A stretch of DNA of 62,751 bases, from positions 1 to 62,751 of the forward strand of contig JAULBX010025353.1 of NCBI GenBank assembly GCA_032358255.1, written 5' to 3'. This stretch comes from Heterotrichella gracilis. Taxonomy: Eukaryota; Sar; Xanthophyceae; Tribonematales; Xanthonemataceae. Shown one piece after another: positions 1 through 62,751 of this stretch. The notes beneath the pieces are model-generated. The model did not search any database and was not told the origin of the DNA. It saw nothing but the letters and a program-made list of their open reading frames with translations. The stretch's first letter is position 1; each line of letters begins with the position of its first letter. The position numbers and the translations under genes are program-made.

Positions 1-13
1 GGGTCGGCGGCGG

Positions 14-493
14 GTGGGACCACAGGGGGGGTGGGGGATGATGGGGGTTTGGGGTGGTGGGGAGAAGGAGAAGCAGGTGGGGGGGGAGGACGGAGCGGAG
101 GATGGTGATGGTGGGGTGGAGGAGGGGGGGGTGGCTGAGACCGCAAGCAGTGATGTGGATGCTAAGGGTGGGGGCTGGTTTGGTGCGGGCTGGTTTGGTG
201 GTGGGGATTCGGGGGGTGGGAAGGCAGCGGATGACGTGGCTGTTGAGACCGGAGCAAGCGATGTGGATAGTGGGACGGGGGGTTGGAGTTGGTGGGGTGG
301 TGGGGACTCGGGGACTGGTGGGGATTCCGGGGGAAGTGGGGATTCGGGAGGTGGGTCATGGTGGAGAGGTGGGGATTCCGGGGGTTCCAGTTACAGCTGG
401 GGAGATTCGGGGGGTTCAAGCTACAGCGGTGGGGACTCTGGTGGGGGCGGTGGGGACTTGGGCGGTGGGGACTCAGGCCGTGGTTGTGATTGA
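14..493 (+). CDS. Glycine-rich repeat protein, probable C-terminal part
   Basis: Open frame ending in TGA at 491-493. The protein is almost entirely Gly, Ser, Asp and Trp, with repeated GGDSGG and SSYS-type units. A larger unit of about 35 residues occurs twice: an ETxxSDVD block, then a Trp/Gly stretch, then GGDSGG. Repetition at protein level, beyond simple base composition, argues that this frame is translated, probably as the last exon of a gene starting left of the window. No domain is recognisable. The opposite strand reads as a Pro-rich sequence but carries stops. The start shown is only the first possible one in the window, and the true exon start is unknown. Confidence 0.35.
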   Translation: MGPQGGWGMMGVWGGGEKEKQVGGEDGAEDGDGGVEEGGVAETASSDVDAKGGGWFGAGWFGGGDSGGGKAADDVAVETGASDVDSGTGGWSWWGGGDSGTGGDSGGSGDSGGGSWWRGGDSGGSSYSWGDSGGSSYSGGDSGGGGGDLGGGDSGRGCD

Positions 494-2433
494 GGATGTT
501 GAACTTGTGCGAGCCTTGGGGACATGAAGGGGGGGAGGGGGGCCTGTCATGTGGATGCTGGGGATTTATCGCATTATTCAAGGTCCCAGACGTTTTGCGG
601 TTTGAGGAGGCGTGGCCACTCCATGTGGTGGTGTGCTTGGCACCGGGGTAGTTGTGTATGGAGGGGTCGTGGTAGCGGTGGTGGCGGGCGTGACGGTCCC
701 GACCCTACCCTAAACCCTACAGTAGTCAGCTGGGTGGATACCTCATCGTTTAGGGCCTGGAGTAAGTTTGCTATTGCACGGCTGTGCGCGTGTACTGTTG
801 CATGGGGTCAAGATTTCTAATGTAGTGCAGGTTATAATTTATTATGTATTTGGGTGGTACAGCCACAAGTGGTTCGGGGGGACATGGCTTAGGGTTTTAG
901 GGTTTAAGATGGCAGCGATTGATAGGAACGGTTACAGTCTACTGAAGTGCTCGGGTGATACAACGGCCTCTTGGTTTTGTCGTGCAATCGGGTGTCATGC
1001 CCCGAGTATGGGTTGTGACACAGCCAGCAAGTGAATTTGCAAACTTTGCATTTAATGGTGGTGTTCCGCTGCCGTGTATGGGGCCGTTTTGTTTCTATCT
1101 TTCTCTCCTCACTTTCTGCCTAACTGCGCACCACTGGTATTTCATCACGCATTTCCCATTTATGTATAGTCAGGATGGTAGAGTGCCACTAAGACCGCGC
1201 GCCATTATGGTGGCTTGTTAGTGAAGAGAAGAGAAAGACGAAAAGAAAGTTATTGCTTTTTAATATAGAAGAAAAGAAAGGGAATGCAGGTGACAAATTT
1301 GTGTACAAGAGACAATTCCTGTAACGTATAAGCACTCTAAAAAATATCAGGGAAACCCATCCTTAACGGGGACGGGGAAAGTCAGCAGTATGAGGGGGGG
1401 TTGATGGGCACAAAATTGGGTTGCGGAGAGCCTCTGAGATCTGAGATGCGGGGAGACCTTACATTGGGTACATGGGGGCCCAATCAAACCCAGCCTTGCA
1501 CACATCCACCATTGCGCGCACTTGTAGGGAACAGTGCAGCACTACAGCAGCGAGGTACTGTACCACAAACCTGGGAGGCCCATGGGACCACTTCAACTTC
1601 AAAAATATACACGTTTATTTAAATTGACTTTACTTTTATGCTGTCATTCCTGTGCGCTGTTCCTCTCCCCCTCAAACTGCACCGAAAGCACAGAGTGCCA
1701 AGCTCAAAAAGCCTCCACCACCCTCCACACGCCAGTAGTGACACACGCCAGCGCCCATAATCTGTCAACAGCTTTGGTATTGAGGCCTGTTGTGCATTAC
1801 CCCCCTATATGCATGCATAGGACGTAGTCAAATAGAAGCGATACCGGGTGTGTCAAGCGCCACTGTGCATGCGTCTTATTCAAACTTAAACTCGCTGGCA
1901 TTGCTGCCTGTCTTGGAACAAGCGACGGTATGGCAATAAGATAGCTGGGCAGTTCGTGTTCAAGGAGAATATACCCTTTGCCTCTTGTATTTCGTAGTTG
2001 AAAGGAATTCCAGTTTCTCCTCCTGCTTCTTTTGAACTGCAACGTTGAGGGTGTACCTTGCGTGTTAATTTCCGTGATACACTGGAGACCTCTTGTGAGA
2101 GAGTCTTGCATGCAGCACTTACCTGGTTCAGCCCACCTGGTTCAGCCCATCTGGTTTAACCCATCTGGTTTCAACCCGTTTGGCACCCCCACCCAGTTGT
2201 GCGCACGCGCCTGACGCAGCAAAACCCTAGGGCTTTGAGGCTGTAGCAGCAGCAGCAGCAGCACAGCGGGCCATTCAAGGCTACAGCAACCAGCCCTTAG
2301 AAACCCTCTAGGGTTGGAGGAGCTTCACCCTTGAAACCCTTAAAGGGTTGGCCAGCACAACCACGCTTGGCGCCAAGTGTGGGACAGCCAGTTTTTCGGC
2401 CAGTACCAGCTCCCCTCAGCAAGCCCTGGGACC
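494..2433. other. Intergenic, no gene recognised
   Basis: Nothing here resembles a known protein, and the ORFs are short with no supporting splice structure. The stretch holds scattered telomere-like heptamers (for example around 708-722 and 2222-2350), a short CAG run near 2246-2262 and a small tandem repeat at 2121-2177. It probably contains the 3' flank of the left gene and the promoter of the R3H/G-patch gene. Confidence 0.5.
2121..2177. repeat. 14-bp tandem repeat, four copies
   Basis: Four consecutive copies of a 14-15 base unit of the form A(C/T)CTGGTTCAGCCC. The first two copies are identical and the last two have diverged. It lies about 260 bases upstream of the R3H/G-patch start codon. 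It could be a simple minisatellite or a promoter repeat; nothing distinguishes these. Confidence 0.8.
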
Positions 2434-5400
2434 ATGCCGAAAAAGAAGAAGCAGGGCGCACGAAGGATCAATCGCAGGCCTCCCGCCACCGTCACCCACC
2501 TGCCACAGGTGCGTCAAACCCTAGGACAAACCCTGGGACGAAATCCCTATGTAAGGGTCTACTCACTCACTAAGGGAACCAGGGTTCTGAGTAAGGTGCC
2601 AGTGCGTGCCCCGCCCAAGGCCGAAAAACCCTGCATACCCATATAACCCTGCGCAAGGGCTTCAAAGGGGCACTGGTTAGGGTTGCTGGTGCATGCCCGA
2701 CGGGTGTCGCAAACCCGAAATCTTGAAACCCCTATTTTCTATACCCTATTCCTTTATTTCAGTGCCACTTTTTTAAGTAGCCCTAAATAAACCCTAAACC
2801 CTGAATCAGCTTGGTTCAGAGGTTTAGGAGGCAGCCTGCACATGCACTAGCCCTAAACTCTTAATCCTATAACCCTAAACCCTGAAGTCCAATGTCTGTT
2901 CGCAGTTTGACTCCGATGGCGAAGGAGGCAGCCTGCACATCGGGGGTGTGGTGGTGCGCCTAAATCCTCCGCCAGGGTTTGCCTACACACACGCAGCAGC
3001 CAGGCGGCAGGTGCGTGTTACCCTAGGTTATTGCATGTGGAGCATTAAACCCCAGCGTAGGGTTTGTGGTGGTCCGGTTGAACCCCCTGCCAGGGTTTGC
3101 ATATACACACAGCGCGCCCAGGCGGCAGGTGTGCTAACCCTAACCCAGGGTACTTTGCCATGTGCATCCTAGTACAGGTGGCCCCTACTGCAGGGTGTTG
3201 ATTGCACGCATGTTGTCGCCAGGCCAGGATGCGGGAAACCCTACAATAGGGTGGGGTGTTGTTGTACATGGACCCTATCGTAGGGTGAACCCGCTGTGTG
3301 TGGCACTCCTGCAGGCGCGTGGAGGTGGCAGGATGGGGGCTGGCACTCAGAGCAGGTATGTGTGGAAGGGGGGGCTGGGAGGAAGGGGGGGGGGATGACA
3401 CCCCATGCGATGCCACATGTTGAATTGCATCATGTAACAATGCATATGATGTAACCTGTGGCGCTGAATGCCAACATGTATCGCCCTATGTGATGTGCAC
3501 ATGTGACACCTAATGCCAGCACGTTGACCCCTTCTGGAACCTTCTGTGCGCATCTTTTTTCATTTTCTTGTTCACTCCCTCCCCATCCCTGCAGCGACCC
3601 CCATCCCGGCACCACCAGCGACGACCCCACTGGGGATGACGACGAGGTGCTCAGGGATTATATGGAGAATGTGGCGGCAGAGGATTCTGAGGGGGTGCGG
3701 GGAACAAAACCCTACACCCTACACCTCTGTTTGTGTAAAACCACCCCAAAACCCTACCAGCTGGTGCCGAAAACCCACATGGCTGTGCCGAAAACCCTAA
3801 TCGGCGGGCCAGGTTGCGCCCAAAATCCTAGCGTGTGGCACAGGCCTCGCCCACTGAGGCTGCCATGCTGACCTCCCAACCCTACCACTTGCCCAAAACC
3901 CTGAACACTGCGCCCTAAGTCTTAAAAGCTGCGCCCTAAACCCTGCCATGTGGCGCAGGCCTCTCCCAGCGAGGCTGCAGCCCTGGCCGCCTTCGCGCGC
4001 CACCACATCCAAGGGGGGGAAATGAACGTGCTGATGGAGGGCATGGGGCTCGACACCCCCTCCTGCTCCGACTCTGATACCTCCTCTGATAGCGAGGGGG
4101 AGGGGAGGAGCAGTGGCAGCAGCAGTGGAGAGGGGGAGTCACAGGGTGCGTGCCAACCCTTAATGGGGTGAATTTTTTGCTAGAAACCATTTTGTGCATG
4201 CAAGGAGGAGTCGCAGGGTGCGTGCCGGTCGACCCTGAACCCTACAGTACGTGAAGCCTTCCCTAGGATTCATGCTGCTGTGTGGACGCGGCACACAGGA
4301 AGGGGAAAAGCTCGTCGTCTTACGTCTCTATTCTACATAATTGGCAATTTCTCAGGAGGCGCATCAAAAATATATTCAGGATAGACTCTGTTTTGGCCCC
4401 TGCTCTTGCCCTTTAGGCATGACCATGCCTCGCCTGACCAACCCTTTTCCCTGCTTTCAATTGCGCACAGGTTCAGGGGGGGACAGGGATTGCGAGCCAG
4501 GGGAGGGAAGGGGGGCAGGAGGGGAAGTCAGGCTCGACAGGGATGGGTTTGACGCCAGGCTGTCGCTTGCGCAGCGCTACCCCGTCACGCTCAACGCCAG
4601 AGGCCATGCAAAAGGTGCGCGTACCCTGAACCTTAGCCCCTTAAATCCTAAACCGCGATATCGTGTGGGCCACGCAGTAGCTCTGATGGGAATCTCTGGT
4701 CATTGCGCAATTCCTGCACATGCTGTCCCCGTGCCCTTCAACACAGGGTTGTACTGAAGTGTGGGATCCATTACAAGATGTGTGAACGCTTCACAGCATT
4801 CTTCAAGAGCGTTCTTACACACAGAAGGTTTCCATGGTCGTGTGGTGTGTATCCAGGTCATTGAGTTGCATGTGCATAAAATCAGGTACGAGACATATGG
4901 TGTTCTACTAGTGGTGATAGGACACACCCATCCTCTCCCACAACCCACACCATCGTCCCCACCAGCCCTACCAACCACCACTCCCATGCCGGGGCCTCAC
5001 ATCCCGCATTACCCATAACCCAAACCCCCACAACCACCACTCCGCCTTGCAGAGGAGCGCTCACGACGGGTGAAACACAAGGCTGCAGTGAAGGGCGCCA
5101 AGGGGGGGCAATTACTGCCAGGGGAGAAAAAAAAGATGCGCAAGGAGGGGATAGCTGCGAAGCGGGCGGCGAGGGCTGCGGGGGGCGGGGGTGCGGACGT
5201 GCAGTGGTTGGATGCGGCGCTTCGGGGGGTGGTGGAGGAGGGCCTTGATGTGCATGTGAGTAGGGTTTTGGGAAGGGGTGGGGTGGGGTTTGCAAAGGGT
5301 TTGGTGGGGATAGGGTGCCTGTGCGTTTCAGAAGTGGCTAGGGTTTGGGGATTTGCAGTGGGTGGATGCGGCGCTAAGGGGGGTGTTGGAGGAGGCCCTG

Positions 5401-7924
5401 GATGTGCATGTAAGTAGGGTTTTGGGCAGGGGCTGTGCAGGATTGTGGTATGGTACTGGGTGGGTTGAGTGCATGTGAGGGCTTGGCTAGGGTTTTGTTG
5501 GCGTGTGGGTGCATGTGGCGCCGGGGTGCATCGAAACCCTACCCTCGGCACTTGCTGGGGGTTATCCAATGATACCTGTAGATTGCTGCCACAGCCTCAA
5601 CCCCCACCCCCACTTACCCTCAGGCCTTCCCCCCGATGTCCAAGGCCCGATCACTGGCCCTGGTGCAGCGCATGGCGGGATGCTATGGACTCAAGGCCAC
5701 ACTGCAAGGGGGGCCCAAGAAGAGGATCGTGGTGGTGCGGTTGGTTGGGTTGTGGTCTACAGTATGTGTTCGGAATTGACCTCGGATTTGACACCTCCTA
5801 AGATTCAAAGGAGCTGGCACACCTGATTTCATACCCCTGTGTGGGTTCCCTGTGGTATTTTTTGATAATCTCGTCCCAATATTGCGTGTTGGCTTCAATC
5901 CATGTCCCTAACCTGGAGCCGCTGCACTGTCAGCTCAAACCCTAAACCAATACCCTAAATCAATACCCTGACCCCTCCAGGAGCGCCCCACCCCTGCCAC
6001 CTGTCTGCCTGAGGGTGGTGCACAGAAGCTTCATGTGAACCCTATCCAAAACCCTAAACACACCCTAATTCTTCAGGTGCGCCCTACCCCCGCCACCTGT
6101 CTTCCCCAGGGCGACGCGCTGTCCAGACTGGAGGGGATTATGTCATCAGAGGCTGAGCTGCAGCGCAAGGGGGAGGTGGCACAAAGGGGGGGTGGGCAAG
6201 GTGCGTGGGTGTGTGGACGGGGAGTTGAGTGAGGTGAGGTGATGATTTCCCTGCCGGTGGGGATGAAAGGGCATGCACATGGCTCGCTGATATGGGCTAG
6301 GTGGCCAGCATGCAGGAGGTGGCGGATATGAAGGGGCAGGTGCCGAGGTGGGTGGGGTTTACAGCCAAATACATCGCATGGGTTGCTGATATATATGGGC
6401 TGGGTAGCCCAGCATCCGCCATTCCACCTGCCATGTGTTCCTGAAAAACATGGGTATCCTGCACGCCACCGCCAACCCTACTCCCACCCACCACCACCCC
6501 CTCCCCTCCCACACGCAGGCAGCCGCCTCCTACATCGCCCTCCCGCGCCCCCCACCGGCGCCACCCCCCGCTACGCCACCCGCACCCTGGCCGCCACCTT
6601 TGTGTCAAGTGGGGTGGTGGAGCCAGACTCCTATATTCCCCTTGCCCACCCCACACCCCACCACCGGGGGGCGCACATGGCTGCGGGGGGGCTATCAGAT
6701 GGGTCGGAGGATGCTGACGTGGCAGATAGCGATTTGGTGAATGCTGACTTGGCAGACTATGATTTGGCGGATGGTGGTGTGGCGGGTGGTGCTTTTGTGG
6801 CGCTGGCCGATTCGGCAGATGGTGGCAATTTGGTGGATGGGGAGGTGGAGGGTGGGGTGTATGCTGCGCTTGCTGGTTGGGTGGATCGGGGTGATGCGGT
6901 TCTGGCTGGTGCGGCGGATGGTGCTGGAGTGGACGGTGGTGCTGATGTGGCGCTTGGCGATGTGGCAGATGAGGAGGCCGAGTTTGATGACCTGGCAGAG
7001 GAAGGGTTCCATGTTGGGCTAGGGTTTGGTGGTGGCGGCACCAGGTAGGGGGGTGGGGTGGGGGGTGGGGGTGGATAGATGTGTGTGGCTTGTATCAATT
7101 AAGGAATTCAGTCCCATGAGTAGATGCTTTGAATGTGGATGTGCGCGGCTATGCATGTTGACTTGCACTTGCTGGGCTTGTAGATTGGGTAAGATTTGGT
7201 GCAACAGCATGCAAGCCCCTCAGCCCCTCACAGCTGCCTGCCCATGCCGCTCCCTCCCATGCATCCATTTACCCCTTGCATTCCACGCGCTGGGTGAAAG
7301 CATTATGAAAGGTAAAAACAAACGGCTTTTGGTCACCACTGGGCTGTTCACCGCCGGTACTCTATCATTCTGTTTTGGACGGATCGAATAAGCCTTGAGT
7401 AACCCCCGCAAGCCCTTGCCCAACCCCCACCAACCCACGTCCTGACCACCCCCCACCCACCCGCACCCTGCAGGCCTTCCCCACCCCTACCACCACCACC
7501 ACCACGCGCCCCACCCCCTGGCGCCATCACCAACCCCGGTCGCCTGCTGGGCCTGGGCCTAGCCCTTGGCGTGGGGAGCGCGGTGTTTGAATATGAAGGG
7601 CAAGTCACCACGACCTCCACCGCCCCCCCTATCGGCACGGAGAACAACATTTTCCACGCGGCGCCCCGCCATCCCCAGCGGCGCCGGTCCAAAAAGCACA
7701 ATCCCCACGGCAGCGACGCGGCGCAATCCCCAGCTGGGGATGCGACCCGACCGCCGCCCGGGTTTGGGGATTTTGAGCGCCACACCGCAGGGTTTGGGTC
7801 CCGGATGCTGTCCAAGTGGGGATTTGAAGCGGGGCGGGGATTGGGGCCCTCGGGAGAGGGGCGCGCTGAGCCGCTGCCTGCGGTGCAGAGGCCCAAAAAG
7901 CTGGGACTGGGGGCCGATGTGTGA
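2434..7924 (+). CDS. R3H and G-patch domain RNA-processing protein (SQS1-like)
   Basis: Eleven exons join in phase to 688 residues: 2434-2508, 2906-3010, 3315-3355, 3595-3694, 3959-4145, 4471-4614, 5053-5255, 5624-5734, 6077-6200, 6519-7044, 7474-7924. The protein starts with a Lys-rich MPKKKK stretch. It then has an acidic Ser-rich part, a basic ERSRR..KHKAA segment, and an R3H-like domain at about residues 270-335 with FPPMSK and GGPKKRIVVV. A long acidic Asp/Ala/Gly repeat region follows. The last roughly 50 residues are a G-patch (GFGSRMLSKWGF, GRGLG, GRAEP). The order R3H then G-patch matches yeast Sqs1/Pfa1 and plant relatives, whose G-patch stimulates DEAH helicases (Prp43 type) in splicing and ribosome assembly. 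A nuclear or nucleolar role is therefore likely. The Arg and His of the R3H signature are replaced by Leu and Gln. The least certain boundaries are exon 3, placed by phase alone, and the end of exon 8 at 5734. Confidence 0.88.
3065..3128 (+). repeat. Echo of R3H exon 2 (3' part)
   Basis: A diverged copy of the end of exon 2 (2906-3010) lies in the intron that follows it. It reproduces the VVRLNP..PGFAYTH..RRQ coding block and is again followed by a GT donor. The copy is open in the matching frame, but no clear acceptor precedes it, so it is probably not used. Confidence 0.85.
5356..5427 (+). repeat. Echo of R3H exon 7, possible alternative exon
   Basis: This copies the last 54 bases of exon 7 (5202-5255) plus the donor and about 15 following intron bases. 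It is still open in frame, reading WVDAALRGVLEEALDVH against WLDAALRGVVEEGLDVH in the exon. It is flanked by TTGCAG and GTAAGT, so 5359-5409 (51 bases, phase 0) could be spliced in without breaking the frame. Confidence 0.85.
5979..6027 (+). repeat. Echo of R3H exon 9 (5' part)
   Basis: A partial copy of the start of the exon at 6077, including its CAG acceptor and the RPTPATCLP coding block, lies about 100 bases upstream of the real exon. AACCCTAAA-type sequence separates the two. Confidence 0.85.
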
Positions 7925-7927
7925 GCA

Positions 7928-7933
7928 AATAAA
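7928..7933 (+). terminator. Possible AATAAA polyadenylation signal
   Basis: AATAAA lies a few bases after the TGA stop of the R3H/G-patch gene. Another candidate end, a TTGTAA context, occurs near 8371. Many green algae use TGTAA instead of AATAAA, so neither site is certain. Confidence 0.3.
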
Positions 7934-9489
7934 AATACATTCACATTGCAGCACTACAAAATTGTTGGGACTTTAATAACGTGGGGAGTAATGGACTAGT
8001 GCACTTTTTGTGAGCCAAGATGATGTCACTGTGGCTGATGCTCTGGGTGCTGTGTGTCCAGTCCCACATTATGCAGGAAGATTGGGAACTGTGTGAACTG
8101 GTTTTGTGTGCAGTGTAAACATTGCATCTGCAGCTCGGGATCAGGATTTATCCATTGCAGTTTGAACTCCTTTGTGCCGGGAAAGTTGCAGGAGTGCCCA
8201 TCCAGCACCAGCATCCACTGCAGCAGCCATCCAGCGCAGCACCTGGGGTTTCTTCACCCCACCTGCAGCTGTGCAACCCGCTGCTTCAGCTGCGCACAGC
8301 CATGCACAACAAGCTGCCAGCTACGCCGCCAGCATGGCGGGGGATGTACCGTATTACTATCAATTAAAGTGTTGTAAACCCAGGTGCAGATCCAAAGCCT
8401 GTCACTGCCTTGCCCCAAGCTGGCACTGCCCTGCCACAGCAGCTGCAGCCGTCATCCATCTGTGCATATAATACATTGGTGCATCAAATCTAGCATCTGC
8501 AGAGCCTGGCAGCAATGGCGGGAGTGAGCTACAGACGCTACAACTGTGGTGCCTGCTGTATCGTCAGTGGATGACAAACAACCATGATGGCATCAAGCGG
8601 CGCAGCCAAGCCCGAACCATATGCACCATTAAACCCTTTCCAGCAAACACTGCATATTTTTTGCTGCGTGGGAGGGGTGCAGGAGTTAGCATAATTACCT
8701 TTATACAGCGCCAGCACACATTGCTGCATGCGCAATGGATGTGGATGCATCCTCAATGGAAGTCCCCAGCGGCTCCCAGACTGGAACCAACAGTGCCCGG
8801 CTAGCACACGGCGCTGGTGCTATCATTTGCCCAATGCAGCAGGAATGACGTGCATTTAACAGAGCGCATGCCCAATACCGGCAGCTGGCGCCAGTCCTCT
8901 GTGCAGCATGCACTCAACTTGGCGGCCATTTGGGGATGAATGGTGAGGCGCCAGGCCACAGCCAGCATCCAGGGGACCCCGCTGCAGGACCATATAAACA
9001 GGGCAATGCGCTAACGGGTCCTGCTGGAATGCGGCCCAAGTGTGCAACATGAAGAGTTAGCTTTTGCCCCCACTTCGACACAGGAACTGTACTAGCATCT
9101 TCCAAAGTTAAACTGCATCTACCATAATGCAGTCAAACTTCAGATTTATTGGTGCTTGGCTTACAAGCCCTTCCTTGCAACTATCTGGTGGCATCCCTTG
9201 GTTGTACATTTTGGGACGTCCTTGCTTGCATTATGAAAAAGTGCCAATGGCAACCAAATGCAGTCTTGCCAATGTCAATTTGCCAATTCTGCATGAGAGC
9301 ACAAAAGAACCAAAAAAAGGGGTACTAACGGGTTCTTTTAACATCCGATGGCATGATTGCAATCCCCAAATACATCTCGAATCCACTTTGCAGATGTCAC
9401 AGCTTAGGGCCATGCATTGACATTCCAAGCATGCTAAACATTTGTCACTTGACTAGACTTTGCATTGAAGAATAGCTGACAAGCTCTGC
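7934..9489. other. Gene-poor stretch of lower GC
   Basis: No protein is recognised. Base composition is more AT-rich than in the exons around it. A block at about 8480-8665 resembles 12938-13105 and may be part of a dispersed element. A short Ala/Pro/Gln-rich open stretch around 8170-8370 has no support as a gene. Confidence 0.4.
8480..8665. repeat. Diverged dispersed repeat, copy 1
   Basis: This shares several ordered blocks with 12938-13105: CATC-TGCAG..CTGGCAGCA, then GGCATCA.GC, then CCAAGCC, CACCAT and CCCT.CCAGC.CACTGCA. The order and spacing are similar, which suggests two old copies of one element. No coding capacity was identified. Confidence 0.4.
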
Positions 9490-10550
9490 TCATGCGCATG
9501 CCAAAATAGCCTCAAGGCAGCGACACCTCTTGCACGGGGAGGTCAACCACGCGACATCCCACTTGGGCAGCATGTCTCCAGCTTGCCAGCACCACCACCA
9601 CCTCAGCAACCATTGCAGCTGAGCAGCCGCCCTGTCCCCGCCTGCTGCCGCAGCCCCCAACACCGCTTCCAACTGCCTCCAATCCGCCAGTTGGGGGGCA
9701 AGAAGGCCCAAATCGTTGCGGAACTCCAGCTCATGATTGCGTTCCAAGGACGTCCACCACACGCTGGAAACTGCTGCCCACTGCACGCAATGGATCATCA
9801 AAACCGCACGGTGCTCACGGTCCACCAAACCGAGCTTGTGGGCGAGCCTCGCGGCTGGGCGACAGCATGTCACCATGACAAGCGCCACCAGTGCCAGCAG
9901 CTGAAGCAGGCCAAAGAGCTGCACCATGCGGCGGGACCTGATCAGATAGGCGTGAGCCTTCTTTGGCAGCCAGTTCAGCAGCATGCCTCTCCACCCCTGC
10001 ATGCAAGGAAGGAACAAGGTTTTAGAGCTGGTGGGCATGCATGGGCGGAGTCATATTGCAACCGGGAATACTTTCATCATTTTTCTCTGCAATGCAGATA
10101 GCCTATAGATCATGGTTGGGCTCCGCCCACATGGGGTGGAACATTTTGGGCACTTTGGAGCAGCAAATATCTGCACAGGTTGTGTTGATGATCGCTGCCC
10201 GCGCATATTGGATTCACATATTACGGGTGGGTGGGTGCTGCACGTGAAGTTGCATCTCAGCCTTTAGTACCATCACATGGTATACATTGATTTGCTACAA
10301 TAGGTGGATTGTAAAAGAAGGATGCACCAGGTCTAGGCCACCAATCATTAAATAAAGTTTACCAGAGAAAATAATTATATTCTATCACCAGATCCTGGGC
10401 CAAACTTCCCACCCAAGCAAATTGCAGAAGGGTACATGTGTTGCCTACCTGCGTGCCATACTCTACATGCATCTGCCTCACCATGGCGGACACCTGCTGA
10501 TGAATTTTTTTGTTCATCTCAGACCTCTGATGTAGCTGCAGCAACTGTTG
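9490..10550 (-). CDS. Putative membrane-anchored protein, C-terminal exons only
   Basis: Two minus-strand exons join in phase 0. The first, 10550-10449, gives 34 residues and is Gln/Met-rich and helical, ending in YGTQ before GTAGGC. The second, 9996-9490, gives 168 residues up to a TGA and is preceded by TGCATGCAG. The second begins with a basic stretch (KKAHAYLIRSRR) followed by a hydrophobic segment of about 20 residues (LFGLLQLLALVALVMV). It continues with Trp- and Leu-rich sequence. GC content and strongly C/G-ending codons rise sharply here against the flanks, which supports coding. I do not recognise the family. A possible start codon lies upstream at 11258 (MAAANKCDAS) with a GTAAGA donor after about 35 codons, but the intervening exons were not resolved. 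Confidence 0.35.
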
Positions 10551-11462
10551 CTTGTAAATAGACACGGCTTGTCAGCCTACCGGGTATACTAGGTGCCTGC
10601 AAGTGCGAGTGGGAACTCAATTCTGAGAACCAGGCCCAGCTGGAGGTCCAATCTGGCCCATACGTTCCCTCAGTGTGACCGCTTTGTTTGTGGGAGAAAA
10701 TATATATTGATGCATGTATAGGATACGTTGTTATGCTGTGCCAGCAGTGACTCAGTCTGTGCAGCAGTGGCAGCATCCCTCAAGAATGTTGATCCAATCA
10801 AACCTTGTAATAACCCTCCTTGCAGCTCTTTTTTGAAACTTGTGTTCCTTTAAGTTATCACAGAGCAAACAGGGCATGGCCTGAGGGTCACGCCAGGCCA
10901 AGCAGGGCTCTTGACTGCAACTTGATAAGCACCCTTCCAAACCCACCTGTGCACACTGTGTGCCACCTCGGAGGTGATTGCCGCCACAGGAGGTAATCTT
11001 CTGAGAATCAAACACAAGAAGTTGCGAATGCAGTGACGACTCGGGAGCTGAGCTGTACTTTTCACACGAACGCCGTTTGAAACAAACTAAGATATCCGTA
11101 CACTGACAGTGGCTACCTGCGGCAACAGGTGACTTCCTTCTCGTAGTCTTACCACATAGACTGAGACCGTACATAAGACAACGACCTGACTGAGTTAACT
11201 GAGTGCTCAGGACTGTTTCATTGCCACCGGATGCATCACATTTGTTGGCAGCCGCCATGCCTGCTCTTCACTTCGTCTGGGCATGGGGTGGTATCACTAA
11301 ATCCTAGGAGGGTTCCATTAGGCCTGTTACATATTAATGCAGGTTACAACTTACCCTTAACCCGTTGACATCCCCTCATTTTAAAGCCTTCAGAGCAACT
11401 TACCGCTGCATCTGAGATGAGACTCGTTCAGTAAGCATGCGCATTGTGCCATGTGCTGCTGT

Positions 11463-12120
11463 GGCTCCAGGCCTGACTGGTGTCATCACGGCGCATGCGT
11501 TTGGGACTTAAGGGTTAGGGTCCANNNNNNNNNNNNNNNNNNNNNNNNNNNNNNNNNNNNNNNNNNNNNNNNNNNNNNNNNNNNNNNNNNNNNNNNNNNN
11601 NNNNNNNNNNNNNNNNNNNNNNNNAGCCCGAATGACATCGCCATGGCGCATGCGTTTAGGGTTCAGGGTTTATATTTTAGGGGTCAGGCCTGACTGGTGT
11701 CACCATGGCGCATGCGTTTGGGACTTAGGGGTTAGCGTCCAAGCCCGAATGACATCGCCATGGCGCATGCGTTTAGGGTTCAGGGTTTATATTTTAGGGG
11801 TCAGGCCTGACTGGTGTCCTCATGGCGCATGCGTCTAGGATAAAGGGGTTAGGGTCCAAGCCCGAATGACATCGGCATGGCGCATGCATTTAGGGTTCAA
11901 ATTATATTTTAGGGGTCAGGCCTGACTGGTGTCATCATGGCGCATGCGATTAGGATTAAGGGGTTAGGGTCCAAGCCCGAATGATATCGCCATGGCGCAT
12001 GCGTTTAGGGTTCAGGGTTTATATTTTAAGGTCAGGCCTGACTGGTGTCATCATGGCGCCTGCGTCTAGGATTTAGGGGTTATGGTCCAATCTTGAATGA
12101 CATCGCCATGGCCATGCGCT
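11463..12120. repeat. Telomere-like minisatellite, about 117-119 bp period
   Basis: Five or more higher-order units are visible, each made of two half-units. One half contains GGCCTGACTGGTGTC and the other AAGCCCGAATGACATCG. Each half is followed by CATGGCGCATGCG and then TTTAGGG- or TTAGGG-type sequence. The array is interrupted by the assembly gap, so its true length is unknown. The final unit at about 12090-12120 has degenerated. Confidence 0.92.
11525..11624. other. Assembly gap of 100 N
   Basis: Exactly 100 N bases, the usual placeholder for a gap of unknown size. It lies inside the minisatellite array, so the array itself probably caused the break. Confidence 0.99.
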
Positions 12121-14711
12121 TCCAGAAAGTAACCTATGGCCACAGAATAACAGGCCCTATGATACTATTATGTACGCCTAGGACCCAGCAACACAGGCCC
12201 CCATGACGACAACAGCCTGTGTATGGAAGCATGTAGGGCTTCAGCCAGAGGCCACCATGCTTCTGCTAGGTGCACTTTAAACCCTAAACCTTAAGGTGCA
12301 CAGGGATGCTCCATGAGGTAGATGCCAATGCGCACCATGCCCACAGTGTCCTGCTGCATGTCAACGGTCATCACCCTAAACCCTACACCCTACACCCCTA
12401 AAACCTAAACCCTAAACCTTTAAACCCTACCCATGTTCTGCTGCATGACAGCGGTCATCTGCTGCTGGTCATAAGGGCTGGCACAGGCAACAGCACACTG
12501 CGCAAGGTGCAAACAATGGCATGCGCAATGGAGATATGAAATAGGACTACCCAGGACCACTCACTCTCAACTCCACCATGCCATGGCAACCACTGTGGGT
12601 GAATACAATGCTCCTTCTTCATCGCAGCAGATTTGCAATTGTGGCCTCTCAATGCTGCATGCACGCGTGACACTCTTAGGAGCCAGGCCAGGGGCAGTAC
12701 AGGTACAGTGTGCGCGCTCAAGGGGTCACGATGCTGATGCTGCCCGGCGGCGCCTAGGATGCTGTGCAGTGTGCGCACTCATGGCTTCAAGCAAGGCAAG
12801 GCAGCAGCGGCAGATATGAGCATGCATGATAGCATACCCAGACAGCTGGCATCTGATCAATGCTTGTTTATGTTCTATGAAATGCTGCTGGACCTGACCC
12901 TGCGCAATGTCACCACATGTCCAATGATCACCAGACTATGCATCAAGCCTAGCACCTGCAGGATCTGGCAGCATTGAAAGCAGTGATCTACAGGATTTTG
13001 CCCCATTAGCCGCAGCAGGGCAGGCCCACATGTTGGCATCAGGCAACGCATCCAAGCCTGCACCATAAGACCCTCACCAGCGCACACTGCACCATCTTTG
13101 CGGCATTTTCCGGTTCCTTCATCTGTTTTTACAAGTGTATGTTCAGGCTTGGTCCGGTACAGTATGCACTGGCGACAATGTACCATGACGGTGTTGGATG
13201 CGCAGCCCAGCTCACACTTTGTCGCATTGTGTTGCCAGCTGTTCTGCCTCATGACAGGTTCTGGAGCTGACAAAGGCATCAGCACATAGCGCATGTTGCA
13301 TGTTATGGCATATTGCCCAACATTACCATGTGGCGCACGCTCCCATGCCTGTAATTCAATAAAGGATCTACCTACAGTACAGTATCTGGCATATTACCCA
13401 GAAGCTCTCTTGCTCTCAGCTTGACCCTGCTATCACAGTGCAGAATACAAGGTTTCTTAGCATAACCTGCCCCCACAATGCACCCTGCACATCTCACACT
13501 AATAGAGGCCAGCAGCAGTCTGTGCAAAGGGTGCGCTGAAGACCATGACGGCCACCGCGGCATTTTGCTACAGGCAGCAGCAGCATATAGCTGTCATAAA
13601 TGCCATGACATGTCTGATAGCACATGTGCAGCGGCGTAGCGCTTTAATTCAAAGGCATGCAGATACCAAGCCTTGGTCATCGCCGGCGCACCCAGCCCCG
13701 GGTGGCCGGGCGACCAGTCGCACAAAGACTTGTTCCACAGTATATTAAACTTCTTGAAGTGCGGCAGTGGGTGCTGGAAGCAGGCTGGAAGCAACATACA
13801 CTCTGTGTTCCGCACTGGAGCTGTCTACCGGTGTCACGCAGTGCGTAAGATGATTTACAGTAATTTGATTCACTTGAGCCCTAGGGGTTACTTGAGGAGG
13901 CGCGCCCTAAAAGTTGCGCAGGTTACAAGAAGTACGATATGTGCTTTGCCCTGGTTGAGAAGGGAACCTAGACCCTAATCCCAGACCCTAATGTGAACCT
14001 TGCAAGCCATGGGGTTTGCCTCATTTTGACAAAACAATTGCCTGCCTGTGGTACCGGTGTGAACAATGTGAAATATAATGGTCTATAATCATATTGTGCC
14101 ACCCTTGCGGGCGTTCACAAAAATATGTAACAAATAACGCAATCGCGTGGCGAAGCCCCCGGCGCATTCAATGCCCAACCATATCAAACCCTGGCAGTTG
14201 ACACCAAACCTTACACCTCAAAGTTTGTGACCGGCCAGCCATGGCTCCTCTAGCTGATGCTGGACATATCACAACCCTCCTTAACCTTGGCAACTCCTCA
14301 AGAGTACATCACCCTCGCCTCCAGCACGCACACCCCACCCTCGTTGGTATCTACTTATCTCGCATCCCGGTTCACAATTGCATTGCGCTGTCCCGTCCCC
14401 TCCCCGCCCTGATATTGTGCTGTGTTTCCCTTGCATCCCCCTTCCCATTTCCCATTTGCAGTGTCTCACCCCCGTTCCCGTCCCCAGCCCTCCAGTCTGC
14501 TGCGCAGCCCCCCCAACTGTGCATGGCACATGCTCATCACAGCGCTTCCAGTGACACTGGCGCAAGCCCATCGTATCCCCCACCCACATCCCTCTGCTGA
14601 GGTGGCAGTGCGCATGGGCACCCCAACCCCCACCCACACCCCACGCAGCGCAGCACCCACCCCCGCGCCAGTGTACAAAATCAGGGGGGTAAATTCTACA
14701 TCCAAGGCCCT
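12121..14711. other. Gene-poor stretch, no gene recognised
   Basis: Contains telomere-like runs at about 12279-12295 and 12371-12432, a second copy of the dispersed repeat at 12938-13105, and AATAAA at 13359. Several ORFs of 60-140 codons exist on both strands, but none has splice support or a familiar sequence. The last 450 bases are C-rich and serve as the 3' flank of the Nopp140-like gene. Confidence 0.4.
12938..13105. repeat. Diverged dispersed repeat, copy 2
   Basis: Partner of the block at 8480-8665, with the same ordered sub-motifs on the same strand. Divergence is high, so this is an old element. No terminal repeats or target-site duplication could be recognised. Confidence 0.4.
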
Positions 14712-17700
14712 TCACTCCTCGTCGTCGCTCTTGTACTTGTATGACTGCACCTCGTGCACATTAATGAGCCCCCCCGTGTAGCTGCCGCGCTTCTTCTTGG
14801 TCTTCTCGTGACGGAAGTCCTTGCCGCGCACCTGGGGTGGGGGAATGGGGTGGACATGAGGAGGGGGTGGTGGTGATACGAGGAGGCGGTGGTGGTGATA
14901 TGAGGAGGCGGTGGTATGACAGGTTGGGGGTATTGCGAGGGGTGAAGAGTGGAGTGGTGGTTGATGAGCCACCAAGAGGAACTGCTGCGCTTCTTCTTGG
15001 CCCTCTCGTGACAGAAGTCCTTGCCGCGCACCTAGGGGGGGGGTGGATGTATGAGGGGGGGCGGGTGAGTGACGGGGTGGTGGTAAGAGGTGTGCACGGT
15101 CAGCCTCATATTGATGCATGTGGCCCAACAAAAACCCTTGTCTACAGCTCTACACCCCACGAAACCTAGCACCAAATTCCATACCAGTGCCTCACCTGCC
15201 CCAGCACCTGCTGCGCCTTGAAGCCCCAGCCCAAAGGTGACCTCAGAGCTGTTGCTCCATGCACACCGCTAACCCAACCAATCAAACCTCTACCCGCGGG
15301 CAGCAGTACCCATTCGACCCAAATTCCCCTCGTTTAAAACCCTAGACCACCCTTAAAAATGGCTCACCTGCCCCAGCACTTGCTGCGCCTTGAAGCCCCA
15401 GCCCGCCTGCCCAAAGGTGGCCTCATAGCTGTTGTTCCATGCGCCCTTCTTGTCCAACCACTCCTCTGCCTTTACCCGCTGGAAGGCCTTAGCAGCTGTG
15501 CCCTTGCGGCCGCTGCCATTGGCCTCCTCCCCGCCTGCTTCCCCTTCCGCGTTTTCTTGGTTGTCTCCCCCGGTGGCTGGGGCGGCGGGGGGTGGGGGTG
15601 GTCCAGGAAGGGCCACCTGTGGGGCAGTGGGGGTGTGAGGGGTTAGGGTTTAGGGTTAGGGAGGCCTGGCGTGGTGCTTGCGTATGGTGCATGCGGATTG
15701 TGGAGGGTTTGGAGATCAGGGTTTAGGGTATGCGAGGCCTGGCGTGGTGCATGCGGATGGTGTAGGGTTTAGAATTCGGGGTTTGGGAGGCCTGTCGCTG
15801 TGCATGCACCTAGTGCAGGATTTATGGTTCTGTGGCCCCGCACGTGTAGGGTCCCAAAAGATCCTTGGACAAAGCAGCAGGATACATTGACGCCATAGGG
15901 AGAATAACTTGACCAGGTGCACTTTAAACCCCTTGTATTACAACATTCTAGGGTAATACATTACCCACCTCAGCTGGCGCAGCCTCCTCCCCTCCTGCTC
16001 CCGCATCCTCCCCCTTGCCCTTCTTCCCCTTCTTCTTCTTTTTCTTCTCCTCCCCTTGATCGGCTGAGGGCACAGGCTCAGTTACCACTGGGGCAGGGGC
16101 AGGGGCTGCCTCCTCCTTGCCCTTCCCCTTCTTCTTCTTCTTAGACTTTTCCTCCCCTTGACTGGTGGAGGGCAGGGGCTCGATTGCTACCGGGGCAGGT
16201 GCGGGGGGGTCAGCTTTCTTGCCCTTCTTGCTTTTCTTCGTCTTCTCACCTGATGCGCTGCCCTGCGGGAGGACAAAGAGAGTAGGGCTCATCATTACCC
16301 TGGGGAATTGGCATGTGGCAGTGCGCATACCCTGGCGCAAAATTTCCATTTTATTTATCGTCATTGTTGCATTCGTTCCCAGCTTTGGATGTCCAGCAGC
16401 GCTCTGAGAAGGTGGGTTTGTCAAAAGTCATACAATCGCCAGGGTTTCACAACCGCATGCGTAGGGCTTTGTGCAGGGTACTAGGGTTGTATTCTGACTC
16501 ACATTTGCCACAGCAGGCTCCGCCACCGCAACAGGGGCATCCACCACCTCAGGAGCAGCATCTACACCCCCCTTCTTCGATTTCTTTCCCTTTTTCCCCT
16601 TGCTAGCATCCCCGTTGGCTGGTGCCGGGGGCTCAACAGCAGGCGCGCTGGGATTCGATAGGTTGGCAGCGCCAGCCTGCGTAAAAAGGGCGCAAGGTTA
16701 GGTCAGCAGGGAGATGACGCCTTGGTGGTAATTGCACATCCTTGGAAAACCCTTGGCTAGGAATTTGCACTGCTGGCACAGGATCCAGGGTACAGCGGGA
16801 AATGAACCCTCGGCACCAGAAAACCCTAAAACCCTTCTCTGCAATCGCCGCCAGTGATCCATCAGGCTGGCTGCATGGTTAGGTCGCATGTAACTAAGCC
16901 AACTAGGCTCACCACTAGGCAATACATCTGCACGTGTTGACCAGGGGTAGTATCTTACATATGGCATATGTAATCAGTGTAACATGCGCTTACAGCGTAT
17001 ATAGATTTAGTGTTCTATGCCCATGCATGTGCACTATCGAACATGGGCATGTTACACAAATTATATATCCGCTGATTCAATGCATGCCCCTCCGCACGTC
17101 CTGTCAATCCGGAAGGATTTATGGTTTAGGATTAAGCTTAGGCCGCCTCACAGTCGGATGCCAACCCCACCTCATCGCCAGCCGCAGCAGCTGCCTTCTT
17201 GCCCTTCTTTTTCTCTACCTTTTCCCCCTTGGCGGGCACCGCAGCGGGCACCGCGGGTGGCGCTACCACCTTCTCCTCCTTGCCTGCTTTCTTCCCCTCC
17301 TTTTTCCCCTTCTTTTTCTCTCCCTTGGCAGCTGCTGCGGGCTCTACAGGTGGCGGTGCGGCCGCTTCCTCCTTGCCCGCTTTCTTCCCCTCCTTTTTGC
17401 TCTTTTTCTTCACCTGGACCTCCTCCTGTGCGAATGGGGAGCAAGGGCGGGGTAAGGGTAGGTGCAAAACCCCAGGTCCGGGGTGGCGGGGGGGTCCACT
17501 GCCAAAGGGGCGATGCTGCAGGGCAGCATGACTTGCTAGAAGGCTTGCCAAGTGAACCTACGGCTCCTGCATCCCCCTCCCCACATCCCCACATGGCTTC
17601 TAGGCTACTTAGGGTTCCAATAGAGGGACTGGACCTCCTACCATTCGTGTGGGGGTGCAGGGGTTGGGTGCTGTGGGCTGGGACAGTAGGTGCAAGCCCT

Positions 17701-18221
17701 TGTCCAGGGTTTACACGCCCCAACCCAGTGCTATGTTGCAAGCCCCTAAACCAGGGTTGAGCATCCTGTGGTGGCAAAGTTGCAAGGCAGTTATTGATGC
17801 ATGGAGGACCTTTCCAGCGCATTCATCTGGAGTACACGGTCCCATTGTTACGTCGCACGCACACATCCCCGGTCCACGTACGAGTGGGAGCCCTTCTGGG
17901 CAGCAGTTGATAGCTGGCATGGCCCACAAGCTTTCAGAACACCATGCATCCACCACTCCACACCCTATGGCCCACCATCACCCACCCCCGCCGCCCACTA
18001 CCACCCACACCTACCGCCCACCGCCCACCGCCACCGCCACCCACACCCACCCCTCCGCACTCCGACACCCACCGCCCCCACACCCAGAAGCTTTCAGAAG
18101 ACCACGCACCCACCCCCCACACCCACCAAACCACCGCCCTACCACCACCCACACCCACCGCACCACCACCCACCTCTGCTGCAGGCACCTCCTCCACTCG
18201 CTCCTTCCTCTTCTTTGCCAT
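14712..18221 (-). CDS. Nopp140/SRP40-like nucleolar phosphoprotein
   Basis: Six exons give 379 residues with correct phase throughout: 18221-18174, 17425-17171, 16676-16503, 16262-15969, 15616-15368, 14831-14712. The start is MAKKRKERVEE. The central part alternates Lys-rich blocks (KKKKGKGK, KKGKK) with Ala/Pro/Glu-rich acidic spacers, the pattern of Nopp140/SRP40. The C-terminus carries the conserved SRP40 domain, with FQRVK..EW, WNNSYEATFG..GWGFKAQQVLGQ and then VRGKDFRHEKTKKKRGSY.GG, split over the last two exons. Nopp140 proteins chaperone box C/D and H/ACA snoRNPs between Cajal bodies and the nucleolus and bind RNA polymerase I. The N-terminal LisH domain seen in animal and many plant members is absent, and the protein is shorter than animal Nopp140. 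The neighbouring R3H/G-patch gene is also in ribosome/RNA processing, which may be coincidence. Confidence 0.93.
14983..15033 (-). repeat. Echo of the last Nopp140 exon
   Basis: A diverged copy of the start of the terminal exon (VRGKDF.HE..KKKR), with its acceptor side, lies about 150-200 bases 5' of the real exon on the minus strand. The acceptor has become CTAG in place of CCAG, and the coding frame degenerates after KKKR. Confidence 0.85.
15190..15270 (-). repeat. Echo of the penultimate Nopp140 exon (3' end)
   Basis: A copy of the 3' end of the exon 15616-15368 with its GTGAG donor. It covers the CCCCAGCAC.TGCTGCGCCTTGAAGCCC block and has an internal deletion. It lies downstream of that exon in gene orientation, between it and the terminal exon. 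Confidence 0.85.
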
Positions 18222-18437
18222 CGTAACACGCTCCCCCTGTGTGTGGGTACAAAGGCCTGAGTTGGGGTGGCTGAAACCCTACAGTAGGGTTTGCAACCGG
18301 GCACGCGCAGGTGTAGGGTTATGCCCCTTCGCTTCACCTGTACAGAGCCCCGCTAGTGCTAGGGTTCTAGGTTCATCATCGATAAGCGTAAAAACCAGAG
18401 CTTGCTTTAGGGGGTGAGCAGACGGCTTCCAGCCTCC

Positions 18438-18507
18438 CCAACCAGCATCGAACCGCCGACCTCCACACCGTCTCCCACGCCAAGCGTGCTGCGAGGGTTG
18501 CTAGCAC
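18438..18507 (-). other. tRNA-like sequence (SINE head, pseudogene or TFIIIC site)
   Basis: On the minus strand there is an A-box-like TAGCAACC..CGC, then a GGAGGTC variable-loop-like element and a B-box GGTTCGATGC, in the order and approximate spacing of a tRNA. Stems do not pair well enough for a functional tRNA. It lies just upstream of the Nopp140-like start codon. Confidence 0.4.
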
Positions 18508-18698
18508 GTCAACACCAGACACTAAACCCTAAACCTCGAGCCTTAACCGGCGCACGTGGTCCATGCCAGGCGCAGCAGCCCCCACACCCACTGCCGGCTT
18601 GGCGGCGGGGGAGTGGGTATGGAGGTGGTGCACCCCCCGCGAGAGAGTGCATAAAGCGAGCACACCTGATAAAAACAGGGGGGTTGTGTTGCACCTAA

Positions 18699-18762
18699 AT
18701 AAGCGGCGCGGGGGTGCGGGTGCGTGTGAGGGGCTAGGAGGTGCGGACTTCGATTCCCGGTT
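18699..18762 (+). other. tRNA-like sequence
   Basis: On the plus strand an AAGCGGCGCGGGGGTG stretch is followed by AGGAGGTGCGG and a B-box-like CTTCGATTCCCGG. The arrangement recalls a type I tRNA. No convincing cloverleaf was found by eye. It is divergent to the minus-strand copy at 18438-18507, and both lie in the space between the Nopp140-like and SAM genes. Confidence 0.35.
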
Positions 18763-19496
18763 ATGCATGCATGCATTGTAAAGTCGTGGTTTGAGAAACG
18801 CAGTGCGGCGTGGGACGAGGCGTGGTCGAAGAAACATACAACGTACGCAATATATAGTCAAGAACATCGCACGACAACAACTTCAGCGCACGGTACGGAC
18901 CTGCACACCTAAGTAACCTTGTAAACTGTGCAATATGCATGCATGCTGATACACTATAGAGAACAACACGGTGTTCAAACCCAGCCCTAGCCTACCACAC
19001 GCCTACACACGCAGCAGTCCGCCCACGTTGTCGCACCACGGTGGCACAAGCCGTTTACAAGGCTGCCCCAACCCCTCACCTGTATTGGGCAGAGACAGTG
19101 TCAAGGCCTTCGGGTCCAAGCTCAAGGTTGCGAGAAATAACAACAACGAAGGCAGTGTGATGACCACAGAAAGTTGACACCTTTAGAGCCTGAAGGGCTT
19201 CAATAGCGGCGTTGGTTGCAAAGCTTTTTGCCAAAAAATTTGGGTTGTCAACAACCCAGCAGGCAAGGCCGGAATCATTTTGGATCCTGGGCGGAACCAT
19301 CTAAATTGATCTGCGAGATTCCCGAAACACAGCGACAGCTATTGCACACACTTTTGGCCTTGCCCAACCCCTCCAAACCATACTGCCTTGTGCGCACCGA
19401 CCCACACCTTCTCGCACCTGCTCCCTGCCCGTAAACCCAAGACTCGCAGGCATATACTCACCCACCCCGCGCACACATACACACAGCGCGATATCG

Positions 19497-22400
19497 ATGT
19501 CGTTCCAAGGCAAGCCCGTCTCCAAGTGGAGCGTGGGCGATGTGGTGGCCTGGCTGGATTCCCAGGAGCTGTCGCACGTAGCCCCCGCATTCCAGTCAAA
19601 TGGTATCGGAGGAGAGGATTTGTTGGACCTTTCTGACCAGGATATGGTGTCTGAGCTGGGCTTGACCAAGCTCCAGGTGAAGAAGATCAAGCGCGAGATC
19701 GGGGAGCTGACGGGCGGTGCCCCGGCTGCGGTGGGTGGCGGTGGGGGTCGGATCTGGGGGGATGGTGGGGGATGGAGCGTTTGGGCAGGGTGGGGGGGCG
19801 GGGGGGCGGGAATGGGGGCGGTGGAACGGGGGTCACCAGGTCGCCCCATCGGAGATAGGCGCCCGCACGTGCCACGCCTTTTCTAGCTTTCACCCACCAC
19901 GCCCCCCGCGTCGCCTCCATCGCCGCCTGTCTAGACACCACAAAGCACTCGATCACGTCACAGGACGCCCTAGGGAAACGCTACATCGCCATCTGGTTGG
20001 CCCCATGTCGGTTGATGTTAACTGCAGTGGGTGTAGAGTTTCGCCTCAGGCTAGTCATCAACATGCCGTGCGAAGTGGCCAGTCAGCTCAAACCGCGCGC
20101 TTTTGCTGGCTTGCACATACGTCTCCTGAGCTCGAGTAGTCGATGGCTATGCCAGGGGAAGGCTTCGCATAGGTGCTCACTCTTGGAGCCTTGTCCATGT
20201 TCCAAAACCCTTGTGCTCTGTTCCTTGTCCTGGTTAGGGTTTTAGGATAGGGTTTGGAAACTGCCGCTGCGCTGTGATAATCTAGCCACTTAGTGGTAGA
20301 CCCTTGGGGTGTACTTTTGTTGGGCTCTCAACAACAGAGTGCCACAGACAAAACCGAATACTACACCCCACGTCAGCCATGCCCCGCCATGAAATTCTCC
20401 CCTTTCTCCTGACGCTATCCTTTCCCTCCCCTCCCCCGATGGCAGGTGGCCGCCCCCCCACCCCAGCACCAGGCGCCACCCCAGGCAGCACCCCAGCAGC
20501 CCTCGGTGAGCCCCCAAAACCCTGCCAGAAACCCTACCAGAGACCCTGACATAACCCTATGTTTCTGCGCTTGGCGAGCGCCCAAAACCCTACTAAGGAG
20601 ATAAACGTAGGGTTTAGGGAGTCTTAACACCGTGCCTAGCCAGTGCAGGAGCATGGGTGAGTGTGCTACCATACCTGCACCAACCGGCCAGGTAGAATAT
20701 GGGGTGTTGATACCAAAAATAGGACCTTTATGGTTTAAAGTATTTCACCCCCTGGTATCTACCCTAGAACCCCATGTGTTATTGCGTCCAAGCTGCGGTT
20801 GCCCATCTTGGGCGGTGAACCCTCATGGTGCTAAGCTTGCTGTCACAACCTAAACCCTAATGAAACCCTAAAGGCGTGTGTCAGTAGATCCCGGTGCCAT
20901 TGGGGTTGCCAGAGGGTGGAAGAGTATGCCTCTTAACTGATACAAGCCCGTGTTAGTGTATAAAAAAAACCATTCCACTAGGTCATCATTTACCCCTCGC
21001 GGCCCTTGCCCCACCCCAAAAAATGGGCTGGACACCATTCCAACCTCCCTTGTCTACCCCCACCCCCATCCTCACTTGCACAGGCGCCCACCATGGACGC
21101 TGGTCAGGCGGCAGCCATGGCGGCCCAACAGGCGCAGGCGGCAGCACAGCAAGCGGCTGCGGCAACCGCACAGCAGGTGAGATACCCTAAACCTTGAACT
21201 CTAAAACCCAACAATAGCATAACCGGACAGCAGGTGGGTATCCTGACAGCTTGGACCCTAAACCCTAAGTGCTCACCCTCAGGGTTTGTAAATGACATCA
21301 GGGGTTTGTTCTCCTGTCTCCCCCTCTCTCACCCTATCTGTCCCTCACAATAGCGCTCACCCTTGGTAAACCCTTAAACCCTTACCCCCCCGCAGGCCCA
21401 TGCCCATCCATTGCGCGCGCTAAACCCTACACCTTCAACCCATCCCAAACCCCAAACCCTCCGCAGGTCCAGGTCCAGCCATTGCCTGCCCTAAACCATA
21501 AACCCTAAGCCCCAAACCCTAAACCCCCCGGCAGGTCCAGGCCCAGCAAGCCGCAGCCATTTGTGTGCCCTCAACCTTAAACCCAACCTAAACCCTAAAC
21601 CTACTTTAAATCCTCCGCAGGTCCAGGCCCAGCAAGCGGCAGCCAACGCGCAGCGCGCTGCAGGCATCAACCAGGAGATCCAGCACATCCAGGGCGAGTT
21701 GCAGCAGGTATGAAAACCCTAAACCCTAGACTAGGGTTTCTGTCATCACATTGATAATCAACCAGGAGATCCAGCACATCCAGGAAGCTGCAGCAGGTAT
21801 GAAGCCGTGGGGAAGCCATAGAAACCTAGGTTAGGGTATAGCTCCAATAAGGTTCGACCGGGAGGTCCAGCACATCCAGGAGGAGATGCAACAGGTACGA
21901 AAGCTCTAAACCCTAGGCTAGGGTTTGTGTCATCACAATTGTAATCATCCAGGAAATCCAGTGCATGCATGGGGAGTTGCTGCCGGTATGATGCATGGGG
22001 AAGCCCTAAACCCTAGGCTAGGATTTTTTCAGTAATAGTCATCCAGGAATTAAGCAGATGGAAGCGGAGATGCAGCAGGTATAGCCCATGAGGAAACACT
22101 AGCATCCAAGGCCAGGGTTCCATATTATTCTAGTGCAAATACCACCCTGCTGGTTGTGGTTGTGGTTGTGGTTTTCTTTTGCTTTGCGTCCCCGTAAGTC
22201 CAGTCCCAGGGCGCCCAAGCTCCTATCCAACCCAGGCCGCTGTCCGCCTCTCCCCAGATATTTGACGTTAATTTCGCTCTTATTCTGCATTGTTGCATCC
22301 CTGCAGATCCAGTCCCAGGGCGCCCGCTATCCCCAGGCCGCCCAGCTGCTGTCCCAGGCGGAGCAGGCCTGCAAGGAGGCGCTGGGGGCACTCAGAACCG

Positions 22401-25400
22401 CAGGAGGTGAAACCCTAAACCCTACATCCTAGACCCTAAACCCTACGCGTGAGTGCATGGAGGTGCTGGGGACACGTAAGACCGCGGGATGTGGAACCCT
22501 AAACTCTACAATATAAACCCTAAACCCTTGATCAAGGAGGTTGAAACCGGCACCCTGCACCGCCCGCAGGTGAACCCCAAACCCTTAATCCCGAACCCTT
22601 AACCCCAAATCCATTGAGGCTGACAGGGTCATTGCTTTGTTATCAATTTCCTTGCCAAAACCCTAAACCGTAAACCCTGAGAAGCCTCTGCAGCCGTTGC
22701 CACTGTCCACCCCAGCACAACCCCCCAAACCCTAATCCATAAATCATTAACCCTTACCAACCCTCCCATCCCCCCTATGCATGCGACACCATTCCGACAT
22801 CAGGTATCTTTGGTATTATGGGCCACCGCAGGGAGGAACGCAACAAATTTACAACCTCTAGCCATCTGTGCCCATTGGAGCCCTACAAAAACCCCTGCAA
22901 AAGCCCTGCGAATCTGACTGAGCCATCCCCATCAGCAACACCCTAACCAAAACCCTTTCCCCCTGCAGCCCTGACCACAATGGAGCAGGTGGGCGACGTG
23001 CGCCCCCGCTTTGGAATGATGGGCCACCGCCGCGAGGAGAGGCACGAGTTTGCAATCTCCACCCCCCAAAAACCCTACCCAAACCCCTGCAAAAGCCCTG
23101 CGAATCTGACCGAGTCATCTCCACCAGCAACACCCTAACCAAAACCCTTCCACCCGCAGCCCTCACTACCATGGAGCAGGTGGGCGACGTGCGCCCCCGC
23201 TTCGGAATGATGGGCCACCGCCGTGAGGAGCGCAACGAGTTTGTTGGTAACGTGGGGGAGAGGGCAAGCATGAACAAGGCAAAGGCTGCGACTCAAAAGG
23301 CGCAGCAGCTGGTTGGCCAGGTAAGGTCCCAGCTATGCACCCTTTTGAGGTCCAATGTTACGCTTTGGAGCCCTCACAGACCCTGAAAACCTCTGAGGAA
23401 CCCTGGTAGCTGCAAAGAATGCCCCTGATATCCTAGGCGTTTGGAGGGTGTTGCCATTTACCAAGGGGGGATAACATGAACAAGGCAAAAGCGGCGACCC
23501 AAGAGGCGCAGCAGCTGGTTGGGCAGGTAGCCTCGAAAACCCTTTCATAACCCTGGGGAGAGGCTCTAGAAACCCAGACCCCTGTGAAAACACACAGGAA
23601 CAGGGATGCCAGGAACCTTGACCCTAAAGGGAGTCACGAGGTTGTTGGCAACGTGGGGGAGAGGGCCAGCATGAGCAAGGCAAAAGCGGCGATCCAAAAG
23701 GCGCAGCAGCTGGCCAGGTGCCTTTGAAACCCTTTCAAACCCTAAGAAGTGGGCCCGTCGGAATGGATGTGAAGAATCTGGAATGCCCAGGTGGCAGCCT
23801 AGAAACCCTCTCCCTAGAGCCAAGTGTGCAGGCACCCTCTCCAAACCCTAAGATGGCAAGGCTGACGACCCAGCCAGATGCGGTCAAGCAGGCGGCATTA
23901 GCTGGTTGCACGCAATGACCCTATCAAAACCCTGAGAAAATACCCACACTACAAATATAACCACCACCCATCTCAATACTACAGTGCCTCTTTGAAATAC
24001 CTTGCAAATCCTGAACCCACGAGAGGTGCTAGGGACACAATGGTACAAAACCCGCTGGAAATGGCCCCCGCAGTTGATCCCCAACGTGCATCGACATGGC
24101 CAAGGAGCAGTGCAAAATCCAACTTTCCCGTGACAAAAACCCTAAGGAAACCCTTATCAAACCTCGCAGGCTGTGCAGCTGGTCCCCAACATGCCTGCCA
24201 TCGATGCCGCCAAGGTGCAGCACAAAACCCCAGTTTTGCATGATAAAACCCTAAGAAAACCCTTCTGAAACCTCGCAGGCTGTGCAGCTTGTCCCCAACA
24301 TGCCCGCCATCGATGCCGCCAAGGTGCAACGCATGGGCCTGGTTGGGATGGGCTTCATGGATGGCATTGTGGGGGACACCATGAACAAGAAGAAGGTCAA
24401 GGTGCGTGTGCAGGGGGCAAACCCTAGGGTTGTTGCTGGGGTTTGGTCAGGGTTTTTGTCAGGGATGGGATTGTGGGGGACACCATGAACAAGAAGAAGG
24501 TCAAGGTGCGCGTGCAGGGGGCAAACCCTTGGGCTCTTGCTGGGGTTTGGTTAGGGTTTTTGTCAGGGATGGGATTGTGGGGGACACCATGAACAAGAAG
24601 AAGGTCAAGGTGCGCGTGCAGGGGGCAAACCCTTGGGCTCTTGCTGGGGTTTGGTTAGGGTTTTTGTCAGGGATGGGATTGTGGGGGACACCATGAACAA
24701 TAAGAAGGTCAAGGTGCGTGCGCAGGGGCAAACCCTTGCTAGGCTTTGCATGATGTACCGCTGCACGGGGTCATGAGCCCGCTTTTTGACAAGCCCACGC
24801 CTTAAACACAGGTTCCGTCAAACTTTGCAAGCCACATACCCCAAATACCCTTGCACTCCCATCACCCCCAGCCACCCTCACCACCCTCCCCCATCAACCA
24901 TTGACCAAGGGGTGGTATGTCATAGTTGCAGCAGCTGAGGAGGTGCTGCACGACGTCATGACCTGCCAGGGATGGCTCGAATCCCTAGAATTTTTTTTCC
25001 CCCCATTTTTTTCACAAAAAAGTATCTACATTTTTTGCAAGCCATGCTCGCCGCCACCTCACCACCCCACAAACCCCACCCACCCCACCCCCCGCAGCAA
25101 AGCGCTGCGAGCACCGAGGAGATGCTGCGCGACATCATGACGTGCCAGGGGTGGCTGCAGCAGCAGCAGGCAGCTACCGGGCAGCGGGTGGGGGAGCTGC
25201 AGGGCAGGCTGGGGGCCAAGCAGGGCGAGCTGGCTTCACTGTCGGGGCCTCCAGGTGAGGTCTGGGAAGCAGGGTTTTGTGGTGTAGATTTTTTTTGGGG
25301 GGGCAGTATTTTATAGGAAGTGGACCAATGTGGCCAACAGCATACAGATATCTGGGTGTGGTGGTTAGGTGGATGTAGGTCCCGACTGTTGACTAGGCGC

Positions 25401-25630
25401 TCTGACGCCCCCCCGTCAACTTATCATCCCCTTCCACCAACCATTTACCCCCGCATTTTCCCCCTTGTGATGCAGCCGGGTACGGCGCACCCCCTGCAGC
25501 TGGGTATGGCGCACCCCCACCCGGCGCCTACCCCCCCGTCCAACAGGGCTATGGTGTCCCCCCTGGGAACTATGGCATCCCCCCTGGTGCACCCCAGGCG
25601 CAGTACCCTGGCTACCCACCCCGCTACTGA
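19497..25630 (+). CDS. SAM-domain coiled-coil protein with GY-P-rich tail, copy 1
   Basis: Nine exons join in phase to 389 residues: 19497-19730, 20446-20505, 21084-21176, 21621-21707, 22307-22406, 23160-23320, 24279-24401, 25098-25254, 25476-25630. Residues about 8-70 form a SAM domain (KWSV.DVVAWL, IGGEDLLDLSD.DM..ELGLTKLQVKKIK), normally a protein- or RNA-binding or polymerising module. Then come Ala/Gln-rich helical segments, an unfamiliar conserved core (QGARYPQA, GDVRPRFGMMGHRREER, VQLVPNMPAIDAAKV, GFMDGIVGDTMNKKK) and a heptad-like QQQQ/GELQGRL coiled coil. A tail of GYGAPP/GYPP repeats resembles tails that promote self-association. I know no family with this architecture, so the function is unassigned. 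It is intact, as is its tandem paralogue. Confidence 0.85.
21450..22085 (+). repeat. Cluster of echoes around SAM1 exon 4
   Basis: Upstream of exon 4 (21621-21707) there are copies of its start (GCAGGTCCAGGCCCAGC) at about 21460 and 21535. Downstream there are four progressively decayed copies of its end (CAGGAGATCCAGCACATCCAGG..GCAGCAGGTATG), at about 21758, 21850, 21948 and 22041. All are separated by AAACCCTAAACCCT-type sequence. Upstream copies keep the acceptor and downstream copies keep the donor. Confidence 0.9.
22971..23050 (+). repeat. Echo of SAM1 exon 6 (5' half)
   Basis: A near-perfect copy of the first 80 or so bases of exon 6 (23160-23320), including its CGCAG-type acceptor. 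It encodes ALTTMEQVGDVRPRFGMMGH followed by RREER with few changes and then diverges. An older fragment of the same exon (GGGCCACCGCAGGGAGGA) lies at about 22820. Confidence 0.9.
23465..23720 (+). repeat. Two echoes of SAM1 exon 6 (3' half)
   Basis: Copies of the MNKAKAATQKAQQLVGQ coding block with a donor at about 23470-23528, and again at about 23640-23720. A weaker third copy lies near 23865-23910. They lie downstream of the real exon with telomere-like or AAACCCT spacers. Confidence 0.85.
24063..24225 (+). repeat. Echoes of SAM1 exon 7 (5' part)
   Basis: A good copy of the exon 7 start with its GCAG acceptor lies at 24168-24225 (AVQLVPNMPAIDAAKVQ), and a weaker one lies at 24070-24112. 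The good copy has an equivalent in the tandem paralogue at about 29330-29391, so it existed before the gene duplication. Confidence 0.88.
24461..24731 (+). repeat. 104-bp tandem repeat: echo of SAM1 exon 7 end, three copies
   Basis: Three copies, starting at about 24461, 24565 and 24669, of the last ~50 bases of exon 7 (GIVGDTMNKKKVK) plus its GTGCG donor and the first ~50 intron bases. They are almost identical, so they are recent. The paralogue has only one decayed counterpart (about 29635-29685). Confidence 0.93.
24928..24975 (+). repeat. Echo of SAM1 exon 8
   Basis: A partial copy of the EEMLRDIMTCQGWL block lies about 170 bases upstream of the real exon 8 at 25098. The frame breaks after the Trp codon. 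Confidence 0.85.
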
Positions 25631-26239
25631 GGCGCCAAGGGGAGGAGAAAACCCTACCAAGGGTTCACACCGATCAGCTGGGAAGGCAGCAGCACGCAAA
25701 GTCTGCAGCTGCAGCCGAGCCTCGGGGGATGGTCTCACAGGCATCAAAGACGATCGGAGTACCAGGGGGGCGGAAAATGAGGGCCTGGGTACGGAGGATT
25801 AATTTACATGTTTGCGTCGCGTTCCTGTGTGTGGTTGCAACTTGATGAGGACGAGGCTCGGGCGGGGGTGCGGCAACTGAGCAAGTTGCATTGGTTTCGA
25901 ACATTGGCATCAAAATGCACCAAACAAGGCATAGGTTGCTGCCAGGAGTCCTGGCGTTTTGTTTCCTTCTTGCTTGCTGGGACGGTTACCCTCCTAGGGT
26001 TTTTTCTACTTTGACTCCCCTTTTTCTTGTGTAGTAAAACCTCAACGAGGCCTGGGGTTTGCCAGTGACTCTGAGCAAGAGTGTAAGTGCACTCAACAAG
26101 GGCTCACCCGCCACCACGTTTTCCAGTACTAGGCTCCGTATGTACCCAGCAGTCCCCCTGAGAGGAGGGTGACGAGGCATGGTGTGCACCTCCGCCCGAG
26201 CCCTGCACCGCTATACCTGTCAGTCAGACGCACACCCCG

Positions 26240-29200
26240 ATGTCGTTCCAAGGCAAGCCCGTCTCCAAGTGGAGCGTGAGCGATGTGGTGGCCTGGCTGG
26301 ACTCCCAGGAACTATCGCACGTGGCCCCCGCATTCCAGACAAATGGTATCGGAGGAGAGGATTTGTTGGACCTTTCTGACGAGGATATGGTGTCTGAGCT
26401 GGGCTTGACCAAGCTCCAGGTGAAGAAGATCAAGCGCGAGATCGGGGAGCTGACGAGCGGTGCCCCGGCTGCGGTGGGTGGAGGGGTTGGGCAGGGTTGG
26501 GTGGCGATGGAACTGGGGAATCTATAGCAAACCTGAGATGGTGCCAGCACGTGCCATGCTTTCCAGCTTTCACCCACCACGTCCCCAGCGTCCCTTCCCT
26601 TGCCACCTGTCTAGACACTGTTAAACCGCACGATCTCGTTACAGGTATGCCATAGGGAAACCCCTCATCGCAGTACACTGTGTTTTGAACGCTTGCTGTA
26701 TCATGTGATAGGGTTTCACCTCAGGGTGCATAGCAAGATGCCAACCCAAAACCCGTTACCCATATTGCTGGCTTTGATAAGGTGTCCAATTTGTTGGGCC
26801 AGCACGATTGGAGTGATTCTTCCCCTCTCTCCCGAAACCCACACCCACTGTAATGCTATTGTCACCCAACGCTGCACTCCCCTCCTGACGTATATCGCCC
26901 TTCTCCCACCCATACCAGGTCTCCGGCCCCCCTCCCCAGCACCAGGCAGCCCCACAGCAGCCCTCGGTGAGCGCCCGCAGGACCCTAAACCCTAAACCCT
27001 ACCGAATAAACCCTTGGTAAGGGTGCACTTGGGTGTACTGTGCAGCTATTAAGTAACGGCGGATTGTAGGCTCTGTTCAAACCGAGCAAGCGCAGGCAAG
27101 CGCAGGCAAGCGCAGGCAGGGCCATACCCCACGCACTGCAGTGCGCTGTGGTACCCACTGAGACCAGTTCACCCCTGGCCCCCGTGACGCTCCCCGCCTG
27201 GCCTCACCCCAACCCCCCCTCACAGGCCCCTACCATGGACGCTGGTCAGGCGGCAGCAATGGCGGCCCAACAGGCGCAGGCGGCGGCACAGCAAGCGGCA
27301 GCAGCAACTGCGCAGCAGGTGAGAAACCCTGCACCGAAACCCTGCACCCCTTCACCCGACACCTTGGCTATGTGCCACCCTTCCCCCGTGGGTGCAAGCT
27401 GCATACCCTCTACCTCCCCGCCCCTGCCGTCCCTGCTGCTCACCCGGCCTCGCGCACTTGTGCGCGTTCACTCACCTGCTCGCTTGCCCACATGCTCTAC
27501 CGAATGCGCCCCTCCCACACGCACAATACCATAAGCATACCGCAACCGCAGGCTCAGAAGTCCAGCCACATGCGTGCCTTAAACCCTAAACCCACCCTAA
27601 ACCCCTAAACCCTCTGCAGGCGCAGGCCCAGCAAGCGGCAGCCAATGCGCAGCGCGCTGCAGCAATCAACCAGGAAATCCAGCACATCCAGGGGGAGATG
27701 CAGCAGGTATGCACCCAAAGGGAGACCCTAGAAACCTAGGTTAGGGTAGTGCCATGTTCACAATCAACCGGGAGGTGCAGCAAAGTCAGGGGGAGATGCA
27801 GCAGGTATGGCCCATCTGCACTTTTCTCAGAGGTATAGCCAGTGGGGACAAACTAAAAACCTAGGTCAAAATTACGACCTAGGTCGCATATGCGGGCAAT
27901 CAGAACTGCAGCAGGTGAGGATGGGGACCGAAGGGGCAAGACCCCCTGGCTAGGGTATATGGGGCTAGCTTGTTGCAACTGTGTGTGTAGTTGAATTTAG
28001 ATGGAAGTGTCAGTGCAGCTGTTGGAGATGTTGATGGTGCCCTACAGCTCTTTGCTGTGTATACTCTTGCTCACTCTTTGGACAATGGTGGCAACTGTTT
28101 TTTTATTTCTAATGTCCACGCAGGTCCAGTCCCAGGGCGCTCGTTATCCCCAGGCCTCACAGCTGCTGTCCCAGGCAGAGCAGGCTTGCAAGGCGGCGCT
28201 GGGGGCACTCAAGGCCGCGGGAGGTGAAGCCCTAAACCCTAAATTGAAACCCTTAACCCTAATCCTATGCCTAGGCCTGCCAGGGAGGCGCTGGGGGCAC
28301 TCAAGACTGCCAGAGGTGGAAACCTAAACCCTAACCATAGAACCTACACTGGAGTCTGATCTACACACCTCATTTTGAACAGGAATCGGAAGCATGGATA
28401 TGTACCATGATGCATATGGGATGCAGGCGTTGGTTTGGGGAAAGGCGCGTGTCTGGTCCCTTTTAACTTTAAATTGATCCCTCGAACCACCAGATGACTT
28501 TTCTGTAAACCCCAAAACCGTGTTCCACCACCCTCCCAAACCACAGCCCAAATGAATTGAGGAGCAACACGAGTTTGCAACCTGCAACCCACCACAACCC
28601 TACCACAACCCTGCAAAGCCCTGCACACGAAAGGAACCGGGCCATCCCCACCAACAGCGCTCACCGAAACCCTAACCAAAACCCTTCCCCCCGCAGCGCT
28701 GACCACCATGGAGCAGGTGGGCGACATCCGGCCCCGCTTCACACTGATGGGCCACCGCCGGGAGGAGAGGCACGAGTTCATGGGCAACGTGGGGGAGAGG
28801 GCCAGCATGAACAAGGCACAGCAGGCGGTCCAGCAGGCGCAGCAACTGGTTGGGCAGGTAGGGTTCCTCTCAAAACCCTGTTGAAACCCTAAGGAGAGTC
28901 CCTAAAAATGCAAGAAGCGGCCCTGAAACCCTACCGTCGCTGCTGAGAGGGCCAGCATGAACAAGGCACAGCAGGCGGTCCAATAGGCTGGTTGGCCAGG
29001 TAGGGCTCCTTTTGAAACCCTAAAGGAATGCCTTAGAAACCCCACGCACTGCATTGAATGCCCTGAAAAACCTAGGCACTACAAAGAAAGCCCAACAGCT
29101 GGTTGGGCGGGTTATCATCTCGCAAAATACCCTCGAAACCCTAGCATTGCTGGTGCTGTGAGCCATTCTAAGCTTTGCAGTACGAGCTCAGAAACCCCAA

Positions 29201-30696
29201 GAAAATACCTAAAACCCCCGTCACCATTGCCGAGATGGCAGGCACAGCCATCGAAAAGGCCATGCCCCAACGCAAATCCCTACCTTTTCCGTGACCTTAA
29301 CCCAAAAAACACTCTTCCTTAACCACGCAGGCGGTCCAGCTTGTCCCCAACATGCCTGCCATCGCCGCCGCCGAGGTGCAGCACAAAACCCCAGTTTTGC
29401 ATGATAAAACCCTAAAGAAACCCTTCCTCAACCCCCGCAGGCTGTGCAGCTTGTCCCCAACATGCCCGCCATCGATGCCGCCAAGGTGCAGCGCATGGGC
29501 CTGGTTGGCATGGGCTTTATGGATGGCATTGTGGGGGACACCATGAACAAGCAAAAGGTCAAGGTGCGTGTGCAGGGGCCAGACCGTAGGGTTGTTGCTA
29601 GGGTTTGGTCAGGGTTGAGGTTGGGCATGAGCTTGATTGATGGGATTTAGGCGACACCATGAACAAACATAAGGTAAATGTGCGCGTTATGGGTCAAAAC
29701 CTAGCTAGGGTCTGGCTAGGGTGTGCATGGACGGTACAGATCCCGCGCAAATCCCGCGCAGCAGTACTCGGTCTATTTTGCGGGCGCAAACCCAATACTC
29801 ATGAATCCCTTTTGCATGCGACATTCACACCACACCATGCCACCGTCGCCACCCTTCCTCGCCCATGGACCAAGGGGTGGTGTGTCATTGTCGCAGAAAA
29901 GCGCTGCGAGCACCGAAGAGATGCTGCGCGACATCATGACCTGCCAGGGCTGGCTGCAGCAGCAGCAGGCAGCTACCGGACAGCGGGTGGGGGAGCTGCA
30001 GGGCAGGCTGAGGGCCAAGCAGGGGGAGCTGGCTTCTCTGTCTGGGCCACCAGGTGAGGAAGAGGGGGACAAAATTTAACACAGCACACATTGAAGTTAA
30101 AATAGGTTTAATGTTTTTAGTAAGGATGTGCTGGTTGGGTTTCATGAGGTGATTTGGGTGTATGGGGTTTTCAGGGGGTTGGTAGGGTATCTTGCAGCGG
30201 GTGGGGGAGCTGCAGGGCAGGTTGGCGGCCAAGCAGGGCGAGCTGGCGGCACTGTCGGGTCCAACAGGGGAGGGTCTGGAAGGACGGTTGGAAGGGTTTC
30301 TTTCACCTTATGTTAGGGTTTGAATAGTTACAAACAGGTCCTGTGGGCGCAGCAGGCCACGCCACCCCTCCCCTGAACCCGCCATCCCCTTCAAAGCCCC
30401 ACTCACCCCCTTTTCCCCCTTGCCATGCAGCCGGGTACGGCGCGCCCCCTGCAGCGGGGTGTGGCGCACCCCCCCCACCCAGCTACGGCGCACCCCCTGC
30501 AGCGGGGTATGGCGCACCCCCACCCAGCGCCTACCCCACTGTACAGCATGGCTACAGCGGACCCCCTCCCAACTATGGCATTCCCCAAGCAGCACCTACC
30601 GGACAGTACCCCGGCGCACCCCGTGCACAATACCCTCCTCAACAGTACCCTGGCGCACCCCCTGCACAGTACCCTGGCTACCCTCCCCAGTACTGA
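26240..30696 (+). CDS. SAM-domain coiled-coil protein with GY-P-rich tail, copy 2
   Basis: Tandem paralogue of the gene at 19497, with the same nine-exon structure and 422 residues: 26240-26473, 26919-26966, 27226-27318, 27620-27706, 28124-28223, 28697-28857, 29441-29563, 29897-30053, 30431-30696. Exons 1 and 3-8 have exactly the same lengths as in copy 1. The SAM domain differs at only a few residues. The second exon has lost four codons. The tail is 87 residues against 50, by expansion of GYGAPPAAGYGAPP and YPGAPPAQYPG units. Conservation of every splice phase and of the core, beside heavily diverged introns, points to selection on both copies. Function unassigned. Confidence 0.85.
27085..27120. 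repeat. 10-bp tandem repeat in SAM2 intron
   Basis: GCAAGCGCAG repeated about three and a half times, directly upstream of the third exon's intron end. Absent from the equivalent intron of copy 1. Confidence 0.85.
28945..29391 (+). repeat. Echoes in SAM2 intron 6
   Basis: Downstream copies of the exon 6 end (GCCAGCATGAACAAGGCACAGCAGG) lie at about 28947-28985, with remnants of the QQLVG block near 29095. An upstream copy of the exon 7 start with acceptor (VQLVPNMPAIAAAEVQ) lies at about 29330-29391. The last one corresponds to the echo at 24168-24225 in copy 1. Confidence 0.85.
30190..30262 (+). repeat. Echo of SAM2 exon 8 (3' part)
   Basis: A copy of the RVGELQGRL.AKQGELA.LSG coding block lies about 140 bases after exon 8, ending in a degenerate donor. 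It is absent or unrecognisable at the same place in copy 1, so it is probably younger than the gene duplication. Confidence 0.85.
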
Positions 30697-30744
30697 GGGG
30701 CCAAGGGGAGGAAACCCCTACGCAAGGTTCAGCCCTCACGCAGA

Positions 30745-30790
30745 ATATCCTGGCTAGCCTCTCCGCTACTGAGGCGCCAAGGGGAAGGAC
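30745..30790 (+). repeat. Echo of the SAM2 stop-codon region
   Basis: After the real stop at 30694-30696, the sequence TACCC..CC.CTACTGAGGCGCCAAGGGGA recurs once more with TGA and 3' flank. Partial duplication therefore also affects the last exon, where no splice donor exists. Confidence 0.75.
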
Positions 30791-31865
30791 ACGTAGAAGG
30801 GTGGGAAACGCTGCGCAGGGTTTTGGGGTGGGTGGGGTCTGGGTGGCCTCCTTTTGCTACATAGGTAGTGTAAGATGGGAATTTTCCCAAGGGGAATTGG
30901 AGCTTTAAATCCAGCAGCGGGGATGACAGGGGCCTGGCGTCTACCGCCAGAGGCTGCCAACTTATTGCAAGTTTTTTTGGACGGAAGTGGGTGCAACCCC
31001 TTTGGGCACCCGTTGCGGGAGCAGCAGGGGGAGGAATGACGGCCTGGAAACGCACGGTGGGGAAGCGGGGTGTTGATACATGGTATGGGCGGGGGAGAAG
31101 AGGAATGTTCCTTATAGCCACGCACAGCTATCAGCAGCAGCCCATCAGCTGGGAAGGCAGCAGCACACAAAGTCACAGGAGCAGCATCACTGGGACAACC
31201 ACGGCAACATGAAAGGGATGAATGATTAGTTCCATGACGTATTAGCTGATCGCATAATATTATTGGAGTGGGGATGAGCTCACAGGCAGTGTTATTTGTT
31301 AAGTTATTTGTTTGCGTCGCGTCACGGTGTTGTGCTTGCAACCTGATTAGAACGAGGCTCGGCCGGCGATGCGGCGTCTGAGCGAGCTGCGTTGATTTCA
31401 CCAAAACATGCTCCTTCACAGTGGATGAGGACGGTTACCCTCACGAAGGGTTTTCCTACTTTGACCTGCTTTTCTTTGTGCAATAAAACCTCAAATAGCC
31501 AGAGGTTCTGAACAAGGGCTTGTAAGTGCACTCACAACAAGGCTCATCCACCTGCACGTTGTTCAGAACAAGGCCCCGTTGGATACCCAGCAGTCCCCCT
31601 GAGAGGTTGGTGACTAGGCATATGCATGGTGTGCACCTTCGCACACGCCCTGTTCCGCATACTACGGTGACCGTACCTGTCAGTCAGCTGACGTACCCAG
31701 CCCGAAATAGAACAGATGGGCAACTTGGGCTGGTGGTCTTGAAGAAATAAGACGTCCACTTCACAGCCACAAAGACGGAGCACCACCGTGGATACCTTCG
31801 TGTAAACTGTGTTTCCCCCAACACACCTATACCTTGGTCGCCACCACGCAAGCGCGCAAGTATAT

Positions 31866-31926
31866 GTACAAGTGGCGTAGTGGTTGCGACACGACAGAAG
31901 CCAACGTGCTACAGCATCCATACTGC
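31866..31926 (+). other. tRNA-like D-arm/A-box sequence
   Basis: TGGCGTAGTGGTTGCGACACG matches the A-box/D-arm of many eukaryotic tRNAs closely. No B-box TTCGA follows at the right distance, so this is not a functional tRNA. It lies in the spacer between SAM2 and the kinase-like gene. Confidence 0.3.
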
Positions 31927-32370
31927 AGGTACGCACGCGCATATATACACACCCGGGTTCCGGCAGACCGTTTCTGCAGGGTCCCTGATGCATGCATTGT
32001 TTTGCGTATGCATGCATCTCCGAGTGCCCCAACCCCGTGCCAAGTTCCCGGCGCCCACATACTGTCTAAGGAATGAAGCTATTTAAGGTTGTTGAGATTG
32101 AGTCTTGAGTGACTTGCCCTTCCTGACGGAGCACAACCTGGTCGGTGCATGCATCTGCTTGCATGCATGTAAGTGCAAAACTCCAGGACGTGCTTGTTGA
32201 CGGTGCACCTTGAAACAGTGCACGAAATTAAAAAAGAAATCAGCCCATAAATCATATCACAGTTGTGCACACAAGGCAACCAAGGGTATATAACTGACTG
32301 AACGAGGTCCTATTGTTATCTCGCTACCTGTGACGCTGCACACACCCCCACTTTGGGTTGGAAGTTCCCC

Positions 32371-32398
32371 ACCCACCCACCCACCCACCCACCCACCA
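32371..32398. repeat. (ACCC)n microsatellite
   Basis: About seven ACCC units in a row, directly before the first exon region of the kinase-like gene. Simple repeat with no other signal. Confidence 0.95.
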
Positions 32399-32540
32399 CC
32401 CCTGTCTCATACTGAGTCAGCCCTTCTCCAGGTGGGCCAGCGACACCGGATACTTCAAATGGAAACCCTCAACCCTGAATCCTAAACCCTAAACTCACCT
32501 GGCTGGACCCTAAACCCTAAACCCTAAACTCACCTGGCTC

Positions 32541-32612
32541 TTCTGCAGGGGGCTGACCCTTACTGAGGATACCAGGTGCAAAGGCACATCTTCATCCAAA
32601 TAGATACCCTAA
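32541..32612 (+). repeat. Echo of the first kinase-gene exon
   Basis: A copy of GGCTCTTC.GCAGG.GGCTGACCCTT.CTGAGGAT and CATCTTCATCCA lies about 100 bases upstream of the version at 32640-32715. Telomere-like heptamers flank both copies (about 32500-32535 and 32604-32635). Confidence 0.85.
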
Positions 32613-32677
32613 ACACTGGACTTTAAACCCTAAACTCACCCGGCTCTTCCGCAGGCGGGGGCTGACCCTTGCTGAGG

Positions 32678-35600
32678 ATGCTAGGGCCAAGGCACATCTT
32701 CATCCAGATAGAGGGCGACCCTGGGGTAACAGTTGTCCAGATTAAAGGAGACAGCATCCCGAGGGCAGGGCTGGGAAGTGCCAATGGCTTTGACTTCACT
32801 TCTAAGCCGTTCATGGTGAAGGCGTTGGATCCCAGGCGCGAGTGCTACGTCGACTCAGCAGACCCCGCGGGCCTCAAACGGCTTTGCAGCTACCTAGGCG
32901 ATACAGCGCGAGACGAAGGCAATCCATTCAAAGTCAGTCGCGCCTCGCCAAATGGTGAGCTCTGAGGGTATAGGGTCTGTGTAGGGTTTAGGGTACCCAG
33001 CACAATGGTTTGGCCAAGGTGCTTGCTTTGGACCCAACCTCCCGGTGGCACTGCCTAGCCTTTTCATGTGTGCGTTTGTGACCAGGCGTGCGTGTGTGGC
33101 AGTCAGTACTGGGGTTTTTCAGTTACCAGAAACCACACACACAGCCCCATTATGCCTGTTGATTTCAGGCTTGCAACTGGAGTGCCCATTCCACCAGGGT
33201 ACTGGTGGGCAACGCACAGCTTGCATTCAAGGACGTGTGATGCGTCAGGCATGTAGCACCAGGGCTCCGTCGAGGGTGCATGTCCTGGACTGTGGTTCAA
33301 GGGGGGTGGCTGGGAGCTTTCAGCGAAGTTCACTGGAGCACACTGCTGACGTGTTTAGGTTTTTTCAAGGGTTTAGGGTTTAGCCTACACCTAATCCCTA
33401 AACAGACGTATTGAAGTGTGTAGCCGGTGGCTTTAGTCCAAGTCTCAAAGGTTCCATAGCGTTGGGCCTTTGCGACAGGTGTACTTTGACATCCCTTCCG
33501 TATGTGTAGCAGCCGCGGCAGCAGCGGTACCCGAGGTGGCCGAGTTGGCAAGGGGGCGGCAGCAGCTCCAACCCCTGGACCCACTGAACACATTCTCAGG
33601 TGAGGTTGTACGCGGTGCTGTGAGGAAGCTGCTGCCTAGACATCAAACCAAATTTGCCCACCCTTTTGGTCATATGCTTTGACCACGATCAGTTTTGGAC
33701 CCTATTCCCAGAAACTTCGTCCATACCAGAAGCATCCCTTGCGCTGCAGCTCTCCAAATCATCTTGACACCAACTCCGCAATGCTATTTTGTAAGTAATG
33801 TTGCAGAGTTCTGTCTCGTTGGTTGTTGCAATCACGGCTAAAACCATGCATCAGTATTGGCAACATACCTACCAGTGAGGCCATCACCCGAGCGCCTTGC
33901 GCAATTCATTGATGATTTCAGTTTCAGTGCAGACATGATCCACCGCTCCATCACGCAAGGCCCTGATTGGCCTGCATCAGAAGCCCCGATACGGGTGCAC
34001 GCCAGGGCCGGCGGGCCAGTCTAGGGCTACGGAGGAGTTGCTTGCGGCAATCTCCCGGGAGGTGGCAGCATGGGCGCAAGTAGCAGGCGCTTCCAACCAC
34101 CTCGTGCCGCATAGCATTCACATCAGAACAGATCACATGACTTGGGAGCTCTCGAACTCACCTATGAGATCCTTGGAGAGGGAATGAGTGGGGCCGTTCG
34201 ACTCGGCAGGTGACAACTCCATTTTGCAGGAAAATAACCACTTCATGCGGATTTGCAGCATGCATGGAATACTGGTCGCATCCCCTTGTTGCTGTCATGA
34301 CACAGCCAACCTTGCCAACCCCTCCATCCGTGATTTACAGATACCCACTTCTATCGCAATTGTCCTACATTGAAGCTGCGTGATTGCAACGTCAATGCAA
34401 ATAGCAAGCCTGGTGTGAGGCCTTGACAACCTTGCCCATTGCCTGTTAGCCACTATATGGAATGCTCCATCCTAGGCCAGTGAGGTGCTGGTGTGCAGCT
34501 ATGGAGGGCATGCTGAAACCCTAAAACCATACATCTTTTGAACCCTTAAATCTGCTGGTTTTGCAGCTATGGAGGGCATGGAGAAACCCTAAACCCCGGA
34601 AACCTGCTGGTTTTGCAGGTATGGAGGGCAGATGTGGCTGTCAAGCTTGCTGATGTTGAGGAGGAGGGCTGGCTGGTGGATCTGATGCAGCACGAGGCAC
34701 ACGTCTATGGTAAGGGCAACTCAGTGGAAGCTGCTTACCACCATGTGCATTCCAGCAGTACAGCCAGATTAGCATTAGTCACATGTTGTTCCAGCAGTAC
34801 AGCCAGATTAGCGTTAGTCACATGTTGTTCCAGCAGTACAGCCAGATTAGCATTAGTCACATGTTGTTCCAGCAGTACAGCCAGATTAGCATTAGTCACA
34901 CATGCCTTGCGCAAACCAGCCCTGTCCTGGCACTGCTTATACCATCTCTGCATCGGTGCTGTTAGTGTAGCTGAGTCATGTGGAGTTTTGGTGTATATTA
35001 TCAAGGAGCTTGTTGGATGTCCTTGATACTCAGGCCCCCATAGGCACCACAGCACCATGATATTATCCTTCTAACACATTCACCATGATCATTTGTTCAA
35101 TCAATGCTCATCATGGTGCAAACTGCTACGTGAGTTGCATGCTGAACACTTCATCAGGCAATTAGAACACAATGGACATTATCAGACTACTTTTAATGTT
35201 ATAATGTAAGGTGATAATTTTCGTGGTGCAGGAGTGCTGTGTGAGTTGCAGGGTCGCTTCATCCCCATCGGGACGCCCACCTGCATGGGTCTGGATACTG
35301 GAGGGATGGGATTCTGTTCTGTCTGGTGCTGTCAGTAGTGAGGGGGGAGCACCCAAGCGCACGTACACGCGATGCGGTGGACAAAGCAGAACAGGTACAG
35401 GCTGTGCAGTTGTGTTGGGGATGTGAAGCTCGTCTGCAGGCTGTAGGGTGTGGGCACTGATTGTTTTGTGATTTGATTTGTTGAGGCGGGGATTGTGCAG
35501 AGCCATATGGGAGTCTAGGGGCCACAATGCAACATGCCCATCCACCGAATTTCAGCGAAAAGCTTTGAGCGAGTTTTTATTCCCATGATTATTTTGAATG

Positions 35601-36346
35601 AGCATTTGGATCCAGGAACCTTCACAATGAAACGGCATTCAATGCCTTATGCTCACATTATCTCTAGAAAAGCCCATACAAATCTGTGCCAGTGGAGTGC
35701 AATCCACTGATGAACCTGCCCCATTCTTGCATTCACATACCTCAAAATTGACATTTCCTTTGTGGACATTAAAAAACAATCGTCATGATGACTCCATGAC
35801 CTGATGTCCCACCTGATCAGGATCTGAGGGAGATCCATGGGCGAGGTGTGCTGCATGGGGATATCAGGAAGCACAACATCCTGGTGGAGAGATAGTCCGG
35901 AGGATACCAGGTCAGTGCATGATATAGGGATCATTAATCAATCATTATTTGTGTTGCAAGGATGTGCAGCTGGGCGGGTAAGCACAAGTAGATGGTATGG
36001 CTGTGGGCCATGTGGAGGGTGGATGCTCATATAGTGTCTTGGACTTCATAATGCAGGATTTCTGTGATACTGGGTCGATATTTTGTTTACAGATGTACAT
36101 TAACTTAGACAGAATGAATATTGAATGTACTGTGCCATTTACACACTGACGTTCATTCTATGATTGCCTTAGGTTTGCTGACGTTGTCATGCCGGTTGTC
36201 CCTAACCCTAAACCCTAAACCCTAAACCCTGCCAGGTGACTTTCCTGGACTTTGGCCAGAGTGCGCTCAACCCCACCGCTGACGAATGCTCTGAGGAGGT
36301 GGCTGCGATGCGTGAGCTGTTTGGTGCCAGTGACGAGGGCGATTAG
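32678..36346 (+). CDS. Small protein-kinase-fold protein, model incomplete
   Basis: Likely exons: 32678-32954, 33169-33350, 33479-33599, 33933-33994, 34619-34709, 35232-35325, 35821-35883, 36236-36346. The kinase signature is clear: VAVKLAD (ATP-binding Lys), HEAHVYGVLCELQGRFIP, then HGRGVLHGDIRKHNIL (catalytic loop with Asp and Asn), then LDFGQS (DFG metal-binding Asp) and a stop. This is a compact, atypical kinase of the HGD..N type seen in RIO/aminoglycoside-kinase-like and fungal or oomycete FunK1/Crinkler-associated kinases. Substrate unknown. An exon is missing between 35325 and 35821, because phases do not join there. The 5' end is doubtful: a second frame around 32650-32700 (TLAEDARAKAHLHPD) also looks coding, so a frameshift is possible. 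All three catalytic motifs are intact. Confidence 0.6.
34490..34612 (+). repeat. Two echoes of the VAVK exon acceptor
   Basis: GCAGCTATGGAGGGCATG, followed by GAAACCCTAAA-type sequence, occurs at about 34495 and 34565, just upstream of the true exon start at 34619 (GCAGGTATGGAGGGCAG). Each retains the acceptor and about 15 exon bases. Confidence 0.9.
34749..34905. repeat. 39-bp tandem repeat, four copies
   Basis: The unit CCAGCAGTACAGCCAGATTA plus GC(A/G)TTAGTCACATGTTGTT recurs with an exact 39-base period, starting at 34752, 34791, 34830 and 34869. Only one base differs between copies. It lies in an intron of the kinase-like gene. 39 is a multiple of three and the array is open in one frame, but there is no reason to think it is translated. 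Single reverse-complement relatives occur at 38730-38775 and 50276-50318. Confidence 0.95.
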
Positions 36347-38190
36347 ACAGCAATGCGGCTTGAGTACTGAGTAAGTACCAGCGTTGAAACCATACTAGCA
36401 AGCCTGGGTATGCCTCACCCCAGTCCAAGAAGCAAGGCTTGTCTAACAGCGTTTCCAGTGTGGCGGATGGTGACCACTCAGTCGTGCCGCTTACTGCACT
36501 GCCATGCTACCTCCATACTTTGCATTTTCGCACTGCGACCAGAGCCTAGCCAAACGTGCCTCAAGTGTACAACTTCTAACTTCTCCCCATAAGGGGAATC
36601 AGTGTGGGTGTGATGGCCGCAAGATATATCTCTCACGGGTACGTCAGATTGGCTAGCATTTTTTGCAAACAGGTTATAATCGCAGCCGCGTCCACCTGGG
36701 TTTGTTGTAATAATGCCCATTTCAATGCTCGTTTCTTTAGTGTTTTTTGTTACGGTCCTGCTGCTGATGTACTTGCGGTCATTCCTCTCGTAGTGCAGCT
36801 AGTGATAACGCTGCAAGTACGCAGTACCCTTATTTGGGGTTTCTGTTGAATACCTTGGTGTTGGAGAGGGTATTGTGTTTTTTAGCTCCAGGAGTGACAG
36901 CAACATAAGCTGGCTAGGGCTCAAGTTGCTGATTAGACAGCTGATATGCACACAGATAGACACATATGTAATCCACAAAGGGCTGCAGCGCCATAGCCAT
37001 GCACACAGCCAGCCTACCACCGCCATCAGGTTTGCCACCTTCAGTGGTGGCGCACCGCCTAGAGCTTTCGCCGCCTCCAGGCGAGGGTAAGGTCGGGAAT
37101 TGAGAAGGGTGTCTTTACCCTAAGGAAGATTACGTGTGCACCTTGCACTACTTGCGCGTGTGGGTGCGCCAACCAATCATGGCTGCAAGGGCATTCTGCT
37201 GGCATTCTAGCTGAAAGCGCGCGCATGGCATGGCGTTGCCGATACATATGCGGGAGCAACAAACCTCTTGGAGGGGTTGGTTTTTGTAGACAGTGGTCAA
37301 TGGTTCCACTTGCAATATATGTGTGTGTGAGAGGGAGAGGCAAGCCGCTATTCATGGGTCGCGCTACACATGGGATTAGTAGCCCTTGTAGGGTTTTTTA
37401 CCAGGGCGTAGGGTTTTGGACCGGCTGGGGCAAATTTTGTGGCATATCGTACTCTATGGGGCATATGGGTGAGTCAACATGGTCTTACGGGCTATTTGTA
37501 TAGCAGCCTCAGAGAGCTTGTGTATGTGTATGTGCGGGTGGGAGGTGGCCGGTGGTAACGACCATGGTTAGGTGGGTGACTCGCCTCGTGAGGGGCGCGC
37601 CCGCACTGGAGTAACACAGCGCGGTGCGACGTACCACGTGGGTGGATAGATCCTACCGCTGAAGGTACGTGGGAGCATAAATATACGCTGGCATCCCGTT
37701 ACTACGCTTTTGTTTGTGTCGATTGCATATGCATGCATATTGGATGCATGCACCACTTTAGCCAAAACCCCAGACGCGCGCACGCTGCCTCTTAAATATT
37801 TCAGTTATGCATGGCAGTCTTTTGGCTGAGAATTTTGGGATGCTTTCCCCCGCGGTGTGACGGACTATATGGTGACAGTAGGGTCGGGGGTGGTATGCAT
37901 GCATGCACTGAGAGCGAACACCACCCACTCTAAACACGCTTGAGTCAACATACTCAAAGGTAGCACACGAAGCAGCGCAATACTCTTATCACCCCGGCGC
38001 ACTGGGGTTCAATCACACACTTCGGCTGAGTATTCCTCCCCATAAATACCCCACCCCACCCCCCCACCCCCCTACCCCCAATCATTGCTGCCTTTGCGCT
38101 TTGCTCAGGAGCAGTACCACGGCTCGTGCAGTCTGCTTGAATACGCCAGTGGACATAAGAACACATAAAAACCGCTTACAGGGGGCGAAG
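36347..38190. other. Intergenic, no gene recognised
   Basis: No protein with homology or splice support was found. The stretch contains several palindromic GCATGCAT blocks (about 37730-37750 and 37896-37908), a TAAATATA stretch near 37678, and a tRNA-like sequence at about 37960-38016. It should hold the promoter of the alpha-galactosidase gene. Confidence 0.45.
37960..38016 (+). other. tRNA-like sequence upstream of the alpha-galactosidase
   Basis: GGTAGCACACGAAGCAGCGC (A-box/D-arm-like) is followed after tRNA-like spacing by CTGGGGTTCAATCAC (B-box-like). No clean cloverleaf by eye. It lies about 175 bases before the alpha-galactosidase start codon. Confidence 0.35.
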
Positions 38191-41100
38191 ATGGCCGCCC
38201 CAGTCCATCCCCCACCCCCATGCCGCCACCAGCGGCTGCGCTTGTGGCTGGTGGTGGGGCTGTGGCTGGGGGGTTGTGCGCGGAAATGCGGGGGGATGCA
38301 CAATGGCGTGGGACTGACCCCGGCGATGGGGTGGAACAGCTGGAACTACTTCCGGTGGGGATCAAAACCCTTTACCCTACACCCTAAACCCTAAACATTT
38401 TTCATATGATAGTGTTCCCGACAATGGGGTGAACAGCTGGAACTACTTTTGGTGGGGATGAGACCCCAACATTAACCTTAACATCAAATTGTTAACATTT
38501 CCGTCGATTTCCAGGTGCATGCAGATACGACATATTTTTGGCGACTGCACATGGTCACCTGAAAACCCCTTGCAGTCGCCAAAAATGTGTTGCTTTTCCC
38601 TAGAATGTTTGCGATAACAACGCGTTGCGTGCAGCACACAAAATTTATACCGGCGCATATCTCGCAACCGCCTGTGATACAGGTCACCTTTGACATCTCC
38701 ATACCACAACCCTTGCCGAAACCCTGCTTGCTAATCTGGCTGTATTGCTGGAATGCATGTAAATAGCTAGCTAGGGTGCTCACCACTGTATGCACCACCA
38801 TGACTGATCATGGGTTCTCATCCCATGTGGGAATTTTGTGGGGATTTGTGGGGATTTTGTTGGGAAAACTGCGCCATGGCCCCCACACCTCGTGACCACC
38901 CAGACAATGTTACATCCTTAAAGATTTAATTTTCATCCCATGTGGAATCCTACATACCCATAAGGAACACCCAAAACCCTAAGCATTGGTTCCCTCCTGT
39001 GGCAGGTGTGAAATTAACGAGACCATCGTGCGGGGGGTGGCAGATGCGATTGCAAATTCGGGGCTGCGGGCGGCGGGGTACAAATATGTGGTCATAGGTA
39101 CGATAACGCGGTTCCACCCTAGGGTATTGATAGAGTTCTGCCCGCTCCATACAGCAGTCAAAGGATCTGTGGGCAAGTGTGCACGGATATTGTGTCAATG
39201 GGGGCATGTTTTGCTTGCAGCAAAGTCTATGAGACGGAGCGGTGGTGCTCTGATGATCACAGCAAGAATGGATTAATCAGTTGATCTTGGGTGATTAATT
39301 GTTTGGCAAGACGATGTCTGCTTTACTATTCAGGCAGGAATAACCCTAGCATGCACCATACCAGAAGCGTGCCGGGATCTGAATGCTACCCCACTATAAC
39401 CCTACACAAACCTTGACGCCCACCCTGCCATACAATACCCTACCAAAACCCTGGCATGCACCTACCCAAACCCCATGCGCACTTTAGTAAACCCAACAGC
39501 AGCCCTGGTGCGCCCTCTGCCATACCCTATATCAAACCCTACCACATTCCCACTGGTCACCTGCCACAACCCTATCAAGAAATCCCCTACCCAAACCGTA
39601 CTGATTTCCCGCTCGTCCTCTACAGATGACTGCTGGATGGAATCCAGGGCACCCTCCGGAAAAATCATCCCATTTCCTGACAAATTTCCCTCAGGCATGA
39701 AAGCGCTTGGGGATTACGTGCACTCTCGGGGACTGCTTTTTGGGATCTACAGCTGCGCGGGGCTGCACACATGCGAGGGGTACCCTGGCAGCAAGGGTTA
39801 CGAGGCCCTGGTGCGTTGATACCCTAATGCACAACTTTGAGCATGATACCTTATAACAAAATTGTAGGCTAGAGCCTGGAGTAGGGTGCACAATGTAATT
39901 ACCCGGCTGTAATCAATGTGAGGCTGTGCGTGGGGAATACTCCTCTTGCAGAGTTTCTCGTGCAAAGCCCTGGCCTAGCGCATATATCACCGTGGGGGGG
40001 TGGGGGTGGACCCTTGCCTAGTGTGCCAGAACCCTTGCTTAGGGTATACTCTGCCTGCAAATTCCGCACTCCCTCCACAACCAAAAGGAAGAATTGAACC
40101 AGCATTATAACATTAACTATAATAAGAAACGTTTTGGGTAAAGAAAAAAACAAGACATATGTTTCGCCCCTTGTCGCAGGATGCCGCCACCTACGCAGAG
40201 TGGGGCGTTGATTTCCTCAAGTACGACTACTGCGGCATGGATGGGGTGAAGGAGACAGTGCGGGCGGGTTATGAGCGAATGCGAGACGCAATGAATGCAA
40301 CAGGGAGGCCCATGTTGCTTTCTGCCTGCAGCTGGGGGTGGGGGGAGCCGCATTTGTGGGGGGGCGAGGTGAGGGGCCTAAAACCCTAAATGGTAACCAA
40401 TGAATCCTTGTGGATGCAAACGCTAGTGGAGCACATATGCATGGCGTGCTGCCAGGGTGCAACCCTGGCATGTTGTTATGTCAAGGAATGAGAAGAGGAC
40501 TGCTCAAGGAGTACACTGCGTGATGAGCCCATACCCCCCCCACCTGCCTCCCACACAATCCGCCCCTGCAGCCCCCTACCCCTTCTTCACAGGTGGCCCA
40601 CCAGTGGCGGACAGGTGTGGACGTGTTTGCCTCATGGGATACCAAGCAGCATGATGACCTGGCTCTTCCTGGTTTCCTGCAATCCATCCTCACCGCCATC
40701 AACAACCAGGAGGCATACCACCCGTATGCAAAACCGGGTGCGCACCAGAAGCCCAAAACCCAGGACTCTGAAAATGCGACATTCTGAACCCCACAAATCA
40801 TGTAGCAGAACGACCTTGCCCACTTAGGGTCCTGCAGTCACTTTCCAACCCACCAACAATGAGGAAGCATGCCATCAGGGAGAATGCTTTGATTACGAAC
40901 ATTCCTGAGTTATACCCCTGATACAAGCTACCCCGCCTCCCTACCTGCAATTATTATACATTCCACAATGCGCCACAAATCCCCAACCCCATCTGCAATG
41001 CCAACTCAACCTGCAATTTCACCCCCCCCCCCTGCAGGTGCCTTCAATGACCCCGACATGCTGGTGGTGGGCCTGGACGGGATGTACCCCTACGGCATTG

Positions 41101-44100
41101 TGGACACGTGCCCCAAGCACGTGATTGGATGCTCCAAGGGGGAGTACATCTCGAGGGAGAGGTGGGGAAAGGTGGGTGCACGTTTGAAGATAGGGGTGCG
41201 GGTTGGAACACACGTGCACAAGGGGAGGGGACACTGCACAAAAGAGCACAGGGCCATCGCAATCGCCATTGCGGTATGCCCCCCCTACGGCATTGTTGAG
41301 ATGTGCCCCGATGTGATCTGGTGCACCAAGGGGGAGTACATCTTGCGGGAGAGGTGGGGCAAGGTGGGTGCGCATGGTGTAAAGGTGGGGGTCGGGGGGG
41401 AACACACATGCACACAGGGAGGGGACACTGCACAAAAGTGCACAGTGCCATCGCAATTGCAATTGCGGTATGGTCCCCTACGGGGTTGTGGAAAGTGCAT
41501 CAAGCACGTGATCGGGTGCATAAAGGGGGAGTACATCTCGCGGGAGAGGTGGGGCAAGGTGGGTGCGCATGATGTGGGGTGGGGTAGGGGGGTGCTGCAC
41601 AAGCTGTGGCCATTTCCTGTGTGGGCTCACCAAACAAAGTCCTTGTTTTGTGAACTTACTGCTTGTGAAATGACTACTTATTGTATGATGCACCCCACCA
41701 AACATCTTCAGAATTTTGCCGTAAGCTATTTCTTCTATCAAGTGTGACGAAGCTCACTCTACCCCCCCGTCCCCCACTGGCTGCAGGTTGGTGGCCTGAC
41801 CCACACGGAGCAAAGGGCACATTTCTCGCTGTGGTGCATCGCCTCCGCCCCCCTGATGCTGGGGAATGACCCGAGGAATATGTCCCCCGCCACCCTGCGC
41901 ATTCTTTTGGCCCCTGAGCTCATCGCTATCAACCAGGACCCCCTGGGGCGCCAGGGCAAGCGGGTGGGGCCCTAAACCCTAAACCCTAAACCCTAATCCT
42001 AATCTGCGCCAGTGCCGAAGTGAATTGAGAGAAATGTGCACCGCTTTGATGTGAGTATTGGCAAGAATCAGAATCACAATGAAGGATGAGAGTCAGCCGC
42101 GAGTATTGGCAGGGATGCTCATCCCATAAATTATAGATGTTTATACCCCTAGTATTGGCATAGGCTGCATGCATTTGCCCCCCTTCCACCCGCAAATCAC
42201 ATATCCCCGTTGCGCCGCAGGTGGCCAAATCAGGAGACAGCGAAATCTGGGTCAAGCCCCTGCAATCCGGCAAATTTGCGGTGCTCCTGCTGAATTTGGG
42301 CCCCACCGCCACCCAGATCCAGCTCACATTCCAAGAGGATTTGCCGGAGGCCCACCGCCAATGGGCCCAAAATGTGCCCCCCAGCAAAAATGCCTGCATT
42401 GACAAGGAGAAGGGGTGCCCCGGGTGGGCCAGCAGCGGGGAGTGTGAGAAAAACCCTGGTAAGGGTTTCGGCCTGAGGGGTTTTGTGCGAGAAGATTTTT
42501 GGGATTGGTGGGAGGGGTTGTGCATGATGTGTGTGGCAACGGCTGTCTTCTTGCTTGTGAAGAATAGGGTGCACTAGTGTTTGGTCAGGGGTCTGAATCA
42601 ATCAGTTTTGTATTGGTTAGGGTTTGTTTAAAAAGTATATGAGCGCACAGGGGGTTATCAGAAAGTAGCACAAAGAGGAGGCACCAGCTGCTAGTTGTCC
42701 GGTACATTCCAGGGTTTAGGGTTTGGACCGTCGTCTTGTCACAGGGTGTTACACGTAACGCTAAGAACTTGTGTAGTGCCCCATGTGCCACAAACCCTCA
42801 AGGTCCAGCCGACCACCACCCACAAACCAAGTCTACGCATGCATGCGTTGGTACCCAACGGCAAGGGTAATAAGATGATAATAGTCCTATTAGTATCGTA
42901 TTACCCTTGCCAAGGGGATGGATGCCACCTGCCAGTCACAATCACCACCCGCGCGCACTCATCAAGGGGTGAATCGAAAGTGATCCGTGATTTGTGTTTT
43001 ACACCCCTTGCCCTCATGCCATCGACCTCCTCAATATCCTCCCCCTTTTGCCCCCCAGGTTACATGCTTGCCACGTGCCGATCAAGCTGCCCCAAGGGAT
43101 GCCCCACCCCGCCAGAACCACCGGGGCCTAAATCAACCGCAATGGTGAGGGCCCCTCATTTTTTTACTCTACAGCAACCCCCTGAATTGGAACCCAGCAA
43201 AAGCGCCTGGACCACCTTGTTGCTGTTCTCATCTTGTTGCTCCCCTGGCCTGCGCTTTTTAATTATCTCATTAGTGCACTAGCAGACAAACCAAACTCAT
43301 GGGCCGCTGTAAAAAAAGTCTAACCTACAGCGCAACAGGTGCAAATGCAGTTCTTGGCTGTACCCGGCATCCTTCACCCCTTCCAAACCCTGCCCCCCTT
43401 ACCCCACCCTTACCCCTCCCATACCCTTCCTTCCCCCTCTCCCCTTGCCTTTCAGGTGCGAGATGCGTGGGAGGGAGAGGAATTGGGCCCCCACACAGGG
43501 GGGTATTTGGCCAGATTTGTCGAGCCCCACGAAGCCAGGGTCCTAATCCTCCATTTCATGGGCTATGCTGAGGCATCTCAGGTGGCAAGCACTACAGGAA
43601 GGTAAATGTTCCCCACATGCAAATCATTTGATCAAATACCATGGCATGAGATAAACTGTGCCAAGGCCTGTTTGATCGACGTGTGGATCAACACCCTCCT
43701 CTTATGGCGGTTGGCACCGCTGCAGGAAACCCTAGGAGAAACCCTACAACAGCCTAAAGCAAACCCTGCAACACCCTTCTCTGGGGCGGCAAAGAAAACC
43801 CTACAACACTCTTCTGTAGTAGGCAGAAAACCCCACAAACCCCTCTCTCCACCCCCCACAGGCCGCTCACCCTCCCTCGCCGATCCGCCGCCGATGTAAC
43901 ACCCAGTAATGATGATCACTCGACTGCCAGCCACCACCTGGCAGTCTCACAAGGGGCGTTGACGTTGCTGAGCTGGCATGCGGTGGGGATTTTGGCGGCC
44001 AATGGGGCGGTGCTGGTGGTGGTGGGGTGTGGGGTGTGGCGGGCATATGTTGGGGCGAGGGGGCGGAGGGGTGGGGGGGCAGGGGCGATGGGGGTGCGGG

Positions 44101-44138
44101 GGGGGGTACGGCGGCCTGGTGGAAAGGGGTGGCATTGA
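38191..44138 (+). CDS. Alpha-galactosidase (GH27) with inserted ShKT-type module
   Basis: Eleven exons give 610 residues with perfect phase: 38191-38354, 39006-39097, 39626-39810, 40180-40368, 40593-40737, 41038-41171, 41787-41963, 42221-42458, 43059-43144, 43456-43601, 43862-44138. A signal peptide ([16 protein letters not shown]) precedes the GH27 start [12 protein letters not shown]. The catalytic nucleophile Asp lies in FLKYDYC. The acid/base Asp lies in the AFNDPDML region or just downstream, and DDCW, SWGWGEP and [13 protein letters not shown] are all present. The enzyme should hydrolyse terminal alpha-galactosides outside the cytosol (galactolipid or polysaccharide turnover). A six-cysteine module ([29 protein letters not shown]) interrupts the C-terminal beta-sandwich between LPEAHRQW and [11 protein letters not shown]. 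The last exon adds a hydrophobic stretch ([19 protein letters not shown]) and a basic Gly-rich tail, consistent with a membrane anchor. Confidence 0.95.
38413..38460 (+). repeat. Echo of alpha-galactosidase exon 1 end
   Basis: Repeats the CCCGACAATGGGGTG.AACAGCTGGAACTACTT..GGTGGGGAT block of the exon 1 end, including the donor, about 70 bases downstream. The intervening sequence is ACCCTAAACCCTAAAC. Confidence 0.92.
38535..38585. repeat. 15-bp perfect inverted repeat (hairpin)
   Basis: TTTTTGGCGACTGCA at 38535-38549 is followed after 21 bases by its exact reverse complement at 38571-38585, in intron 1 of the alpha-galactosidase. Pairing may extend weakly outward (ACA/TGT). It is compatible with a small foldback element or a structured intron RNA. 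Confidence 0.9.
38730..38775 (+). repeat. Dispersed element end, copy in alpha-galactosidase intron
   Basis: GCTAATCTGGCTGTATTGCTGGAATGCATGTA followed by a TAGCTAGCTAG tail. It matches 50276-50318 (tail AACTAACTAAC) and the reverse complement of the 39-bp units at 34749-34905. Conserved core plus a variable short-repeat tail suggests the 3' end of a small mobile element. Confidence 0.7.
41086..41600 (+). repeat. Three tandem copies of alpha-galactosidase exon 6 end plus intron
   Basis: The last ~86 bases of exon 6 ([20 protein letters not shown] then SRERWGK) with donor and ~105 intron bases are repeated with a period of about 194. The real exon part ends at 41171. Copies lie at about 41279-41364 and 41470-41561. 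The first copy stays open and encodes a recognisable variant. The second is degraded at its start but ends in [17 protein letters not shown]. Confidence 0.93.
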
Positions 44139-45447
44139 GGAGGAGCTTCGAGGGAGCAGAGAAGGGGTGGGGCGGTGAGGTGGAATAACAACAAATCATT
44201 TGATTTTTGGAGCTGGTTTCAAATTTGAGTCAGGACTTTTCCCCCCTCACGGTGTACCAATATATTTATGCAACCTGTCCACAAGTGAGCGAGGGTTTGT
44301 GGGCAATGGGTGTAGGGTTTTGTAGGGTTTCCATGCCGCACAATCTGGCCAAATTGTGCCGTGCATGGCGTTTGCCTTCTCGCTGTGCACAAAGATTCCG
44401 ATGGCCCATTGCAAAGGGGCGTGACGAATCACTGACGCCCCACCATGCGTCAGGCTGACGCTGTGGCTGGGAACGCACGAGGGAACCCTACTACTTGTCG
44501 TTGGGGCACGCGTCGATACCGTCACCGCGGCCGCAACCACAATGACCCAGCTGTGCACATGCCATCAGGTTGACATGTACTAGTTAACCAGCTAACTGCG
44601 ACACCCGCCACAACAGTGCTATCGCAGGAGCGTCCCTATATAGGAGACCTCGCAACACCCAGGGGGCTCGGCAGAGCGAGGTAAGCAGTCGCAACCTTCG
44701 CGAAACCTTCTCAGAAACGGGGACCGCACACGACCCCATGCCGACGTAGCCGACGTCGACGCGGTGTAGTAGTGGTGTCATATAAGGAATAGTGGGAGTT
44801 AGAGTCGATCAAAATTGCTCCAACGAGACTGTGGGGATGGCAGAGAGTGTATTCGCGTGTTACAAGCGCTGCACTTGCGCGATGGGTGATGCGTGTGTCG
44901 ACAAAGCAAACACAGAAATCGCTTTACGCCTGACAGCGCGCCATGGAGGGTGCTGCTGCTCTTTTGAAGCACCGCTTGGTTGCATTCCACCGCGCGCGCG
45001 CCACAGCGTGCGCATATATATATATAGTGCTCGCCAGTGCCAGCACCCTGCAAGCTTGCGGGGCTGCGCATGCGCTGCTGTCCTTGTGTGCAAACCGCAG
45101 CCCATGGGCACAGTTTGCAAGTCCGTGCGCAGTGCGCACTTCAGGTTAGCACAAAGTGTGCCTGGCGTGTGTGACGCGCGTGCCATATGGACGGGCCCAC
45201 AGGTTCGTTGTGCGCTGCCTCTACCCTACATTCTAAACCCTAAACTGTGTACAGGTCGTTATGCAGCCTGAAACCTACGCCCTAAGCTGCCTATACTATA
45301 GGCTATTGGCAATAGCCTGTACCACAGGGTCCTTTGTGTTGCCTCCACCCTGAAGCCTAACCCTTAAACCCTAATCTGCCTACAGGACATTTGTGCCAGC
45401 TGGCCTGCAGAGGTGACGTCAGCAACACTAGCAACACCTGCAGCACC
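44139..45447. other. Intergenic, no gene recognised
   Basis: No supported gene. A run of TA dinucleotides, CATATATATATATATAG, lies at 45012-45028, about 420 bases before the start of the next gene. AAACCCTAAA-type sequence lies at 45233-45246 and 45358-45372. The first ~80 bases likely contain the 3' UTR of the alpha-galactosidase gene. Confidence 0.4.
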
Positions 45448-48400
45448 ATGGCAGCCATGCGCGTTGCGGTGCTGGTGCTCGCCGCCGTGGGTTTGGCACA
45501 GGCAGCGCCTTCACTGGTGCGACCCTGCACAGCCCTCACGTCATGAGCAAGGCCCTTAGGGTTTAGGGTCTGAGATTTCTGTGCGTGCGGACACTGCCTT
45601 GCCATGCAGCGGCATGTGCAGTGACCACTTTTCCAGGCTTTCAGGGTCTAAACCAAAATGTTGGCATGCAGAAGCCCCCTCGCCCACCACCATCCCCCCG
45701 CCCACCATCGCCACCCCCCCGCCCACCACCACCACCCCCCAGCCCACCCCCACCCGCATACCTCAAGCTGAGTCAGGTGCCCACCACACCCACCGCTGAC
45801 GGCAAGGTGCACATCATCAGCAGGTATGCTGCTACTAGATAAAGTAAACAAGTAAAATTCTAGACATACATTATCAGCAGATATGCTGCTACAGGCTTGA
45901 AAATGTTATGACTGTAAGCATTCACAAACAGGAAAGCAAGACCACGCAGGGAACTAACAAATATGATAACGACAGTTCCAGCATGTATGAGCACGCCCAC
46001 AAACCTCCATACCCTATAGGGTTATAACCCCAACCACGGTGCAGGTACGACCAGTGGTTTGCCAATGGCATCCAGTCCCTCAACCCCTTCCTCAATGCCA
46101 CTGACCTGGCGGGGGCACCCATGGGTGACACATGTGACACCAAGGCGCCATATGACTGGTGTGCAAGCACCCCCTCCATCTTCTCAGGTGAGATGGAAAC
46201 CCTGCGCCCCAAACCCTAAACCCTAAACCTTTGTACGACCGGTGTGCTACCACCCCCTCCATCTACTCGGGTGTAATGGGAACATTGCATCCTAAACCCT
46301 AAACCAAGTATCCTAAACCTACACCCTAATCTTCGACAGCTTATAAATGATGTGCAAACGTGCCTGCCCCATCTACTCGGGTGTGATGGAAACCCTGCGC
46401 CCAAAACCCTAAACCCAGGAACCATGCAAATGGTGCATAACCACCCTTCCACCCAGCACGATGGAAACCCTACCGCCAACCCCTAACCCCAGACACCATA
46501 GGAATGGTAGGCAAGCGCGCCTGCCAATTTTACTCCAATAGGATGGAAACCCTTCACCGCAAGGTAGGGTTCACGCATCAAATCCCTAAAACCTAAACTC
46601 CGATGAGGTGCGATTGTGCATGGGACCGGGCCCCAACCAGGCTGTGGCAAGCTGTGGCTATAACTCACATAGTGCGTGTGGCTTTGTGCAGGCTTGGACA
46701 TCTACAGCGTTGACCCTGTCGATGGCGTGCTGTCCATGGTCGGCATCACCGATCGCGGCCCTAACCAGGTAGGTTTTAGGGTTCAAGATTTTGGGTTTAT
46801 GGTGTCAGAAGTTACAGTGCTGTGGAGATATTCTCCTCCTCACCTAATCCTACCTCTTTACAATCTCATTCCGTTACTTGCCAGTGCACCCGCCACTTTG
46901 GACTACAATCCTTCTCATTTGGTTTGGGTTCCAAGGCAACATCCCCATAGCGTTTGCGCATTGCATGGCTGGCATGTCATGGCAGCCTCTGCAAGCCATC
47001 GCAAGGCACACAAAGACTGAGACTGGCACAACCAACACCCTCAATTGGAGCTTTGCATTGGAATCTTGGAGCACCTCATCTGGAGAACCTCACCTTGACA
47101 ACCGCACCTCAGGAATCTCGTCGGCATATGCGGAGTTATGGAACATCTAATATATCTATGTATTGCAGGGTTGCGGTGACGTAAATGACAACCTTGGCAA
47201 GCCAGGATGGCCCACCAAGGCCGAGTTCAACCTGTCGGCTGAGGGACTGGCATCAGGTAGGGTTTAAGTTTAAGGTTTAGGGTTAAGCTGAAATCCGGTT
47301 ACAATGTGTCCGCTAACAAGGCTGGCAGGAGGTAGGGAGGAGTCATTTGGTGGACCCGATTGGTGCATTCAGCAGCAAAACATCTGCTAAACAGAGTATG
47401 TACACCTCGGTCAGTGTCTTTCAAGGAAGTACCTCAACAATAACATACCCTCTCCATTTATGCACGTGTGCAGGCACTAGCTGCGCAGATTCAACTTCAT
47501 TTGCCTCAGCAATGGCTTGACTATTGATTGATAAATCATTATTCATCGTAAAGTACTTAATTATTGTTGGTTTCCTGGTTTCAGGCAGCAACGGCTTCCC
47601 GTTGCCCCGTTTTGCCCCTGCCATCTCTCAGCTTAAGGTAGACCTCAACTTCAACAAGGTCCGCGCAGGTAAAAAAAGAAAGGAGAACAGAAATTACAAA
47701 AAATACCACATAGGTGAAATGAATAAACAACGTTGGTACCATGCAGCCTGGTCTTGAACTGGGCCTCGATTTGCCCCTGCTATCTCCCAAGGCGCCAGGT
47801 CTTGATGTTGACACCGACCTCAACAATAACGAGGTCCTCGCAGGTGGATGGAGAAGGGAGCGATACGGGTGAATATGTAATACAGTGGGAAATTCATAGA
47901 CCAGTGAACCACCTGCATCCAATGTCTTTGTATGTTGCTGAGCCTCAGGGCTATTTGTCCATCACTGCGATAGATTGAAAGGCAAAAGGGAGAAAATCTA
48001 CTCAATATTTATAACGCTGGCCAACCCTTTTCTAGCAGTGATTGCCAGAAAACGAAGAAGAACAGTGGTTGTCAGTGGTGACATTTAGTGACATTGCCAA
48101 TGCCACCTGGCAACTTGTACACACCAATATACAGCAGTGCAGCATTGGCACCGCACATCTAAATGCACTTCTCCTGCATGCAGAGAAATCGTGCCCCCTC
48201 AAGGGGTCCAATGGCAAGCCCATCACAGGCCTGCCCAACGTTGCCACCCCCTTTGGCTACAGCACCACCGACCCATTTGATGCCCCAGCCTACGGCAACG
48301 CCTGCAGGGCGCCGTACATTGGCTACAGCGTTGATGGTACGTCTATCCAGAAACCCTGGAGGTTGACCATTGAACCCTAAACCCTACAGTAGGGTGGTCC

Positions 48401-51400
48401 CGCGGGGCTCTTTATCACCGATTGCAGCTTTGACGGCATGAACATATGCAATTGCAGTGGGTTCAGTGGTGCAATGCTGGTGGTACTAACGCATGTCATG
48501 GGCGTCCCATGCAACTTGATCCTTACAACCATTGTAATAAGCATGGTGCGTATGCATGACATGTTTGGTGTTTGCATTGGTTTCATTCATTTCCACTTCA
48601 TCTTCTATTTGTTTGCTCATTTCTCCCCTCGTTTTACGCCTGAATGCTGAGTCCATCAAGGTCATGCCATTGCTTTCCATTTTCCTCACATTTATACAGA
48701 GTAATTATGTTTCAAATGAATATTTATTTCTCTGCTCATTTCAGGCCTTGATGCCGAGTCCATCAAGGTCATTCCCGGGTCCAAGGGCAAGCTGTGCATC
48801 GGGTCAGACGAGTACTCCCCCTCCATCTACGTCATCAACTGCGATTTCAAGGACTCCAGGAAGTGTGGCCAGGTAAGCTGTGCCATATGTAAAAAACATA
48901 TATACTTTGCATGTTGTGTTCATATTCCATATGAGGTGCTTTGGTTGAGAAGGAGGCAGCAGCCTGTGTGGAGTGATGTACTCTCAGTGGGAGTGGAAGG
49001 AAGCTGGCTTAACGTACATGCCCCTTGGGTCTAGGATTTAGGGGTGTTCCTACTGTTTCCTGGTGGCAACTGTGAGTACCAAACCCTAATCCCTAGACCA
49101 CAAACCCTAAACAGGTCCCCTTGAATTCAAATGGCAAGGGCGTCCTCTGGCATTCCCTGCTGGACGCTGGTCATTCCCTCACTGAGTAACTGAGTACACT
49201 GAGTACACTGAGTTCCAAACATATATTTTGTTGCCCAGGTTGTGATGCGCTACATGCCCAAGGCGCTCAACGCCAGCTTCCCCATCCCCCCGCCCTACCC
49301 CATCTCCTTTGTGCTCCCAGATGAGCTGCTGTGGAGGCGCCCCAACCGTGGCATGGAGAACCTGGCTGTCAGCCCCAACGGAAAGGTGAGTGATAGAAAT
49401 CACATGAATCACTGACTGACTGCGCAGAATGGGGGTTTCAATCCAAAATGGGATTCTAAAGATAGAAACATATGATTACATGACTGACTGCACAGGCGGG
49501 GTTTTGATCTCAAAAGTGGGTTTAAGAAGAGGTAGTGAAGAGAAGGCAAGTCCATTGTGCTCATAGACAAGCTGTCCAACCGTGGGATGGAAACCCTTAA
49601 CCCTAAACAAACCTTGGTGCTCCCCGATGAGTTGCTGTGGGAGAAGCCCCAACCGTGGGCTGGAGAATCTGGCTGTCAGCCCCAACAGCAAGGTCTATGT
49701 TGTGTTTTCTATTGTGCCTTACTCAATTTTTAATCTTTTCCCATTGTCTCATGTTTAGGCCGTGATTGGCATGCTTCAGAGCTCCATGGGCAGGAACAAC
49801 GCTGCCCCTGCCCAGTTCTCAGCGGTGCTCACAGCCGTGCACCTCGACATCACAAAGATATCAGCACCCATTGTCAAGGGGGTGTACCTGTACCTAGGTA
49901 GGTCCGCAGAAGACAAAATAGATATTTCTTTTAAAAAACAAAATTTAGCCTAAAAGATGGAATGAAGGGGGTGTAGCAAACAGAATGGAATAAAGGGGGT
50001 GTACTACCTAGAGTGCTCAGCTGTGCTGACATTGGTGCACCTCGACATCGCCAAAATTCAGCACCCATTGTCAAGGGGGTATACCGGCTCGGGTTTACCA
50101 GCTCGGGTTCCTAAATGTATGGTGTTGCGTAGGATGGAGGGGGCAAAGGGGGTAGATAAGCCAAGGGCCACATGGGCTGACCTTCTCCAGCAGGACCTCA
50201 AGTCGCGTGGGATCAATAGATGATTCAATCAGTGCCAGGATAGACCTGCGTGGCGGCGCATGTGCAAGACTGACTGCTAACTTGGCTGTATTGCTGGAAT
50301 GCATGTAACTAACTAACTATGTTTAATGTATTTTCAAATTTTGTGCATGACCTGACAGTATATTATTTGGTATTAGGTGAGGACCCAACCCTGCGTGGGC
50401 CCGGCAACACCTGGATCGACCCAGGCATGCGGCCCCGCGACCTCAAGGCTTCCGACTTTGCCTGGGCTTCCAGCTTTGTGCCGGGTCTGAAGGAAGACTA
50501 CCCCCTGCTGGTTACCCTAGAGAGGGCTGGGGCGGCCTCCTCTGGGACTGGACAAGTGAAACTGCTCCTCACTGACTTCTCAGAGGTGTGTCGCATGGGA
50601 TATATTTCTATTGATATCCCATATATTGTTGATAACTAGAACTGCCTCCTAAGGCTTGTTACAACTCATGAGTTAATCACTCTTGCTAAAGTAGCACCTT
50701 TGATGCATGGTGTTATGATACCATGCGAATCCGCCACGTCCATTAACAATTTATATGATTTGTAACTCAGTTAGTATCCACTGTAATCCACCCTGGCGAT
50801 CCACTGCCAAGTTGGGCTCCCAATAATCTATAATCCAATAGTTTAACATCTATGATCCACTCATGGTATAATTTGCTTTGCTAAAATCCGCCCTGGGATC
50901 CCCGCAGGCCACCAACGTGATGGGCATGTACGAGGGCAACCCACTCAAGTTCGACAGCCTGGCGGGCACCGACCGTGCCACCTCATACAGCAAGACCAAG
51001 GCTGGCCTCAAGGCACTGGGCGTCAACCCTGCCAAGAAGATCTCCATCATGGACTCTGCCGCTGTGGACGGTATGGATTTTTAAGAAAAATGTTCCTTGA
51101 AGCTAGGTTTTCTGCTATGCCTTGCGGACATGCTGTGGGGTGGCCTGGAGATGGAATCCCCTTGACTTAATTTATCCTTTCATGTACTGCGAACCTGCAA
51201 TATACACGCTAAAAGTGCTACATGCGCAAGACGGTGTTGACATTGCAAATACCCTAAACCCTAAACCCTGACCAGCATTCATGTCCCATGTAGAGTCCCA
51301 CGTGGCTGCAACCCAACCCCTCCTTCCCCTCCAACAAGCAGGAGGGCCTGGCCATCCAAATCTAGAGACCCTGATTTGCAATAAACGCAGTCATAATGAA

Positions 51401-51705
51401 CAGTGCCAGAGCCAATTTGCTTGGCACGGCGTGTGCAAGGCTGGCGACTAACTTGAATGGCCAGATTAGCTAATCAACTACCTGTGTCCCATGCAGAGTG
51501 GTTGCAGTCCGGCCCCTCCTTCACCTCCGACAAGCAGGAGGGCCTTGCTATACTCACCGACAGTGTGGTTGCCATGGGCGACGACAACGACTTTGGCTTC
51601 CTGTCCCCCTGGATCTCCCACCTGCAGTTCTTCCAGCTGAGCAAGACCATCAAGGAGTACTACTATACCATGCAGCTCAAGTACATCCAGGCAGGCTACC
51701 CATGA
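45448..51705 (+). CDS. Secreted phytase-like/esterase-like protein
   Basis: Thirteen exons give 586 residues in phase: 45448-45516, 45672-45823, 46045-46187, 46692-46768, 47169-47256, 47585-47668, 48184-48336, 48745-48872, 49239-49385, 49759-49897, 50377-50585, 50908-51070, 51497-51705. It starts with a signal peptide (MRVAVLVLAAVGLAQAAPS) and then a Pro-rich PPPSPRPPSPPPRPP stretch like those of algal cell-wall proteins. The rest resembles the 'esterase-like activity of phytase' family, a beta-propeller-like secreted domain: VDGVLSMVGITDRGPNQGCG at the N-side, SIYVINCD, LDAESIKVIPG, FVLPDELLWRRPNRGMENLA and AVIGMLQSSM. Near the end come KQEGLAILTDSVVAMGDDND and the FFQLSKTIKEYYYTM tail. Glu in GMENLA and QEGLA and the Asp-rich ends are typical of this family. 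Bacterial members can act on esters or phosphates; the substrate here is unknown. Probably extracellular or wall-associated. Confidence 0.85.
46236..46545 (+). repeat. Three echoes of phytase-like exon 3 end
   Basis: Decayed copies of the DWCASTPSIFSG coding end with donor (TA.GACTGGTGTGC.A.CACCCCCTCCATCT.CTC.GGTG) lie at about 46234-46278, 46343-46390 and 46490-46548. Each is followed by GGAAACCCTGCGCC..AAACCCTAAA. The series decays with distance from the exon. Confidence 0.9.
47752..47850 (+). repeat. Echo of phytase-like exon 6
   Basis: A copy of nearly the whole small exon 47585-47668 (TTTGCCCCTGC.ATCTC.CA, GACCTCAAC..CAA..A.GTCC.CGCAGGT) lies about 170 bases downstream. It has an insertion and substitutions, and the donor is retained. 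Confidence 0.85.
48618..48668 (+). repeat. Echo of phytase-like exon 8 start
   Basis: Resembles the acceptor region and first codons of exon 8 (CATTTC...TGAATGC.GAGTCCATCAAGGTCAT), about 120 bases upstream of the real exon. The acceptor AG is lost. Confidence 0.8.
49570..49697 (+). repeat. Echoes of phytase-like exon 9 end
   Basis: Repeats the coding block CAACCGTGG.ATGGA (about 49577) and then a longer stretch, GTGCTCCC.GATGAG.TGCTGTGG.G..GCCCCAACCGTGG. After that come GGAGAA.CTGGCTGTCAGCCCCAAC and AAGGT at 49618-49695. The two are separated by AACCCTAAAC. Confidence 0.92.
50005..50095 (+). repeat. Echo of phytase-like exon 10 end
   Basis: Copies the exon 10 block from CTCAGC.GTGCT through GTGCACCTCGACATC to CAGCACCCATTGTCAAGGGGGT, about 110 bases downstream of the exon. 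The copy lacks the donor. Confidence 0.92.
50276..50318 (+). repeat. Dispersed element end, copy in phytase-like intron
   Basis: GCTAACTTGGCTGTATTGCTGGAATGCATGTA with an AACTAACTAAC tail, matching 38730-38775. Upstream, CAGTGCCAG...GGC...GTGCAAG..TG.C.ACTAACTTG at 50230-50282 also resembles 51401-51447, so the element may be over 80 bases long. Confidence 0.7.
51283..51363 (+). repeat. Echo of the last phytase-like exon (5' part)
   Basis: GTCCCATGTAGAGT..., then CAACC.CTCCTTCCCCTCC.ACAAGCAGGAGGGCCT. This copies the acceptor region and first ~50 bases of the exon at 51497, about 200 bases upstream of it. The acceptor CAG has become TAG. Confidence 0.9.
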
Positions 51706-52694
51706 GCCATACAGTGAGGAAGATCCGGGAATTCCATCCCTTTGGGGACCCGCCATTTCCATCAAGTTTTGTTCAACAGCAGCACCTGGATCCAGTAGGA
51801 GCATGCTGCGCCACTCAGTGCCACAGCCAGTAGTATATCATCATCGTTGTGTGCTATATTACTTATAATATGCAGTTCAGTGCAGGCATAGTATTACAGG
51901 CGATTTCCGTGATAATTCTACGTGACTCACGTTGCAGGCTGCAACGTTGCAATGAACTATAAGTACTGGGCATTTTTTTTGTCGGAAGTGGGGCTAGCCT
52001 GCTGGGGTGGGCCACACGACACTTTAACACTGCTTGCAGGTGTCTGCCTGGTATTCATTTGCAGAACAATGTGGCCGTCTTTTTCTGCCAAATCTGCATT
52101 CTGGACACCACGTGCAGAATGAAGATTAAAGGGAACGCGTACGGTTCCAGATTCAACACATGTGCACATTAGTGAAGGCTCTGTTGGTGTCAGATCCCAT
52201 GCATCACCGAAATTTTAGCCATTTTGAATTATAACAAAAACAAATACTCTTTTGTAATTTTGATTTTAATTAATGAATTTATATTTTTGTCTTCCCCGTT
52301 TGCATGAAAATTGTCCCCCCCGCAGCCAGCGTGGCACACGATACAACAACCAAAAAAAGTTGGGTTTGCAACCAAAGAGCTGGCTTTTGACAGCGCTATC
52401 AGGATATAGAGAGCCAAAACCACTGACAGGCTTGCAGCAGTCTCTGATTAGTTTCCATCAGCGCGCTGTGGGAGGGGACGTGGAACGCTCAGCACCTTGT
52501 GAGGGCTTGCATCCGTGATTGGCATCCAGTACTGGATGTGATAGGACCGACTTTGGTCGGCATCGAGCAGTTTCCAAGGGAGGCGCTGGGAGTGGCAAGG
52601 TGTGTGTTGCAAGATCTAGCGGTGGGTGCTCTTGGTACAGCTTTTGAAGGAACGGGGTTTTCTCACGCACGAGTGACGTCGATGGTGCATGCCT

Positions 52695-52766
52695 GGGGCG
52701 GATCGAACCCACGCCCTTCCCTCCCAATTTGCTGGTTTCTGTCCAGGCGTTTGGTGTATCAGCTAG
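52695..52766 (-). other. tRNA-like sequence
   Basis: On the minus strand, TAGCTGATACACCAAACGCC (A-box/D-arm-like), then CTGGACAGAAACCAG (a four-base anticodon-like stem with a seven-base loop), then GGGTTCGATCC (exact B-box). The loop base before the would-be anticodon is C instead of T and the T-stem pairs poorly, so a pseudogene or SINE head is more likely than a tRNA. Confidence 0.45.
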
Positions 52767-52783
52767 TTTTCGTGTAAAGGTGC

Positions 52784-52853
52784 ACGCGCTGGGATCGAAC
52801 AGCCCACCTCGTCCAGCGTTTGACTTCTCTGCAGCGGTCGGGGCTGCTACATC
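52784..52853 (-). other. tRNA-like sequence
   Basis: On the minus strand, TAGCAGCCCCGACCGCTGC is followed by TCAAACGCTGGACGAGGTGGG and TGTTCGATCCC. The layout is the same as in the copy 18 bases away. Two tandem tRNA-like units suggest a dimeric SINE or paired TFIIIC sites. Confidence 0.4.
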
Positions 52854-53550
52854 ACGCTGTTGTCTTTTTCTTACAACCCGTGACGTTACCCTTTAGTATT
52901 TGGCTCGTAAATAGCTTGCAAGTCCTTTCCTCGGCTTTCTTTTGTGTTTTGGTGTAGAAAATCGAGGTGGCGTTGCAATGCATATGGTGCAGGTGCATGT
53001 CGGCGAGGCAAAACCCTTCATCTTGTACTGTGCGGCCGGTGGCAGGCTACGCCGCCATACTCCCCCTCCGCACACGCTCCCACATACGAAAACCACTTCG
53101 TTTCGTTGCACCGAAAACGTGTGCTTTTTCGTTTTCAACTGGGTTTCCCATACCCTGGCCCAGGGTAATCACACACCTGGACTGGGCTTGGTGCACAGCA
53201 CTTGTGTAACTTGGAGGAATAACAATCAACAGACTTGTACTAATGACTACCACAGGTTTGGTCAACCTAACCCCTAACCCTTGCCCAGCGGTGGGTGACT
53301 GCACTGCAACATGTCAACGAGGAATATTCCTCGACACAGCATCTGAAGGTCCACAAGTTGTAGACAGGCCTAGTGGCTGGCAGCACGCTTAGTAGACAAC
53401 CTTGGAACCTGTAGAAACCCTTGCTGAAACCCTCCCCCCGTTGCCACCCTCCGTGCAGACTCCTACCCCTCTCTCCCTCGCACCACCCACTCTCCACCAG
53501 GGGTTCAACAGCATCGCCAGAACCACCCCCACACCCCAGTACCCACCACC

Positions 53551-56500
53551 ATGGCTGGCACCCCCCCACCCCCCCCTAGCCCTGGACCAATGACACGCTC
53601 AGCAGCACGCAAGCAGGCTTCAGCCACGCCAGAAACCCTTAAGTCCCCGACAGAAACCCTAAACTCTGACCTGGGGTCGGCGCCGCGCCAGTTCAGCCTA
53701 TCCCAGGTCAGCGCCCATGCCTGATTTGCTTGAGCCCTAGGGCTTCATTTTTGCAGTCGAGCTGGGCCATGTGGGCCATTTCTGCATTGTTCTACTGGGG
53801 CCTGTTTTATTGCGGGATCTTGAAATCTCTCGAGGTCACGGGCACCCTGGGATTATTTCTTGCTGCAGATCGTGTCTCTGATAGCGACGGATGTGTATGG
53901 GCCTGCGTTGTTTCCGCGGTGTCTGCATTTCAAACCCTGTTCGTGTTGAAACCCCTGATTTGTCCTATCCCAGGTCGCTGCGCATGACAGCCCTGGGGAT
54001 TGCTGGGTGATAGTGCGGGGCAAGGTGTACAACGTGACCAAGTGGGTGCCCAGGCATCCAGGGGGCAACATGATTTATATCAAGGCGGGGAGGGACTGCA
54101 GCCAGCTGTTTGACTCATACCACCCCTTGAGCGCAAGGTGAGGAGAGGGCGGCAACAGAACCCTAAAAACCCTAAATCTCTTGGCATTTTTTCTGCAGAA
54201 GCATAACTCATACCACCCCTTAATGCCAGGCGAGGAAAGGGAAAGCAGAGCTGAGCCCCAAATCCTGGAAACCCCAGACCATGTTGCACTAATCTCAGCC
54301 CATGCCTAGAGGCTGTGCGTTGCTGTTGCCTTCCCTGCTTCGGATCTGAAACTGCTTCCTGTAGGGGTTCACATGGCCCATCAGCCCCACGCACTTGGAT
54401 CCTTTCAGTTACCCTAATTTGAGCCCCAAAACCCTCCTGCAGACAGGTGCTGGCCAAGTTCCACATCGGCGATGTGGCCCCAGGGAGGAAACAGTGACAA
54501 CAACCCCCTTTCTCAAAACCTTAACCAGCGCCCCAAAACCCTTGCAGGAAGGTGCTGGCCAAGTTCTACATCGGCGACGTGGCCCCAGGGGAGGAAACAG
54601 TGACCTACGGGGATGACCTGGCGCCAGGGGGGTTCTACGACGTGGTGAAAACCAGGGTGGAGGAGTACTTCAGGAGCAACAAGCTCTCTCCCCGTTTCTC
54701 CTCTTCGCTGTACCTCAAGGCGGGGGTTATCCTCGCCTGCCTGGCGGCGTCCTACTACTGCACCTTCTTTGGATGCACTACCGTATGGGTGGGTGCTATG
54801 CATCAGCATGTACCTGGGAAAGTGCATGTACATATGCGCTGCGTTCTCAGCTGCGCGGTTTGCTTCTGCGCCTTCTTTGGATGCGCACCCACTCGGCGGC
54901 GCATTTTGCTTGCATACGCATGCATTGGGTATGTGCTCAGCTGTCTCACAGTCGCATGGGTGGGTGGCGCAGTGCATGGCCACGGTTGCATCTGCATGTG
55001 CTTTTGACACACACACACACACACGCACACACACATACCACAGCACCCCACTCACCCCACACCCCACCACCCGCAGGGCGCGGCAGCCGCAGCCGTCCTC
55101 CTAGGGCTGTGCGCAGGCCAAGTGGGTGTGTCCATCCAGCACGACGCCAACCACGGGGCATTCTCCCACAACCCCTGGATCTGCTACTTTATGGGGCTGA
55201 CCCTGGACATGGTGGGGGCATCCTCCTTCATGTGGAAGCAGCAGCACGTGGTAAGGGGTTTGTAGGGTTTTTGCTAGGGTTCCACCATCCTGCTTGCAAG
55301 CCACACATTACACTCACAATCTTGTGCTTCACCACATGCTCGTCACCCCAATACACCCCCCCCACCCCCCACCCCCCCACAGGTGGGCCACCACGCCTAC
55401 ACCAACCTGCACGACAGCGACCCAGACATACGCGTGTCGGACCCCGACGTGCGCCGCGTGACATCCCACCAGCCCCACCGCCCCTACCAATCCAACCAGC
55501 ACATCTACCTCGCCTGCCTCTACGGCCTCCTGGCCATCAAATCCATAATTTTGGACGATTTCTCGGCTCTGGCGGGTGGAATCATCGGTCCCGTGAAGCT
55601 GGCGCCGCAGACCCCGGGAGAGGCGGTGGCGTTCTGGGGATTCAAGATTGCGTACGGGGCGGTGTTCATGGGGGCGCCGCTGGCGTGGGGGCGGTGGGGG
55701 GTGGGGGGCACGGTGACGCTGTGGGTGTTGGCGCACCTGGTGACTGGCTGGTTCCTGGCATTCATGTTCCAGGTGAGGGGGCAGAAACCCTATTTGAAAC
55801 CCTAAGGAAAACCCCAGCAATGGGCGGTGTTGATGGGGGCGCCGCTGGCCTGGGGGCGTGGGGGTGGCGGTGGCGCTGTGGGTGTTGGCGCACCTCTTAA
55901 TTGACTGGGTTCTGGCATTCGTGTTTCAGATGAAGGGCAAAACCCCTAAGACAGATACCTAGGAAAATAATAATAGGCTAGTTATTGGCACGCGTTTTGC
56001 TTGGTGAGCGGTGGGACGGAACTCTTCAAGTACCCTAGGGTGGTGGAATTCTAGTGCGATTCCCCAAACTCCAACCCTCAACGTTGCTCTCCTTTCCAGG
56101 TGGCCCACGTGACCGGTGACGTGGCATTCCTCAAGGCAGATGCCAATGGGCGGGTGGCGGCGGGGTGGGCGGCGGCGCAGGTTGCCACCACCGCCGATTT
56201 CTGCCACGGCTCCTGGTTCTGGACCCACCTGTCGGGGGGGCTCAACTACCAGGTGGGAAGACGTTGTCATTTTTAAGTAATTACTAAATGAAGAAGAAAC
56301 CATGTTGAGTTAATAGTGAGGGTTATTTAGGCGCTGCATGCACCCTGATCCCTATGTGGTAAACCCTAAACCTGAAGAGTGTTGGTGAGTGGTTGGTGAA
56401 AGTGCACTTTGGTACTGGGTGGTGTGTGGGGTTGCGTGTGCTGCTGCTACAGCTAGCTTTTGTCATTGGCTGTGGTTCTGTATGCACCTGTGGGGGGCTC

Positions 56501-57078
56501 AACTACCAGGTGGAAAAAGCGCTGCATGCACCCTAATTCCCAAACCCTACACCCTAACAGAGTTAGTTAATGGTTGGCGAAAGTGCACAGGTTGCCTCCT
56601 CTTGAGGGTAGTTTTAAACATTCACTCATCACCTCTCTATTTCCTCCCCACAGGCTGTGCACCACTTGTTCCCCGGGATCGCCCACACCCACTACCCCGC
56701 CCTGGCACCCATCGTGCTGCAGACCGCCAAGGAGTTTGGGGTGCCATACACAGTCTACCCCACGGTGAGACTTCATGCGCCTTTTCCACCCTCTTGTCAA
56801 CCACTGTAGCTACATTGCATGCATGCCTTTCGCCCTTGTCAAATGCTCTTCAACCACTTTGTATGTCGCCTCAAACCCTAATTTACCCTCAGACTGACTC
56901 AGACTGACTGCGTGGGCCCAAACGCAAAGTATTCACTCCCAATCGTTTTACCTGGGACTGACACGCTTTTGGCGGGGATTTGCAGTTCTGGGCAGCCCTT
57001 GCGGCACACTTCAAGCACCTGCGCGCAATGGGCAACCCGGGGGGAAACCTAGTGCCGTCCCTGGCCACCGTCGGGTGA
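53551..57078 (+). CDS. Cytochrome b5-fusion front-end fatty-acid desaturase
   Basis: Eight exons give 493 residues in phase: 53551-53706, 53974-54137, 54548-54788, 55077-55250, 55383-55772, 56100-56252, 56654-56764, 56986-57078. The N-terminal cytochrome b5 domain has the heme motif RHPGGN and DCSQLFDSYHP. The desaturase domain carries three histidine boxes: QHDANHG, VGHHAYTN (preceded by WKQQH) and AVHHLFP with the typical front-end Gln at the exon junction. Hydrophobic segments flank them. Such enzymes sit in the ER or plastid envelope and insert a double bond between an existing one and the carboxyl end, making long-chain PUFA. Box sequences resemble algal delta-5/delta-4 enzymes more than delta-6, but regiospecificity cannot be read from sequence. 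Electrons come through the fused b5. Length and all motifs are complete. Confidence 0.94.
54200..54500 (+). repeat. Echoes in desaturase intron 2
   Basis: The end of exon 2 (ACTCATACCACCCCTT.A.GC.AGG.GAGG) recurs at about 54206-54238. The start of exon 3 with an acceptor-like AG (AGGTGCTGGCCAAGTTC.ACATCGGCGA.GTGGCCCCAGGG) recurs at about 54443-54498, 100 bases before the real exon. One intron thus holds an echo from each neighbouring exon. Confidence 0.93.
55002..55033. repeat. (AC)n microsatellite
   Basis: A nearly perfect AC dinucleotide run in desaturase intron 3. Confidence 0.95.
55820..55935 (+). repeat. Echo of desaturase exon 5 end
   Basis: Repeats GCGGTGTTGATGGGGGCGCC plus GCTGGC.TGGGGGCG, then GCGCTGTGGGTGTTGGCGCACCT, GACTGG and TTCTGGCATTC.TGTT.CAG from the end of exon 5 with an internal deletion. 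It is followed by a decayed donor region (GATGAGGG). It begins right after AACCCTAAGGAAAACCCC. Confidence 0.92.
56480..56520 (+). repeat. Echo of desaturase exon 6 end
   Basis: CACCTGT.GGGGGGCTCAACTACCAGGTGG repeats the last bases and donor of exon 6 (56226-56257), about 250 bases into the following intron. Confidence 0.9.
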
Positions 57079-58826
57079 AAACACCTATGCAGACCCTAAA
57101 CCAGGAGGCTGCCAATACCGATGCCGTCCTTTGGGCCTGCTGTCCAATGAAAACCCTGAACATAACCCTGGTTAGGGTTTCATCAAGCCCATGTGACGGG
57201 GCTTGGGGGTCAAGCAGGCCTGGTGGGGGCTGGGGCTGGTACATGGAAACCCCAAAGTGGGGTTTTGCAAGGTGGCGAGATTTGCCGTTTGCAATGTGGG
57301 TGTGGAACAGGTTGAGCAGAACCCCTCCGCCAGGGTATTAGGGTTCCAGGGTTTCTGATGATCCAGCAAGGGCCTGCTGTGGATTAGCGTGGTTGGTATG
57401 CTTGTTGTGCAACTCTTTTCTGCTGCGCCGTGGCTTTATGGATGGTGGGGGATCGTTGTTGACTGATTGAAGTCACCGGATTGGATCGGATTGGATGGAT
57501 GGATGCTTTGGGTGCATGGATGGTTAGGATCGTTGTTTCTTGATGACAGCCATTGTGGATGGGGGTGGGGGTGGAATGCCATGTGATAGGATGGGAGGTG
57601 AGGTGGTCGCTCGTTCCTGGAGCGGTGGGGGCTGTTTGATCGACATGATGATCACTGTGCACACACATCATGTTTGAGAGGCCAATTATTTGTTGTTGCA
57701 GAAGCTCTAGGACAGCTGCAGCAACACCCACGGTAGGTTTAGGGTAGCATCCTTGGGCCCCATTTGGAGGGGTATTGTCCATGTTCCCATTAGTGGATCA
57801 CTCTGACAAGGTCCAGTTAGGTTGTACGATCACTGCAATTACCTAGGTTAAGGTCTCTTGATCAACTCGTGAGTTGATTCACACTAGTACTTGATAATTT
57901 ATGGTAACATGTAGGGGATAGGCCTAGGTGCACCCCACCCCTTAGGGGCCTTATAGGCATGCATGTTATTGAACCATCCCACAAATTGTATGCAGCGCGT
58001 GCATCGTAAATGCATCCTAGACGAGTTCGCTGGCATCTTGGTAATCCCTTGTAACAAGTCCGTTCAGAACACGTATCAACGGGCCGTCACAAACCCAGGT
58101 GGCAATTCTACTACCGGTTCTCTTTACTCTTTGCTTAAAAATACAGTGGCCCCTGGTGGAGGCTTTATGCAAGACTCCCTATTTAGTCTAAGAGAAAAAA
58201 CAACCAGCCACGCAGGGTCGGTCGAACATGACCAAATACCAAATAACTTCAGGTGGGGCGCACACACAATAAATTATTCACATTTGACCTAACTCAAATG
58301 AGGTATAGCGGGTAAGAAAAATAACTGCTAGCTGCTTGCTACATACGAATGCCCGCAGGGCCCATTTAAGGCTTAAGCACAAACTTTGAAGGGGCATTGA
58401 AGCGCATACTATGGGTTTTTAGGTGGCGCGCAGCCTGTGTCAATCATCAAGTTATACATGTTAAGCAAACTACGACGAGTCATTGTATCATGCAAGAGGC
58501 ACACACCTATTGGAAATAAATATAACTAAATGGCTTTTGCTTAACGAGTCCAATGCATTTATTTGCCAAAGTGGGAGCCAGTGTTGTTTCAGATGACAAC
58601 CTCCCAAAACCCTCGCCGCGCTTGTCGTAAACATTGACCACGACGCGGAAAATGGTGCTTCAATGGCCAATCACCGGGCCCCGGGCAAATCAATGGAAAA
58701 ACGTTGGACAGGATAATGAATCTAAGTTCAGTACCAATTACATAAACTTCTCTCCGGTTTAGAAGGGAGAAGTGGAGATCGTGTGATTGAGGCGCGCCTA
58801 GGCGTGCTCCGTTCCACAGTGCCCCC
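57079..58826. other. Intergenic between convergent genes
   Basis: The desaturase (+) and the CAP gene (-) converge here, so the stretch should contain both 3' ends. An ORF at 57963-58292 has no splice or homology support. Small tandem GGAT repeats occur at about 57479-57502. Nothing else stands out. Confidence 0.45.
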
Positions 58827-61800
58827 TCAAATCGGCGGCAGCACATTGGCTAGCAGGGATTCATCATTCCAAGTATTCGCCGCCATGTACCACGCGGGGA
58901 AGTCCGGAATATTGACCCTGAACCTGCAGCTGGTGCGGTAATAGCACCCCCCCAGGTTCTCGCAGTTGTCGACATTGATGCCGCATTTGGCCACCCCGCA
59001 CCCGAAATCCACCGCCCCCACCCATAGCATTGCGGCAAATGCGTTGAATGCAGGGTCGAGGGGGTTGTCGGTGGATGGGTGGGCGGTGAAGCGGTACTGC
59101 TTGTCGATAGTGGCCCCCTCGAGCCTGGGGAGGGGGAAGATGGGATTCAGCACAACAAGATTAGACCAGAAACCCTAAACCCTAAAGATAATGAGATTCA
59201 AGAGCTGAATAATATGTTTGCGTCACTTTTTGAATGCACCAGGTTAACTGCAAACTCTTGATTAGGGTTTACTGTTAACGTGAGGAAACATCAGGGATTG
59301 AAAGCAGGATTGTAATTGGAAGTTGGAACTGGAATTGGATTTTTAAAGTGCATTGGAATTTAACCTGTAACTAGAATTGCAATTAAGGCACCCTAACCCT
59401 GCACACACACGCACCAGCCACCACCCGGTGCTCCACCCCTCCACAGGAGCTGCCCTCCCCCTCTTCCCTACCCACCACACACACACACACACACACACAT
59501 CCCCCAACACCACCACCACACCTCCCACACGCACCAGTTTTCAAACAGCGACGAGCAGGACACCTGGCGGTCGGTGGTCACGATGTATGACTCCACCCCA
59601 AAGGGTGCGGTCATTGAGCTATCCGAATCCCCGTTGAGGGCGCATGTGGCCTTGCCCCCGTTGGTGTCTAACCAGGTTTGCGCTCTGGCTGCCAGGGCTT
59701 CGCTCCATGCTAGGGGAGGCGCCCTGAGTGTGTGTGGGGGGGAGGGTTGTTAATACTACATGCCATGGTACATGTGTTGATGTGCTTTCGGTTATGTTGT
59801 GGTATGAACGGTCCTGGTGGTGGTGGTGGTGGTGGTGCAGGGGCCAGATTCATGCGTGGGGGGATGGGGGTTGGGGGGAGAGGGTGCCTATCCAGGTCTG
59901 CACTTCTGCTGCCAGGGCTTTGCTCCATGCTAGGGGGGGCGCCCTGGCTGGCGGCGGCAGGGGTGTTAATGCTACAGACCTGATATTTTGTAATAATGAT
60001 GGATAAGCCCGTCGCACCCGCGATACTGAGGGTACGCATCAGCAGAGCGTGCATACCCCAGGGGCATGAATCGCACTGGGGGGTGGCAAGGATGTGGAAC
60101 ACATTCTAGTCACAATGCAGGGTTTATGTAGGGTTGCTTCATAGGGTTCATTCCAAACTTTGGGTTTTCCGTTGGGTTATCCTAGGGTTCCTGTAGGGTC
60201 CACTTACTGGTGCTTTGCCCTCTGTGCATTGATGAAGCTGAACATGGCGGGAATGTCAGGACACAAAGAGGCACCTGCACCACAAAGTAGGGTATTGTTA
60301 GGGTCTAAATAATATGAAAATAAGTGCAGATATAAAACAACGCGACCCTCAAAAAGGTCGCGTTGAGGAGATTCTCAACTGGTAAGGAGATTCTCAACTG
60401 GTAAGGATCGCAACTATCTTGTGTGCACATGTTGCTCCCACATGCATGTGCAGTCAACGTGTGTATGCATGTGATGTAACATAATATATGTACATACATA
60501 CAATGCGAGTGTGTCACAGCGCGAATCCGCACACATGCGCCTATGCTTGCACCATTCACTTGGGGGTGGAACAGGTGGCGGCGGCGGGGAACCAGCGGCA
60601 CACATCCCCTCCCACATGCCTGCACAATGCACCCTGGTGTGCATCGAAACGCTTGTGAGTGGGTGTCAATATACACACATGCGCATACGCATGCGCCACT
60701 CACTTGGGGGCGGGGCGGGGGGGGGCGGGGGGGGCGGGGGAGCAAACCCGCTCCCCGGCACATACACATTCAGGGCCCACAGTGCGTCGGTGGCGGGGTA
60801 GTTGACATTCCCCTGGGGGGTGGCCAGCTGCTCGTTGCCTGCTGACTGGAATCGGCACACGATGATGCTCTTTTTTGCTGCCGGGCACATCCCCACCGCG
60901 CACCCCATGGTGGAGGTCGAGCGCCACACCACCTGCGGCAAGGGTTAGGGCTTAGGGCTTAGGGTCAAGGTGTATTGCTTCTCTGGTGCGGGGATGTGGG
61001 ATGACGGTGGTGGGGTGTGGGGTTTTGTAAGGGAACCATAATACAACGGCAAGTCCCTTAGTGAGCTGTACAGTACACCTACACCCAGGGTTTTGCAATG
61101 CCAGATGGTACCTACTACCAAGATACCTAGGGTTTCCAATCGTGGCCATGCCCTACCTGTGTGAAATGCCCTAGGGTTTCCAGCAGGTTTGTGTTGATGA
61201 TCCCCTGGGGATCCTTCTCAGGGGCCATATTGGTTGTGTAGGGGGTGTCAGTAAATTTCCAGTCCTTGATTTCGTTGTACCAGGCTTGCAGTGCCGCTGT
61301 GCAGTTGTTCAGCTCGCTCTGTGGAACAAGGGAAGGCAGGGGTGAGGGGGTGGGGAGGTTGGCGTGCATATAAAGACTGGAATCGTTGAATTGGATTAGG
61401 AGATTACTGTGAGAATGGTTGGTATAATTTGGAAATGCAGTATAATCAAATGCATTATGATATCATATATCATTATGATTATAATTGAATGCATTATGAT
61501 CCTGAACATGGACAGCACTGGTGAGGCATTTGATGGTTGATGGTTGGAGACGCAGGCGCTTGGCGAGTTGACGTTCACGCCTAAATTGACCATCCACACT
61601 TCACATCCATACTACACATCATCCCCGTCAACCCATCCCCTCTGGATGTCGGCCCCTTAAACCCTACACCCTTATAAACCCTAAGTCACTGTAAACCCTA
61701 ACCTTTGTCCCCTCTCACCACTACGATCTGTATGTTGGCCAGGCACTCACACTGCACGTCGCCATAAACCCTAAACCCTAACCTAAATAAACCCTAGACC

Positions 61801-62751
61801 CTTGCCCTCACCACTACGTTCTAGATGTTAGCCCCGCAAACCCTAGACCCTTCCCCACACCATTACGTTTCAGATGTTGGCCCAGTAAACCCTGTGAACC
61901 CTAGACCCTTCCACTCACCGGTATGTTCCCCTGGATGTTGGCCAGGGTCTCCCCCTGCTGCGCGTCGCCCGTCTCCATTTGCTGATGTATGCGTGCGCAC
62001 CCCTGCCCAGCCAGGTTGGAGGCCCAGGCCTGGGCTTGCTGGGTCAAAAAGGTGGAGATGGTCAACGGCTGCGCGCTGCGGGGTGGGTGGGTGGTGGGGT
62101 GTCAGCAGGGGGTGTGGGTGGAGGGAGGGGGCTGGGATGGTCAGCGGTTGTGGGGGTCGAGTGTGTGTGGTGGAGTGGGGGTGCGGGCTTGATTTGGGGT
62201 TATAAAGTTTGTTGGGCCGAGGGTGGTCTGCGTTCACCCGGAGCGGTGTGTGTGTGCAGGGTGCTGTAATGTAGGGTCAGGTTTTAGGGTTTATAGTGAG
62301 GCGCCCCAAAGCCAGATGTATGCAGCTGACTTTGATGTACGGATCAGGGTTTAGGGTTGTTTAGGGTTTAGGGTTTGTTGGGTGGCGCCACTGCCAACTT
62401 GTGCAGCTAGACTTGATGCAGCAACATCCTGGGCATTGCCCTAAGGTTTTTTACTCCCACCCATGACTATCCCGTAGGGTTCAAGGTACAGGGTTTTGGC
62501 ACGCACCCATGATTACCCCGTAGGGTATTGGCCAGATCCAAAACTGTATGGTAGTCAGAACAGCCCGATGCAGGCAGGGGGGGAACGGGTGGTGGTGGTG
62601 GTGTGGGTGGCTTTGGCGGTGGTGATGGGGGCTTGGGTGGTGGTGGTGCTGGTGGTGGTGGCCGTGGTGATGGTGGTGACGGGGGGAATGGTGGTGGTGG
62701 GGAGGGGGGAGGTGTGGGTGACGGTGGGCGAGGGGAGGGGGGGGGTGGTGT
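58827..62751 (-). CDS. Secreted two-CAP-domain protein, 5' end beyond the window
   Basis: Seven exons in phase, running off the right edge: 62751-62507 (partial), 62075-61919, 61318-61157, 60932-60704, 60274-60208, 59723-59535, 59124-58827, giving 448 residues in the window. It begins with a long PPPSPRPP-type stretch. The first CAP (SCP/PR-1) domain follows: DLANTLRGNHGAQPLTI, GCARIHQQ, GETLANI, HFTQVVWRSTSTMGCAVGMC and VCRFQS. A Pro-rich linker leads to a second CAP domain (FSFINAQRAKHQAPPLAWSE, AMLWVGAVDFGCGVAKC, ..CRFRVN). CAP proteins are secreted, disulphide-bonded and often bind sterols or lipids. The second domain lacks the His of the HxxQ motif, so its cavity site is probably altered. 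Likely a cell-wall or extracellular-matrix protein. The signal peptide would lie outside the window. Confidence 0.9.
59478..59499. repeat. (CA)n microsatellite
   Basis: About eleven CA units within the last intron of the CAP gene. Confidence 0.95.
59880..59960 (-). repeat. Echo of CAP-gene exon 6 start
   Basis: Repeats CCAGG.CTGC.CTTCTGCTGCCAGGGCTT plus TGCTCCATGCTAGGGG.GGCGCCCTG from the exon at 59723-59535 and its acceptor. It lies upstream of that exon in gene orientation. Confidence 0.92.
60363..60408. repeat. 21-bp tandem duplication
   Basis: GGAGATTCTCAACTGGTAAGG type unit present twice in a row inside a CAP-gene intron. No exon source identified. Confidence 0.9.
60545..60610 (-). repeat. 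Echo of CAP-gene exon 4 end
   Basis: Copies the end of the Pro-rich linker exon and its GTGAGT-type donor region (CACT.ACTTGGGGG.GG..C.GG, with GCGGGG and GGGGA.C). The flanking intron, with its GTGTGCAT and CATACAT words, is also repeated. It lies downstream of the exon in gene orientation. Confidence 0.75.
62455..62482 (-). repeat. Echo of CAP-gene first-exon end
   Basis: CACCCATGA.TA.CCCGTAGGGTT occurs here and in the real exon end at 62504-62527. The copy lies just inside the intron and keeps the donor. Confidence 0.85.

Follow-up and report, generated by a model that had tools for sequence, protein, structure and literature searches.

Decaying direct copies of exon ends in introns of a Heterotrichella gracilis contig and of other loci

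The 62,751-nucleotide stretch of contig JAULBX010025353.1 analysed here (the window) raises the question of whether introns carry partial copies of the exons that adjoin them, and of what process would place such copies there. The original prediction, made from the letters of the window alone, was that introns of every multi-exon gene resolved hold "echo exons", with copies of exon 3' ends including the GT donor lying downstream and copies of 5' ends including the AG acceptor lying upstream.

Copies of exon ends inside and outside the window

Gene models were made with our own finder, which uses no RNA evidence and was seeded with alpha-galactosidase and desaturase exons; locus L019 (GC 0.40) was excluded from gene finding. 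The finder at times calls an echo an exon, and false exons of this kind occur in locus L025 and in the alpha-galactosidase gene, where part of the first copy of exon 6 (within 41282..41592) was called an exon.

With these author-made models, the 45-nt 3' end of an exon matched the downstream intron in 30/129 cases (other introns, 3/1032), and the 45-nt 5' start matched the upstream intron in 22/133 cases (other introns, 2/1064). In the same test, matches on the wrong side (0/133 and 2/129) and in reverse complement (0/129 and 1/133) stayed at about background. The echoes are thus real, and they lie on the sides that had been claimed. They are also direct: one count of local repeat pairs gave 169 in direct and 5 in inverted orientation. 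The comparison with shuffled sequence agreed: within 500 bp, the 240.7 kb searched held 162 direct pairs and 3 inverted ones, and no local repeat was left after a single dinucleotide shuffle.

Junction copies extend beyond the window (Table 1 gives examples from within it). Copies were found at 48/108 testable junction ends in the window and at 43/186 in 18 other, randomly chosen loci, which makes the window richer than the sample average. Chaperonin and HSP70 genes (12 loci, of which L029 gave no gene model, L035 a single exon, and ten gave introns) have donor copies in 8/50 cases versus 0/389 in the control, and their acceptor signal is weak (2/53 versus 2/416). The statement that every multi-exon gene is affected stood for gene models, given that all nine window models with at least three exons have at least one pair with one exonic copy, as judged by eye (two-exon models were left out of this count, and in the model at 26240-27739 the second copy lies just beyond the model end). 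It did not stand for introns, only some of which are affected, as the 48/108 ends indicate. An assembly artefact is unlikely, because identities range from 66 to 100% and pairs with one exonic copy are spread over 11 of the 19 gene-finding sources.

Table 1. Exons and their intronic copies in the window
Feature	Coordinates	Strand	Notes
Exon of gene copy 1 (tandem gene pair), 3' end copied downstream	21621..21707	+	gene model, series
Donor echo 1 of exon ending 21707	21757..21803	+	identity 0.96
Donor echo 2 of exon ending 21707	21854..21900	+	identity 0.83
Donor echo 3 of exon ending 21707	21944..21990	+	identity 0.81
Donor echo 4 of exon ending 21707	22039..22082	+	identity 0.77
Donor echo of exon 22307-22406	22454..22528	+	offset 84
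Acceptor echo of exon 23160-23320, including intron part	22808..23052	+	offset 201
Donor echo of exon 23160-23320	23475..23526	+	0.90, offset 206; another copy 23636-23713
Head-to-tail 104-bp copies, 3' end and donor of exon 24279-24401	24459..24738	+	93-96%
Donor echo of exon 28697-28857 (paralogous gene copy)	28945..29021	+	
Donor echo of exon 29441-29563	29619..29725	+	
Alpha-galactosidase exon 1	38191..38354	+	
Donor echo of alpha-galactosidase exon 1	38417..38467	+	offset 98
Alpha-galactosidase exon 6	41038..41171	+	
Alpha-galactosidase exon 6, 3' part and donor copied twice	41282..41592	+	period 195
Copied 3' part of exon ending 46187	46151..46187	+	
Donor echo 1 of exon ending 46187	46234..46278	+	identity 0.82
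Donor echo 2 of exon ending 46187	46342..46388	+	identity 0.76
Donor echo 3 of exon ending 46187	46417..46451	+	weak, identity 0.69
Donor echo 4 of exon ending 46187	46491..46526	+	weak, identity 0.72
Acceptor echo upstream of desaturase exon 54548-54788	54423..54498	+	90.9%, frameshifted
Donor echo of desaturase exon 55383-55772	55822..55948	+	
Donor echo of desaturase exon 56100-56252	56473..56516	+	matching intron part 56519-56588
Donor echo of exon 5053-5255 (G-patch gene)	5346..5432	+	
Donor echo of exon 15368-15616 (SRP40_C gene)	15188..15303	-	
Acceptor echo of exon 14712-14831	14961..15043	-	
Acceptor echo of exon 59535-59723 (CAP-domain gene)	59883..59976	-	
Donor echo of exon 60679-60932	60530..60589	-	

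Series, structure and age of the copies

Copying has recurred at single junctions, and both predicted series (46234-46548 and 21758-22082) are present with four copies each. The accompanying claim that series decay with distance describes a tendency, in that the nearest copy beats the farthest at five of seven multi-copy junctions, several of them by very small margins. In a four-copy series, the copies e1b and e1d are slightly nearer to copy e1a than to the exon, and some copies in the tandem paralogues are nearer to the paralogue's exon, so that the live exon may not be the source of every copy. At two of the four junctions compared between these paralogues, a copy resembles its own exon more than the paralogous exon does (0.90 versus 0.79; 0.96 versus 0.91) and is therefore younger than the gene duplication; at the other two, copies are no nearer to their own exon. 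Ongoing duplication, which had also been proposed, accordingly finds support at the first two junctions but not at the other two, and further support in a 58-bp copy at locus L028 (54 exonic and 4 intronic nt) that is 98% identical to its source. The flanks of this copy and its 55-bp spacer are unrelated, and a genome search with the spacer, the one spacer so tested, returned a single match, itself.

Many copies depart from a simple head-to-tail arrangement. Of the 89 exon-containing pairs, 17 have homology along 90% or more of the spacing, 17 along 60-90%, and 55 along less than 60% (telomere-like runs were masked in this search, which shortened some matches; seven of these one-exonic pairs without a predicted junction were left out of side classing). 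In the set of 26 nearest copies at 90% identity or above, the gap is at most 10 bp in four (extension limit 70 nt), and median homology is 53 on the exonic and 17 on the intronic side; over 32 copies the exonic extent has a median of 50 nt. Plain tandem duplication occurs too, as intron-side homology is kept in 18/39 echoes and 17/89 pairs reach the 90% coverage.

The copies appear to decay neutrally. Retention of splice dinucleotides is what identity predicts (GT in 22/26, expected 21.3; AG in 13/15, expected 12.4), and 13 of 15 gaps are not multiples of three and thus break the frame. Mismatches by codon position (7.6, 6.4, and 15.2%) fit a neutral copy combined with synonymous change in the exon.

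Spacers are partly telomere-like, with a telomere-like fraction of 0.109 at donors and 0.145 at acceptors versus 0.046 and 0.076 in the outermost 60 nt of intron ends that lack echoes, and with the motif in 25/48 spacers versus 98/338 echo-free ends; neither comparison is length-matched. The association of telomeric filler with the copies is therefore only partial and may also reflect branch-site-like selection. These repeats are degenerate and far more concentrated in introns than in exonic or intergenic sequence, and with respect to the gene they fall for the most part on a single strand (7.1% versus 2.1% of intron bases).

The proposed lengthening of introns is compatible with the medians of 453 nt for introns with copies and 293 nt for those without, although longer introns also offer more room for matches. 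The suggested link to intron gain by tandem duplication of AGGT-containing segments was rejected, as none of 144 introns has an in-register duplication of donor and acceptor and the copies sit within pre-existing introns. When donor surroundings were compared with acceptor surroundings, at least 38 of 80 positions matched in 0/144 introns (control, 0/2859), at 34 the count was 1/144 (control, 20/2859), and the mean number of matches was 23.75 versus 24.00 in the control, i.e., register is at chance level.

Preference for exon ends and its possible causes

The duplication process favours exon ends, by junction targeting or by a general preference for exons. Junction-touching repeat families outnumber intron-only families 58:5 (24:3, 25:1, and 9:1 in three data sets; introns below 60 nt and gene models below 300 coding nt excluded), whereas simulations of position-blind duplication gave 83:90 and 50:57, about 1:1 (telomere-like runs were masked on the observed side and not in the simulation, whose rates are rough). 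This concentration backs the original prediction of a local, recurrent process centred on splice junctions. The probability of a copy peaks at the junction, with 0.27 for donors and 0.20 for acceptors, and stands at 0.07 and 0.09, respectively, 20-40 nt inside the intron (the target was unmasked and only telomere-rich query windows were skipped; the profile resembles the masked one). Discordant pairs between the junction and the adjacent intronic zone stand at 27:6, 25:7, and 12:4, and in housekeeping genes the paired junction test is no more than suggestive (p = 0.077). Exon-only families number ten, counted only within 200 nt of introns. Duplications within the same exon have an offset divisible by three in 12/13 pairs (six arrays; nine of the pairs in locus L006), as expected if the same events inside exons are filtered by selection.

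We favour, with evenly balanced confidence, recurrent short direct duplications at exon ends, often with filler, that prefer junctions and are filtered by splicing. Each echo would be a direct duplication, with tens of bp to ~120 bp of homology, of an exon end and its splice site, produced by a mutational process that prefers exon ends and often leaves source and copy parted by unrelated or telomere-repeat-like filler. After the event, with the outer splice site in use, the displaced old junction would become intronic, escape selection, and decay; later rounds would begin anew at the live exon, so that the copies of a series would tend to be older the farther away they lie and the intron would lengthen, an order of events that we infer from the copies. 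The likeliest route may be damage to transcribed genes close to their splice junctions, in the form of staggered breaks or paired nicks whose ends are filled in and then end-joined, with telomerase-like repeats as a frequent filler.

An unlikely competitor is a machinery that favours exonic DNA generally; events inside exons would be purged unless in frame, so that the survivors spanning a splice site look centred on junctions. The exon-only families and the in-frame offsets of same-exon pairs fit this account, and by reasoning rather than simulation the 53 and 17 medians could fit free segments of ~60-70 nt that include the splice site. Yet exon-only families are ten against 58 junction families, and there is no known reason for copying exonic DNA alone; by a rough estimate, in-frame survivors would come to about half of the junction families if all were tolerated, so that the ten-to-58 comparison is indecisive. 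We regard position-blind short tandem duplication as improbable. The pattern would then come from geometry, in which the outer splice site wins, and from slower decay of pairs that contain an exon; such slower decay is to be expected, geometry alone yields side-specificity, and some echoes are head-to-tail with intron homology (the 24401 array; 17/89 pairs). Simulations with neutral substitution, indels, and deletion, however, yield an intron interior whose richness roughly matches or exceeds that of the junction (in one run, one setting out of four shows a dip just inside the junction), and they do not approach the observed family ratio. Pure geometry with neutral decay is thereby disfavoured.

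Reverse transcription of pre-mRNA fragments, followed by insertion into nearby introns, would suit the preference for exon ends, and the telomere-like association could hint at a telomerase-type reverse transcriptase. It is nevertheless very improbable, since the copies carry the unspliced donor (GT in 22/26) and are almost only direct and within a few hundred bases (the search range), whereas RNA pieces could insert either way. The least probable account holds that selection maintains the echoes as alternative exons or as splice sites that act as decoys or reserves. Most copies keep GT or AG, and an in-frame copy of 45 bp (24170-24214, with a counterpart at 29331-29375) may represent a genuine exon in both gene copies, but such retention is the neutral expectation and the gaps mostly break the frame. 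No constraint on frame or splice sites was seen, and this account is unsupported.

Relation to long introns and to known duplication systems

If recurrent copying at exon ends is the right reading, it would offer a concrete and testable cause of long introns, would be an unusual case of a mutation spectrum that depends on gene structure, and could provide material from which new exons arise; it also makes echoes a systematic source of false exons for gene finders. More tentatively, and a little short of even confidence, a splicing- or transcription-linked process that duplicates exon ends with filler might act as a genome-wide intron-lengthening ratchet and could explain long volvocine introns. 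Excerpts of a study of core-Reinhardtinia algae give long introns with medians of 198-343 bp, whose advantage its authors call unknown and whose driving mechanism they consider probably ancient (PMC8226300). The median predicted intron in our models is 315.5 bp (n = 148), and the named best matches of the alpha-galactosidase, among the best 120 of at least 6801 hits, are from Volvox, Edaphochlamys, Haematococcus, Astrephomene, and Chlamydomonas (61-65% identity).

Among the open-access papers listed by literature searches, none reports widespread copying of exon ends into introns in its title or the opening of its abstract, which weakly suggests novelty. The potato RdRp case, in the part of PMC4974935 that describes it, is likewise a local direct duplication with exon sequence and splice sites, in which the duplicated piece spans an intron-exon boundary; here, by contrast, no new intron is made, the register test is negative, and the copies decay inside existing introns. 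Introners, according to excerpts of PMC9860276, also create intronic DNA by insertion, with flanking sequence directly duplicated in some families. They recur as families, and target duplications of 3-9 bp accompany some of these, whereas duplications here span tens of bp to ~120 bp; we found neither 3-9 bp target duplications (median exonic extent 50 nt) nor terminal inverted repeats (5 inverted pairs against 169 direct) of the introner type, and the single L028 spacer matched only itself.

A further known system is the insertion of telomeric repeats at repaired double-strand breaks, which excerpts of PMC2246262 report with flanking duplication in 4.6% of rodent and 16% of primate loci. Both systems place telomere-type repeats at non-terminal sites and have flanking duplications in some loci; the repeats here differ in being degenerate, dense in introns, and biased mostly to a single strand relative to the gene. 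Small tandem duplications arise from fill-in at staggered break ends, as stated in part of Schimmel et al. 2021 (PMC8355091), and the direct orientation and short range that mark break fill-in are present here (162 direct versus 3 inverted pairs within 500 bp). What sets the present copies apart from those duplications is that they are concentrated at splice junctions, recur there, and are often parted from their source by filler.

Copies of exon ends in introns

Compared with themselves, 60 kb from the window plus 19 further stretches (240.7 kb in total) show 162 direct and 3 inverted pairs of local repeats within 500 bp, and one dinucleotide shuffle per piece gave no direct and no inverted pair. 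In predicted gene models, exon 3' ends are matched in the downstream intron (donor echoes) in 30 of 129 cases (control 3/1032), and the starts of exons (5') are matched upstream, in the preceding intron (acceptor echoes), in 22 of 133 (control 2/1064). Matches on the wrong side (0/133 and 2/129) or in reverse complement (0/129 and 1/133) are at background in the same models. The original prediction of partial exon-end copies with side-specific placement in introns is thus borne out, and both series that it named are present (see table). Its decay with distance is seen in both series, and at five of seven multi-copy junctions the nearest copy exceeds the farthest in similarity, although often by a small margin.

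The gene models come from a small gene finder trained on the window and 18 random loci, with alpha-galactosidase and desaturase exons as seeds. For alpha-galactosidase, it predicted five of nine exons exactly and three with one wrong end, missed one and added two false ones; it is therefore usable but imperfect, and this recovery is no independent test. Two stretches that are possibly non-algal by GC and long frames (L019 and L024) supplied no introns. The best named matches of alpha-galactosidase are Volvox, Edaphochlamys, Haematococcus, Astrephomene, and Chlamydomonas (61-65% identity, best 120 of 6801 hits), from which we infer that the source is probably a volvocine-type green alga. Five of seven further predicted window proteins that were searched against Pfam have a family there (G-patch, SAM, fatty-acid desaturase, SRP40_C, and CAP), and no functional link is evident. 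The assembly that includes the window's contig (C285) comprises 68.5 Mb in 903 contigs. Unbroken, near full-length HSP70 and tRNA-synt_2 frames on C331, C72, C442, C111, and C68, most of these frames being on contigs of at least 200 kb, suggest that it also includes bacterial contigs.

Six CCT-chaperonin and six HSP70 loci were picked before any look for copies there, because their Pfam hits fell in several exon-like pieces; ten yielded multi-exon models. Donor echoes occur at 8 of 50 ends (0/389 control comparisons) and acceptor echoes at 2 of 53 (2/416), which makes donor echoes a widespread feature of moderate frequency, and the acceptor signal is weak in this small sample. The window is richer than the 18 other loci, with copies at 48/108 versus 43/186 junction ends.

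Features of the window and of one further stretch
Feature	Position	Remarks
Alpha-galactosidase gene	38191-43143	put together from nine exons; product 469 aa
Copy series	21758-22082	identities 0.96, 0.83, 0.81, 0.77
Copy series	46234-46548	identities 0.82, 0.76, 0.69, 0.72
CCCTAAA-type intronic repeats (examples)	21489-21526, 36200-36230, 41970-41997	mostly sense strand
117-bp tandem array	11468-12121	TTTAGGG-like sequence; 4.3 copies at 11625-12118; no convincing gene there
Satellite-like arrays, ~125 bp (stretch L014)	3204-4628, 7414-8323	few predicted genes in stretch; source of many intergenic repeat pairs
SAM-domain reading frames, closely alike	19497-19886, 26240-26473	ahead of both tandem-pair gene copies; first set apart by the gene finder as a single-exon gene
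In-frame coding duplications, SRP40_C gene exons	16007-16246, 17191-17411	offsets 102 and 93 bp
45-bp in-frame copy of next exon's start	24170-24214, 29331-29375	kept with flanks in both tandem-pair genes

Junction preference, intron length, and intron gain

Sidedness alone proves little, because a random tandem duplication that spans a donor leaves its copy downstream and one that spans an acceptor leaves it upstream. Three results, the copy profile, the simulations, and the family counts, reach beyond this geometry. With telomere-rich query windows left out and target sequence unmasked, a 40-nt segment is likeliest to be copied close by when it lies at the junction (donors 0.27, acceptors 0.20); only 20-40 nt inside the intron the probability is down to 0.07 and 0.09, respectively. 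When position-blind duplication was simulated together with neutral substitution, small indels, and deletions, copies were about equally frequent at the junction and in the intron interior, or more frequent in the interior; in one run, one setting out of four gave a slight drop immediately past the junction on the intron side. Repeat families at junctions versus those only in introns, counted per intron, number 24:3 in the window, 25:1 in the 18 loci, and 9:1 in the housekeeping loci, the intron-only number being somewhat lowered by masking of telomere-like runs, which were left unmasked in the simulated sequences. At rough simulated rates, position-blind duplication gave 83:90 and 50:57, and junction bias gave 132:58 (five-fold) and 147:33 (fifteen-fold). 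Discordant pairs between the junction zone and the adjacent intronic zone are 27:6, 25:7, and 12:4 (p = 0.00032, 0.0021, and 0.077). A process targeted to junctions and a general preference for exonic DNA filtered by selection are inseparable here, and both are unlike position-blind duplication.

The process makes existing introns longer. Median intron length is 453 nt with echoes (n=41) versus 293 nt without (n=152), and greater length also aids detection. Volvocine introns are described as unusually long, with the cause unexplained, in PMC8226300, and exon-end copies bear on the question raised there. Intron gain by AGGT tandem duplication, a known model, predicts in-register alignment of donor and acceptor surroundings; with at least 38 matches required, this was found in 0/144 introns (control 0/2859), so such an origin is not supported.

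Anatomy, filler, and fate of the copies

Among copies whose exonic part is at least 90% identical (n=32), the median extent is 50 nt of exonic and 17 nt of intronic sequence. For the 26 of nearest-at-junction type, intronic homology (extension limit 70 nt) is at most 24 nt in 17 and at least 55 nt in eight, and the gap is at most 10 bp in four. Intron-side homology is significant in 18/39 copies. In 17/89 BLAST pairs, at least 90% of the spacing is homologous, and in 55/89 under 60% is, some matches being shortened by masking of telomere-like runs, and therefore both plain tandem units and spaced copies occur; at 88% identity or more, these numbers are 1/26 and 20/26. The clearest young copy, in stretch L028, is 58 bp long (54 exonic and 4 intronic) with one mismatch. 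Its flanks and 55-bp spacer are unrelated, and a genome search with the spacer found only itself.

Window introns abound in degenerate telomere repeats of the plant type (CCCTAAA), mainly on the sense strand. CCCTAAA-like sequence makes up 0.109 and 0.145 of donor and acceptor spacer bases versus 0.046 and 0.076 in the outermost 60 nt of intron ends that lack echoes, and the motif is present in 25/48 spacers versus 98/338 such ends, which are not length-matched. By orientation, it accounts for 7.1% versus 2.1% of intron bases, 0.2-0.4% in exons, and 1.3% of intergenic sequence in each orientation. Two-unit telomere-like 14-mers, one mismatch allowed, number 46 in the window (0.03 expected). 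Repeat density is highest 10-40 nt inward from either intron end, and near acceptors branch-site-like sequence may account for part of the peak.

In 39 alignments of exon with copy, mismatches affect 7.6, 6.4, and 15.2% of codon positions 1, 2, and 3, a pattern consistent with even drift of the copy across the three positions together with synonymous substitution in the exon. Gaps break the frame in 13/15 cases, and GT in donor copies (22/26, 21.3 expected from identity) and AG in acceptor copies (13/15, 12.4 expected) are retained at expectation; the copies thus look unselected. In the tandem gene pair, the identity of a copy to its own exon (0.90 and 0.96) exceeds that between the exon and its paralogue (0.79 and 0.91) at two of the four junctions, so there the copy is younger than the gene duplication. 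This does not hold at the other two, the junctions of exons ending at 21707 and 22406, where some copies resemble the exon of the paralogue as much as their own, or more. For e1a and e1c in the series of four copies at 21707, the nearest of that gene's sequences is its own exon, and e1b and e1d are slightly nearer to e1a than to the exon.

Local duplications within the same exon have offsets divisible by three in 12/13 pairs (six arrays, nine pairs in stretch L006), and such events apparently also take place inside exons and are filtered there. The SRP40_C duplications are possibly exon-internal survivors of this process. The 45-bp in-frame copy looks like an echo turned, or possibly turning, into a real exon.

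Possible mechanism and precedents

These short direct duplications are concentrated at exon ends, recurrent, neutral, and often spaced by filler. No prior account of this pattern is evident in the literature surveyed, mostly titles and the starts of abstracts. The initiating lesions may be staggered breaks or paired nicks where exon and intron meet in transcribed genes, and fill-in followed by end joining would produce the duplication. Two parallels are reported: small tandem duplications from CST and Pol alpha-primase fill-in at 3' overhangs (PMC8355091), and telomeric repeats as inserts at repaired breaks, at times with target duplication (PMC2246262).
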